Origin: Falsirhodobacter algicola
GTDB taxonomy: Bacteria; Pseudomonadota; Alphaproteobacteria; Rhodobacterales; Rhodobacteraceae
Assembly: GCF_018279165.1 (NCBI RefSeq)
Contig: NZ_CP047290.1
Coordinates: forward strand, 125,001 to 175,961
DNA length: 50,961 nucleotides
Direction of reading: 5' to 3'
Shown: in pieces, positions 1-50,961 of the stretch
How positions within the stretch are numbered: the stretch's first letter is position 1
Layout: each line of letters begins with the position of its first letter
Program-made: the position numbers and the translations under genes
Notes under the pieces: model-generated
Database searches by the model: none
What the model was told of the DNA's origin: nothing
Seen by the model: only the letters and a program-made list of their open reading frames with translations

Positions 1-1500
<1,500 letters not shown>

Positions 1501-1619
1501 ATCCAGAAACAGCAGGATCAAAAGCAAACACCGACTTGAACACGCGACATGAAAACCATGTCCCTGATGTTGTTATACCCACTCCGCTGCCAAAACAGCG
1601 GAGACGGGTTCTTCTCCGG

Positions 1620-1735
1620 TTTGGTGGTCATAGCACGAGCAAAACACCCGATCCCATCCCGAACTCGGCCGTTAAGTGCCGTCGCGCCAATGGTACTGCG
1701 TCTTAAGACGTGGGAGAGTAGGTCACCGCCAAACC
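1620..1735 (+). rRNA. rrf: 5S ribosomal RNA
   Basis: A ~116-nt sequence starts TTTGGTGGTCATAGC and ends CACCGCCAAACC, so its termini pair to form helix I. It has the conserved internal block CCCGATCCCATCCCGAACTC. It follows the 23S gene by about 120 nt, as expected in an rrn operon. The spacer (1501-1619) holds a short perfect hairpin, CTCCGCTG/CAGCGGAG, around 1582-1603, probably an RNA-processing structure. Confidence 0.96.
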
Positions 1736-1810
1736 TGACAAGAACCCAAGCCTCTCCGAACACACAAAACAAAACAATACCACAGGCCGTCAATCCAGAC
1801 AGCCAACCTC

Positions 1811-1887
<77 letters not shown>

Positions 1888-1893
1888 GAAATC

Positions 1894-3540
1894 CTACACT
1901 TTCAAAAACTCCTGTTCGCAGGAGGTTTTTTGATGTCCAGACATCAGCTCCACACCAAGGCTCAGAGCCAGAATACCCGCCAGATCGCCGTGAAGCGTCA
2001 GCTCAAGCCGGCTGCGTTTCTCCGACGTCGGCACCGGCATTGCCACGATCTTTTCGATCAGGCCCCGGATCGCCTCCCGCGCCTCGCTCTCCCGATCAGG
2101 ATCCGTCAGGCCGGCGATCAGTCCGCAGATGCGGTCATGATAAGTGTCGGCCATCTTCGGATGAATCCGCACGGTGGCGGCCCGGGCAGGGGCCGCGGCG
2201 ACGTCCCGCTCCAGTTGCTTCCGCCGAAGTTCCGGCTGCTCCATCTTCGCCTTGATCCGCTCGGGCGGAAGACCGGAGAGCAGGGCGTTCACCAGCGCAT
2301 CCTGATCCTTGATGACCTTCGCCAGCTCCTTCTCCTTCACGGCGCGGTCGTCGGTGTGGCGTGCCGCCAGACGATTGCGCTCGGCGATGTATTGTTCGGC
2401 GAACGCCTTCACCAGGTCCGGATCCATCAGCTGGTCCGACAGGGCGGTCAGGATCCGGCCCTCCAGGTCCGGCCGGGAGATGCCGGTGCGGTTGCTGCAG
2501 ACAGACGTGCCCTTGTTGCGCGAATTGCTGCAGCCGAAGCGATCCTTGGCGATGGTGGAAAAACCACCCCCGCAGCACCCGCAGACCGTCAGGCCCGAAA
2601 GCAAAAACTTCGGCCGCCGCTGCTCCCAGATGGGTAGCACCGAGGGCGAGGTCTTCGCCCCCTGCCGCGCCCGCACCTCCTTCCACAATTCCTCCTCGAT
2701 GATCCGCAGATGCGGCATCTCGGAGATCACCCAGTCCTCGTTGGGGTTCAGGTGCAAGACATTTCTCCAGGTCTCCGGATCCTTGCGATACTTAAGCCGG
2801 TTCCAGATCTGGCGCCCGACATAGAGTTCGTAGTTCAGGATCCCTGTGCCGCGCTTGGGATTGCCAAGAATGGTCGAGGCACCTTAGGCGCCGAGGCCGT
2901 GGTTGCTGCGCGGGGCCGGAATGCCCTCCCGGTTCAGCTGATCGGCGATCCGATTGGGCGACATTCCCTCGGCATAGGCCGTGAAGATACGCTGCACGAT
3001 GGCCGCCTCCTCCGCGTTGATCTCACGATCACCGCGCTGGATCTCCCCGTTCTCGCCCATGTGGCGTAGGACGGTGTAGCCGAAGGCATTGCCGCCGCCG
3101 GACTTGCCCGTCTCCACCCGACCGCGGAGGCCCCGGTGGGTCTTGACCGCGAGGTCCTTAAGGAATAGCGCATTCATCGTGCCCTTCAGGCCGATATGCA
3201 TCTCGTTCACCTGTCCGTCGGCCAGCGTCAGGATATTAACGCCCGCGAAGGACAGGGTCTGGTAGATGGTGGCAATGTCGGCCTGATTGCGCGAGATGCG
3301 GTCGAGGGCTTCGGACAGCACGAGGTCGAAGCGACGATTGCGGCCGTCCTGCAAAAGGCGCTGGAGACCGGGGCGGAGGATCATGCTCGACCCCGACAGG
3401 CCGGCATCCTCATAGGTGTCGACGATCTGCCAGCCCTCGCGCAGGGCGCGTTCGCGACACAGCCGGATCTGGTCCTCGATGGAGGCGGCATTCTGCAGGT
3501 CGGTGGAATAGCGAGCGTAGAGGGCCACGCGGAGGGTCAT
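1894..3540 (-). pseudogene. large serine recombinase (site-specific integrase), interrupted by an in-frame stop
   Basis: The N-terminal resolvase domain starts MTLRVALYARYST, with the catalytic serine at about residue 11 and a LSEALDRISRNQ segment. A recombinase domain follows, then a zinc beta-ribbon with paired cysteines (CGCC ... CSN ... CSN) and a coiled-coil C-terminus. A TAA at 2884-2886 splits the frame after NHGLGA; the same frame resumes directly with GASTILGNPKRGTG, where relatives usually have a tryptophan. The gene is therefore one nonsense mutation away from a ~548-residue enzyme. The start at 3540 is preceded by a GGAG ribosome-binding site. The gene ends 7 nt inside the left attachment repeat and probably belongs to the island's integration machinery. 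Without read-through, both halves would be inactive. Confidence 0.85.
1909..1931. terminator. Rho-independent terminator after tRNA-fMet, inside the recombinase 3' end
   Basis: Stem CTCCTG/CAGGAG (1909-1914 and 1919-1924) with a TTCG loop is followed on the + strand by GTTTTTT. On the - strand the stem is followed by a T5 run, so it can act in both directions. It would end the rrn operon transcript now that the native terminator is displaced. It lies within the last codons of the leftward recombinase gene. Confidence 0.7.
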
Positions 3541-3573
3541 GGGGAAATCTCCAGTTCGCACGGGGCAGGGACG

Positions 3574-3780
3574 TCAGTCGGTATCCTGTCCCTGTTCCAT
3601 AAGGTGATCGGCGCGGGCGGCATCGCGCGCTAAGGCCCGGACCAGGGCAAGCAGATGATCTCGTGGGTGCGATACCTGATGATTCCCGGCAAGGGGCGTG
3701 TCGGAAGAAAATGCCGACGGGGCGACCGCCGCGGACGCGGCACCCTCCCTGTCGACATTCTTTCCCCGGTCTCGCGCCAT
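3574..3780 (-). CDS. possible small protein upstream of the recombinase
   Basis: A 68-codon frame reads in the same direction as the recombinase and stops 33 nt before its start. The C-terminal part (LLALVRALARDAARADHLME) is a plausible amphipathic helix, and small helical proteins often precede serine integrase genes in this group. An AGGGAG lies about 12 nt upstream of the ATG. No domain is recognised, and codon evidence from so short a frame is weak. Confidence 0.35.
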   Translation of the reverse strand: MARDRGKNVDREGAASAAVAPSAFSSDTPLAGNHQVSHPRDHLLALVRALARDAARADHLMEQGQDTD

Positions 3781-4216
3781 GGGCCGAGTTGCTCCCTGCG
3801 CCGCAGGGCAGGGCCCGTCGACGTTTGCTGATGATGATCCTGACTGCGGGCGGTCCCGCAGGTGTTCAGTTGATCATAGGGCATAGGATAGGTGCTCGAA
3901 GCTGGAAACACGGATCTCTGGGCTCGTGAATGTGGATAACCTACCGGAAATACGGAAATCTTAATCTTCATAGGGTGGCTGAGAGACAAATTCGGGGCGC
4001 TGGATGATGCGATGACCGCATTCCGACGGCCTGTGGGGGTGATTGCCTGGCGCCGCAAAACTTCGGGGGCGAATTATCCGGATTTTATGGCTCACTCTCG
4101 GGGGCAGGATCAGATACCCGGCCAAGGCTGACTATCCAGCGGCAAGGCTGTTATCGATGGCTGTCCTTGTCGGCGCGGCCTCGCGCCTGTCGGTCGTGCC
4201 CTCGGCACAGCCGAGA
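3781..4216. other. non-coding stretch between recombinase and IS3 element
   Basis: About 430 bp with no convincing gene. Short frames here lack recognisable domains. The left inverted repeat of the neighbouring IS3 element was looked for and not found, so that end of the element may be truncated in this stretch. Confidence 0.5.
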
Positions 4217-5131
4217 TCACTGCTGTGTGCTGAACGTCACGCGGGAAAGGGGCAACTCGGCCTCCAGCCGATCAGCGCAACAACGCCGCGAGCGCATCTT
4301 CAGCCCTGAATGCGGGTGGTTTTCGTTGTAGTCCTCGATCCAGCCTCCAATCAATCCGAGAACAGTGTAGGCGTCCGGCAATGGCGTCACCTGGACGTAA
4401 CCGCGCTTGAGGGTCTTCACAAAGGCCTCCGAGATGCCGTTGCTCTGAGGGCTTCGGACCGGCGTGAAGCAAGGCTTTAGACCAAGTTGGCGCGCGAAGA
4501 TCTGCGTGTCCTTGGCGATGTAAGGCGAACCGTTGTCGGACAGCATTTCGATGACTGAAGGCGCGCGGCATGTCCCAAAGCGACGCTCGACGGCTTCAAG
4601 CATGATGTCGCAGACGTCGGAACCGCTGATCCCGGCGTTCACGACGGCCCGCCAGGCGATGATCTCGCGGTCGTGCGCATCGATGATAAGGGCGCCACGG
4701 ACGATGTCTCCGCTCCAACAGGTGAACTCGAACCCGTCCGAGCACCAGCGCAGGTCAGAGCGCATGACGATGACCTTGCCGTCGTGAACATGCTCGGGAC
4801 GCTCCGTATACTCCCGCGCCAGCAGCAGGCTATGGGCCTGCATGATCCTGTAGACCCTTTTGTGATTGACCGGTGCCAGATCTTCCGACCGCAGCTGGCG
4901 GTTCAGGATCGCGGTGATGCGACGGTAGCCATCGGTGGGCCGCGCCGTCACCAGTGTGGCGATCCGCGGCACCAGCTCCGCGTCTTGCGCCTTGTGGTAG
5001 CGTCGGCGCGGCTTCGTCTTGCCCTTCACTCGATCGACCAGGCTCGAGCGGGCCACACCAAGCGTTTCTGCCACAACCTTTACCGCAAACCGTCCGTCAG
5101 CGGCGACCGCGCGTGCAAGGTCAGTTTTTTT
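4217..5131 (-). CDS. IS3-family transposase OrfB (reached by -1 frameshift)
   Basis: This is a DDE transposase with an integrase core: the HTH-like start LARAVAADGRFAVKVVAETL, then the first Asp near RWCSDGFEF, the second in MLSDNGSPY and the Glu in SNGISEAFVKTLKRGY. The frame runs without a stop from the A7 slippery run at 5125-5131, so the product is expected as an OrfAB fusion made by -1 slippage. The first internal ATG is at 5074. OrfB itself looks intact, but the upstream orfA has a premature stop, so the fusion cannot be made normally. Confidence 0.85.
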   Translation of the reverse strand, partial: KKTDLARAVAADGRFAVKVVAETLGVARSSLVDRVKGKTKPRRRYHKAQDAELVPRIATLVTARPTDGYRRITAILNRQLRSEDLAPVNHKRVYRIMQAHSLLLAREYTERPEHVHDGKVIVMRSDLRWCSDGFEFTCWSGDIVRGALIIDAHDREIIAWRAVVNAGISGSDVCDIMLEAVERRFGTCRAPSVIEMLSDNGSPYIAKDTQIFARQLGLKPCFTPVRSPQSNGISEAFVKTLKRGYVQVTPLPDAYTVLGLIGGWIEDYNENHPHSGLKMRSRRCCADRLEAELPLSRVTFSTQQ

Positions 5132-5475
5132 GAGCGTGACTTGTCCAGGGCCTCGCGCAGGATCGCGGCCTCCAGCGTCTTGCGACCGAGATGGCGTTCA
5201 AGTTCGCGGATGCGATCCTAGAGCTGCCGCACGACCTTGTTGCTGGTGACGTCATCATCCTCGGTCACGGCGACACTCCCCCCTTCGAGCATGAGCCTTC
5301 GCCAACGATACAGCAGGTTGGGTGCAACGCCATTACGCCGCGCAACGATGGAAATGGTGGCCTGATCCTCCAGCGTCTCTTCCACGATCCGCAGCTTCTC
5401 GGCGGCCGTCCAGCGGCGCCGACGGCCGCCATCAGTGATGATCTCAATCTCAGACATAAGCACGTGCTCAGGCAT
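5080..5475 (-). pseudogene. IS3-family OrfA, premature stop
   Basis: OrfA carries the helix-turn-helix of the transposase_8 type (RRRWTAAEKLRIVEETL ... VARRNGVAPNLLYRWRR) followed by a leucine-zipper segment. A TAG at 5218-5220 interrupts it right after VRQL, where related proteins have Glu (a GAG to TAG change). Beyond the stop the same frame continues DRIRELERHLGRKTLEAAIL to the slippery A7 at 5125-5131 and ends at 5080. The stop precedes the frameshift site, so this copy should be unable to make OrfAB. Confidence 0.8.
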
Positions 5476-5659
5476 ATACCTGAGCCTCCATGGCTATGCC
5501 CAAGTGTCCGGTCAAAACAGGGGCCAGTTCACCACCGAGTCGATATCTTTCAACAGCTCAGTTATTTTGGGGAAGTCAGTGAGACTGCCAGCTGTGCCGT
5601 GGAATAGGGTCTCTCCACTCAGATAAAAATGAGTTTCAGAAAACACTGAGCTTAGGCAC

Positions 5660-7669
5660 CTAATATGGTAGCTTCAGGCCTGCTTTCATGATCATCGGCG
5701 CAGCTTCGGCGAAGGTTAACGTAGAAAGCCGATCGCCGAAAAGGCTACGTAAATCTAACTCGAACTTTGCTTGGTCACGATATCGCTTCTCGTCGCCCGC
5801 CATATAGAGGGATTTCTCCATCATGACGCTCACCCGGCCATCGGCCTGATGATCGAAGACGATCACTTCGCCAGTGCACAGGTCGACCTTGGTGCGTTCT
5901 GAAAGCCTTGGGAGGGCGCTGGTGTCGAAGTCGGGGTAGACGAGAGCGGTCAACTTCCTCGACGCAAGGTGGACGCGGTAGATCGTGGTGTTGTCCAGAG
6001 AGCCGGCGAGAGCCTGCGCGACGCTGATATAGGTGCGCAGTCGCGGGGTGAGCTTCGGTAGATCGCGGGCGTGGACTTGGTACTTGTCGCCTGCCAGCTG
6101 GCCAATGCCGGCTGCGGCATGGGAGTGCGCGTCCTCCGCCAATGCTGCGCCATCACCGGCATCGAAGAGCATACGTCGGGCGACAGCCTCTGCGGCCGTG
6201 AGAGAACCAAAAATGGCACGAAGATCACGTTGAAGCGTCGGCGACAGCCGGCGGTAGGGGGCTCGTCCAGAGAAACTGCTCAGGGCGAAGAAGCGTCCGA
6301 TCTCATCGGCGCGACGGGCTGCCGCGATTGCCAAATTCTCGGCTGGGATCGCCGCAAAGGCATCTGCCAAAGCCATCTTGACGGACAAGCGAGCGCTTGC
6401 CAATTGTGATCGCAGATCCTTGGGGATCTCATCCGCATGTGGCACACGGCCGATCCTCAGGAAGAGGTTCACAAGGTCGTCCCGCACCGCCTCTAGGGTC
6501 TCCTGGCGCCAGGATGTTCCCGGCATGATGCTAGACGGCTGCCGCGGTACTGAGGGAATTGGCCGCGCCCCAATCATTCCCGTTTGTCGGCGCGACAGCA
6601 CGCGCTGCTCGAGTTCTTCATCGCGGAAGATGAAGAAAATGCCTGGACCCGCTGCTACCGGAGTCACTTCGAGCGTATCGAGCAGGAACGCCCGCAGTTC
6701 CGCCTGAGTATAGTAACGCTGAAAGGTTCCGCGAGAAGTTAGGAAGCCGTCGCCATGCGGCCGCTGGCCAGAGACCTCGCCCTTGCCTACTAGCATGACG
6801 GCGACGGCCAAGCATCGTTCGGCTAAAGCGAAGGCTCGGCGCAGCACGTCTCGTCGCTCGAGGGGATTTTCCACCACGTTCAATACAAAGCCGAGGTTCA
6901 CGATCGCCCTTGGTACCAGCGCGCTTCGTTCCGGTGCGAAATGTGGATCCCAGCCGACTGCGTCGATCCCTGCGGCACGAAGCGCCCGCACGTCGTCTCC
7001 ACGGCCGCAGCCGTAATCGAGGATACTCACGCCGCTCTTGAGAAGGCCCGCTGCATTTAGGGCGGCCATGGGTGCTGAAAGGCTATTCCGCCCGATCGCC
7101 GTCCTGTGCCGGACAACTTGAGGCATGGCGTTGAAAGAGGGGACATTTGAGATGTCCAGCTTCGTTACCTTGCTCGCGGGGTCATCGCGGGCAACGACAA
7201 GGTGGTCACGCACCTCAATACGCGCTTCGGTCAGAGCGGCGTTCCAGGCATCCTGCCGCCCTCGTTTCGTCATTTCGACGAACAGGCCTCTCCGTTCCAG
7301 CTCTCGGGTCAGCGCTACGTAGATATCACGTTCTGGGGCGTTGGGCGGCAGCAACAGTTCCTTGCGGTGGAGGATAGGAGGGTTCTTCCCATAACACCGC
7401 ACGGTCACAGCACCCGTCTTGAGGTCAACCCGGTAGCTTTCGTTAAGCACAGGGAAGGCGCTGTCTGCAAAGTCATCGTAGCTCAAAAGCGAGACGCCGC
7501 CGCCATTGGCGAAATCGACTTTGGCCACGTTCCAATTTCTGTGCGGCACGCGGCAGGCAGCCGCATCGATAAGCGCAGCATGTTCTGGAGGAAGATGGTC
7601 CAAGGCCGAGCGGTGCACATAGAGCGCCCCGCCCACCCTCTTACCTAAACCAGCCCCCTCTTTCTCCAT
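5660..7669 (-). CDS. phosphorothioation-associated putative DNA methyltransferase
   Basis: A 669-residue protein resembling the family named DNA phosphorothioation-associated putative methyltransferase. A class I SAM-binding motif I (LDYGCGRGDD) is at residues 217-226, with NLGFVLNVVENP near 258-269. The methyltransferase core is flanked by two similar ~90-residue segments (about 18-108 and 531-623) sharing DFA/DxSA-P-L-E--VDL-TG patterns. The start at 7669 was chosen because AGGGGAG lies just upstream; an earlier in-frame ATG at 8095 overlaps the end of sspH in another frame and gives a low-complexity, non-homologous leader. The gene is last in the operon, 44 nt after sspH. Its substrate is not known. 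Acting on DNA as part of the defence module is inference from context. Confidence 0.8.
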   Translation of the reverse strand: MEKEGAGLGKRVGGALYVHRSALDHLPPEHAALIDAAACRVPHRNWNVAKVDFANGGGVSLLSYDDFADSAFPVLNESYRVDLKTGAVTVRCYGKNPPILHRKELLLPPNAPERDIYVALTRELERRGLFVEMTKRGRQDAWNAALTEARIEVRDHLVVARDDPASKVTKLDISNVPSFNAMPQVVRHRTAIGRNSLSAPMAALNAAGLLKSGVSILDYGCGRGDDVRALRAAGIDAVGWDPHFAPERSALVPRAIVNLGFVLNVVENPLERRDVLRRAFALAERCLAVAVMLVGKGEVSGQRPHGDGFLTSRGTFQRYYTQAELRAFLLDTLEVTPVAAGPGIFFIFRDEELEQRVLSRRQTGMIGARPIPSVPRQPSSIMPGTSWRQETLEAVRDDLVNLFLRIGRVPHADEIPKDLRSQLASARLSVKMALADAFAAIPAENLAIAAARRADEIGRFFALSSFSGRAPYRRLSPTLQRDLRAIFGSLTAAEAVARRMLFDAGDGAALAEDAHSHAAAGIGQLAGDKYQVHARDLPKLTPRLRTYISVAQALAGSLDNTTIYRVHLASRKLTALVYPDFDTSALPRLSERTKVDLCTGEVIVFDHQADGRVSVMMEKSLYMAGDEKRYRDQAKFELDLRSLFGDRLSTLTFAEAAPMIMKAGLKLPY

Positions 7670-7713
7670 GAGCTCCCCTAAGCAATGCACGGCGTGGGCC
7701 GTATGAGCGCCTA

Positions 7714-10700
7714 TCAGCTTCTCCGCGATGCCCAATAGCTCTTCGCTGCCTGCGCGAGGCGTTGCACGTCCTCCGTCTCGGCGAAGGGCACCTGTACTAC
7801 GAAGAACTCTTGGCCAGGAGGCAGCTGCTGGTTGGCCAGCATACAGGCAAGATGACCTTTTCCTAATAGCTTTTCTGCGCCGCCAACCCCAAGAACCATC
7901 CGCGAACCCGTACCATTCTGTACTTTCAGGCAAAGACGGTTGCCCATGTTGTCGCGCAACCGCCCAGGCACAGCGTCTGCATCGGCCCGCTGGGTTATCA
8001 GGATCAGGTGGATGCCCGCCGCCCGTGCCTTCATGCCGAGGTTGGCCACCGAGGAGAGCACGACCTCCTGATACTCTTTCTCCTGCGCCATCCAAGCCCC
8101 AAGCTCGTCATGCACGAGAAAAATCCGCGACATCCGCTGCTCTAGCGGCACCCTTCGATTGTACTCCGCGATATTGGCGGCACCGACCGAGGCGAGCTTC
8201 TCGTACCGTGAGTCCATCTGGCGTACGAGATCCTCAAGGATCGCCTTCGCGGCGCTCATCTCGGTGACGATCGGCGCTTTCATCTGCGGGGCGCCTTCCA
8301 GCCAGGTGAAATCCACACCCTTTTTGGGGTCGACAACAATCAACTCGACCTGCTCTGGGTCGTTGAACGCGATCAATTGCAGAAGGAGCCCTTGGGTCAG
8401 GATCCCTTTGCCGCTGCCTGTCTCGCCTGCAATCAACGTGTGCGGGCCGTGCACCTCGTAATCAGCAAAGGGCTCGGCAAGGTTCAGATACAGGAGTCGG
8501 TCCTCGTCTTCGCGTGCCCCGAGGATGAAAGAGGTGTGCTGCCCTGGGTCACGATCAGGCCAGAGGGCGCTTAGCCATGTCGAGGCAAGCGGCACCTTGG
8601 CCCTTTTCTCCCGCGTCACGAAGACCGAGATCCGGCCGCGCCCTGGCCGCACGTCTGCAACCTCGATGCCGTAAGTCGTCAGCAACTCACTCGTGCGCCG
8701 CTCTATCCTGTCGACGGTCAGTGAAGGATGGCCACGGAAGGCAATGAGTGCGCCGTTGGGCGTCAGCCGCGGCTTGGGGTCGGCGAACTGAGCTTGCATG
8801 CTGAAGTGGCTCAACGCCCGTTGGGTTTCTATCGCGATCTTATCGGCCCAAGCAAGGGAGTCGGGGTCGGTGACCGCTCCGCGCTCAATCGCAGCCATGT
8901 CCCGAAGGACAGCATAGACCGGAGGAGGCAAGAAACAGGGCGGCTCGGGTGCCTGGTCTTCTTCCGCCATGTCGGTTGTCACAGCCTCAGGCTCCGTCTT
9001 CGGGTCCTCGGCGGCAGTATCGGCGTCGGCTGCGCTCCGCGACGGAAGAGGCCTTCCGTCGAGTAGTTCCCCCGAGGTGTTGAAGTTTGCACCCACAACC
9101 GCCGTAGTGGTCTCTCGCGGTTGGACCGGCTGTGACGTTTGGGCCTCACCGGAGCCATACCAGACGATATCGCCGAGGCCCTCACGCTGGGGCAGATCAC
9201 CCTCCATCGTACCCTGCAGCGTCTGGCGGATCGCTGGAGTGGTCAACACATGGTGACGCAGATACGGGCGATCCGAATCCGCCTCGCACTTCCAGACGAC
9301 CCCATGATCGTCATGCAGACATACGACAACCTCGCCGCTGATCTGGAACGATACCTCGCCGGCGCTCAAGGCATCGAAGAACGCAGCACGCAGGACTGGG
9401 TCTGGCAGGCGTTCCGTCACCCCGTCCCGGTTAACTAGGAGATCGGCCAACCGTGCGCAGGCGGCCTCCCGAGAAATAGCGTCGTCGTTGTCGATGAACA
9501 GGCTGGTCAGGCGATCCACCGTGTCTCGCACCTGTTGCTGCGCTTCCTTGATCGTGGCCAGTTCGGCAGTCTTCTCGATGAATTTGGCTTCACCGACCTG
9601 CAGAAACACCCGGAACGCCCCATCATCATGGTCGATGATAACGGCAATGGCATCGGCGACACGTCCCTTCTCGGACATGAACCAGCCGCGATAATCGTCG
9701 AGCGAGACCCAGATCGGCGCATTATTCATCGTGCCCTTCAGGGCGCCTTCCATCCAGGCGCGCATGACCGCGAGGCCGATCATCTCGCGCGAAGCATTGG
9801 CGTATCGGGCCGCTGACAGGACCTTTCGTCCTGAAATCCTCAGGACGTCACGGATGACAACGCCCGAAAGCGTCTGCGCATCCGGCGCACCGATGCCACA
9901 GGCAGCGATAAGATCGTCACGGATGTTGCGCTTCAGCCGGTCGTCCACCTTACCGGCGCTAATAATCACCCGTCCGTCGGCACCCGGGACAGAGATATCG
10001 CTAATGATCTGAACGCCGCAGCGCTCAAATAGAGTTCGACTGGCCACCTTGTCATAAGTAATCACCCATTCCGCAAACTGGTGTGCCCGGCGGACCAGCT
10101 CGCTCACCTTGGCATCCTCGAACTGGATCTGCCGGATCAGCACCCCGTGGAACCCCTCCGGCAGGAAGCCTTTCGCCAGCTCGTAGATCAAGTCCTGATA
10201 GTGTCCGACAGCACGGGGCGGTCTAGGGAGCGTCAGGTATACGCCGACACCGGACGCATCGGTCTCAGTCATGCGGCGACGCGGGCGCCGGGCCACGGCA
10301 GGGTCGAAGGTGGCGGCAAGTTCTTGCGAGCCGCCAGCTTCCTCCACCCAAACCGGATCGGCGTGATGGCTGATCACATCGTGAAGGAAGACCAAATCGA
10401 GGTCCCGCACCTCGCTCTCCGCGCCATCCGAGGCACGGTTGGATCTGACGTCCACCCGCAGCCTAGACAGAAATCCCCGTGCCGTCTCGCTGATGTTCTC
10501 TGCCGCCAGGCGCACGTTCTGGTTGCGATAAATCTTGCGCATCCGGTCCTGATCACGGTGCGTGATAACGAGGTCGCAGCGCAGATCGGATTGCCGGTGC
10601 AAACGTTTGGCCATTTCCCGAGCCACTTCGCGCGGCAAGGTATGGCTCTCCGAGTCGAAGATTGATGCTGAAAGGTTGGTTGCTTCGTGGGGGTGGACGT

Positions 10701-13146
10701 CGAGATACTGGTCGACCCCTTCCATGAACTTCACCGCGGCCGACGGTGCGCCAGCCTCAAGCGCCTCTTGGTTCCGCGCTACGCAGTCCGCAGGAACCAT
10801 CAGGCTGTATCCTGCAAGGTCCTCGACTGCGATCATTGTCATACCGTGGGCGAACACGACCTCTGGAAAGGACCACCGAGAGCGTGCAAGGCGCCGCTCC
10901 TGAAAAGCTGCGGATAGATCGGCGCTTCTGGCCGACTTGGACAGGAGGACGGCTTCCACAAAGGAGGCAAGCTCACGAATTTTGGCCCGGCGCTCGGCAA
11001 GCCGAAGTGGGTGCCAGGCAGCAAGAATGGCCATTGGCGCAGCCCCGTTGGAGGCCACCACGCCGATCCCGGCAACCAGCGTGCGGATCTCCTGTCCCGC
11101 TCGCCCCGTAGTCGCAGGGAGACGACATGCACGGCACAAGGCTCCAAACGCCTCGGCCTGCTCGTCGAGAATGTTTGACGCGAACGCTGCGCCGGCGTCC
11201 TCAGCCAGCAACGTTGCAGCCTTGCGATAGGATGCGTCGAAAGCCTCGGCCGCCGCTATCACGGCCGTCACGGTCTCGCCGCCCAGCGTTCGGCTGCGTT
11301 CAAGTTCTTGCAGGCGCGACCGAAGATCTCCAAGCAGATCCTCCTGCGGACGGACAACCAGATCGAATGCGCGTCCCTGCTGCCCCTGGGCTACGTCGCT
11401 GAAGGAGTTTCGATCGGAGAGGCTGGTCGAGGAGAGGCGTGTATCCTCCCCGCTTGAGCGCTGTGCGAAGTCAAGCGGCCGGAACAGGCTGTCGCCGGCC
11501 TTAGCGGCCTTTGCTAGCGCGTCGAGATCGTCGATCAGAGCGAGACTGATCGGTTCATCCTTGGGAGATTTGCCGGGCTGCCACGTGGTCTTGACCCGAG
11601 GTGCCTGCCTTGGAGGAGTGCGAAGACAGCCCAGGTCGACCAGATCCTTCGCTTCCATCAGATACAGTTCCAGGTCTATCTTCCGCGCTTCGCTCGCTCC
11701 TGCTTCGCCATTGCCCTGATACTTCTCCGCTGCCGCCAGGTCCCACACCACATGCGAACCGAAGAGCGCCTTCAGCGCGTTCAGTTCGAAACAGAAGAGC
11801 CGTTGGATGTCAGGATCGAGACCCTCCCAAAAACGGGCCTTGTCGTGCTGTGTTGTACGCACGAGGATCCGCGGCTCTGTCATCTCCACCAACGCCGCGT
11901 CGCCCGCGATGATCAGGGCCTCGAACCCCTCGGCAAAGGCGGAAAGAAGATCATGGCCAATGACCTCCTTCGAAAACAGACGTTTCTGCCATGGCTTGAA
12001 GAGCTTCACCTCGCGGGACAGGCGCTCCTGCCAGCGATTGAAGAACTCCACCTCAACGTCACGTGGCTCGCGCGGGGTGGTGTTTGTCAGGCTGTTGAGA
12101 AGCTCCCGATCCTCCCTGGTGACATCGTGGCCATAGTTGCCTTCGATGAAGCGCAGCGTTTGCCTACCGAGGCTTTCCGTTGAGGTGCTCCGTCCGCCCC
12201 CAAACAGGCTGGCGCCGACTCGATCCCAGGACACCTTGCGGCAGAACGCTTCCTGACTATCCCGCCAGTCGCCAGGCAAAATATTATCGGCATCACTGAG
12301 GAGGATCCGGACAGCGTCGAGCGCCTCTTTCACCTCAGGCTCATTGCCATGCTCGAACGCCTCCACCCGCGCGCGCACCGCCGTGACATCAACGCGTTCG
12401 TGCTTGGGCGTCATGAGCGTGGCGTAAACCCCTGCCTCGAGGCGCGCATCACGAAAGGCTGCCGCGAAATCCCGCGCGCGCGCCTTCTTCGGGTTACCTT
12501 CCAGCTTGAAGGCGGGAAGCTTCACGATACCGTCCTTGGGGATCCGCAGGGCTGGCATGGCGTTCTTAATGCGGACATCGACGTTGTAGGCAAATCCTTG
12601 GTCGAGAATGGCGCAGATGAAATCGACCCACATCTGAAGATCGAGGCACACCTCGCGGGCGCTGCTAAGCCCTTCAAGAGCGGCCCGAAGGTAGCTGTTG
12701 GCCTCTCCCGTCTCGCCCAGTACCCCAACCCATGCCGGGATCTGGTCGATGATCCTCGGCTCATCGATGCGGGAGATCGGGCCAAGTCCGGCGCCAATGC
12801 CCTCACGCTCGGCATCCGACGGCGCGAAAACGATGACGTCGGCCGTATCGTTATGGCGCCAGTGAACGGCGGACTCGTCGGAAAGATAGTCGACGTGAAC
12901 CTTCATGCCCGCTGCAGCCTTTGGGTTCATCTTCAGCAATAAGCTTCGCCCGTGCAGGTTCGCAGGCTTGTTGCGGGCGATCCCATCCAGCGCCTCGGCC
13001 GTCAAACCGGCAAGCATGAAGGTAACACGTTGCCCTACCGCCGCGTCGTCCACTGCTCGGCGCACGACGTCCCAGACGATGCGGGCGATCAGATCGCCTC
13101 TGCGCGCATAAGGGGCGGAAACCTCAGAAATCGTCGATACGTTCAT
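7714..13146 (-). CDS. sspH: SspH/DptH-like restriction ATPase
   Basis: A 1810-residue protein with the size and layout of DptH, the FtsK/HerA-type motor of phosphorothioate-linked restriction. The C-terminal ATPase has Walker A GETGSGKG at 1574-1581, DPKKGVDF shortly after, Walker B IFLVHDE at about 1675-1681 and the sensor-like LILITQRADADAVPGRLRDN. The large N-terminal part has no domain recognised by eye. It starts 4 nt after sspG ends. In the known Ssp/Dpt systems the F-G-H group damages DNA lacking phosphorothioate; that role here is inferred from homology and gene order. Confidence 0.85.
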   Translation of the reverse strand: MNVSTISEVSAPYARRGDLIARIVWDVVRRAVDDAAVGQRVTFMLAGLTAEALDGIARNKPANLHGRSLLLKMNPKAAAGMKVHVDYLSDESAVHWRHNDTADVIVFAPSDAEREGIGAGLGPISRIDEPRIIDQIPAWVGVLGETGEANSYLRAALEGLSSAREVCLDLQMWVDFICAILDQGFAYNVDVRIKNAMPALRIPKDGIVKLPAFKLEGNPKKARARDFAAAFRDARLEAGVYATLMTPKHERVDVTAVRARVEAFEHGNEPEVKEALDAVRILLSDADNILPGDWRDSQEAFCRKVSWDRVGASLFGGGRSTSTESLGRQTLRFIEGNYGHDVTREDRELLNSLTNTTPREPRDVEVEFFNRWQERLSREVKLFKPWQKRLFSKEVIGHDLLSAFAEGFEALIIAGDAALVEMTEPRILVRTTQHDKARFWEGLDPDIQRLFCFELNALKALFGSHVVWDLAAAEKYQGNGEAGASEARKIDLELYLMEAKDLVDLGCLRTPPRQAPRVKTTWQPGKSPKDEPISLALIDDLDALAKAAKAGDSLFRPLDFAQRSSGEDTRLSSTSLSDRNSFSDVAQGQQGRAFDLVVRPQEDLLGDLRSRLQELERSRTLGGETVTAVIAAAEAFDASYRKAATLLAEDAGAAFASNILDEQAEAFGALCRACRLPATTGRAGQEIRTLVAGIGVVASNGAAPMAILAAWHPLRLAERRAKIRELASFVEAVLLSKSARSADLSAAFQERRLARSRWSFPEVVFAHGMTMIAVEDLAGYSLMVPADCVARNQEALEAGAPSAAVKFMEGVDQYLDVHPHEATNLSASIFDSESHTLPREVAREMAKRLHRQSDLRCDLVITHRDQDRMRKIYRNQNVRLAAENISETARGFLSRLRVDVRSNRASDGAESEVRDLDLVFLHDVISHHADPVWVEEAGGSQELAATFDPAVARRPRRRMTETDASGVGVYLTLPRPPRAVGHYQDLIYELAKGFLPEGFHGVLIRQIQFEDAKVSELVRRAHQFAEWVITYDKVASRTLFERCGVQIISDISVPGADGRVIISAGKVDDRLKRNIRDDLIAACGIGAPDAQTLSGVVIRDVLRISGRKVLSAARYANASREMIGLAVMRAWMEGALKGTMNNAPIWVSLDDYRGWFMSEKGRVADAIAVIIDHDDGAFRVFLQVGEAKFIEKTAELATIKEAQQQVRDTVDRLTSLFIDNDDAISREAACARLADLLVNRDGVTERLPDPVLRAAFFDALSAGEVSFQISGEVVVCLHDDHGVVWKCEADSDRPYLRHHVLTTPAIRQTLQGTMEGDLPQREGLGDIVWYGSGEAQTSQPVQPRETTTAVVGANFNTSGELLDGRPLPSRSAADADTAAEDPKTEPEAVTTDMAEEDQAPEPPCFLPPPVYAVLRDMAAIERGAVTDPDSLAWADKIAIETQRALSHFSMQAQFADPKPRLTPNGALIAFRGHPSLTVDRIERRTSELLTTYGIEVADVRPGRGRISVFVTREKRAKVPLASTWLSALWPDRDPGQHTSFILGAREDEDRLLYLNLAEPFADYEVHGPHTLIAGETGSGKGILTQGLLLQLIAFNDPEQVELIVVDPKKGVDFTWLEGAPQMKAPIVTEMSAAKAILEDLVRQMDSRYEKLASVGAANIAEYNRRVPLEQRMSRIFLVHDELGAWMAQEKEYQEVVLSSVANLGMKARAAGIHLILITQRADADAVPGRLRDNMGNRLCLKVQNGTGSRMVLGVGGAEKLLGKGHLACMLANQQLPPGQEFFVVQVPFAETEDVQRLAQAAKSYWASRRS

Positions 13147-13150
13147 CCCA

Positions 13151-14722
13151 CTACCTGTACGGGTTCGTTACGAAAGCACAGTCATCCGAAAGCCGCTGCG
13201 TCAGCGCGAGCCGCGTCATGCGCGCCTCAAGGGCTGCAAGGTTCGCCTCGTAGCGCTCAACATGGATCCGCCCGAACGCCTTTCGGGCCTCTTCGGGGCC
13301 GATGACCAGGCCGTAGCGCCGGTAGAGTTCGGCCACAAAGTCCCGTAATTCGATGGTACGACTGACGTTTGCGAGGATGAGAGCGAAGAGCATCCCGTCG
13401 TCGAGAGCGAACCATGGCCCGACCCTTTGTCGCGAAGTCGCTGCTCCCGACGCCTTTGCCAGCGGCAAGAGGTACCTGTAGATGTTGTTCTTGTCGCGCT
13501 GCATCGCATGTTCGATGAAGGCTTCTAGTTGCTGCGCCGGCGTCGCGGCATTCCCGCGCTGGCCGTCGCCCTTGGTAAAGCCGAACCTCTCCTGCAGCGC
13601 CTGCTTGGCAAGGCCGGGATCGCTGCGCTCCACCGCCATCTTCCAGCGATTGCAGCCCCCAAGCACCCGCTCAATAAAAGCCCTTACAGCACGATTGGCG
13701 GCATCCCTATGCAGGTTCAGGTGGACTTTGGCTTCCTCGCGGAGTTGCTGGTTGCCCCCGTCGGTCAGGTCGGCCACGATCGGCACTGGCCGGGATGCCC
13801 CGACTTCATCCTGTGCCCTCTCCGCGAGATAGCCGATGAGGTTGAGCCCCGTGATGCGGAAGAGCGGCTCAAATAGGTGACCCTCTGGCAGGCGATCGCA
13901 CATCAGGACGTTCAGCCAATCCTCGGCGAGGCGATCATAGGCAGGCAGCGTTAGATGCGGCAAATATCCGATCTGAGTATTTGACGCTCCGGTGTCACTA
14001 GGATCGGACAGGGCGTGCGCGATCCGGTTCATCGGATCATTTTCGCTGAGCAGTCGCTTACTGATCAGCCCGCTCACCTCGGAGGCCCGCGATGAGCGGT
14101 TCAGCATCAAATAGACGAGTTCGCCGCCACGGCCAAAGAAGCGTCGGTCGGCGGACCAGCTGCCGCGCGCCTCTCGCATGTCGGTGCAAATCATGTCCGG
14201 TCCGGTTACGGCGAGGAAGCGCGAGGTCCACCGTCGATTGTGCATCACATCGAGTTCGCGCGACTGCAGCAGCCGGACCGCTTGGCGCAGAGCGTTTATA
14301 TCTCGGGAAAATCTGTCGTCGAGATAGGCGAAGGCGTCGTGCACCGTCCCGGCGCCGGGCTCGCGCTGCCCCTCCCCGAATTGCGTGTTGACCCGTTTCT
14401 TCCATTCCTGCCATTTCTCATGATCCGGAATGGCGGTGTCCTCGATCACCTGTTCGAGATGCCGATCCTGAAAGAGCAGGAACCGCATCTTGCGCCGGTG
14501 GGGCAGAGCATAGTGGAAAGTCTCATGCGCGTCCGGCTTTGGCTGAACACTGCCCAGAGCGGTTGCAGCGCAGACCGCCAAGGTCTCCAGAACAATCATA
14601 AACGGCTCTTGCTCCTGCATGAAGCGGTGGCCGTGAATGAGCTCCTGCACGCGCATGTCGGAGCTGTCGAGGACGTTCGGCGGCGGCGGCAGTCTGATCG
14701 TGGACAAGCTGTTCATCACCAT
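13151..14722 (-). CDS. sspG: SspG/DptG-like restriction component
   Basis: A 523-residue protein placed between the F- and H-like genes, the fixed position of DptG in phosphorothioate-dependent restriction clusters; length and order support the call more than any motif. It is mainly hydrophilic and predicted helical, with no nuclease or P-loop motif visible. The ATG overlaps the end of sspF by 7 nt (ATGGTGA), implying coupled translation. A second in-frame ATG lies two codons later (MVMNS). Function within the F-G-H complex is unknown from sequence alone. Confidence 0.72.
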   Translation of the reverse strand: MVMNSLSTIRLPPPPNVLDSSDMRVQELIHGHRFMQEQEPFMIVLETLAVCAATALGSVQPKPDAHETFHYALPHRRKMRFLLFQDRHLEQVIEDTAIPDHEKWQEWKKRVNTQFGEGQREPGAGTVHDAFAYLDDRFSRDINALRQAVRLLQSRELDVMHNRRWTSRFLAVTGPDMICTDMREARGSWSADRRFFGRGGELVYLMLNRSSRASEVSGLISKRLLSENDPMNRIAHALSDPSDTGASNTQIGYLPHLTLPAYDRLAEDWLNVLMCDRLPEGHLFEPLFRITGLNLIGYLAERAQDEVGASRPVPIVADLTDGGNQQLREEAKVHLNLHRDAANRAVRAFIERVLGGCNRWKMAVERSDPGLAKQALQERFGFTKGDGQRGNAATPAQQLEAFIEHAMQRDKNNIYRYLLPLAKASGAATSRQRVGPWFALDDGMLFALILANVSRTIELRDFVAELYRRYGLVIGPEEARKAFGRIHVERYEANLAALEARMTRLALTQRLSDDCAFVTNPYR

Positions 14723-16527
14723 GAATCTCCCTCGGCCATGATGGCAACTCCATGCTCCTGCAGGTTGCCGTCTACCATCTGCACCTCCTTAGGCATTGGT
14801 GCAATCCCGTTGAACGCCTGCGGGACCGCGGTCGCAACCCGGAGTTGGAACCGCTCGACCTCACGCTGGCATTCGGAGGAAAAGCTGGCCGGCAGCGCAC
14901 CGTCGGCGATCCGAAGCAGGCACTCAACGAGAGTCGGACGTAGTGCAAGGATCACTGTGAGATCCTCCCGCCCCTGGGTGATAAGGTGGATCTCTGGTGG
15001 CCGTCCGTTGTCAGAGGGACCCGTGCGGTGCTTGCCCGGCAGATGGAACGTCACCGTGCTCGTCCCGCCGGCGCGAGGACGGCCGGCGTGCTGTACCAAA
15101 AGGGGGATCTCGCTACCCATGTAGACACCGGACGGCGCCGTTACCCACAGCCGGTCATCTGTAATGGTCATCTCGCCGGTCATCATTCGGTTCAACCCGC
15201 GCAGCAGCCGGCGGGCAATCGACTGCGGCATGCCTAGGCCGAGGAGGCCGTCGACCATGGTAACGTAGTCCGAGCCATGTTTGAACACGGAGAGGTTCCA
15301 TGGGCTGCGGCGCGGGTTCGACGTAACATCGGCACTCTGTGGATCAAGGGCGAAGAACAGCCGCCGCCGCTGATCGACCATAGCGCGCTGGAAATCACTT
15401 GAATGGCGAGCCGGGTCACCCCGATACATCTCGCGGACGGACGTGAAGATGCGCTCCCCATACCAAGGGCAGTCGGGCAGGCTGTCGTTGCCCCACAACA
15501 GGCCGTGGTCGAAAGTATTGTTGGTCTCGAAGCCGATCTGAAACTCACTGAGCACGGTGAACGCGCCATACTGCCGGCGCTCGCGCTCAGTCAGGTTTAC
15601 CCCGAACGCGTTAGCGTAGGGGTTGGTCGATCCATAGTCGTTCTCCCGCGCGCGCCTCTGCGCCTTCTGACACGTCAGGAGGGTCGAGCCCTGTCGTGCA
15701 TCCCCGAGCAGGATATTGACGGTCAGCAGGATCAGCTGCCGGATCGACAGATGCCGCCCGTCTGCGGCCGCCATGCGGATCATGTCCTTCAGGCGAGCGC
15801 GCATCGATGCGGGGTCCTTCCGCCGCAGGATGTCGCGGTTGCAAAGGATTGGGCATGGATTATCGCTGTCCGCGGTCACCGGACAGCCATCGCACGATCC
15901 CCACCCGGCATGTTCCACCACACCGTCGAGGATCTGGTCAATAAGGTGACGATGCGACTGGCGCGACATATTGATCAGCAAGAACTGTCCGTCTGGATCG
16001 TCCCGCTCGTCGCTGCGTAGCATCTCCGCAATTCGGTCGTGAAGGGCAGCCTCATCGCGATCGCGGAAGAACTTCAGCAGATGTCCGTCGTTGACGCAGA
16101 TGACGAAGACATCGGAGCTCTCGCCGGTCAGTGCAGCCATGATGTCGGGGAAGATGCGGGTCTTCTCGGCCTCGTTGAGTTCACTTAGGTCCTTGATGAA
16201 CCGAACCGATCGGCCCGAAGGTAAGGGCTGGGGCAGAGAATAAATCTTTTGCGTGTTGGTCCAAACGCGTGCCTCGCCGGACAGCGCCTGTGCCACTTTC
16301 CGCGCGGTGTAGGTCTTACCGTCTCCGGCCGTCCCGGTAAGAAACACGCACTTAGGTTCGGCAGACTGCAGCATCCCGACCAGTTCGGCCGTGAGCGGTT
16401 GGTCAATCTGTAGGGCCGCACAGCCGGTCCTTGCGGCCGCCTCTACAACAAACTCGTCGTAGAGGTTGTTCGAGGATGCCTGAGGGCCATAGGAGGCCAA
16501 GAATTCAACCAGGTTATTGCTCGTCAT
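14716..16527 (-). CDS. sspF: SspF/DptF-like P-loop restriction component
   Basis: A 603-residue protein with an N-terminal P-loop, GTAGDGKT, at residues 65-72, as in the DptF family. A four-cysteine cluster (C212, C215, C225, C229; CDGC ... CPILC) looks metal-binding. The start at 16527 is preferred to the upstream ATG at 16587 because the latter lies inside sspD and adds a leader without similarity; the chosen start is 7 nt after the sspD stop. It is expected to work with SspG and SspH in restricting unmodified DNA (known for the family; inferred here). Confidence 0.8.
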   Translation of the reverse strand: MTSNNLVEFLASYGPQASSNNLYDEFVVEAAARTGCAALQIDQPLTAELVGMLQSAEPKCVFLTGTAGDGKTYTARKVAQALSGEARVWTNTQKIYSLPQPLPSGRSVRFIKDLSELNEAEKTRIFPDIMAALTGESSDVFVICVNDGHLLKFFRDRDEAALHDRIAEMLRSDERDDPDGQFLLINMSRQSHRHLIDQILDGVVEHAGWGSCDGCPVTADSDNPCPILCNRDILRRKDPASMRARLKDMIRMAAADGRHLSIRQLILLTVNILLGDARQGSTLLTCQKAQRRARENDYGSTNPYANAFGVNLTERERRQYGAFTVLSEFQIGFETNNTFDHGLLWGNDSLPDCPWYGERIFTSVREMYRGDPARHSSDFQRAMVDQRRRLFFALDPQSADVTSNPRRSPWNLSVFKHGSDYVTMVDGLLGLGMPQSIARRLLRGLNRMMTGEMTITDDRLWVTAPSGVYMGSEIPLLVQHAGRPRAGGTSTVTFHLPGKHRTGPSDNGRPPEIHLITQGREDLTVILALRPTLVECLLRIADGALPASFSSECQREVERFQLRVATAVPQAFNGIAPMPKEVQMVDGNLQEHGVAIMAEGDSW

Positions 16528-16534
16528 CGCGGCC

Positions 16535-17410
16535 TCACAGGTGGCAGATGGCGCATCCGTCTTCCGGCTCGCCAATGGGGGTTGCATAGCGTTCGCGGAG
16601 CTTCTCTAGCTCCTCGAGCGACCGTGTCTGCGACCATGTAAAGCACCGCCCGTTTGCCTTGGGCGCCTCGTATGTCTTCGCCGCTTCGAACAACTCGGGA
16701 TGGCGCTCCTTCAACCCTTGCCATTCCCCGACTTGCTGGTAGAAACAGAAGTAGCACCCCGACCGCGACCGCCAGTCGTAATAGGGCGGCAGCCCAAGCC
16801 CGCAGCCCAGCAGCAACTCCCGGACATCGTCAAGGCCGAAGCCGATGTCCTTGAGCGGATAGACCGGCACGATGTTATTGCGGTTGGACAGCACAACCGG
16901 TTTGGCGCGCCCCGTCTCCACCCCATCGTCGTCACTCGCCTGAGCCGGTTTGGCCGCAGCGCCGCGAAAGCCTTCCCGGTTCTCGTCGGCGCGGATGCCA
17001 ATGTAGGAATAGGCCTCGTCGCCGCCGACGAAATGCTCAAACGGCTTGATCTTCAGCATGCGCGTGCACCAGCGCGCCTGCGGGTTAGGCAGGAAGCCCG
17101 AGTAGACCTCGTTCAGCAGCACATCGAAGGGCGACCGCCGCCCGGCTTTCGAGCGGACCTGCAACTCGGGCAGGTCGAGTGCCGTTAGCCGGTTAACCTG
17201 CACCCCGAAGATCGCTTCGAACCGGCGCAGATAGCTGTAAGTCTCAGGCAACTCGGCCCCGGTGTCCGTGAACACAAACTCCAACGGCAGGTCACCGTGA
17301 TGCTCGAGCATGTAGACCGCCAGCGCGGTAGAGTCCTTGCCGCCACTCAGCGGAATGATATGACGTCGTGACCGATCCTGCACCGCGTCAGAAAGACTAG
17401 TTGGTGTCAT
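16535..17410 (-). CDS. sspD: SspD-like phosphoadenosine-phosphosulfate-reductase-family sulfurtransferase
   Basis: A 291-residue ATP-pyrophosphatase with the PP-loop SGGKDS at residues 22-27 and FTDTGAELPETYSYL after it. Cysteines at 115 (CTRMLK), 219 and 222 (CYFC), 256, and 286 and 289 (CAIC at the C-terminus) could bind an Fe-S cluster or carry sulfur. It is clearly shorter than DndC of the double-strand Dnd system (about 450-500 residues), fitting SspD. In Ssp systems this protein works with SspA, SspB and SspC to replace a backbone oxygen by sulfur. Its ATG overlaps the sspC stop (ATGA, 17407-17410). Confidence 0.82.
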   Translation of the reverse strand: MTPTSLSDAVQDRSRRHIIPLSGGKDSTALAVYMLEHHGDLPLEFVFTDTGAELPETYSYLRRFEAIFGVQVNRLTALDLPELQVRSKAGRRSPFDVLLNEVYSGFLPNPQARWCTRMLKIKPFEHFVGGDEAYSYIGIRADENREGFRGAAAKPAQASDDDGVETGRAKPVVLSNRNNIVPVYPLKDIGFGLDDVRELLLGCGLGLPPYYDWRSRSGCYFCFYQQVGEWQGLKERHPELFEAAKTYEAPKANGRCFTWSQTRSLEELEKLRERYATPIGEPEDGCAICHL

Positions 17411-20400
17411 GACGCCCCCTTATAAATTTCATCCAAATACTTGATCAGGCGCGCATTCCCGATCTTGGCACCGTAAACGTCAAAGATTGTGGCCAGCTTG
17501 TTGCGCAGGAACGGCTCGAATGCATCGCTGCCGTCCGCGTGCTCTAGGACCGCGTCTTCGATCCGCACGACAGCCTTCTCAAGTCGATCACGAAAGATGT
17601 CGGCCGTCCTGTCGTCCCAGGCCTCGAAGCCCTCGCCGCAGAGAATACCACTCAATTGGGTGACAAAACCTCGCTCGCCCCTGGGTACGTTGACGGCAGT
17701 GCGGGCCCGTGCGAGCACACCTCTCGCCTCGTGATCGAGGGCGCGTACCGCTTCGTCGGCAAGAGGGACGCAGGCTGCCCACTTAGATGCGGCGTCAAGC
17801 AGAGAGCGCGGGCTACCTCTGAGGCGGCGGCAGAAAATCGCTGCGGCGACGTCAACCGCGCGGTCGGCAAATGCAGAAGATACGCTTTCGATCTGACGCA
17901 CTGCTGTCGCGACCCCCTCGATCGTCGCCGCGTTCAAGGCCGGTTCTCCGAGCACCCGAGGAAGTTCCCGGAACAGGAAGTCTACGGGATCGAAGGCCTT
18001 CTTGCGCAACAAAGGTTGGAGAAGATCTGCGTTCTCACCCAAGCCTCGAGTGCTCAGTGCCGTGGGTGGAAGGCCGCCTCGCCATTCCAACAGCGCATCG
18101 TAAAAGCCTCTCAGAAGGTCAGGCTCCTGCGGATCAAGGTCTCCCACGAGACATCGGATCATCTTCTCAAGGTTGCGCGACTGGCTTCGCGTAAGCGCAG
18201 GCACCTCCAGCTCGAAGCGCTTTGGCTCCTCGCACATCTTTTCGATCAGGCTCGGCTGGACATCATCAACATACCGCGCGCGGCCGTCGACGACTTCCCG
18301 TAGAGCCAAGGCCCTGCCAAATGCGACCATACCCGCCGTCAGCAGGAGCGGCAGCACACCCTCCCGAAGCCCGATAGGCGGAGCTGTCAGTCGATCTATA
18401 AGGTCCTCTACGCTCTTGGGTTGATCAGAGGGATCGACGAAGAACCGCTCGATCTCCCTCCACACATGCTGCATGGAGAGGTCACCTAGCTCTGAGGGCA
18501 CGCGCCACCGCCAAGCGCCATCGCTGCTGGCGTAGAGGCCGGTACGCTCAAGGACGGTGCGGTAGAGCGAGGCGTCGGCCGATGTGGCGCCCCCATAGCC
18601 GAGTGCGCGGATACCGGTGCGTTCAATAATCGCAAGCATGCAGCGTTTGCGGGCCGAACGCGTGACCGCGGAGACCTTGCGCCGCACGACCTGTTCGTTC
18701 GCGATTTTTGGGGTCTGGGGGAACCGGGTTTCGAAGAGGCGGGAGAGGATCTCGCCCAGGGTACCGCCCTCGGCGAAGCTGTGGAGTGTCGGGCCAGACA
18801 GCCAGACGACTTCGCCACGATCGGGGTTCATCAGCCGCTCGAGGCTCTGGCGCAGCGCGGCCTCGGCCTCGGCCTTCAACTCTTTCAGCTCGCGTTCGAC
18901 CAGCGGGTCGGTGGCGAGCAGCTCGCGGCGGTCGAGAAGCACCTCCAGCGCTAAGAGTTCGGCGAGGATCGAGCCGACCTCGGCTGAGCGACGGGGCAGC
19001 GCCAGGATGAGATGGGGCGGCAGGGCGCGGGCGAGTTCCACAAGATCAGGCCGGTCCGCAGTAGCGTCGATGACGAGGGCCACCAGCGCATCCTCGGCGT
19101 CGGCCTGTTTCCGCAGGGCCTCCAACCCCGACGCCGAGGTTAGGTCGCTGGCGCGCACGAAGCGGGCCTGGGCGAAGCGGGTGATCCCGCGGGCGTGATT
19201 GTAGGGCGGCGCAGTGTAGGAATCAGGCGCGAACATTTGCTCTAGCGCCGCCACTGGGTCGCTGTCCATCGCAAGCCGCGCAGCCTCTTCGGCCACCATC
19301 TGCCCGAGATCGATATCGGCCCCGTGCCAAATCGATATGTCATCCAAACGGCGACGATGGAGGAGCAATTTGCGCGCCACAAGCGCCTCGATAACGACCT
19401 CAATGTCGTCGGGCGGCGTGTCGGTGCCCTCTGCCACAGCATAGACCAGCCGCGAGCGCGGCAGCTTCAGTCGCTCCGCGCTGCGTCCGAGCTGCAGGAG
19501 CGCCGCAGTCTTGACGACCTGACGTTCAAGGTCGGTCTCGGTACGCGACAGCGCCGTCTCGGCCTCTACGAAGCGGCGATGGGTGCCACCAGGGCCAGTG
19601 TCCGAGCGCATCGCCGGGGCGAAGAAGTCATAAAGCGCATCGACTCCCAGCGAGGTGCTGGGCTCGTCCGCCGCCGCAACATCGGCAAGGAATCGGAACA
19701 TCGTCCTTTCGGCCTGCGCGACCTGCGCCGCGAGGCTTGGCAAGACCTGGAGCGCTGCCGGCGTTAGTGGAGCGGTGCGAACGAGGATTTCTGCTAGCCG
19801 TGCATCATCTGTGACATCCGAGAAAAAGCCTGCGGCTCGGGCGCGTCCTATGGCTGCTGCGTCAGGCGCGGACCGGCACCCGTTCAGAGCCTCGGCAAGC
19901 ATCTCCAACGCGTCCACACCGTCGTCGATCAGACTCAGCGTGTCGAACCTACCCTCGATTTTCTTCCAGGCAGACTGGGTGGTCTCAGATGCCCTGCGAG
20001 TGTAGTGATACACACCCTGGTGCATGAGCGTGGTCAGCGTGACCCGGGGCTCCGACCGTCGTACGGCCCATTCGGCCAAATCCTGTACAGCCAACAGATC
20101 CTCTGGGCGGCCCTCGCGGACTAGGGTCTCCAGATGCTGGCCGAACTCGTCCCAGACGATGGCGATCCGCGCAATGCTGCCTTGGCGGGCCTTCCGTAGG
20201 ATCTCAGTCAGAACCTTGTCCAGCGGACCGCTCTTTACCCCCGCGCGTTCGGACAGCACGGCAGCAAGGTCAGGACAGGCGCCGTGCAGGAGCAGCACAA
20301 GTGTAGGTCCGGAGGCCTCGGCCGCAGCCGCAGCGAGATCTGGATCTACTAGGACGATACGCGCGCGCAGGTCACGGGCCGTGGATGGTTCCCCTGCAAT

Positions 20401-20592
20401 CAGGGTGATCCCGGCGAGCGCCGCGAGCGATTTTCCAGCACCGTACGGTGCGACCACATGGGTGGCCGTGCTCCGCTCCAGCCCACAAACGGCACGCACC
20501 ACCTGCAGCGTCTTGCGCGTGGGGCGGTAGGCCGCGATCACGTCCTCTCGCGTGCGGTCGTCCGCGATATTGATCGAGCGCAGGACGTTCAT
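17407..20592 (-). CDS. sspC: SspC-like large P-loop ATPase
   Basis: A 1061-residue protein with Walker A APYGAGKS at 48-55 and a Walker-B-like IAIVWDEF at 143-150. The rest is long and helical (Glu/Arg/Leu-rich, around residues 550-650) with no second catalytic motif noticed. It resembles SspC and, more distantly, the BrxC-type ATPases. The start at 20592 gives an ATGA overlap with sspB; the in-frame ATG at 20640 lies inside sspB and was rejected. The position between the DUF4007 gene and the sulfurtransferase gene is the canonical sspB-C-D order. Confidence 0.8.
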   Translation of the reverse strand: MNVLRSINIADDRTREDVIAAYRPTRKTLQVVRAVCGLERSTATHVVAPYGAGKSLAALAGITLIAGEPSTARDLRARIVLVDPDLAAAAAEASGPTLVLLLHGACPDLAAVLSERAGVKSGPLDKVLTEILRKARQGSIARIAIVWDEFGQHLETLVREGRPEDLLAVQDLAEWAVRRSEPRVTLTTLMHQGVYHYTRRASETTQSAWKKIEGRFDTLSLIDDGVDALEMLAEALNGCRSAPDAAAIGRARAAGFFSDVTDDARLAEILVRTAPLTPAALQVLPSLAAQVAQAERTMFRFLADVAAADEPSTSLGVDALYDFFAPAMRSDTGPGGTHRRFVEAETALSRTETDLERQVVKTAALLQLGRSAERLKLPRSRLVYAVAEGTDTPPDDIEVVIEALVARKLLLHRRRLDDISIWHGADIDLGQMVAEEAARLAMDSDPVAALEQMFAPDSYTAPPYNHARGITRFAQARFVRASDLTSASGLEALRKQADAEDALVALVIDATADRPDLVELARALPPHLILALPRRSAEVGSILAELLALEVLLDRRELLATDPLVERELKELKAEAEAALRQSLERLMNPDRGEVVWLSGPTLHSFAEGGTLGEILSRLFETRFPQTPKIANEQVVRRKVSAVTRSARKRCMLAIIERTGIRALGYGGATSADASLYRTVLERTGLYASSDGAWRWRVPSELGDLSMQHVWREIERFFVDPSDQPKSVEDLIDRLTAPPIGLREGVLPLLLTAGMVAFGRALALREVVDGRARYVDDVQPSLIEKMCEEPKRFELEVPALTRSQSRNLEKMIRCLVGDLDPQEPDLLRGFYDALLEWRGGLPPTALSTRGLGENADLLQPLLRKKAFDPVDFLFRELPRVLGEPALNAATIEGVATAVRQIESVSSAFADRAVDVAAAIFCRRLRGSPRSLLDAASKWAACVPLADEAVRALDHEARGVLARARTAVNVPRGERGFVTQLSGILCGEGFEAWDDRTADIFRDRLEKAVVRIEDAVLEHADGSDAFEPFLRNKLATIFDVYGAKIGNARLIKYLDEIYKGAS

Positions 20593-21491
20593 GCCGCCTC
20601 CCGTGCCGCGCCAATGCGGTCGTAGAAGCGGCGCGCCCACGTCGCCGCAGTCGCGCTTGGCAGGAAAATAGAGCGCTCCCCAGCTAGCGTGCGGACACTC
20701 AGGACGGGTGCCCCTAGGTCCCGCTCCCCACTGACCGCAAGTTCGAGCAAGGCCTCACGCGACCGGCCCAGCATTGCCGCAGCGCGTGTCACTGACGCGC
20801 TGCCGATGCTGATGTCCTGCAACACACCCTCACGCAGGTCGTTGCACGAGTGGCTCATGTGGAGCGCCGACAGGACCAGGCCGAGGGCCTCCGGCGGAGT
20901 TGGCGTCGGCTCGGAGCGCTCGAACCGGTCCGCTCCACGCAAATGCCGCCACAGGTCAAGCCGATGGAATGGCGAACCAAGATTGTCCTCTGGGTCGATC
21001 CGCGGCCGCGGCACCGGCACAGCCCAAGTCTGCATCACCGCAGCCACCTCGCGCTGTATCGTTTTGATCGCCGGCGCCTTGCCACGGGCCGGCGAGAGTT
21101 CGCGCAGAAGCGTTTCGGTCAGTATGGTCCTGTCGCAGCGCTCCGGCCGTCGCGGGGCAAAGAACCAAGGCAATGACGTCTTCATCCCGCAGGTCATGGC
21201 ACTGGCATGTACCAGCCACCACGTGCCCAGACGGACCATGTAGGGGTCATGCTCCACCACCGCGGTGCCGAGAGGCGTTAGTTCCAGAGGGCCATTTCGG
21301 CTAGCCCGTATCGCAAGACCCGTGGCGTCGAGCCACCAACCGATCGACTTAGCCATATTGCGGCCAACCCCCAGGCGGTCGGCTGTCTCAGGAGCCGAGA
21401 ACACGCCCGCGCCATCGTCGTGCAGGTGCAGAAGGCCCTTCGTCAACCAGCCCGGACGGGGATAGAAGGTTTCATGTCCGCCAAGCTTCAT
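20589..21491 (-). CDS. sspB: SspB-like DUF4007 protein (putative DNA nickase)
   Basis: A 300-residue protein with the DUF4007 opening GGHETFYPRPGWLTKG (residues 4-19) and the conserved DPEDNLGSPF (166-175). A winged-helix-like segment (APETADRLGVGRNMAKSIGWWL) follows the first motif. In characterised Ssp systems the DUF4007 subunit nicks one strand to allow sulfur insertion; nickase activity here is by homology only. Its ATG overlaps the sspA stop by four bases (ATGA), and its own stop overlaps the sspC start in the same way. Confidence 0.82.
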   Translation of the reverse strand: MKLGGHETFYPRPGWLTKGLLHLHDDGAGVFSAPETADRLGVGRNMAKSIGWWLDATGLAIRASRNGPLELTPLGTAVVEHDPYMVRLGTWWLVHASAMTCGMKTSLPWFFAPRRPERCDRTILTETLLRELSPARGKAPAIKTIQREVAAVMQTWAVPVPRPRIDPEDNLGSPFHRLDLWRHLRGADRFERSEPTPTPPEALGLVLSALHMSHSCNDLREGVLQDISIGSASVTRAAAMLGRSREALLELAVSGERDLGAPVLSVRTLAGERSIFLPSATAATWARRFYDRIGAAREAA

Positions 21492-22633
21492 GCCAGACCA
21501 CCCATTACTTCGCGGAGAAACAGCGTCTCCTCTGCCATAATTTGCGCCGCAATTTCGACATCCGCTTCCATTGTGTCGACGGACACGGCTACGCGGAGGC
21601 TGGCAAAGGCCTCCTCGTGTGACCGTCCCATCGCCAAGAGCGTCCGCGATGGCTCTGGTTGCCCAGAGGAACAGGCCGAAACCTGTGAGCAGAGGATGCC
21701 GCGCGTCTCAAGCCGGGCCACCAGCGCCATGCCATCCACGCCGGGAATGGTCAGATTGCTCGTGTTCGGCACGCGCGGCGCATCCGCGCCATTGATGCGC
21801 ACCTCGGGGAGCGCCGCCGACACCTGAGCCTCGAACTGATCTCGCAATTGCGCCATCTGTGCAATCGCCCCGGACAGATTTCGATGGCGGAATTCGCAGG
21901 CGATGCCAAGGCCGACGATGCCCGGTACATTCAGTGTGCCGCCTCTCCAACCACGTTCTTGCCCGCCACCAACCGCAATTTCCACCGGCGGCAACCCTTC
22001 TGGCTGCACCAATACACCAATTCCTTTCGGCCCGTGCAGCTTGTGACCAGACAAGGTCAGATAAGCCGCATCGTCTGCCTTCAACGCAACCCGCCCTACC
22101 GCTTGAGAGCCATCGACCAGACAGACCGCGCCATACCGCTCTGCCACGGCCTTGATCGCTGCCAGATCCTGCAGCACGCCGGTCTCGCCATTGGCCCAAG
22201 CGAGAGCGATGAGTTTCGGCCCATTGATGCTGTTTAGCGCTGTCTCGAGTGCATCCAGCCGCCAGCGTCCGGCCTCATCGAGCTGCACCAACCGCACCAA
22301 TTGTGGCTTATGCTGAAAATAAAGCCCCGCCACCGCGGGATGCTCTGCGGTCGAGGTTACCAGCGCCGCCCCCAGCTTGGAATGGTGCCGTAACACCGCT
22401 TCGTTTGCTTCGGTCGCGCCAGAAGTGAACACAACTCGCTCGGCCCGCACACCGAGAAACCCTGCCACCTGTTCACGCGATGTTGCCACTGTCCGTGCCA
22501 CCGTCTGCCCAAACCCATGGACGCTTGACGGGTTTGCCCAATCGGTTTCCAACGCCCGCATTACGGCTGCTACAACCTCCGGCGCAGGTCGTGTGGTAGC
22601 GTTATTGTCGAGATAAACCATAGATGAATGCAT
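21488..22633 (-). CDS. sspA: cysteine desulfurase (SspA/DndA/IscS family)
   Basis: A 381-residue PLP enzyme. The N-terminus is MVYLDNNATT, the PLP lysine is in SGHKLHGPKG (K198) and the catalytic persulfide cysteine is in SACSSGQPEPS (C321). It releases sulfur from cysteine and passes it on, here presumably to SspD. It heads the eight-gene operon. Two in-frame ATGs (22633 and 22621) are possible; residue numbers use the first, but the second starts exactly where family members start. A ~68-bp gap separates it from the upstream regulator remnant, with no strong promoter recognised. Confidence 0.9.
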   Translation of the reverse strand: MHSSMVYLDNNATTRPAPEVVAAVMRALETDWANPSSVHGFGQTVARTVATSREQVAGFLGVRAERVVFTSGATEANEAVLRHHSKLGAALVTSTAEHPAVAGLYFQHKPQLVRLVQLDEAGRWRLDALETALNSINGPKLIALAWANGETGVLQDLAAIKAVAERYGAVCLVDGSQAVGRVALKADDAAYLTLSGHKLHGPKGIGVLVQPEGLPPVEIAVGGGQERGWRGGTLNVPGIVGLGIACEFRHRNLSGAIAQMAQLRDQFEAQVSAALPEVRINGADAPRVPNTSNLTIPGVDGMALVARLETRGILCSQVSACSSGQPEPSRTLLAMGRSHEEAFASLRVAVSVDTMEADVEIAAQIMAEETLFLREVMGGLA

Positions 22634-22701
22634 GCGTATTGATTTAGGTTATTAGTAAATAGACTAAGGCTAGTTGAGCGTACTCATCACCGTGTCCTGA
22701 T

Positions 22702-23113
22702 TTAAAAGCGCGATCTGCTGACCTCGGGAGGGCTGTGCTCCGGGGGTAGGGCCCAGCCCCAACGGTGAAGCGCATGATAGAATAGCGCACGACGGAGCTT
22801 TATCTTGGCTTTTCCATCCTTCATGCCATAGTCGAGTGCGATGATCCTCGCTTGGGTTTCCGAGATAGCAGTCCGCGTCAGGCTAAAGGAACCTCGGCTT
22901 GAATTTTGAGCCGCAGATATACGTCCGCGCGCTTTTGTCATAGAACATATTGTCCGGGGCGAAGCCGACGTAACGGTTCAGGTCGGCGGACGCCTGGTTC
23001 ACCGAGACCCCGAACTGATCCATCAGATCACTACGGTTCACCTGTCCCTCCCAGAACAGACGGAACTCTAAGAACTTGAGACGCTGCTCGACGCCCCAAC
23101 GAAGCTCCGACAT
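22702..23113 (-). pseudogene. WYL-family transcriptional regulator remnant (BrxR/CapW-like)
   Basis: The N-terminal winged helix is intact from an ATG at 23113 (MSELRWGVEQRLKFLEFRLF ... NRSDLMDQFGVSVNQASADL ... YDKSARTY) and hits a stop at 22883 right after KFKPRFL. In another frame, 22890-22702 encodes the typical C-terminal tail (ARIIALDYGMKDGKAKIKLR ... FYHALHRWGW). The central WYL ligand-sensing domain, roughly 190 residues in relatives, is missing. So an internal deletion plus frameshift has destroyed the gene. It lies just upstream of sspA in the same direction, where such proteins repress defence operons. Confidence 0.78.
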
Positions 23114-23428
23114 ATTGTTTTCCATCACGGCTCGGGCGAGACGTACGGTGACTATGCGCGCCCACTTTCTGGGTTGAGCAAAATTAGCCGATGAAGGAGA
23201 ATCTCGCAATCAAAATACATCACAAAGCAGAGTTTTAGCGTATGTCTCGTAAACGCTACCCCAACGTCCATACCGGAACATGGTTTGCGACCCTTGCAAG
23301 ACGAGAGGGGGAGGTGGATTCGAGGACGGGCGGATCGCTCTTCAGATTTGAGGTTCTCGAGAAGCGCGTCGCGGGGCGTTGTTGCGCTAATCGGTTGAAG
23401 GCCGATTTTTCCCTATCTCGCTCTGCGT
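23114..23428. other. intergenic stretch upstream of the regulator remnant
   Basis: About 315 bp without a convincing gene. The A/T-rich part around 23190-23240 is the likeliest place for the leftward promoter of the regulator and operon, but no well-spaced -35/-10 pair could be identified. Confidence 0.4.
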
Positions 23429-23850
23429 TTAGCCCACAGCTGTGATCTCGGCAGTGCCGAGAGCATTATATTTGTTTATAATGGCAATGCAGATCTGGAC
23501 CTCGGCGGTCTGTCGATCCGGGTGGCGGGAGGCGATGCGATCGCCGAACGCCTTGAGGCAGTTCATCCGCGCCTCGACCCGACTTCGGACGTGGTAGCCG
23601 ACCGAGCGTTTCCAGTTGGCGCGTCCCAAGCGTCTTGTCTCATGCAGTATGTCGTTGCGGGGGCGGGGGGCCGGACAATCCTCTTTCCAAGCGCGACCGT
23701 TCCGGCGGAAGGGGATGCGCGCTACCGCGCCCTGCTCGACGATCGCAGCATGGCATCGTCTGGTGTCGTAGGCGCCGTTGGCCGTGACCGAGCCGATCTC
23801 TTCGCCCCCGGCAATCCAAGTCCACGGGCGGCGCACCGTGCTCGAATGTC
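23429..23850 (-). pseudogene. IS5-family transposase, C-terminal fragment
   Basis: The frame carries the end of an IS5-type transposase: EIGSVTANGAYDTRRCHAAI, IPFRRNGRAWKEDCP, then the Glu-region YHVRSRVEARMNCLKAFGDR and DRQTAEVQICIAIINKYNAL. Roughly the N-terminal 60% found in relatives is absent; similarity stops near 23850 and the reading frame upstream is unrelated. It is a leftover of an older insertion and cannot make an active enzyme. Confidence 0.75.
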
Positions 23851-24160
23851 ATGTTTAGGAGGGAGGGGCAGCTCCGGCAGGCGTGCCCGGTTTTGTTCGT
23901 AAGTGGCGGCCCGCGCGAAATTCGAACAAACTTTTGAAAGATTCGTCTACTGGCCATGTCATATGAGCAAATGCTAATGGCTGGCCCTTGTCAGAAGGCA
24001 TCCCTCGGTGCTTCGCTAATGACCACTATCCAAAACCTGCGATTGCCATGCCGCGCTTCCCGCCCCCGCAACCCGCTCGACGCGACTCGGGCTCTTCATG
24101 ATACGCTAGCGATGTCGGACAATCCGAAGCTGGGGAGGGACGGAGGCAGAGGATACTGCC
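23851..24160. other. non-coding junction between IS5 fragment and integrase
   Basis: About 310 bp with no gene recognised. It probably contains the rightward promoter for the integrase. Apart from a GAGG-rich ribosome-binding region just before 24161, no signal is evident. Confidence 0.4.
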
Positions 24161-24793
24161 ATGTCCACAGATTTCCTCCCGATTGTCCGGCCGGATCATC
24201 CGGCGTGGAACAAGGGCCGCATCATAGGGCAGAAACGGCCGCTGTTGCCCAAGCATGTTTGGTCGATCCGGGTTCGTCTTGAAATGTCCGGCAACAAGCG
24301 TGATCTCGCGCTGTTCAACATGGCCATCGACATCAAACTGAGGGGGTGTGACCTTGTTTGCCTGAAGGTTCGAGAAGTCTTTGTTGCTGGCAGGGCCAAA
24401 GATCGCGCGTCGGTTACGCAGAGCAAGACCGGAAAACCGGTTCGCTTCGAGATCACCGAGACCACGCGACAGTCGCTCGAGCGTTGGATCATGGATCCAG
24501 AGATGATCTGCAGCGATTATCTATGGCCGAGCCGCCTACATGCCAGCGAGCATCCTTCTACCCGCCAGTATGCCCGCATCCTTCGCGGATGGGTCCTGTC
24601 GATCGGTCTCGAGCCGAGCGGTTATGGCACGCATTCGATGCGGCGGACGAAAGTCGCTCAGCTCTACAAGAAGACAGGAAATCTCAGGGCCGTTCAGCTT
24701 CTGTTAGGCCACACCAAGATGGACAGCACTGTGCGTTATCTGGGTGTCGATCTGGATGACGCGTTGGCGCCCTCTGAAGGAGTTGACCTGTAA
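24161..24793 (+). CDS. short tyrosine recombinase (phage-integrase family)
   Basis: A 210-residue integrase that is essentially only a catalytic domain. The conserved set is visible: Arg61 (LRGCDL), Lys89 (SKTGK), His158 and Arg161 (HSMRRTK), His184 (LLGHTKMD) and the nucleophile Tyr193 (RYLGV). The usual core-binding domain is reduced to ~50 residues; this short form is common in proteobacterial mobile elements. It faces rightward toward the Fic gene, inside the right end of the island, and may be the enzyme acting on the tRNA-derived repeat or a separate element's resolvase. Confidence 0.88.
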   Translation: MSTDFLPIVRPDHPAWNKGRIIGQKRPLLPKHVWSIRVRLEMSGNKRDLALFNMAIDIKLRGCDLVCLKVREVFVAGRAKDRASVTQSKTGKPVRFEITETTRQSLERWIMDPEMICSDYLWPSRLHASEHPSTRQYARILRGWVLSIGLEPSGYGTHSMRRTKVAQLYKKTGNLRAVQLLLGHTKMDSTVRYLGVDLDDALAPSEGVDL

Positions 24794-24982
24794 GGATGTC
24801 CGGCCGCCGCTAACGCGATGGCCGGATGCTCAGCTCGCCAAGGTGCCAGTGACAGGGCATGCGCGTCGAGCATCCACTTTGTTCGCGTGGATCCAGCACA
24901 TGTTCGCGGAATACAACTTGAGCGAACACGTGCTCCATGTCATGTTAAGAAAAGCCGATTTATCGAACACGTTAATGATCTT

Positions 24983-26077
24983 ATGTTAACACCGACATAC
25001 GTCCTGCCGGGGTTGCCTCCACCAGTCGATCTGGAGACCGTGCGGGTCCTGAAAAGTCTGAACCGTGCGTCACGAGCGTTGGCGAACCTAAAGGGCCAGG
25101 CCAGAACAATACCGAACCAAGGTATCCTGATCGATACCTTGGCGTTGCAGGAGGCAAAGGCCTCCTCCGAGGTCGAGAACATCGTCACGACGCAGGATGA
25201 GCTGTTCCAGGCGGACGTGTTTCCCGACGACCCACGGTCACCGGCGGCCAAGGAGGTTGCGCGTTATCGCGATGCCCTGCGGCTTGGGCACCGGAGGCTG
25301 GTCGAGACGGGTGGCCTCGTCCCGAATTCGACCCTCATCGACATGTTCCGCCTGCTGAAGGATCGCGATGACGCCTTCCGGGTGACACCAGGCACCGCGC
25401 TGAAGAACGAGCGGAGCGGGGAAACGGTCTTCGTCCCGCCGCAGGACGCCAACGAGATCATCCGCCTGATGACCGGCCTCGAGCGGTTCGTGAACGACGA
25501 CGAGCGGTCCGACCTTGATCCGCTGATCAAGATGGCGCTCATCCATCACCAGTTCGAAAGCATCCATCCTTTTGCGGACGGGAACGGGCGGATCGGGCGT
25601 ATCCTGAATGTGCTCTACCTCACGCGGACGGGCTTGCTGGACATTCCGATCCTCTATCTCTCGCGCCACATCACCCGGCACAAGGGCGACTATTATCGAC
25701 TTCTGCAAGCCGTCCGGGACGACGGTGCGTGGGAGGACTGGGTGATCTTCATGCTGGATGCCGTGGCCGACACGGCCATCACCACCGCCGAGCTGGTCGA
25801 GGGTATCGGGACGCAAATGCGAGACGCGAAACATCGGCTTCGCTCAGAGTTGCCGAAAATTTACAGTCAGGACCTGCTCAACAACCTGTTCCGGCACCCC
25901 TACACTCGGATCGACTACGTCCAAAGCGAACTCGGCATCACGCGTCAGACGGCCGCACGTTATCTCGACACGCTCTCCGAGAACGGGTTCGTGGAGAAAC
26001 ATCGCGCCGGCAAGAGCAACTACTACATCAACATATCTCTTGTGCGATTGCTCATGAGGGTGTCCGAGGGCACCTGA
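24983..26077 (+). CDS. Fic-family protein (predicted AMP-transferase) with intrinsic inhibitory motif
   Basis: A 364-residue protein with an N-terminal Fic_N region, the Fic core and a C-terminal winged helix (YVQSELGITRQTAARYLDTL). The catalytic motif HPFADGNGRIGR (195-206) is canonical, so nucleotidyl transfer from ATP to a target hydroxyl is expected. An inhibitory (S/T)xxxE(G/N) motif, SSEVEN, is at 61-66, marking a class II Fic enzyme that blocks its own active site, so no separate antitoxin is needed. The ATG at 24983 is used; an in-frame upstream ATG at 24818 adds an unlike leader. It lies 190 nt after the integrase. Confidence 0.9.
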   Translation: MLTPTYVLPGLPPPVDLETVRVLKSLNRASRALANLKGQARTIPNQGILIDTLALQEAKASSEVENIVTTQDELFQADVFPDDPRSPAAKEVARYRDALRLGHRRLVETGGLVPNSTLIDMFRLLKDRDDAFRVTPGTALKNERSGETVFVPPQDANEIIRLMTGLERFVNDDERSDLDPLIKMALIHHQFESIHPFADGNGRIGRILNVLYLTRTGLLDIPILYLSRHITRHKGDYYRLLQAVRDDGAWEDWVIFMLDAVADTAITTAELVEGIGTQMRDAKHRLRSELPKIYSQDLLNNLFRHPYTRIDYVQSELGITRQTAARYLDTLSENGFVEKHRAGKSNYYINISLVRLLMRVSEGT

Positions 26078-26151
26078 GATGGCGCCGCTCAACGAGGAGC
26101 TGAGCGGCTCAGCCCAAATGTTTCCAAACTCCAAGTAGCAAAAGGTCTTCC

Positions 26152-27057
26152 ATGGCTGTCAAATCCACGTTGCACCCCCGCAACCAGCACAGGGAGGGGT
26201 ATGACTTCGCACGCCTGATGGCGACATCACCCGGGTTGGCGGCCTTCACGATGAGAAACCCGCGCGGCCAGCTCACGATCGATTTCTCGGACGCAGCCGC
26301 GGTTCGCATGCTCAACCGCGCGCTCTTGCTGACGCACTACGACATCGATTTCTGGGAAATTCCGGCGACGTATCTGTGCCCTCCGATACCGGGCCGCGTC
26401 GATTACATTCATCATCTCGCGGATCTGCTGGCCGAGAGCAACGGCGGGCAGATCCCGCGCGGCCACGACGTCAAGGCTCTGGACATCGGGACCGGTGCCA
26501 GCCTGGTGTATCCGCTGACCGGCCAGCATGAATACGGCTGGGGCTTCACGGGCGTTGACATCGATCCGGTCTCGCTCAGATCGGCGCGTCAGATTTGCCA
26601 GAGAAATGGTCTGAACATCACGCTCCGACAGCAAAACAATTCGGAGAATGTCTTCAGGGGCGTGATCGGGCGCGACGACATCTTTCATGTCACCCTGTGC
26701 AATCCGCCGTTCCATGCGTCCCCCGAGCATGCCGACAGGGGTAGCCGACGCAAGTGGCGCAACCTTGGGAAGGGGGACACAGGCAAGCTGAACTTCGGGG
26801 GGCAAAATGCCGAACTGTGGTGCCCGGGGGGCGAGATCGGCTTCATCGCGAGAATGATCGAGCAGAGCAGAGATTTTGCCGACCAGTGTCTATGGTTCAC
26901 CTCGCTGGTGTCCAGAAACGACAGCCTCAAGCCCCTCTCACGGATGCTGTCCAAGGCAGGGGTCGCAGAGATGAAGATCGTCGAGATGGCGCAAGGACAG
27001 AAGACAAGTCGCTTCATTGCTTGGACCTACCACGCTGAAAGGAAGCGCTCCTTGTAG
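26152..27057 (+). CDS. rlmF: 23S rRNA (adenine-1618-N6)-methyltransferase RlmF
   Basis: A 301-residue SAM methyltransferase matching RlmF: LHPRNQHREGYDF near the start, FWEIPATYLCPPIPGRVDYI, motif I ALDIGTGASLVYPL and the N6-adenine signature NPPFH near residue 183. The enzyme methylates one adenine of 23S rRNA during assembly. It is the last gene before the right attachment repeat, 75 nt after the Fic gene, so a house-keeping type modification enzyme is riding on the island inserted at an rRNA operon. Confidence 0.9.
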   Translation: MAVKSTLHPRNQHREGYDFARLMATSPGLAAFTMRNPRGQLTIDFSDAAAVRMLNRALLLTHYDIDFWEIPATYLCPPIPGRVDYIHHLADLLAESNGGQIPRGHDVKALDIGTGASLVYPLTGQHEYGWGFTGVDIDPVSLRSARQICQRNGLNITLRQQNNSENVFRGVIGRDDIFHVTLCNPPFHASPEHADRGSRRKWRNLGKGDTGKLNFGGQNAELWCPGGEIGFIARMIEQSRDFADQCLWFTSLVSRNDSLKPLSRMLSKAGVAEMKIVEMAQGQKTSRFIAWTYHAERKRSL

Positions 27058-27531
27058 GCGAACGGTTCAGTAGCACGACGATCGCGAGTGTCGGCACTTG
27101 ATGCCGGATGGACCTCGACACAGCACAACATGCAGATCATCTCAGAGCAGGACCCTAAAACGACGCGACGTCCAGCGGCAGCTTCTTCATGTGGCGTCCT
27201 GCTGTCGTTCTTGTGCAGGTGCTGGCTCCACAAATCCACACGGCATCGCCAGCTTAGTGCTGGTACTGAACCGCTCGTAACCGGCCGCTTTGTCAGGTCG
27301 TAGCAGATGCCGCACTGCACTGCCGCCGGTCAGCTTACTGCCCGCGCGAGCCGTGGGCAGGGTGATCACCGAGCCGCGCTCGGATGACTGCTTTGCCAAG
27401 TCCGCCGCGGGCGCGATGCCGCGGTGCCGTCAGACCGCTTCCCGCCCTTCATGACCGTGACGGGTTACGGACTACGGAGATTGTCGGGACGGCAGGTGGT
27501 TTGTGTGATGGGCAAGAATTTCTGGAAGCGA
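27058..27531. other. non-coding right arm of the island
   Basis: Nearly 500 bp without a recognisable gene. Short frames on both strands have no domain and no clear ribosome-binding sites. This arm leads into the right attachment repeat. Confidence 0.45.
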
Positions 27532-27544
27532 GCTCCCGCAACCA
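27532..27544 (+). repeat. right attachment-site direct repeat (attR-like)
   Basis: GCTCCCGCAACCA is identical to the 3' end of the initiator tRNA at 1875-1887. It is followed 12 nt later by a Rho-independent terminator, the arrangement expected for the original chromosomal flank of the tRNA gene. Confidence 0.75.
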
Positions 27545-27556
27545 AACAATCTCAAA

Positions 27557-27579
27557 CCTCCCCAACCGGGAGGCTTTTT
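27557..27579 (+). terminator. displaced native rrn/tRNA terminator
   Basis: Stem CCTCCC/GGGAGG (27557-27562 and 27568-27573) with loop CAACC is followed by CTTTTT. It stands 12 nt after the tRNA-like repeat and faces the same way as the tRNA gene, so it was probably the operon's terminator before the island inserted. Confidence 0.7.
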
Positions 27580-27754
27580 GCATTCCAGGCACTAGGACTG
27601 AGATGGATCGCCCCACGCCCCACGCCCCACGCATAGGGCCATCAGTCTGTATGTTCCGTCGCCATAGGTGACAGCTAAACTTGGATAAAGCCGTGTAGTG
27701 GCGGACCAAGCAGAGCCCGCAAGGCGGGTGCTTCGGTACACTGCTGGCTCACTC

Positions 27755-28270
27755 TCAAATCACCCGCTCGATCGTCCAGTACAGCCCCATGGCTGCGATC
27801 GCGCAGGACGCGGGGACGGCGATGCGCGCGCGGTACCAAGGTTTGCGTCCGAAGGGCAGGCCCAGTACCAGAAACGCCAGAGCGATCACGCAAAGCTGTC
27901 CCAGCTCCACGCCGAGGTTGAAGCCGATCAGCCCCGTGACGAACTGACCCGCATGCAGCCCCACATCGCTGAGGACCGAGGCGAAGCCCAGCCTGTGCAA
28001 CAGCCCAAAACCGAAGACGACGCCCACGCGCGCATAGGTGACCGTCCTGCGCTTGGCGAAGATCGCGTCCACCAGCTTGCTGTGATCCCATATCACGCAG
28101 GCCAGATCACGCTCTAGATCGGCCCGTCGCGTGACGCCTGAAGCCCGAAGCCGATTGAGCTCCGCGACATATTCCTCGCAGAAGATCCGTACCGCTGCCT
28201 CGTACATCAGGCGATGCTCCAGCGCGGTCAGAACCCGCGCCTCCAGATCCTTCCGGGTGATGATCACCAT
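27755..28270 (-). pseudogene. chimera of serine-recombinase tail and HupE/UreJ-like membrane protein
   Basis: One open frame of 171 codons joins two unrelated remnants. Residues ~4-70 (ITRKDLEARVLTALEHRLMY, FCEEYVAELNRLR) match the C-terminal part of a large serine recombinase, similar to but distinct from the copy at 1894-3540. Residues ~80-171 (GFGLLHRLGFASVL, LIGFNLGVELGQLCVIALAF, PWYRARIAVPASCAIAAMGL) match the last third of HupE/UreJ-type membrane proteins, with two or three transmembrane segments. The fusion point is near 28045. The upstream end is cut by an IS3 remnant. It may be translatable but is probably a deletion scar. Confidence 0.7.
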
Positions 28271-28283
28271 ATTGGTGCAGATT

Positions 28284-28386
28284 GAATAGCCCCGAGTTTC
28301 TTAGACGCCTTCACGTCTCATCATCTGCTGCCGCTCGAACTCAGCGGGCGACAGCATTCCGTTTCTCGCGTGCTTACGTCTCGGGT
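28284..28386 (-). mobile_element. remnant of an IS3-family element (OrfB tail and end)
   Basis: Read leftward, the fragment encodes RKHARNGMLSPAEFERQQMM followed by RREGV and a stop, the typical C-terminus of an IS3-family OrfB, then an end-like sequence near 28284 (GAATAGCCCCGAG on the + strand). It is cut off at 28386 by the left end of a second IS3 element. Confidence 0.6.
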
Positions 28387-28440
28387 TGGACTTGCCCGGA
28401 AAATGTGGAGAGCACCAACTGATGAACCAGGAGGTGTTCT

Positions 28441-28725
28441 ATGGGAAACGGGAACAGACCGACGCCGGAGTTTCGGCGTGAAGCGGTGCGGCTGGCACTG
28501 ACCAGCGGTCGGACGCGACGAGAGATCGCGGAGGATCTGGGCATTGGCCTGTCGACTTTAACGCGATGGCTGAGCCAAGAACGTGATGTCGATGCACGGA
28601 ACGAGGTTTCTGCCGATCTGCACGCCGAATTGAAGCGGTTGCGGCGTGAGAATGCGGTCCTGAAGCAGGAGCGCGACATCCTAAAAAAAGCCGCGGCCTT
28701 CTTCGCGAAAGAGGGAAGTCGATGA
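28441..28725 (+). CDS. IS3-family transposase OrfA
   Basis: A 94-residue protein with an N-terminal helix-turn-helix of the transposase_8 type (TPEFRREAVRLALTSGRTRR ... LGIGLSTLTRWLSQ) and a C-terminal leucine-zipper-like helix (ELKRLRRENAVLKQERDILK). It binds the IS ends. Its last codon overlaps the OrfB start (ATGA, 28722-28725). A GGAGG lies upstream of the ATG. The frame appears intact. Confidence 0.88.
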   Translation: MGNGNRPTPEFRREAVRLALTSGRTRREIAEDLGIGLSTLTRWLSQERDVDARNEVSADLHAELKRLRRENAVLKQERDILKKAAAFFAKEGSR

Positions 28726-29587
28726 CCTTCGGCTTCATCAAGGCGGAGAAGGCCAGCGTCCCGATCAGCCAGATGTGCCGTGTTTTTGGGGTCAGCCAGA
28801 GCGGCTTCTTTGCTTGGCAGGACCGTCCGGCTTGTCGTCGCCAGCAACAGGACATGGTCTATCTGGCCCATATCCGGACGGCCTTCGCCCTGTCGAACGG
28901 CACCTATGGTAGTCCCCGCATGCAGCGCGACCTCGCGGATGAAGGGCACGAGATCGGGCGGCGCCGCACGGCACGTCTAATGCGCGAGAACCAATTGATC
29001 GCGCGGCAAAACGGCGATTCAAACGGACAACAGACAGCGAACATTCCTGGCCTGTCGCGCCCAACCTGATCGCGCAGGACTTCACGGCGGACGGCCCGGA
29101 CCAGAAGTGGGGTGCGGACATCTCCTACATCTGGACGGCAGAAGGCTGGCTTTACCTCGCGGTCGTACTGGATCTCTTCTCCCGGCGCGTCGTCGGTTGG
29201 GCCACGAGTGATCGCCTGAAGCGTGATCTCGCTGTAGAAGCCCTGCGACGCGCTCTGATGGCTCGCAACCCTGCGTCGGGACTGGTTCACCATTCCGACC
29301 GCGGATCGCAATATTGCTCTGTCAACTATCAGGCCCTGCTCCGAAAAAGGGGCATCCTGATCTCGATGAGTGGGCGCGGGAACTGCTACGACAACGCGAT
29401 GCTCGAAACGTTCTTCAAGACCATCAAGTCGGAGCTGATCTGGCCGGTCGCATGGCAATCCCACCAGCAGGCCGAAAACGCCATCGCCAGATACATCGAC
29501 GGGTTCTATAACCCCGTCAGGCAACATTCATCGCTCGGCTTCCAAAGCCCCATCGCCTTCGAGCGAAAGGACACGGAAGTGAGCTAA
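28722..29587 (+). pseudogene. IS3-family transposase OrfB, frameshifted
   Basis: The N-terminal part (FIKAEKASVPISQMCRVFGV ... TYGSPRMQRDLADEG) stops at 29069 in the wrong frame. The DDE core continues in the next frame: Asp in WGADISYIW, Asp in HHSDRGSQY, Glu in AMLETFFKTIKSEL, ending at 29587. The break is in a run of four A (29008-29011), where the expected sequence QKRRFKRTT needs five; one A has been lost. This is not the normal IS3 frameshift position. Confidence 0.82.
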
Positions 29588-29625
29588 ACACTCTCCACAA
29601 AAGCCGGGCAAGTCCACACCAGCAC

Positions 29626-30108
29626 CTACTCTAAAACGTAGACATTCAGTATGTCGATGGGCTCGCCGTCGATCGTCCAACTCTCACCATTACCCTCAAT
29701 TTCCGCGAAGCCATAGCTATCGAGCAGTTCCAGCCGGTTCTCGCTCGCGCCATGCTTCAGGACGGTATAGTGGTCAAACTTGTCCGAAGGACGTTTGAAA
29801 AAGATGATCGCCCCTTTTTCTGCTGCCTTGACGAGGCGGGCGGGTGTCGGCGCGTTCTCTTGGGATGCGCGCATATCAAAGCACCCCAGCAACCAAAGGA
29901 CATCGGTACGGTAAACACCTTTCGTTGCGGTCGCAGCGACGCTGCCGTCAGGCGCATCGTCAATGGCTTGCACGAGCTTATTAAAGTCTGCGCTGGCACC
30001 CTTAGGGTCTTTGATTTTTCCCTCGGAATGCCGTAAATTAATCACTGCATAAAGGCTGCAAAAATGATCGAGATCACCTTGCTGCATCGGGAAACTAATC
30101 TGTCTCAT
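29626..30108 (-). CDS. papain-like cysteine-protease candidate, unknown function
   Basis: A 160-residue protein not matched to a named family. It has the order expected of a C39/papain-like fold: Gln in MQQGDLDHFCSLYAVINL, Cys six residues later in the same motif, then His in FDHYTVLKHG and Asp or Asn in LLDSYGF. No signal peptide or membrane segment. The start at 30108 is chosen because a strong promoter (TTGCAA-18 bp-TATAAT, 30151-30180) lies just upstream, so the longer frame from 30180 would start inside the promoter. It is divergent from the nuclease-like gene at 30467 and ends 10 nt from the IS3 element. The protease assignment is a motif-level inference. Confidence 0.6.
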   Translation of the reverse strand: MRQISFPMQQGDLDHFCSLYAVINLRHSEGKIKDPKGASADFNKLVQAIDDAPDGSVAATATKGVYRTDVLWLLGCFDMRASQENAPTPARLVKAAEKGAIIFFKRPSDKFDHYTVLKHGASENRLELLDSYGFAEIEGNGESWTIDGEPIDILNVYVLE

Positions 30109-30150
30109 GAAAAGCCGGTCCTTGATCAATGATCCATTGTTTGAGGCTAC

Positions 30151-30180
30151 ATTATAAGCTCGCTTTGCGCGTCGTTGCAA
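30151..30180 (-). promoter_or_regulatory. sigma-70-type promoter for the protease-like gene
   Basis: On the - strand, -35 TTGCAA (30175-30180) and a perfect -10 TATAAT (30151-30156) are separated by 18 bp. Transcription would start near 30144, about 35 nt before the chosen ATG. Confidence 0.65.
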
Positions 30181-30466
30181 GGCTAGGCTGATACAAGTTT
30201 AGGATATCCGATAATCACGTTGCAATTTGCATTCCTCGCTGACGATTGTCCCGTTCTGTGTAATCCGGCGAAGAGGGCGGAACTGGCGGCGTTGTGGACG
30301 TTTAAAAATAACGGCGACAGGTAAATATTTCGCCTATCGTCATGCATCGCTGATGCTCTACTTGTTTTTCTTCCGTGTAACTTGCATCTTTGGTGGGACG
30401 GCGGAGAGATGTGATGGCATATTGCGTGCCGCTGACACATGGGATCAGATCGAGAGAGGATCCGGC

Positions 30467-31339
30467 ATGGCTTATCAGCGGGAGTGGCTCGATAGAACGG
30501 GAGCACCATATTTGCTTTCGGTTATTCTTGATAGACTCGGGGCGATGGACGAGGCGTTCGTCAGCTATGGGGAAGCTGCTAAGATACTTGAGCGTGAACT
30601 GAAGACGCCAATGATCTTCAGCCTTCACATCGGAAGTGTCGCCGGCACGATGATGACCGAGATCCTATCAGTCGCGAAGGATGCCCCTCCGATCAATGCG
30701 CTGATTACGGGCACGACCGGAATCCCCGGATCGGGCTTCGCTTGGTATCATGACAATCTGTGGCGCGCGAAGCGGGGCAAGACGTGGGAGCGGCTGGACA
30801 ACGATCAAAAGCTCGCCGTGGTGAAGGATATTCGCGAGGCGGTCAGGGGGCATGACAACTGGGATCGGGTCTTTGAGCAGGCCTTCGGCGCTCGCCCCAT
30901 ACTTTTTAACCAAAAAAGATTCACCGAGCAAGATGGGAAGCCGCTTGAAAAAATGTTATCGGGCGGCAAAGGCGAAAGCGAGCAACACCGTCGACTGAAG
31001 GAATGGGCGCGCGATAATCCGGCAAAGATCGGCCTTCCTCCAGGGTTCGAAGGGAAAGTCCAGAGCGACCTGCTGTCCGGTGACCGGATCGACGTCCTGT
31101 TTACGAAGGGCGAGGAGTTCGCTGTTGTCGAAGTGAAGTCTTGTCTGTCAAGCGATGACGACCTCCGCCGCGGCATCTACCAGTGCGTGAAGTATCGGGA
31201 GGTGATCCGAGCGACGCGCCTGCCGGTCGAGGTGGAAGTGCGCGCAATCCTTTTGTCAGAGCGAGAATTGCCGTCAGAACTTGCGGCCAGAGCAAAGCTT
31301 CTTAGCGTGACGTCACGCGTTCACAAGATGAATCCATGA
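30467..31339 (+). CDS. PD-(D/E)XK nuclease-like protein, unknown system
   Basis: A 290-residue protein. The C-terminal domain shows a restriction-endonuclease-like core: Glu in GESEQHRRLKEW (~170), Asp209 in GDRIDVLF, Glu222-x-Lys224 in VVEVKS, then QCVKYR. The N-terminal ~150 residues are helical and unassigned (REWLDRTGAPYLLSVILDRL; FAWYHDNLW). The ATG at 30467 has AGAGAGGA upstream; the in-frame ATG at 30227 adds 80 residues of unconvincing sequence. It is divergent from the protease-like gene, between IS elements, with base composition lower in GC than the flanking operons. Nuclease activity is predicted from the motif only. Confidence 0.68.
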   Translation: MAYQREWLDRTGAPYLLSVILDRLGAMDEAFVSYGEAAKILERELKTPMIFSLHIGSVAGTMMTEILSVAKDAPPINALITGTTGIPGSGFAWYHDNLWRAKRGKTWERLDNDQKLAVVKDIREAVRGHDNWDRVFEQAFGARPILFNQKRFTEQDGKPLEKMLSGGKGESEQHRRLKEWARDNPAKIGLPPGFEGKVQSDLLSGDRIDVLFTKGEEFAVVEVKSCLSSDDDLRRGIYQCVKYREVIRATRLPVEVEVRAILLSERELPSELAARAKLLSVTSRVHKMNP

Positions 31340-31764
31340 CCACGTTCCGCCGCCTCAAATGTCATCTAAGAGACCTTGTTTGAAATGAGGCATTTCAACG
31401 GACAGTAAGGCGACCTAGCATACGGCAGACATACATTTCACAGGCGAGGTGATACGAGCATTCTTTTTACGACCATTCGCGGCGACGGCGCAGATGAATG
31501 AGATGCTGGCACGAATGGTTGATCTGGTTGCAGCGCCGATCTGTGAGTGGAAGACAATTTCGCCACAAATGATATCAGCGAGGCCTGATTGGCGCGCCCT
31601 TGCGACACTTTGCGCTGTGTCGAACGGCTACTGTCCTAGCACACGACAAGGCGAAGCGTTCCGACACTTGGGGCTTTTGTCTGATGTGATTGAGGCAGCG
31701 ACGCCGGGCGGGGTTTAATAGTTTCCTGACGCAGCCTCCTTCGGAATGAGCTTCACAAGCGTTT
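31340..31764. other. non-coding or unassigned stretch before the IS5 element
   Basis: About 425 bp. A single 89-codon frame (31449-31718, + strand) has no recognised domain and no good ribosome-binding site; it could be a gene remnant but is not supported as a gene. Confidence 0.4.
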
Positions 31765-32595
31765 GGGTTAGGACCCATTGATTTTCGTCTTGTGGCGTGA
31801 TTCAGCGTTCGGAAATCGAGCGGTAACATGTCTGAACTTTTCTGGTTGAGCGACGCGCAGATGGCACGTCTTGAGCCCTACTTCCCGAAGTTCCACAGCA
31901 AGCCACGTGTTGATGATCGGCGTGTATCAAGCGGCATTATCTTTATCAATCGCGATGGGTTAGGCTGGCGAGATGCACCGAAGGAATACGGCCCTCGCAA
32001 GACGCTTTACAACCGTTGGAAGCGCTGGAGCGACAAGGGCATCTTTGCCCAGATGATGGTTGGATTGACCGCTGAGCACAGCGAAAAGAAGACCGTCATG
32101 ATCGACGCGACTTACCTGAAGGCCCACCGCACTGCGACCAGCATGGGCGTCAAAAAGGGGGGCGTGGACGCCTGATCGGTCGCACCAAGGGCGGTATGAA
32201 CACCAAGTTGCATGCCGTGCATGACAGCCAAGGACGTCCAATCAACCTGTTCGTTTCCGCAGGACAGGTCAGCGATTACATCGGCGCGCGGGTATTGGTG
32301 AGCAACCTACCGGACGCCGAATGGTCCTTGGAGACCGGGGCTATGACGTTGATTGGTTTAGCGAAGCGCTGGAAGACAAGGGGATACGCGCCTGCATCCC
32401 TTGTCGAAAGCAACGCAGAACACCCATCAACTATGACAAGTGCCGATACAAACGCCGCAACCGGATCGAGATCATGTTTCGGTAGGCTCAAGGACTGGCG
32501 ACGCGTTGCAACTTGCTACGACAGGTGTCCGAAGGCCTTCCTGTCGTCCATCGCCCTCGCCGCCACCGTCATTTTCTGGCTATGAGTCCTGACCC
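31765..32595 (+). mobile_element. IS5-family (IS427/IS1031-like) insertion sequence, degenerate
   Basis: The ends are imperfect inverted repeats of the form GGGTtAGGACcCAT (31765) and, at 32595 reading inward on the - strand, GGGTcAGGACtCAT. The ~831-bp length fits this group. It has interrupted an older IS3 orfA on its right side. The transposase frame carries several shifts. Confidence 0.8.
31828..32585 (+). pseudogene. IS5-family transposase, multiply frameshifted
   Basis: The N-terminal part reads MSELFWLSDAQMARLEPYFP ... GWRDAPKEYGPRKTLYNRWK ... MIDATYLKAHRTA and stops at 32175. A run A5G6 just before the stop (~32154-32164) could support a natural -1 frameshift, which is known for this IS group. 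But the continuation is also damaged: the expected GDRGYD motif is out of frame near 32330, and the frame only returns near 32480, where GRLKDWRRVAT resumes. These two opposite indels make the copy inactive. Confidence 0.8.
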
Positions 32596-32825
32596 TGAGT
32601 CCGAGACGGCCTTCCGCAAACTTTCATTCACTTTCTTAAGCTCCTTGAGGCGCTTCACCTAATTGGTCTTCAGCCCGCCGAACTCCTTACGCCAGCGGTA
32701 GTAGGTGAACTGCGTCACATTGATGGATCGCATAGCCTAGACAACCGATCGGCCTTGCCACACCAGCAGGTCAATCTGCCAAAGTTTCGCGACAATTCTT
32801 TCAGCTCGTGTTTCTTCTGGGGCAT
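32596..32825 (-). pseudogene. IS3-family OrfA remnant
   Basis: The frame begins MPQKKHELKEL at 32825, loses frame, then in another frame reads SINVTQFTYYRWRKEFGGLK, a stop, and VKRLKELKKVNESLRKAVSD, the recognisable OrfA leucine-zipper end. The IS5 element abuts it at 32595, so the IS3 element was split by it. A GGCCCC...GGGG end-like sequence at ~32866-32885 may be the outer end of this element. Confidence 0.65.
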
Positions 32826-32913
32826 TCTCTCGTCCTCTAAATGGCTCAAAATCCATAATTGAGGTGAGGCCCCTTTTCAGGGGTCCGGCCACATGGCACT
32901 TACCGTCGAACAC

Positions 32914-33747
32914 TTACCCCTTTCTTCCCGGCGCCCCCAAAAGGTGGGATATATCGCCCGCGGTGCGTGTGAGAGCTTTGCCGAGCACCTCTATCTTCGC
33001 GGCTTTCGCTTCGGTGCGAGTGAGCGACAAGGCGAGTCCGGCGCAGACCTTTCCATCATGATTGCGAATGGTCGCGCCGAGACAGATCATGCCTTCGCGG
33101 ATTTCTCCATCATCGACGGAATAGCCGCGTGCTCTTATCTGATCGAGCTGTTGGCGTAGTTGCAGCCAATTTCGTACGCTGTATTGAGTGAGTGGTTCGG
33201 GAAAAGCCTCCGCGAATCTGGTCGATAGGTCCGCCTCCGACAGGTTGGCAAGCTGCGCCTTGCCGGTCGCTGTGAAAGGGGCTGGCAGGCGCATTCCGAT
33301 CTGAAAGGTCACGCCGAGCGGCTGGTTCGCCTGAGAGCAGGCTATATAAACCACGTCATTTCCATCCAGCACTGTCATCGTGATCGTGAATTGAGACAGC
33401 GGATCATTCGCCGTTCTGCCCGCGGTATCGAAGTGCTGGTGGAATGCATTGACGAGATTGGACTTTGAGATGAAGCCGCGCGTCCACACAAGTGGCCGGG
33501 GTCCGAGCGATACCCTTCCCATGGTGTCGCGCCGGATCAGTTCCAACTCCTCCATGGCCGTCAACAATCCATGAAGTGTGCTTTTCGGAATGTCGAAAGC
33601 GCGGCTCAGATCCGTGGCCGACGTGCTGCCGTAAGCAACCGAGAGATAGTCCATTATCGCCGCCGCTCGCCGTAGGGCCGGCACACTGCTTCCCCCGGAC
33701 TTGCGCGATAAATCTGGGGGTGTCGGTTGGTTTGGTGTTGACGGCAC
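32914..33747 (-). CDS. blcR: IclR-family transcriptional regulator (BlcR-like)
   Basis: A 277-residue regulator. The N-terminal winged helix spans residues ~25-85 (RAAAIMDYLSVAYGSTSATD ... FDIPKSTLHGLLTAME), and the C-terminal IclR effector domain includes GTGKA-like FTATGKAQLANL and ARGYSVDDGEIREGMICLGA. It is divergent from the aldehyde-dehydrogenase/alcohol-dehydrogenase/lactonase genes, as BlcR (AttJ) is in Agrobacterium, and so probably represses them until a lactone or its breakdown product appears. Assignment to BlcR rests on gene order plus family; other IclR ligands are possible. Confidence 0.8.
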   Translation of the reverse strand: MPSTPNQPTPPDLSRKSGGSSVPALRRAAAIMDYLSVAYGSTSATDLSRAFDIPKSTLHGLLTAMEELELIRRDTMGRVSLGPRPLVWTRGFISKSNLVNAFHQHFDTAGRTANDPLSQFTITMTVLDGNDVVYIACSQANQPLGVTFQIGMRLPAPFTATGKAQLANLSEADLSTRFAEAFPEPLTQYSVRNWLQLRQQLDQIRARGYSVDDGEIREGMICLGATIRNHDGKVCAGLALSLTRTEAKAAKIEVLGKALTRTAGDISHLLGAPGRKG

Positions 33748-33774
33748 CGAAGCGTCTCCGCAAGATCAATATGG

Positions 33775-33798
33775 TGAACCTGGTTCAACATAATGAAC
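33775..33798. promoter_or_regulatory. putative IclR-type operator in the divergent promoter
   Basis: Three TGAAC/GTTCA half-sites lie between the regulator ATG (33747) and the aldehyde dehydrogenase ATG (33815): TGAACC-T-GGTTCA (33775-33787, a perfect palindrome) followed by TGAAC (33794-33798), which pairs with the middle half-site at 6-bp spacing. The block overlaps the region where both transcripts must start. Binding by the divergent IclR protein is inference. Confidence 0.55.
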
Positions 33799-33814
33799 TT
33801 TGGGAGGGGGAACA

Positions 33815-35263
33815 ATGCCAAATCTGAAGGATCCTACGTTGCTTCGGGAGGAATGCTGGCTCGGAAGAGGTTGGGAGGGCGCGCAGGAAACCTTGACGGT
33901 GACGGATCCGGCCGATGGCCGCGTTATAGCGCGCGTTCCGAAGATGGGGGCGGCAGAAACCTCCGATGCCATCGCGGCTGCGGCGGAAGCGTTTCCAGAT
34001 TGGGCCGCGCGTCCGGCGAAAGAGCGGTCCGCCATCTTGCGGCGTTGGTTCGAGCTCATGCTTGAACACGCAGACGATCTGGCCGCGCTTATGACCGCCG
34101 AGCAGGGAAAGCCGCTTGCCGAAGCCCGCGGCGAAGCGGTGTATGCAGCCTCTTTCGCAGAATGGTTTGCCGAAGAGGCCAAGCGCATCTATGGCGAAAC
34201 CATTCCATCGCCATCGCGCACCAGCCGCCTGTTGGTCATTCGCCAACCTATCGGAGTGACGGCGGCCATCACGCCTTGGAACTTTCCAGCTGCGATGATC
34301 ACGCGCAAAGCGGCCCCTGCACTGGCCGCAGGCTGCACGATGATCGTCAAGCCTGCGGAGCAAACGCCGCTGACCGCCTTGGCGCTTGCGCGACTGGCTG
34401 AAATGGCAGGAATCCCGCACGGCGTGTTTCAGGTCATCACGGGGGATGCGCGGGAGATCGGGGGCGTGCTGACCGAGTCGGATGTCGTGCGCAAGCTGTC
34501 CTTCACGGGCTCGACCGAGGTCGGGCGCATCCTGATGGAGCAATCGGCCCCGACCATAAAGAAGCTGAGCCTCGAACTCGGCGGCAATGCGCCCTTCATC
34601 GTGTTCGATGATGCGGACCTCGATGCAGCCGTCGAAGGTGCGGTCGTGTCGAAGTATCGGAATGCAGGTCAGACCTGCGTCTGCGCGAACCGCCTTTATG
34701 TGCAGGCGGGGGTCTATGACGCCTTCGCCGCGAAGCTTGCAGAGCGGGTCGGCCAGATGAAAGTGGGGCGCGGCGATGCTCCGGGCGTGACGATCGGACC
34801 GCTGATCGATGCGGACGCGATGAGCAAAGTCGAAGCTCATGTCGCAGATGCCGTCGAAAAAGGTGCGCAGGTTCTCCTTGGTGGAAAGCGGTCGCAGGTC
34901 GGCCCCGTGTTCTACGAACCGACGATCCTTACCGGCGTCACGCAGGCTATGCGGGTCGCCCGCGAAGAGACCTTCGGTCCTGTGGCTCCGCTTTTCCGGT
35001 TCGAGACGGAAGACGAAGTGATCGCCATGGCCAATGATACGGAATTCGGGCTCGCCGCTTATTTCTACACCGAAAACGCGCGGCGTGTGTGGCGTGTGAC
35101 GGAAGCCCTCGAATACGGGATGGTCGGCCATAATACGGGGCTCATTTCCAATGAGGTCGCGCCGTTCGGCGGCGTGAAGCAATCCGGGCTCGGGCGGGAG
35201 GGCTCGCGCCATGGGATCGAGGAATACCTTGAACTGAAATATCTGTGTTCGGCCATCGGCTGA
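33815..35263 (+). CDS. blcA: aldehyde dehydrogenase, succinate-semialdehyde type (BlcA-like)
   Basis: A 482-residue NAD(P)-dependent aldehyde dehydrogenase with PWNFP at 154-158, FTGSTEVG at 230-237, the general base Glu254 in LELGGNAP and the nucleophile Cys288 in NAGQTCVC. Sequence style (EQGKPLAEARGE, FGGVKQSGLGREG) is that of GabD-type succinate-semialdehyde dehydrogenases. It would oxidise succinate semialdehyde to succinate as the last step of gamma-hydroxybutyrate breakdown. The ATG at 33815 follows a GGGAGGGGG site. It is first of three rightward genes, 23 nt before the next. Confidence 0.88.
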   Translation: MPNLKDPTLLREECWLGRGWEGAQETLTVTDPADGRVIARVPKMGAAETSDAIAAAAEAFPDWAARPAKERSAILRRWFELMLEHADDLAALMTAEQGKPLAEARGEAVYAASFAEWFAEEAKRIYGETIPSPSRTSRLLVIRQPIGVTAAITPWNFPAAMITRKAAPALAAGCTMIVKPAEQTPLTALALARLAEMAGIPHGVFQVITGDAREIGGVLTESDVVRKLSFTGSTEVGRILMEQSAPTIKKLSLELGGNAPFIVFDDADLDAAVEGAVVSKYRNAGQTCVCANRLYVQAGVYDAFAAKLAERVGQMKVGRGDAPGVTIGPLIDADAMSKVEAHVADAVEKGAQVLLGGKRSQVGPVFYEPTILTGVTQAMRVAREETFGPVAPLFRFETEDEVIAMANDTEFGLAAYFYTENARRVWRVTEALEYGMVGHNTGLISNEVAPFGGVKQSGLGREGSRHGIEEYLELKYLCSAIG

Positions 35264-35286
35264 ACACTCTGAGGGAGGACGCCAAT

Positions 35287-36447
35287 ATGACACTGACACC
35301 TTTCAGCTTTTCGACGGTGCGCGATGTCCATCTGGAATGGGGAGGTGCAGGCAAGCTCGGCGCGCTTCTGGCCGAACGTTTCACAGGGCGTAACCTGCTG
35401 CTGGTTACCGACCGTGGGCTGATCGACGCGGGTCTGATCGCCCCGATCGAAGGCGCGCTGACGCAGGCGGGCTTCGCTGTGACCGTCTTCGACGAGGTGG
35501 TGGCCGATCCGCCCGAGGCCATCGTGCGCGGGTGCACGGATATGGCGCGCAGCACTGGTATCGACCTCGTACTGGGCCTTGGAGGGGGCTCGTCGCTCGA
35601 TATCGCGAAGTTGGTCGCCGTGATGATCGGTTCGGATCAGGATCTTTCGGAGATGTATGGCATCGGCAACGTGAAGGGGCAGCGGGTTCCCTTGGCGCTG
35701 GTGCCGACCACCGCCGGGACAGGGTCGGAAGTCACCAATATCTCCATCATCACCACCGGCGAGACGACCAAGATGGGCGTGGTGTCGCGCCAGCTCTATG
35801 CCGATTTCGTGCTGCTTGATGCCGAGCTGACGGTTGGGCTGCCCCAGATCCACACCGCTGCGACCGGGATCGATGCGATGGTGCATGCGATCGAGGCCTA
35901 TACCTCAAAGTTCAAGAAGAACCCGCTGTCCGATGCCTTGGCATGTGAGGCGCTGCGGCTGTTGGGCGACAATCTGCTGGCGGCTTGTCAGGACGGCTCG
36001 AACCGCGAGGCTCGGGAGAACATGCTGCTGGGGGCCATGCTTGCCGGGCAGGCCTTTGCCAATTCCCCCGTCGCGGCGGTGCATGCGCTGGCCTATCCGC
36101 TGGGCGGGCACTACCACCTGCCGCATGGTCTGACCAACGCGCTGATGCTCGGCCCGGTGCTGCGCTACAATGCGAAAGTCGCGGCGCCTTTGTATGCCCA
36201 ATTGGCCGATGTGATGGGCGTGCAGGGCGAAGGCGATATCCAAGCGCGCTCCGACGCCTTCGTGGCCCATATGCTCGCGCTGATGGATGCAAGCGGTGCG
36301 CCGCGCAGGCTGCGCGATGTCGACGTTACCGAAGACAGCCTCGCGATGTTGGCCGCCGATGCGATGAAACAACAGCGCCTCTTGGTCAACAACCCTGTGG
36401 ACGTCACGGAGGAAGACGCCCTCGCATTGTATCGGGAGGCTTATTGA
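35287..36447 (+). CDS. blcB: iron-containing alcohol dehydrogenase (4-hydroxybutyrate dehydrogenase, BlcB-like)
   Basis: A 386-residue group III alcohol dehydrogenase. It has the nucleotide-binding LGLGGGSSLDIAK, the metal-binding TGIDAMVHAIEAYTS and the His motif GHYHLPHGLTNALML. In the Blc pathway this enzyme converts 4-hydroxybutyrate to succinate semialdehyde, feeding the upstream dehydrogenase. GGGAGG precedes the ATG at 35287. The third gene follows 47 nt later. Substrate is inferred from operon context. Confidence 0.87.
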   Translation: MTLTPFSFSTVRDVHLEWGGAGKLGALLAERFTGRNLLLVTDRGLIDAGLIAPIEGALTQAGFAVTVFDEVVADPPEAIVRGCTDMARSTGIDLVLGLGGGSSLDIAKLVAVMIGSDQDLSEMYGIGNVKGQRVPLALVPTTAGTGSEVTNISIITTGETTKMGVVSRQLYADFVLLDAELTVGLPQIHTAATGIDAMVHAIEAYTSKFKKNPLSDALACEALRLLGDNLLAACQDGSNREARENMLLGAMLAGQAFANSPVAAVHALAYPLGGHYHLPHGLTNALMLGPVLRYNAKVAAPLYAQLADVMGVQGEGDIQARSDAFVAHMLALMDASGAPRRLRDVDVTEDSLAMLAADAMKQQRLLVNNPVDVTEEDALALYREAY

Positions 36448-36494
36448 GGGCCACTGAACCCACGTTTCGAAGTCATCGATTGGAGGAGATCACT

Positions 36495-37289
36495 ATGACT
36501 GACGATATACGCCTTTACATGTTCCAGAGCGGAACGCTCAAGTGCAAGGTTCATAATATCAAGATGAACGAAGGCGCGGGCGCGGATTATGAAATTCCCG
36601 TACCGTTCTTTCTTCTGACCCACCCGAAGGGCCATACCATCATCGATGGCGGCAACGCTGTCGAATGCGCGACGGATGCGCGGGGCCATTGGGGCGGAAT
36701 CTGCGACGTATATTGGCCCGAGATGACCGAAGAGGACGGTTGTGTCGCGCAGCTTGCGAAGCTCGGGATCAAACCTGAGGATGTGAAATATGTGATCCAG
36801 TCGCACCTGCACCTCGATCATACGGGTGCGGTGGGACGTTTTCCGAACGCCACGCACATCGTCCAGCGGTCGGAATATGAATATGCGTTCACGCCGGATT
36901 GGTTCGCGGCGGGCGGCTATATCCGCAAGGATTTCGACAAGCCGGGCCTGAATTGGCAATTCCTTGAAGGCACGACCGACGATTATTACGACGTTTATGG
37001 CGATGGAACTCTGACCACGGTCTTCTCGCCGGGTCACGCTCCGGGGCACATGTCGTTCCTCGTGAACCTGCCGAAGCAGGGGGCGATGTTGCTGACCGTG
37101 GATGCCGCCTACACCACAGATCACTGGGAGGAGAAATCCCTTCCGGGGTTCCTCGCGTCGACGGTGGATACCGTGCGTTCGGTGCGCAAGCTGCGCACCT
37201 TGGCCGAAAGGACCGGGGCAACGGTCGTGACGGGACATGACCCTGACGCATGGGCTGGTTTCAAGCAGGCCCCCGAATACTACGATTGA
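36495..37289 (+). CDS. blcC: metallo-beta-lactamase-fold lactonase (BlcC/AttM-like)
   Basis: A 264-residue lactonase. The dinuclear-zinc motif HLHLDH is at 104-109, with His185 in GHAPGHMS, Asp203 in TVDAAYT and His248 in VTGHDPDAW. Family members open gamma-butyrolactone and, less efficiently, N-acyl-homoserine lactones. With the two dehydrogenases it gives a complete route from gamma-butyrolactone to succinate. The ATG at 36495 has GGAGGAG upstream; an in-frame ATG at 35985 is inside the preceding gene in another frame and was rejected. It could also quench quorum-sensing signals (inference). Confidence 0.88.
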   Translation: MTDDIRLYMFQSGTLKCKVHNIKMNEGAGADYEIPVPFFLLTHPKGHTIIDGGNAVECATDARGHWGGICDVYWPEMTEEDGCVAQLAKLGIKPEDVKYVIQSHLHLDHTGAVGRFPNATHIVQRSEYEYAFTPDWFAAGGYIRKDFDKPGLNWQFLEGTTDDYYDVYGDGTLTTVFSPGHAPGHMSFLVNLPKQGAMLLTVDAAYTTDHWEEKSLPGFLASTVDTVRSVRKLRTLAERTGATVVTGHDPDAWAGFKQAPEYYD

Positions 37290-37316
37290 GGTCTCGGATA
37301 GAACCTGCGGCCAATG

Positions 37317-37346
37317 TCCTCCCGGCGGTCGAGCCGGGGGGATTTT
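37317..37346 (+). terminator. Rho-independent terminator of the lactone operon
   Basis: A 10-bp stem, TCCTCCCGGC (37317-37326) pairing with GCCGGGGGGA (37333-37342; one G-T wobble), loop GGTCGA, is followed by TTTT. It sits 28 nt past the lactonase stop, between convergent operons. Confidence 0.75.
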
Positions 37347-37479
37347 CCAATCGTATGGCGACGCGGGCCGAACCGTCAGCTTGATGACGGCAGTGCCGTG
37401 GCGCTATTCGCCACGACGCTCGGGCGCCGGGTGTATCCCCCACGGAATTCACACGGCACAGCCAATCGCGCCATCCCCC

Positions 37480-38772
37480 TCAGAAACGGTCGAACCTGTA
37501 AGGTGCGGGGCTTACCAGTGGGGCGGCGCCGGTCACGAGGTCTGCGGCCAACTGTCCGGCCGCTGGGCCCGTGCCGAAGCCATGACCGGAGAAGCCGGTG
37601 GCGAGGGTCAGGCCGGGGATCGCCTCCGCTCTGTCGATGACGGGTTTCGAATCCGGAGTGATGTCCATCGTGCCGGCCCAAGCTTCGACGATCTGGGCTT
37701 TTGCGAACACGGGCCATGCCGCCGCAAGGTTCGCCAGCGCCTCTTGGTTCAGGGCGGGGATGGTTGCGGGGTCCATCACGCGGACCTTTTCGAACGGGCT
37801 TTTCTGGTGCGCCTTCCAGCGCCGCGCCAGTGTCAGATCCTGACAGGTCTGCGCGTTCAGCGTGATGCGCAGCAGGTCGCGCTGCTGCCGCAGAAGATGC
37901 ATGTAGCGCATGCCGATCCGCAGATGATCCAGCACCAGCGGGCAAGACAACGCACCGCGCTGCGTGACGATGAAACCGCCGTCCAGATGCTTGCGGAAGG
38001 AAAAGTCCGGCCCGCCGACGGCGGTTTCGGTCGGCCCCTCCATTGGGGCTGTCCTAAGGACCGACAAGGTCAGGGGCAGCGTCGGCAGATCGATGCCGTG
38101 ATTGCCGAGGAACCGCCGCGACCACAGCCCCCCGGCCAGAAGAACCTCCGAACAGGCGATCTCGCCGCGCTCGGTCGCAACGCCGCTTATCCGTCCGCCG
38201 CGGGTTTGCAAGCCGCGCACGGCGCAGCCCTCGATGATCCGCGCGCCCTTGGCGATCGCGGCGGCCGCGATCGCGCTTGCGGCGAGCGTCGGCTCCGCCC
38301 GCCCATCGGAAGGCGTGGTGACGCCGCCGAGCCATTCCCCACGGCCACCGGGAACTGCGGCTGCGATCTCCGCCGGGCTCAGCATCCGCGCCCCAAGGTC
38401 GAGATCGGCGACCGAATGCAGCCATGCCTCATGCGCGGCCAGTTCCCCTTCGCTGCGGGCAAGGAACATGATCCCCGCTTGGCGGTAGCCCACATCCCGG
38501 CCGGTCCGCGCGGGCATCCCGGCCCAAAGGCGGTCCGCCGCCTGCGCCAAAGGCACGTCCGGGGCCGCGCGCGAGGTTTTGCGGACCCAGCCGAGGTTGC
38601 GCGAACTCTGCTCTGCCGCGATGCGGCCTTTTTCGAGGACCACCACGGGGATGCCACGTTCCGCAAGCGTCAGTGCTGCGGACAAGCCGACGATGCCGCC
38701 ACCGATGATGACGACCTCGGTCCGCGGGGGCATGTCTGTCGATGTCTCGACGGGGGCGATGCGGGGTGCCAT
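37480..38772 (-). CDS. FAD-dependent amine/D-amino-acid oxidoreductase (DAO family)
   Basis: A 430-residue flavoprotein. The Rossmann motif VVIIGGGIVGLSAAL is at about residues 20-34 and the C-terminal ATGFSGHGFGTGPAAGQLAA is typical of glycine/D-amino-acid oxidases and dehydrogenases. No signal peptide; probably cytosolic. A GGAG ribosome-binding site lies just before ATG 38772, 19 nt after the RidA gene stop. The partner genes (permease, cyclodeaminase-like protein, RidA) suggest it oxidises an imported amine or amino acid to an imine. The exact substrate cannot be read from the sequence. Confidence 0.85.
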   Translation of the reverse strand: MAPRIAPVETSTDMPPRTEVVIIGGGIVGLSAALTLAERGIPVVVLEKGRIAAEQSSRNLGWVRKTSRAAPDVPLAQAADRLWAGMPARTGRDVGYRQAGIMFLARSEGELAAHEAWLHSVADLDLGARMLSPAEIAAAVPGGRGEWLGGVTTPSDGRAEPTLAASAIAAAAIAKGARIIEGCAVRGLQTRGGRISGVATERGEIACSEVLLAGGLWSRRFLGNHGIDLPTLPLTLSVLRTAPMEGPTETAVGGPDFSFRKHLDGGFIVTQRGALSCPLVLDHLRIGMRYMHLLRQQRDLLRITLNAQTCQDLTLARRWKAHQKSPFEKVRVMDPATIPALNQEALANLAAAWPVFAKAQIVEAWAGTMDITPDSKPVIDRAEAIPGLTLATGFSGHGFGTGPAAGQLAADLVTGAAPLVSPAPYRFDRF

Positions 38773-38791
38773 GGGGTTCTCCTTTCGAAGA

Positions 38792-39214
38792 TCAGATCGC
38801 GACGGTTTTGTAGGTGATCTCGGCCTTCGACGCGTCGCGATATGCAGTGACCTCCAGTTCGACCTTGTAGACGCTGGAACCGAGGGGCGGGCAGGTGACC
38901 GTGGTCGTCGGGTCGATGCCGCGGAATTTCCCGCCGATGCAGGTCATGACGGCTTCGGTATCCGCCGGATCTTGGATGAAGACGCGGCTGACGACGACAT
39001 CGCCCAAACAGCTTTCGACCGCAGCAAGCGCCCGCTCAATATTGGCGAAGACCTGCTCTGTCTGTTCGATCACATCCTCGGGGATCTCCTTGGTTTCGGG
39101 GTTCCGGCCGGCCGTGTTGGAAACGAAGATCCAGTCGCCCACCGCGACGATGCGGGAGTAGCTGGCGTGATCCTCGAATTTCGAGCCGGTCTTGATCTTG
39201 GTGATGGTCGTCAT
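38792..39214 (-). CDS. RidA/YjgF-family enamine/imine deaminase
   Basis: A 140-residue protein of the Rid family (VGDWIFVSNTAGRNP; EQTEQVFANIERALAAVESC; VFIQDPAD; VELEVTAYRD near the end). RidA-type proteins hydrolyse reactive enamine/imine intermediates to ketones. It sits directly before the flavin oxidase gene, whose product would be such an imine. It lacks the canonical RidA R105 context (ends ELEVTAYRDAS rather than an Arg-containing EIEAIA), so it is more likely a Rid paralogue than housekeeping RidA. Confidence 0.85.
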   Translation of the reverse strand: MTTITKIKTGSKFEDHASYSRIVAVGDWIFVSNTAGRNPETKEIPEDVIEQTEQVFANIERALAAVESCLGDVVVSRVFIQDPADTEAVMTCIGGKFRGIDPTTTVTCPPLGSSVYKVELEVTAYRDASKAEITYKTVAI

Positions 39215-39245
39215 GCCAAGGGGTCCTTCATGCAGATGGAAATGG

Positions 39246-39265
39246 CCCCCGGCCGCAGCCGGGGG
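39246..39265 (-). other. intercistronic GC hairpin
   Basis: An 8-bp perfect stem CCCCCGGC/GCCGGGGG with loop CGCA lies in the 63-nt gap between the cyclodeaminase-like and RidA genes. There is no T-tract after it, so it is more likely to stabilise or process the transcript than to end it. Confidence 0.45.
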
Positions 39266-39277
39266 ATATCGGCGCGG

Positions 39278-40426
39278 TCAGCGCAGGGCAGGCTCGTTCC
39301 ACAGGTTCAACTTGACGCCGATGCCCTGTTCGATCGCACGACGATAGACGACCGTGCCCCACGCCACATCCTCGACGGGCATCCCGCCGACCGACATCAG
39401 CACGATCTCTTCGTCGTTGCGGCGTCCGGGCGCGGCACCTGCGACGATGGCGCCCAGATCCTCGAGCGCATTGGGATCCATCGTGCCTGCGGTGATCATG
39501 TCCATGAACTTCACGCCGACCAGCGGGATGACGTTATGGGCGGGCTTGGGGACCTCTTCGTACCACGCCTCATAAAGGCCGATGCTGTCGAGGACCTTGC
39601 GGACCTCGGGCGCCTCCATGCCTTCGTCGAAGTTGCAGGGCGCGGGCATCGCCAGAAACGCCCCGGGCTTGACCCAGTCCCGTTTCACCATCGGGTAGGT
39701 GTCGGGGTTCCCCGTCTCGCCCGAGGCGCAATAGGTGACGATGTCGCTGCCGCGCACCACGGCCTCGATATCGTCCACGATCTCGAGGGTGGTGATCTGC
39801 GGGTATTTTTCCTTCACCCAGCTGCAGAAGACATCGAGGCTTTTCTTGCCGCGGCCCTTCACCTTGACCGTGTCGATCTGCGGGCAGGCCGCGATGAAGG
39901 CGGCCAGCGCGGTGCGGGCCATCACACCGGGGCCGAAGATCCCGACAACGCGCGAGTTCTTGCGGGCCAGATGGCGCGCACCGACGCCCGGCACCGCGCC
40001 CGTGCGGTAGGCCGACAGCAAGTTGGCGGACATATAGGCCAAGGGCGCGCCGGTATCGGCATCGTTCAGCGTGAACATCAGGATGGAGCGCGGCAGTTCC
40101 CTGTCGCGGTTCGCGATGTTGGAGCCGTACCATTTCACCCCTGCGGTGCAGAAGTTGCCGCCAAGATAGGCGGGCATCGCCATGAAACGGCGATCGGCCG
40201 TGGGTTTCGGCATGCTCTCGAACGGCGACATCTCGGGGAAGGTGATCATCGCCCCGTGGCTGTCGCTGTTCGGGCCCGCCATGCGGTAATCGCCGTGATG
40301 AAGCAGCGCGAACATCTCTTCCATGCAATCGACGCAGGCGGGCATGTCGGTGACACCGGCTTTGATCATGTCCTCTTCCGACAGGTAGATGAAATCGATC
40401 TTCGGAAGGTTGGTCAGGTCATTCAT
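39278..40426 (-). CDS. ornithine cyclodeaminase/mu-crystallin-family protein
   Basis: A 382-residue protein with the family's NAD-binding signature VVGIFGPGVMARTALAAF and the preceding SAYRTGAVPGVGARHLA. Length exceeds the usual ~320-350 residues. Members deaminate or reduce imino and amino acids; in some genomes this subgroup carries a tyramine-oxidase-subunit-B name, a label of uncertain value. It is second in the operon after the permease, 48 nt downstream. Substrate unknown. Confidence 0.82.
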   Translation of the reverse strand: MNDLTNLPKIDFIYLSEEDMIKAGVTDMPACVDCMEEMFALLHHGDYRMAGPNSDSHGAMITFPEMSPFESMPKPTADRRFMAMPAYLGGNFCTAGVKWYGSNIANRDRELPRSILMFTLNDADTGAPLAYMSANLLSAYRTGAVPGVGARHLARKNSRVVGIFGPGVMARTALAAFIAACPQIDTVKVKGRGKKSLDVFCSWVKEKYPQITTLEIVDDIEAVVRGSDIVTYCASGETGNPDTYPMVKRDWVKPGAFLAMPAPCNFDEGMEAPEVRKVLDSIGLYEAWYEEVPKPAHNVIPLVGVKFMDMITAGTMDPNALEDLGAIVAGAAPGRRNDEEIVLMSVGGMPVEDVAWGTVVYRRAIEQGIGVKLNLWNEPALR

Positions 40427-40474
40427 CGAATGAGGTCCTTTCGTGGAAATTCGGGTGACGGGGTCGGCGCCGGA

Positions 40475-41914
40475 TCAATCGAGCCCGCGCCCCAGACCCG
40501 CATAGAGCGTCGGGCGGAATGCCTTGATGGTCAGGGCGACCACCGCGCCCAAGGCTCCGGTCGCGATGACGAGGATCGGGAAGGCGAGGACGATCGCGCT
40601 CTGGCTTCCGGTCAGCAGCGTGATGTTGGCCCCCACCAGCGCGAAGGCCCCGAGAAGGCCCAGCGTCGCCAGTGCCGGCGCCACGAGCACCACCAGCGCC
40701 GAACGCCCGAGGCGGTCCCGCTGGAAGAACCGGATCACCGAGACGGAGACGAGGATCTGCGTGCCGAGGATCGCCAGAACCGCAAGGCCCGCCATCCAGC
40801 TGAAGACGACCGTATAGGGATCGGCCGATCCGAAGGAGAATGCGCCAAGGATCAGCGCCACCAACCCGGCCTGCACCAGCCCCGCCACATGGGGGGAGCC
40901 GTGTTCGGGATGCACATGCGCCATCTTGCGCCAGACGAGGCTCTCGCAGGCGAGGGTGTAGAAATAGCGGTTCAGCGTGTTGTGGAACGACAGAAGGCAG
41001 GCAAAGAGGCTCGTCAGCAGCAGGACGTTCATCACCTGCACCGACCACGGGCCCAGCAGATCGGCCGCCGCGTTGAAGTAAAAGCCTTCCAAGGCGGATT
41101 CAGCCGCCACGCGAACCGAAGAGGGGCCGTAGTAATGCGAGATCGCCCATGTCGAGAATGCGTAGAAGACGCTGATGAGGAACACGGCGAGATAGGTCGC
41201 ACGGGGGATGGTGCGTTCGGGCCGCTGCGCCTCTTCGGCGAAGATCGCCGTCGCCTCAAAGCCGATATAGGCGCCGAGCACGAAGACCATGCTGACACCC
41301 AGCCCCGGACCGAAGACCTCGGACGGGCGGAAGCCCGACAGGCTCAGCCCCTCGGGGCCGCCGCCCTGCCGGACGATGGCGATGTCCAGAACCAGAAGGA
41401 TCAGCAGTTCGGCGATCATGCAGGCGCCGAGGATCCGGCCGGAAATGGCGATGTTCCGGCGCCCCAGAAGAACGATCACGGCAAGTGCGACCAAGGCGAA
41501 GGCCCACCACGGCCCCACTATTCCCAGCGGGGCGAGCGTGGCCTGCATGAACACCGCGAACAGCGCGTAGATGCCGATCTGGATGGCGAAATAAGCCATC
41601 AGCGCCATCAGCGCGCCGCCGATCCCGGCCGCACCGCCCAGACCTTTGGAGATGTAGCTGAAGAAGCCGCCCGCCCCGGTGACGTAGGGGGTCATGGCCG
41701 TATACCCCACGGAGAACACGAGATAGAGCAGCCCCGCCAGCACGAACGCCCCCGGCACACCGGCCCCGTTGCCGAAGGCAAAGGCGGGCGGCGTCGCGCC
41801 GACGACGGCGGTCATGGGTGCGGCGGCGGCCACGACGAAGAAGACAATATGGGCGAGACCTACGGTGTTGCCCTGAAGTCGGCCCGTGCCAGTCACATCA
41901 GTCATGAGGTGCAT
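40475..41914 (-). CDS. APC-superfamily amino-acid/amine permease
   Basis: A 479-residue membrane protein with about 12 hydrophobic segments (for example GLAHIVFFVVAAAAPMTAVV, VPGAFVLAGLLYLVFSVGY, VSMVFVLGAYIGFEATAIFA). The motif FEATAIFAEEAQRPERTIPR is characteristic of APC amino-acid transporters. It is the first gene of the leftward operon and presumably imports the substrate that the following enzymes degrade. The promoter region is shared with the divergent AraC-type regulator. Confidence 0.9.
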   Translation of the reverse strand: MHLMTDVTGTGRLQGNTVGLAHIVFFVVAAAAPMTAVVGATPPAFAFGNGAGVPGAFVLAGLLYLVFSVGYTAMTPYVTGAGGFFSYISKGLGGAAGIGGALMALMAYFAIQIGIYALFAVFMQATLAPLGIVGPWWAFALVALAVIVLLGRRNIAISGRILGACMIAELLILLVLDIAIVRQGGGPEGLSLSGFRPSEVFGPGLGVSMVFVLGAYIGFEATAIFAEEAQRPERTIPRATYLAVFLISVFYAFSTWAISHYYGPSSVRVAAESALEGFYFNAAADLLGPWSVQVMNVLLLTSLFACLLSFHNTLNRYFYTLACESLVWRKMAHVHPEHGSPHVAGLVQAGLVALILGAFSFGSADPYTVVFSWMAGLAVLAILGTQILVSVSVIRFFQRDRLGRSALVVLVAPALATLGLLGAFALVGANITLLTGSQSAIVLAFPILVIATGALGAVVALTIKAFRPTLYAGLGRGLD

Positions 41915-41964
41915 CCCTGTTACATATTGGTCTTGGTTGCTCTCTTGTTAGGATTGCGGGGGGA

Positions 41965-41979
41965 TGTGCAGACCATTGC
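41965..41979. promoter_or_regulatory. possible AraC-type half-site repeat
   Basis: TGCAG occurs at 41965-41969 and again exactly 10 bp later (41975-41979) in the divergent permease/AraC promoter. Direct repeats one helical turn apart are usual for AraC-family binding, but five-base repeats are easily found by chance. Confidence 0.25.
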
Positions 41980-42042
41980 AGCCTGCGCCATAAATCCGAT
42001 ACTCTGCGCCAAGCGCCCTCTGAGAACCGGAAAGCGGGTAAA

Positions 42043-43068
42043 ATGACGACCGAGGTCCGACCACTGCCGCATTTGCTGTCCGTAAGGGCTATAATTCTTA
42101 GGCCCATTTTCTCCCTGTTTGACGAAAATGCGGGCGCGTTGCGAAAATTGCTTGCGCGCCACGGGCTTGATTCGCGCGTGTTGGAGGACGATTACGCCCC
42201 GGTTCCGCTGCAAGCCTATCTGGGATTCTTTGAAGAGGCGGCCGTCGCCCTTGGTGATCCGAACCTCGGCCTGCGCCTTGGCGCGAACGCGCGGCCCGGT
42301 GGCTTTGGCCCCATGGGGATGCGCGCGACGCAATGCGCCACGATCTACCGAGGTCTCGAAAGCCTCGCCCGGTTTTCATCCGCGCTGCAGAGCGGGACGC
42401 GGGTCACCTTGGAGGAGGATGCCGAGCATGTGGTCCTGCGATACATGGTCACCGCATCGCAGATCAGCCCCAGCCGTCAGGACAATGAATTCACGCTTGC
42501 GGGCATGTGCAGCCTGATCCGCAAAGGCTACGATCTGCGCTGGCGCCCGCTCGAGGTGCATTTCTCGCACCCGCGCCCGGATACCCCCGGCAGCGTGGAG
42601 CGCTGGTTCGACGCGCCCGTCCTCTTTTCGCAAGCGACCAACATGCTGGTCATCCATCCCAAGGACGCGCATCGGATCTACCGCGAAGAGGATCCGGACA
42701 TGCTCGACCTGATCGACCGGCATCTGGCAAACCTTTTGGAAAGGGCGGATGAGGCGCAATCGACCTCGGAACAGGCGCGCGCGTTGATCGCCCTCCATCT
42801 GGGGGCAAGGCCCATCACGATCGAAACGATCGCCGCCGCCCTGCAGACCTCGCGACGGTCCCTGCAACGGCGTTTGGCCGAAGAGGGCACGACGCTGAAG
42901 GAGCTTCTCCGCGCCTATCGCCAAGAGCGCGCCGAATTCCTGCTGGCCGAGACGGGCGCATCCGTCGAAGGCGTCGCCGCCGCCCTTGGATACGCCGACG
43001 GAACATCCTTCTGGCGTGCCTTCAAGGGCTGGACGGGACGAAGCCCAAGCAAGGCACACCGCTCGTAG
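42043..43068 (+). CDS. AraC-family transcriptional regulator
   Basis: A 341-residue regulator with an N-terminal ligand-binding domain of the Arabinose_bd type (LLARHGLDSRVLEDDYAPVP; GPMGMRATQCATIYRGLESL) and a C-terminal pair of helix-turn-helices (TIETIAAALQTSRRSLQRRL; GVAAALGYADGTSFWRAFKG). Divergent from the permease operon, which it probably activates in response to the substrate. The ATG at 42043 is chosen by fit of the N-terminus to the family; the ribosome-binding site is weak. Confidence 0.88.
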   Translation: MTTEVRPLPHLLSVRAIILRPIFSLFDENAGALRKLLARHGLDSRVLEDDYAPVPLQAYLGFFEEAAVALGDPNLGLRLGANARPGGFGPMGMRATQCATIYRGLESLARFSSALQSGTRVTLEEDAEHVVLRYMVTASQISPSRQDNEFTLAGMCSLIRKGYDLRWRPLEVHFSHPRPDTPGSVERWFDAPVLFSQATNMLVIHPKDAHRIYREEDPDMLDLIDRHLANLLERADEAQSTSEQARALIALHLGARPITIETIAAALQTSRRSLQRRLAEEGTTLKELLRAYRQERAEFLLAETGASVEGVAAALGYADGTSFWRAFKGWTGRSPSKAHRS

Positions 43069-43270
43069 GGCTTTATGGGACGGGCGGGGGGGGGGGCATA
43101 TCCGCGTATTGGCCCGAAGACGCAGGCCTTCTTCTGCCACATATCACGAGCATCCAGCCAAATCGTAGAATTGTGCCGGCAGAGCCGACTGGCATTCATG
43201 GGATGCGCTGCTTAGACTGCAAGAAGATGCAAGCACCCGTGGCGCGAAGCCTCAAAGATAGGACTCGAAC

Positions 43271-44188
43271 ATGTACGATATCGCTCTGTTGTGGATGCGC
43301 GGTTCACTGAGCTTCGTCGAGAAGCTCTGCGTGAAGTCCTTCCTCGATGCCGGACATCGGACGATCCTTTACAGCTACGAGCCGATTGGGAATGTCCCCG
43401 AGGGGGTGGAACTGCGGGATGCGTCCGACGTGCTTCCCGAAGAGGGCATGCTGGTGCACGAACGGACCGGGAGTCCGGCGCCGCATGCCGATCTCTTTCG
43501 TTACCGCATGTTGGCGCAACATGAGAATCTGATCTGGGCGGATACCGACGCCTATTGCGTGAAACCGTTCGAGACGACGAACGGGCATTACCACGGCTGG
43601 GAAAGCCCGACGCATATTAACGTCGGTGTGTTGGGTCTTCCGCATGACAGCGCGACCCTCGCGGCACTTCTCGACTTCACGAGTGACGAGTTCGCCATAC
43701 CGACATGGTATGGTGACCGATACACGCGGCGGCTGAAGAAGGCGGCTGAGGCAGGACATCCCGTGCATACGGGTCAGCAGCCGTGGGGCGTTTGGGGGCC
43801 ACATGCGCTCACCCATTTCCTTCATGAGACGGGCGAGGCGAAGTTCTCGCTGCCTCAGGATGTCCTTTATCCATTCACATTCGCCGATCGCCGGAAGATC
43901 ATCAAAGCCGGTATTGATACGACGCGCTATCTTACCGAAGATACGGCCTCCATCCACTTCTATGGGCGGCGCATGCGAAAGCATATCGCGCAGACATATG
44001 AGGGGTTGCCGCCCATCGACGGATTGCTGGGACAGCTTCTGGTGAAGCATGGCATCGATCCGCTCGATGCGCCGCTGCGCGATTGTCCCGTTCCCTCCCC
44101 GGATCATCCGGTTGCCAAACAGTACCGAGAAGCGATTCACGGGAAGGTATATGCGACTATGGGCGGGAAGTCGTCCGGCGGAGTGTAG
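43271..44188 (+). CDS. glycosyltransferase-like protein with DxD motif
   Basis: A 305-residue protein. The ADTDAYCVKPF segment carries a DxD-type sugar-nucleotide/metal site, preceded by HADLFRYRMLAQ, as in GT32-like and capsule-related glycosyltransferases. No membrane segment or signal peptide. It reads rightward toward the leftward four-gene glycosyltransferase operon, and the two transcription units converge at about 44190-44260. Donor and acceptor sugars are unknown. Confidence 0.72.
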   Translation: MYDIALLWMRGSLSFVEKLCVKSFLDAGHRTILYSYEPIGNVPEGVELRDASDVLPEEGMLVHERTGSPAPHADLFRYRMLAQHENLIWADTDAYCVKPFETTNGHYHGWESPTHINVGVLGLPHDSATLAALLDFTSDEFAIPTWYGDRYTRRLKKAAEAGHPVHTGQQPWGVWGPHALTHFLHETGEAKFSLPQDVLYPFTFADRRKIIKAGIDTTRYLTEDTASIHFYGRRMRKHIAQTYEGLPPIDGLLGQLLVKHGIDPLDAPLRDCPVPSPDHPVAKQYREAIHGKVYATMGGKSSGGV

Positions 44189-44259
44189 GGGCGGCCAGCC
44201 TTCGTCAGACTGGCCAAAGACGGAGGCTTGCGCAGGTTCCATGGCGCGCGCGCGCCGGA

Positions 44260-45444
44260 TCACCCCCCCGAAGAATGCGTCCCAACCGTCGCGGGCGCAG
44301 GCCGCGGCGGGGCGGCGTTCGTGCGCCTGCGGGGCCGGGCGAGGCTGGAGGGCAATTCGATCCCAGGGAAGCGGACGGGCGGGGCGGGGGCGGTTCGTCC
44401 GGCGATCGCGGCGGCATAGGCCGCTTCATAGCCGTCCACCATCGCCTCTTGGCCAAAGCGCAGGGCGCGGGCGCGGGCGATGCGGCGCGGGATGCGGGCG
44501 GCGCGGGGTACTACCGCGCGCAGCGCCGCCACATCCCCCGGCGGAACGAGCACACCGGCATCGCCTACCACTTCGGCCACCGCGCCGATGTCGAAACCCG
44601 CGACCGGGGTGCCGCAGGCCATCGCCTCGGCGGCGATCAGACCGAAGGGTTCGTTCCACATGGGCGTGAACATCAGCACGGAGGCCGCGCCGAAGGCCTG
44701 CGCCAGCCCCTCGGTCGGCAGATGCCCGCCATAGGTGATGCGGTCCGACAGATGGGGCGCGATCTCGGCGTCGAAATAGGCGCGGTCTTCGATGACGCCA
44801 TAGATGCGCAGCGGCAGATCCTGCCCCACCATCGCCTGCACCGCCAGATGCGGCGCCTTGGTGCGCGTGATCCGCCCCGCCCAGACGGCGGGCCCGCCGC
44901 CCAGTCCCTCGGGCCATGCGGACAAATCGATCCCGTTATGGACCACATCGGCGCAATCCGGCGCGCCTTCGGGCCACCAGCAGCGCGTCTGCACCCCCGA
45001 GGTGACGGTGAAGCGCGACCACGGGGCCGCGCTGTCGCGCACGGCGCGGTGCAACGCATCGAAGGGTGGGATGTGCAGCGACGTCACCATCGGCATCCGC
45101 CGGGCCCGCGCCATGCGGGGGGGATAGCGGTGCAGGCTGTTGTTGTGCACCACATCGAAGCCGCCCGACAGCACCGCCTGCATCGCCCCTTCGAACGCCG
45201 CATCGAGGTAATCGTGCAGCACCTTCGTCTCCACATACTCGTTCCACGGATAGATGCGGTCGTAATGTTCGGGCAGGACGGGGTGCAGGCGAAAGGCGGG
45301 GTCGCTGTCGCCGCTGGCGAACAACGTCACCTCGTGGCCCCGCGCAATCAGCGCATGGGCAAGGTTCCAGCTGTGCGCCTCCATCCCGCCCATGAAAGGG
45401 GGCGCGATGGGGTGGCGGACATGGGCGATCAGCGCGATCTTCAT
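44260..45444 (-). CDS. GT4-family glycosyltransferase
   Basis: A 394-residue GT-B enzyme. The N-terminal GGMEAHSWNLAHALIARGHE and the C-terminal E-x7-E motif in EPFGLIAAEAMACGTPVAG are typical of family 4 retaining transferases. The C-terminal ~45 residues are Pro/Arg-rich. The ATG at 45444 overlaps the previous gene's stop (ATGA). The last gene of a leftward operon of four transferases, so it probably adds one residue of the same glycan. Confidence 0.88.
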   Translation of the reverse strand: MKIALIAHVRHPIAPPFMGGMEAHSWNLAHALIARGHEVTLFASGDSDPAFRLHPVLPEHYDRIYPWNEYVETKVLHDYLDAAFEGAMQAVLSGGFDVVHNNSLHRYPPRMARARRMPMVTSLHIPPFDALHRAVRDSAAPWSRFTVTSGVQTRCWWPEGAPDCADVVHNGIDLSAWPEGLGGGPAVWAGRITRTKAPHLAVQAMVGQDLPLRIYGVIEDRAYFDAEIAPHLSDRITYGGHLPTEGLAQAFGAASVLMFTPMWNEPFGLIAAEAMACGTPVAGFDIGAVAEVVGDAGVLVPPGDVAALRAVVPRAARIPRRIARARALRFGQEAMVDGYEAAYAAAIAGRTAPAPPVRFPGIELPSSLARPRRRTNAAPPRPAPATVGTHSSGG

Positions 45445-46403
45445 TCGGCGGCGATGGCGGGCCGCAGCAGCGCCTTCTGCCCCGGATCGGCCGATCCCGC
45501 CTCGATCGCGAGGCCGTGGCGTTCCTTCAGAAGGTTCAGGATGCGGCGGGTGTTGGCATAGGGCATATCCTCGCCCTGACGGGTGAAGGCGATGTCGGCC
45601 TCGTCGGGTTCGCGCAGGATGCGGATGGTAGGGCCGGAATTGTCGATCAGCCCCATGAGCATGAAGGCATAGAGCCAATGCTCCATCGTCCGGTAGCCCC
45701 ATTTCTCGGCGAAGAGTTCGGCATTGCGGACCACGCTGTGAAGATGGTGCAGGGGCGGCATGTGGTGGGGGTGGTACTGGTGATAGACCTTGGCCCCCGC
45801 GATCCAGCCGATGGGAATGCCGGCCATGCTGACGGCCTTGGCAAAATCGGTATCCTCGCCGCCATAGCCGGTGAAGCGTTCGTCGAACCGCTGCGAGGCT
45901 TCGAACACCGCGCGGGGCAGGGCGAAGTTCAGCGACCAGAAGCAGCGGTAATCGGTGCAGGTCTCGATCCCGTGGGCGGGCGGGCCTTGCCGGTCGGAAT
46001 GCTTCTCGGCCACGGCGTCGAAGGCGGGGATGCTCCACCCATCCGAGGCGGCACCGGAGGGCAGGTACATCACCTCTCCCATCAGCACGCCGTCGAAGGC
46101 AGGGGCGGTGTAATCGGCCACCAGCGTCGGATGGGGAATGCAGTCCACGTCGAGGAAGATCAACATCTCTCCGGTCGCGGCGGCGGCGGCCATGTTGCGC
46201 GCGCGGGCCAGCGGCAGCGTGCCCGGCACATGGATCTGCCGCACCGGGAAGGGCATGGGCGGCAGGTCGTAGGGGGCATCCTGCATGCGGGCGATGATCA
46301 CCTCATGCGGGGGGGCGGTCTGACGCGACAGGCCTAGAAGGACATTGCGAAGATGCGCCTCGCGTCCCGAGGCGATGGTGAGGATGGAGGCGGTCTTGGT
46401 CAT
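45441..46403 (-). CDS. GT2-type glycosyltransferase with galactosyltransferase-like C-terminus
   Basis: A 320-residue GT-A enzyme. The nucleotide-binding start is ILTIASGREAHLRNVLLGLS, the DxD site is in FLDVDCIPHP and the GGED motif is in FTGYGGEDTDFAKA, as in the galactosyltransferase C-terminal family. Cytosolic by composition. It starts 9 nt after the upstream transferase stop and overlaps the downstream one by ATGA. Confidence 0.87.
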   Translation of the reverse strand: MTKTASILTIASGREAHLRNVLLGLSRQTAPPHEVIIARMQDAPYDLPPMPFPVRQIHVPGTLPLARARNMAAAAATGEMLIFLDVDCIPHPTLVADYTAPAFDGVLMGEVMYLPSGAASDGWSIPAFDAVAEKHSDRQGPPAHGIETCTDYRCFWSLNFALPRAVFEASQRFDERFTGYGGEDTDFAKAVSMAGIPIGWIAGAKVYHQYHPHHMPPLHHLHSVVRNAELFAEKWGYRTMEHWLYAFMLMGLIDNSGPTIRILREPDEADIAFTRQGEDMPYANTRRILNLLKERHGLAIEAGSADPGQKALLRPAIAAE

Positions 46404-46412
46404 CGGAAAACC

Positions 46413-47519
46413 TCAGGAAGCGGTGGCAAGGGGGATGATGTCGGCAGAGGCGGGCCAGAGCCGGGCGCACAGCTCTTCGATCCATGCGGCGGCGGCGGGG
46501 GCGGCATCGCCGGTTCCGGCAAGGGCGCGCTGGCGGGCCGGGTCATGCGCGGCGCGGGCGGCGGCGATGGCCCCCCGCCACGCATGGACCGAGGCCGGAA
46601 GCGAGGGCAGATGCAGCGCCGCCCCCGCCGCCTGAAGCGCGCGGGCCTTGAACACCTGTTCGTCGAAATAGCGCCATTCGGGCACGGCGATCCACGGTAC
46701 ACCCGCCGCCAGCACCTGCTGGCACGTCGTGTTCCCGGTGGAGGAGATGACGAGATCCGCCGCCGCCAGATAATCGGGGACATTCGGCACCCAGCCCATA
46801 TGGCGCAGATTGCCGGGTTCGGTCGCGTGCCAGTCGCGCTCGACATGGCCGAGGGTGATCCACTGCGCATCCGGCAGGGCGCGGGCCCCGACGCCGATCG
46901 GCGCTTGGGCAAAGCCGTTGCCCCCGCCGCCCGACAGCACCAGCACCACTTGCCCCGTCAGGCCCAGCCGTGCCCGCGCCGCCGCGCGGTCGGGCAGCGC
47001 CAACGCTACGCCAAGGCCCGGCGCATGATGCATGGGCCAGCGCCAGTCCGGCTGCGCAAGGTCGGCATGGAAGGGGGCGAGCAGCCCCGCCGCCCCGTCA
47101 TAGGCCGCGACATGCCCCGGATCGCCGCGATCGCCGTGCTGGACCACCTTCACATGCGGGACCGAACAGATGCGGGCCAGTTGCGCCACCTCGGCGGAAA
47201 CATCGCAGATCATCAGCGCGGGATCGGCGGCGGCGAACCAGCCCGCGATCGTGCCCATCGCGGTTCGGATGCCGGGCCAGCCGACGGGCGCGCAATGCAG
47301 CGTATCGGGCGTCGGAATATCGGCCCCGCTCTCGGTGCCCGTTGGTTCGAAGAGCGAGGGGATGGGGGTGATCGTCACGCCCTCCCGCAGGGGGGGGAAG
47401 ATGTCGCCCTTGGCGCAGAAGATGGTGACGGGGCGGGTCATGGCATTCACCAGCGCGGCGCAGCGTTCGGCATGGCCCCGCCCCTGATGATGCACGAAAT
47501 ATCCGACCGGGCGCATCAT
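46413..47519 (-). CDS. GT28/MurG-like glycosyltransferase
   Basis: A 368-residue GT-B protein. The N-terminal GYFVHHQGRGHAERCAAL is a glycine-rich loop as in MurG-type enzymes, and the C-terminal part has VLVLSGGGGNG and STGNTTCQQVLAAGVPWIAV, where the donor nucleotide binds. The ATG at 47519 overlaps the upstream stop (ATGA); a longer in-frame start at 47666 lies inside the upstream gene and was rejected. Role in the same glycan pathway is inferred. Confidence 0.8.
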   Translation of the reverse strand: MMRPVGYFVHHQGRGHAERCAALVNAMTRPVTIFCAKGDIFPPLREGVTITPIPSLFEPTGTESGADIPTPDTLHCAPVGWPGIRTAMGTIAGWFAAADPALMICDVSAEVAQLARICSVPHVKVVQHGDRGDPGHVAAYDGAAGLLAPFHADLAQPDWRWPMHHAPGLGVALALPDRAAARARLGLTGQVVLVLSGGGGNGFAQAPIGVGARALPDAQWITLGHVERDWHATEPGNLRHMGWVPNVPDYLAAADLVISSTGNTTCQQVLAAGVPWIAVPEWRYFDEQVFKARALQAAGAALHLPSLPASVHAWRGAIAAARAAHDPARQRALAGTGDAAPAAAAWIEELCARLWPASADIIPLATAS

Positions 47520-48730
47520 TCGGCTGCCCATGCCGTCCGACTGAAGGCGCCGTAAAGGTGCAGCGTCTCCTCGGCATAGCGTTCCCAGCTGTAGCGGCCG
47601 ATGCGTGCAAGGCCGTTCGCGGCGGCGGCGCTCCAGCCCGCCCGGTCGTCCAGAAGCGCAAGGCACGCCTGTGCGATGGGGCCGGGCTCGGGGTCGACCA
47701 ACGCGCCGTTGCCCAGTTCGGCCACGATGCGCGACGGGCCGCCATGCCGCGTCGCCACCACCGGAAGACCGGCCGCAGCGGCCTCCAAGAGGGTCAGGCC
47801 GAAGGGTTCGAACAGCGCCGGGTTCACGAAAACGCCCCCGGTTTGCGCCGCGCGGGCATAGAGCGCGGCGACATGGCCGCCGTCATGGGCGGGCGGCAGC
47901 GCAAAGCGCCCGCCCAGCCCCGCACCCGCCTGCCGCAGACCGTCCAGAACGCCATGCGCCTCCGGCTCCAGCGTCGCGTGCTGACCGGCGAGGATCACGA
48001 GGTTCGCCCGGTCCTTCAGTGCCGATCCGGCATAGGCGCGCACCAGTGCCGCGAGGTTCTTCTTCGCCACGGGCCGCGCGATCGACAGGATCATCGGCCG
48101 GTCCGGATCGTCCAAGGCAAGCTCCGGCAACGCGCCGGGGCTGCGCGCCGTGGGGCCGGGGGCGATGCGGATGGCCTGCACCTCGGGGGCGTAGCTGTGG
48201 ACCTGCCGCTCCACCTCGTCGGCGGAGGATACGATGACCGCCGCACATTCGCGGATGGCCCGCCGCTCGGCCCGGATGCGGCGGGCTTCGGGGGCGGTCT
48301 TGTCCAGCGCCAGCGAATGGGGGGTGTAGACGACGGGAATGCCGCGCGGGCCGGCGATGTCGAGCGCGAGTTCCGCGGCATCGGCGAAATGGGCGTGGAT
48401 GATGTCGGGGCGCTGCCGGTCCAGCAGCGCGGCAAAGCTGCGGCGCATGTTCCGAAGATCGTCCCACAGCGCCGATTTCGTCAGATAGGCCGACGATCCG
48501 CCCCGGATCCGCCGGATCGTCACGCCCGGCGCGACGGGCGTTTCGACGGCAGCGTAGTCGGGTCCGTGATCGTCGAAGGCGCGCGTGACGATGCTGATCC
48601 GCGCCTTGCGGGACTGGGCCATCGCGGCCGAGAGGACATAGGCGATATGCCCGCCGGTATCCTCCGTCAGCCCATAGCAGACCGGCGGTGGCCGAAAGCA
48701 TCCGCCCAAGGCGATGTGCATGATGTGCAT
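47516..48730 (-). CDS. GT4-family glycosyltransferase (sucrose-phosphate-synthase-like)
   Basis: A 404-residue GT-B enzyme that heads the operon. It has GLTEDTGGHIAYVLSAAMA near the N-terminus, resembling sucrose-phosphate synthase, then HAHFADAAELALDIAG, ILSIARPVAKKNLAALVRAY and the E-x7-E motif in EPFGLTLLEAAAAGLPVVAT. A second in-frame ATG lies four codons later (MHIMHIALGG). Divergent from the antiporter gene, with a 136-nt intergenic region. Confidence 0.87.
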   Translation of the reverse strand: MHIMHIALGGCFRPPPVCYGLTEDTGGHIAYVLSAAMAQSRKARISIVTRAFDDHGPDYAAVETPVAPGVTIRRIRGGSSAYLTKSALWDDLRNMRRSFAALLDRQRPDIIHAHFADAAELALDIAGPRGIPVVYTPHSLALDKTAPEARRIRAERRAIRECAAVIVSSADEVERQVHSYAPEVQAIRIAPGPTARSPGALPELALDDPDRPMILSIARPVAKKNLAALVRAYAGSALKDRANLVILAGQHATLEPEAHGVLDGLRQAGAGLGGRFALPPAHDGGHVAALYARAAQTGGVFVNPALFEPFGLTLLEAAAAGLPVVATRHGGPSRIVAELGNGALVDPEPGPIAQACLALLDDRAGWSAAAANGLARIGRYSWERYAEETLHLYGAFSRTAWAAE

Positions 48731-48866
48731 GGATGTCTCCGTTTCCGGATCACGAACACATCAAACCCTCGTGTGGTTCCGGCGCGGTTGTCATGCAACT
48801 GCAATGCTGGCTCATGCGCCACACAGAGCTATTGTCTGCCCCGTAACGCGAAAGGCGGCCGCCCCC

Positions 48867-50117
48867 ATGTCCCCACTTCAGATCGCCTCGGTCATCCTCG
48901 TTCTCGCGGCGGCCTCGGGCAGCATCAACTATTTCTTCCTGCGGCTTCCGGCCTCCATCGGGATCATGCTGACCGCGCTCTTCGTGTCGGTGATCATCCT
49001 TGCGGTGGATCACTGGGCGCCGGGGCTGAACATGCAGGACCGCATCCGCGATCTGGTGGAGGCGATGGAGTTTTCCGGCTCGCTTCTGGATGGGATGCTG
49101 GGGCTGCTTCTGTTCGCCGGTGCGCTGCATGTCCCGCTGGAGCATCTGAAGCGCGAGGCGTGGCCCGTGTTCCTGATGGCGACGCTGGGGGTCGCGATCT
49201 CCACCCTCGTGGTGGGGGTCGGTTTTTCGTGGATCACGGGGATGCCGCTGCTCGTCTCGCTCGTGTTCGGGGCGCTGGTGTCGCCGACCGATCCGGTGGC
49301 GGTGCTGGGCATCCTGCAAAGCGCCGGGATCCGCAAGAGCCTCGAGACGAAGATCGCGGGGGAGTCGCTCTTCAACGACGGGGTCGGCTATGTCGTCTTC
49401 CTGCTGCTGACGGGCCTTGCCTTTCCGGGCGCGGCCACCGGCGAGGAGGCGTTCGATCTGGCCGGGGCCGCTACGCTGTTCCTGCGCGAGGCGGTGGGCG
49501 GCGGGCTTTTGGGCGCCGTTCTCGGATGGCTGACGTTTCAGTTGATGCGGCGGATGAACGACTATCCGCTGGAGGTGATGATCACCCTCGCATTGGCCTT
49601 CGGCGGGTACGAACTGGCCTTGGCGCTGGAGGTGTCGGCCCCGATCATGGCCGTGGTGGCCGGGCTGATGATCGGCACCGTGGGGCGGCGCGATGCGATG
49701 TCCGAAGAAACGCGCACCTATGTGGACGGCTTCTGGCATCTGGTGGACGACATCCTGAACGCGACGCTGTTCCTGATGATCGGGATCGAGATCTTCCAGC
49801 TTTCGGCGATCCCGAACATCCATTTCGTGCTGCCGGGGGTGATCGTTCTGGCGCTGGTGGCGCGGTTCGCGTCGGTGTCCCTGCCGATCCTGCTGCTGCG
49901 CCCCTTCCGGCGCGAAGAGCGGGATGTCGTGCCGCTGATGACATGGGGCGGGCTGAAGGGCGGCATCTCCATTGCGCTGGCCCTGTCGCTGCCCGAAGGC
50001 GATTGGCAGGACACCATTCTGGCAGCGACCTATGCGGTGGTCGTCTTCTCGATCCTCGTGCAGGGGCTGACGCTGGGGCGGTTCGCCGGATGGCTGCGTC
50101 GCGTGAAGGGGGACTGA
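48867..50117 (+). CDS. CPA1-family sodium/proton antiporter
   Basis: A 416-residue membrane protein with about 12 transmembrane segments. The family core is FGALVSPTDPVAVLGIL and ESLFNDGVGYVVFLLL, containing the acidic residues for ion exchange. It exports Na+ (or K+) for protons across the inner membrane. The ATG at 48867 was chosen where homologues start; an in-frame ATG at 48714 would add 51 unlike residues overlapping the divergent gene's promoter. Confidence 0.9.
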   Translation: MSPLQIASVILVLAAASGSINYFFLRLPASIGIMLTALFVSVIILAVDHWAPGLNMQDRIRDLVEAMEFSGSLLDGMLGLLLFAGALHVPLEHLKREAWPVFLMATLGVAISTLVVGVGFSWITGMPLLVSLVFGALVSPTDPVAVLGILQSAGIRKSLETKIAGESLFNDGVGYVVFLLLTGLAFPGAATGEEAFDLAGAATLFLREAVGGGLLGAVLGWLTFQLMRRMNDYPLEVMITLALAFGGYELALALEVSAPIMAVVAGLMIGTVGRRDAMSEETRTYVDGFWHLVDDILNATLFLMIGIEIFQLSAIPNIHFVLPGVIVLALVARFASVSLPILLLRPFRREERDVVPLMTWGGLKGGISIALALSLPEGDWQDTILAATYAVVVFSILVQGLTLGRFAGWLRRVKGD

Positions 50118-50185
50118 GGGCGGCACCCCGCGCTTGACAGCGGCGCGGCGAAGGGCACCTTGCGGCCCTGTCGCAGGGAGGGGAT

Positions 50186-50961
50186 ATGCGCGTGAACCGA
50201 CTGACATCACTGACGCCCGCCGTGGCCCGCGTTTCCGTGGCCGAGGCGGCGCGGGCGGGCCTTGGCGCCGCGATCGGCCTCGGCGTCGCGGGGCTGGTCC
50301 TGATGTCGCCGCAGGTCGATACCGATCTCGGCCTCTATCTCGTGGCGCCCTTCGGGGCGAGTTCGGTTCTGCTCTTCGCGGTGCCGAACAGCCCGCTGGC
50401 GCAGCCGTTCTCGGCCATCGTGGGCAATACGGTCGCGGCCCTCGTGGGGGTTGCGGTCTGCCTGACCGTGCCGGACCCGCTGCTGCGGATCGCGCTGGCG
50501 GTCGGCCTTGCGATCACGGCCACGATGCTGTGCCGCGCGGTGCATCCCCCGGCGGGCGCGGTGGCGATGACCGCCGCGATGTCACCCGACGCGATCGCGC
50601 ATCTCGGCTTTTGGTTCGCGCTGGCCCCGATCGCGGTGGGCACGACGGCGCTCGTGGTGCTGGCGGCGCTCTATGCGCGGCTGACGGGGCGGCGCTATCC
50701 CTTCCGCCAGCTGCCCGAGGCCGCACCGGCGCGGCCGGACCCGCTGGCCCGCCTCGGCCTGACGGAGGGGGATCTCTCGGGCCTTCTGGAACGCTATCGG
50801 CAATCGTTCAACATGGGCGCGGCGGATCTGGCCCGGCTGATCGGCGCGGCGGAGATGACGGCCGCGGCGCGCGCCTCCGGCCCGTTGACGGCGGGCGATG
50901 TCATGTCGCGCGATCTGGTGACGGTCGGCCCCGAAGCCGCGTTGGAGCATATCGCGGATCT
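50186..50961 (+). CDS. HPP-family membrane protein with CBS domain, cut by the window end
   Basis: An open frame of 258 codons that runs off the window. It starts at an ATG preceded by AGGGAGGGG. Four hydrophobic segments with VAPFGASSVLLFAVPNSPLA and RAVHPPAGAVAMTA are typical of the HPP family, and a CBS domain begins at GDVMSRDLVTVGPEAALEHI near the end. Some HPP proteins are linked to nitrite transport; its role here is unknown. Confidence 0.85.
   Translation, partial: MRVNRLTSLTPAVARVSVAEAARAGLGAAIGLGVAGLVLMSPQVDTDLGLYLVAPFGASSVLLFAVPNSPLAQPFSAIVGNTVAALVGVAVCLTVPDPLLRIALAVGLAITATMLCRAVHPPAGAVAMTAAMSPDAIAHLGFWFALAPIAVGTTALVVLAALYARLTGRRYPFRQLPEAAPARPDPLARLGLTEGDLSGLLERYRQSFNMGAADLARLIGAAEMTAAARASGPLTAGDVMSRDLVTVGPEAALEHIAD

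What the first reader, a model, noticed from the sequence alone, without database searches (positions are those of the whole stretch)
5660..22633. SspABCD-SspFGH-type phosphorothioation defence cassette carrying an extra methyltransferase-like gene
Seen: eight leftward genes in the order cysteine desulfurase, DUF4007, P-loop ATPase, PAPS-reductase-like, DptF-like, DptG-like, DptH-like, phosphorothioation-associated methyltransferase. Known: SspABCD makes single-strand phosphorothioate; DptFGH-type proteins restrict DNA lacking it, and an SspABCD-SspFGH pairing has been described. Inference: the added methyltransferase makes this a possible dual backbone-and-base marking system. There is no SspE gene in view, and DndC-length, DndD and DndE genes are absent.
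Basis: partly seen in the sequence, partly recalled or inferred. Interest (0 to 1): 0.8.

Follow-up and report, generated by a model that had tools for sequence, protein, structure and literature searches.

The report
Sulfur-DNA defence cassette with extra methyltransferase
An apparently intact bacterial anti-phage cassette of a kind that marks its own DNA with sulfur and attacks unmarked DNA carries an eighth gene, a methyltransferase of unknown chemistry whose closest relatives mostly occur in genomes with sulfur-DNA systems of either known type.

Summary
Window 5660-22633 (minus strand) is one compact operon: SspA, B, C, D, F, G, H and a TIGR04096 'DNA phosphorothioation-associated putative methyltransferase'. 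It is an SspABCD-SspFGH cassette, not BREX-4 or Dnd. The same eight-gene order recurs on five alphaproteobacterial plasmids.

The 'dual backbone-and-base marking' inference is not supported. The methyltransferase lacks DNA-base-MTase motifs (0 of 94 homologous ORFs). Its predicted fold resembles small-molecule, tRNA and thiol MTases. It is bookended by a duplicated domain with no Pfam or PDB fold match, found among 385 genomes only in the three with the MTase.

A phosphorothioate sulfurtransferase was found in 67 of 80 genomes with the closest homologues, and in both other carriers of a class sample (2 of 2, p = 0.0018). Partners have switched between Ssp and Dnd, at least 7 times on a quick tree. 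SspFGH shows no clear link (7/32 versus 4/28 plasmids, p = 0.52). So the enzyme probably works with phosphorothioation itself.

Verdict: known cassette plus a recurrent accessory of unknown chemistry. Boldest surviving reading: it methylates the phosphorothioate.

The parts
21488..22633 (-). SspA, cysteine desulfurase (sulfur donor); ACSSG cysteine loop and PLP-lysine motif GHK present
   Evidence: PADLOC SspA 320 bits, DndA 310; Pfam Aminotran_5 E 1.5e-52; motifs read from the sequence, their roles recalled
20589..21491 (-). SspB, DUF4007 protein (DNA-binding winged-helix subunit, according to passages of PMC10853773 and PMC12839542)
   Evidence: PADLOC SspB 210 bits; Pfam DUF4007 E 2.8e-35
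17407..20592 (-). SspC, P-loop ATPase (Walker A GAGKS); probable start 20592, ORF open to 20640
   Evidence: PADLOC SspC 438 bits, BrxC 158; start context
16535..17410 (-). SspD, PAPS-reductase-like sulfurtransferase with SGGKDS loop, SGCYFC and C-terminal CAIC; compact form
   Evidence: PADLOC SspD 280 bits; 53-60% identical to SspD of the five plasmids with the same eight-gene order, below 48% to the other 55 records; C-termini
14716..16527 (-). SspF, P-loop protein of the restriction module; ORF open to 16587
   Evidence: PADLOC SspF 475 bits
13151..14722 (-). SspG, restriction module
   Evidence: PADLOC SspG 444 bits
7714..13146 (-). SspH, 1810 aa, C-terminal FtsK/SpoIIIE translocase domain, restriction module
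   Evidence: PADLOC SspH 1127 bits; Pfam FtsK_SpoIIIE E 1.3e-25
5660..7669 (-). PT-associated putative methyltransferase (TIGR04096), probable start ATG 7669
   Evidence: NCBIfam TIGR04096 458 bits, cut-off 150; ribosome-binding-like AGGGGAG upstream of 7669; dN/dS 0.10
7163..7654 (-). N-terminal copy of the duplicated domain, with the conserved NPPILHRKE motif
   Evidence: TIGR04096 positions 321-476 match here too, 83 bits; N/C similarity E 2e-7; model pLDDT 89.6, pTM 0.82; no PDB fold match, best E 0.98
6581..7123 (-). Class I SAM-methyltransferase domain: LDYGCGRGDD, GWDPH, NLGFVLNVVENP, TFQRYY
   Evidence: alignments A1/A2; model pLDDT 88.5; Foldseek
5765..6103 (-). C-terminal copy of the duplicated domain, NPPILHRKE motif lost
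   Evidence: profile of the N-domain, E 3.3e-9
1875..1887 (+). 3' end of tRNA-Met, probable left attachment site of an island
   Evidence: 13-bp exact repeat at 27532-27544; 0 of 200 Markov-shuffled sequences reach 13 (longest 12)
27532..27544 (+). probable right attachment site (repeat of the tRNA 3' end)

Best explanation
The locus is an apparently intact SspABCD-SspFGH phosphorothioate (PT) restriction-modification cassette. SspA supplies sulfur; SspD, with SspB (DNA recognition) and SspC (ATPase), puts PT into one strand of host DNA; SspFGH damages DNA that lacks PT. These steps are inferred from homology to the system tested by others. The eighth gene is a class I SAM-dependent methyltransferase carried on a pair of recognition-like domains that were seen only with this enzyme. 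It most likely works on, or with, PT-marked DNA: a second chemical step after sulfur insertion, common to the Ssp and Dnd forms of PT, rather than a separate sequence-specific base mark or a part of the SspFGH effector. Shown here: gene content, order, selection, PT linkage, partner switching and lack of DNA-base-MTase hallmarks. Inferred: that its substrate is PT-DNA, and what is methylated.
For: Gene identities. Same eight-gene order in five other replicons. Purifying selection like that on SspD/F/G/H. PT link: SspD or DndC within the fetched locus for 37 of the 80 closest homologues and elsewhere in the genome for 30 of the other 43. In 385 class genomes, the 3 with the MTase over cut-off are all among the 18 with SspD or DndC; one of the 3 is the window's own genome, and without it 2 of 2 fall among 17 of 384, p = 0.0018. 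18 of 25 plasmids with a near-full-length MTase carry a listed SspD or DndC match. Partner switching: 11 ssp/dnd changes on a quick tree, 7 forced by branches with SH-aLRT of 95 or more. Not FGH-specific: MTase in 7 of 32 SspD plasmids with SspG and 4 of 28 without. Duplicated domain found only in MTase carriers. FF-93 IscS-SspBCD-SspFGH works in E. coli, and the paper's one use of the word methyltransferase concerns ordinary R-M (PMC8092258).
Against: No biochemical result. The MTase is missing from most PT systems seen (49 of 60 SspD plasmids; 15 of 18 PT genomes in the class sample), so it is optional. 13 of 80 MTase genomes show no SspD or DndC (12 MAGs and Allochromatium warmingii), and 7 of 25 MTase plasmids show none on the record. 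Partner type is more clustered on the tree than in shuffles (11 changes against a mean of 14.4; 14 of 500 shuffles as low for ssp), so switching is limited. The fold class is shared by enzymes that act on small molecules, tRNA and proteins, so DNA need not be the substrate. The 80 loci are those nearest the query alignment, not a random sample.
Confidence: 0.55

Rival explanations
1. One reading: the methyltransferase adds a sequence-specific base methyl mark, so the cassette carries two independent self-marks (backbone and base).
For: It sits in the modification-restriction operon with a 44-bp gap. It carries two flanking domains that could read DNA. Cytosine methylase genes stand in place of PT genes in many systems with the DndDE core (PMC10853773, abstract and passages).
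Against: No DNA methylase Pfam match. 0 of 94 homologous ORFs have DPPY- or PCQ-type motifs. No named DNA base MTase in the 50 listed fold matches. Switching between Ssp and Dnd partners, whose target sequences differ according to PMC8092258.
Confidence: 0.18
2. The methyltransferase acts on something other than DNA (an Ssp protein, a tRNA, or a small thiol or persulfide made during sulfur trafficking).
For: Best fold matches include XrdM, METTL6, ToxA, ChlM and the bacillithiol methyltransferase NmbA. Pfam gives only the general Methyltransf_23, below its cut-off.
Against: Fold matches are weak (best E 2.7e-4, TM by target 0.52 or less). The large flanking domains are unlike small-molecule MTases (recalled). 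The link is to PT systems of two different scanning types rather than to one protein partner.
Confidence: 0.2
3. The methyltransferase is a neighbour carried along in a defence island, with no role in the Ssp system.
For: It is absent from 25 of 32 SspG plasmids, and the characterised FF-93 system was rebuilt without one.
Against: Same place in six cassettes (window plus five plasmids); dN/dS 0.10; PT sulfurtransferase in 67 of 80 homologue genomes.
Confidence: 0.06
4. The cassette is a BREX type 4 or Dnd-FGH system.
For: SspC, SspD and SspB are homologous to BREX-4 components (PMC12839542, passages).
Against: Best profiles are Ssp for each of the seven core genes. No PglZ or BrxL match among the eight proteins. 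No DndC in the genome.
Confidence: 0.01

Closest known systems
SspABCD-SspFGH of Vibrio anguillarum FF-93 (PMC8092258; passages and one section read)
   Same: PT modification genes plus the three-gene SspFGH module that damages PT-free DNA; no SspE
   Different: FF-93 uses IscS with sspBCD; the paper's main text uses the word methyltransferase once, about ordinary R-M. The window has its own SspA and the TIGR04096 gene directly after SspH
Azospirillum sp. TSA2s plasmid p3, Microvirga ossetica, Methylobacterium indicum pVL1_1, Sphingomonas sp. gentR and Rhizobium leguminosarum pRlX5 cassettes
   Same: order A-B-C-D-F-G-H-methyltransferase
   Different: in gentR the N-terminal domain is a separate overlapping ORF; in M. 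ossetica an annotated hypothetical gene lies between SspH and the methyltransferase; in R. leguminosarum about 600 bp separate them
TIGR04096 DNA phosphorothioation-associated putative methyltransferase
   Same: 458 bits, three times the cut-off
   Different: the model covers one MTase domain and one C-terminal domain; the window protein has a second copy of that domain at its N-terminus
Rhodococcus qingshengii RL1 dndABCDE with the same putative methyltransferase (PMC8416521, one passage read)
   Same: gene of that name after a PT modification operon
   Different: Dnd type; in the passage seen it is listed without comment on function

Membership tests
SspABCD-SspFGH PT defence system | sspBCD with a cysteine desulfurase | tested here: met
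   PADLOC SspA-D 210-438 bits
SspABCD-SspFGH PT defence system | adjacent sspFGH | tested here: met
   PADLOC SspF/G/H 444-1127 bits
SspABCD-SspFGH PT defence system | single-stranded PT in host DNA; SspFGH toxic without PT | not testable with these tools
   needs LC-MS/MS and gene deletion
TIGR04096 PT-associated methyltransferase | score over curated cut-off | tested here: met
   458 bits, cut-off 150
TIGR04096 PT-associated methyltransferase | PT modification genes in the same genome | tested here: met
   own cassette; 67 of 80 homologue genomes, 13 without
DNA base methyltransferase (m6A, m4C, m5C) | DNA methylase Pfam family | tested here: not met
   only Methyltransf_23, 24 bits against cut-off 27
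DNA base methyltransferase (m6A, m4C, m5C) | catalytic [DNS]PP[YFW] or PCQ motif in the MTase domain (motifs recalled) | tested here: not met
   0 of 94 ORFs, 92 distinct
BREX type 4 | BrxP-type PAPS reductase, PglZ and BrxL | tested here: not met
   SspD 280 bits against BrxP 17; no PglZ or BrxL match among the eight proteins
DndABCDE-FGH | DndC, and DptF/G/H restriction genes | tested here: not met
   no DndC in the genome; no DptF/G/H or DndF/G/H model listed for SspF, SspG or SspH; DndD and DndE were not sought genome-wide
SspE-bearing Ssp system | SspE | tested here: not met
   one GmrSD_N protein over cut-off in the genome, classed as Orf5 (575 bits) rather than SspE (68.5 bits)

The most novel reading that the evidence does not exclude
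The methyltransferase methylates the phosphorothioate itself, on sulfur. That would give a neutral S-methyl-phosphorothioate as a new kind of backbone mark, or a route by which PT is hydrolysed back to phosphate (a PT eraser). It would explain use with both Ssp and Dnd PT, the lack of base-MTase motifs, and two thiol- or sulfur-chemistry enzymes (XrdM, NmbA; XrdM's chemistry is recalled) among the best, though weak, fold matches.
Probability: 0.12. Interest if true: 0.92.

Novelty: new variant of a known kind. Interest (0 to 1): 0.5.

Why it matters
In the papers seen here, phosphorothioate systems are treated as a sulfur-insertion module plus a restriction or effector module. A conserved third element that accompanies the modification module in both Ssp and Dnd types, is under similar selection, and has no assigned substrate suggests that natural PT-DNA may undergo a further processing step. 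The question is directly testable by mass spectrometry with a one-gene deletion. The flanking domain may also be an undescribed fold specific to these enzymes.

Tried and rejected
Considered and rejected: BREX type 4 and Dnd-FGH; SspE elsewhere in the genome; a conventional base MTase; an association specific to SspFGH (7/32 against 4/28, p = 0.52); the C-terminal CxxC of SspD as special to this cassette (it ends most of the MTase-linked SspD ORFs printed; SspD without an MTase was not compared).

Led nowhere: PDB sequence searches with the MTase, N-domain and C-extension profiles (nothing convincing); viral fold search (mostly unnamed proteins and general MTases); promoter and terminator scan (at or below chance); literature on the fold match XrdM (the five papers listed hold no XrdM). 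A resemblance of the ~170-aa C-terminal extension of many homologues (not in the window) to DD-peptidases of the M15 type is my recollection only; Pfam (one protein) and PDB gave no support.

Profiles used inside the Python box were built from the window's and L021's proteins, with bit-score thresholds of my own. The window's own genome is one of the 3 carriers in the class sample; counted in, p would be 8.6e-5, left out it is 0.0018, and the latter is what I rely on. At a loose cut (E <= 1e-10) the SspD and DndC models also ring in 3 of 14 control genomes each, which is why only E < 1e-60 (SspD) or over cut-off (DndC) was counted. DndD and DndE were not sought genome-wide.
Full report
1. The observation. 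The eight leftward ORFs are as described. Profile searches name them SspA, SspB, SspC, SspD, SspF, SspG, SspH and a TIGR04096 methyltransferase. SspA/B, B/C and C/D overlap by 4 bases, F/G by 7, G/H are 4 bases apart, and 44 bases separate SspH from the methyltransferase start at 7669, which has a good ribosome-binding sequence. This is one operon. The NTPase motifs (SspC GAGKS, SspF GDGKT, SspH GSGKG) and cysteine motifs (SspA ACSSG, SspD CxxC pairs) are intact as read from the sequence; their roles are recalled.

2. Setting. The window opens with the end of a 23S rRNA gene, a 5S gene and tRNA-Met (CAT) at 1811-1887, probably the initiator. A serine recombinase split into two ORFs (1894-2757 and 2884-3561) and a transposase gene that looks IS3-like (4217-5074) follow. 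Right of the cassette are a phage-integrase-like ORF (24161-24793), a SoFic-type Fic protein (24818-26077) and an rRNA methyltransferase of the Methyltransf_10 family. The last 13 bases of the tRNA recur exactly at 27532-27544. None of 200 Markov-shuffled sequences gives a match this long, though the longest reached 12. I read this as a probable island integrated at the tRNA gene, about 25.7 kb long.

3. Which system. Each of the seven core genes has its best PADLOC match in the Ssp family. BREX-4 and Dnd are excluded by relative scores and by missing partners. No SspE was found. The closest characterised system is SspABCD-SspFGH of V. anguillarum FF-93 (PMC8092258; passages, one section). There SspBCD with IscS inserts PT at CCA, and SspFGH damages PT-free DNA, is toxic without PT, and blocks phage replication in E. 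coli. The main text uses the word methyltransferase once, about ordinary R-M.

4. How common is the eight-gene form. Of 32 plasmid records with SspG, 7 also have the methyltransferase. In five of these the order is A-B-C-D-F-G-H-MTase (L019, L116, L117, L118, L120). In L116 an annotated hypothetical gene lies between SspH and the MTase, and in L120 about 600 bp. Four more loci show D-F-G-H-MTase up to the edge of what was fetched (L024, L056, L057, L071), and L029 F-G-H-MTase with a 1-kb gap. The window's SspD is 53-60% identical to SspD of exactly those five plasmids and below 48% to the other 55 SspD records. The eight-gene cassette therefore seems to travel as a unit, mainly in Alphaproteobacteria.

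5. The methyltransferase follows PT, not SspFGH. Of the 80 nearest homologue loci (531 confirmed), 37 hold SspD (22) or DndC (15) within the fetched stretch. Of the other 43 genomes, 25 have a strong SspD (E < 1e-60) and 7 a DndC over cut-off; the union is 30. So 67 of 80 have a PT sulfurtransferase. The 13 without are 12 MAGs and Allochromatium warmingii. In 385 genomes drawn from the class, TIGR04096 is over cut-off in 3, with 9 more showing only short, weak matches; SspD is present in 10 and DndC in 8, with no overlap between these two. All 3 fall among these 18. One of the 3 is the window's own genome; without it, 2 of 2 fall among 17 of 384 (p = 0.0018). 15 of the 18 PT genomes lack the MTase. 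On plasmids, 18 of 25 near-full-length MTase records carry SspD or DndC on the same record; four of the seven without are Synechocystis records with the match at the same coordinates, and the 11 shorter partial matches were dropped. Seen from the other side, 11 of 60 SspD records, and 7 of the 60 listed DndC matches (69 in all, the weaker ones probably general PAPS reductases), carry the MTase. SspFGH makes no clear difference (7/32 against 4/28, p = 0.52). At least two of SspF/G/H are in view in 10 of the 80 loci, and of DptF/G/H in 2. A quick tree of 90 homologues (33 ssp, 17 dnd, 40 unlabelled) needs 11 changes of partner type, 7 of them forced by branches with SH-aLRT of 95 or more. Shuffled labels average 14.4, with 14 of 500 as low as 11, so the labels are also somewhat clustered.

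6. Anatomy. The model (pLDDT 88.5, pTM 0.52, so the domains are clear but their arrangement is not) shows a domain, a class I MTase, a helical linker and a second copy of the first domain. The two copies are related (E 2e-7; 83 bits to TIGR04096 positions 321-476). In some relatives the N-terminal copy is a separate, overlapping ORF (L118, L015 and, unless that is a frameshift, L024), so it can act as its own chain. The motif NPP[IV]LHRKE (pattern as) occurs once per locus, before the MTase core, in 82 of 96 loci counted (L001 and L104 are one gene) and never in both copies. L004, which has no N-copy, keeps it in the C-copy. 13 of 96 lack the exact pattern, among them L107-L109, which are short distant relatives. 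The N-domain alone folds confidently (pLDDT 89.6, pTM 0.82) but has no PDB fold match (best E 0.98) and no Pfam match. Among 385 class genomes it occurs only in the 3 that have the MTase, the window's own included.

7. What chemistry. The MTase domain has a SAM-binding LDYGCGRGDD, GWDPH, NLGFVLNV (86 of 94) and TFQ[KR][YF][YF] (94 of 94). None of 94 (92 distinct) has a DPPY- or PCQ-type motif in the 180 residues after motif I. Fold matches are XrdM, METTL6, ToxA, ChlM, CypM and NmbA, with modest scores. This points away from a standard base methylase and leaves the substrate open. Because the gene is shared by Ssp and Dnd systems, which differ in target sequence and in single- versus double-stranded PT (PMC8092258), a substrate common to both is the simplest guess: the PT group or its immediate surroundings. 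That step is inference.

8. A suggestive variant. In Thiothrix lacustris (L110, L061) the order is SspA-B-C-D-F'-G'-AbiEi/AbiEii-H'-SspB'-SspC'-MTase. A second, divergent SspB/SspC pair stands directly before the MTase. The PADLOC scores of the primed genes are low (F' 99, G' 62, B' 30, C' 63 bits; H' matches DndH best, 184 bits). L045 and L101 show the same H'-B'-C'-MTase end, and L042 and L077 a convergent version. This would fit an MTase that is delivered to DNA by its own SspB/SspC-like pair.

9. Literature. A search for TIGR04096 or 'phosphorothioation-associated' returned one paper, of which I saw one passage listing the gene. Other searches were (listings). In PMC10853773 none of the 8 places with methyltransferase or MTase concerns this gene (other passages). 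The main text of PMC11931770 has no 'methyltransferase', that of PMC12839542 no 'phosphorothioation-associated', TIGR04096 or SspF/G/H, and the 3 places in PMC9927239 concern other matters. Only open-licence papers were searched.

10. Verdict. The cassette is real, apparently intact and of a known kind. The extra gene is a named but, in what I searched, uncharacterised PT accessory. The new points are the recurrent eight-gene unit, the partner switching, the unmatched bookend domain and the second B'/C' pair in relatives. Leaving the own genome out of the class test weakened that one figure; I kept the odds, because the 67 of 80 against a class rate of 18 of 385 carries the point.

Noticed in passing
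window 1875-27544: Probable genomic island integrated at tRNA-Met (13-bp repeat of the tRNA 3' end at 27532-27544), next to an rRNA operon; holds a serine recombinase split into two ORFs, a transposase gene, the cassette, an integrase-like ORF and a SoFic-type Fic gene.
   Followed up: partly
L110:1-20000 and L061:1-12520: Thiothrix lacustris has an enlarged cassette with AbiEi/AbiEii genes between SspG' and SspH', and a second SspB'/SspC' pair directly before the methyltransferase.
   Followed up: partly
L038:11897-12514 and L001:1397-1993: About half of the homologues (47 of 96 by pattern) carry a conserved ~170-aa C-terminal extension with invariant His and Asp residues that is a separate gene in L001; no Pfam or PDB match.
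   Followed up: partly
L107:9470-11523 and L108:5888-7941: Viral contigs encode a ParB-N domain fused to this MTase core, followed by a PAPS-reductase-like gene, a possible phage-borne counterpart (Pfam and PADLOC run on L107 only).
   Followed up: no
L004 / L113:2746-4233: A homologue without the N-terminal domain, beside an integrase, keeps the NPPILHRKE motif in its C-terminal domain; DndC lies about 14 kb away on the same contig.
   Followed up: partly
window 37480-50210: Minus-strand housekeeping-type genes at the contig end: FAD oxidoreductase, ornithine cyclodeaminase-like protein, amino-acid permease and a group of glycosyltransferases.
   Followed up: no
L114:505-2205: A GmrSD-like (DUF262-type) protein of 566 aa elsewhere in the window's genome, best PADLOC match 'Orf5'.
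   Followed up: no
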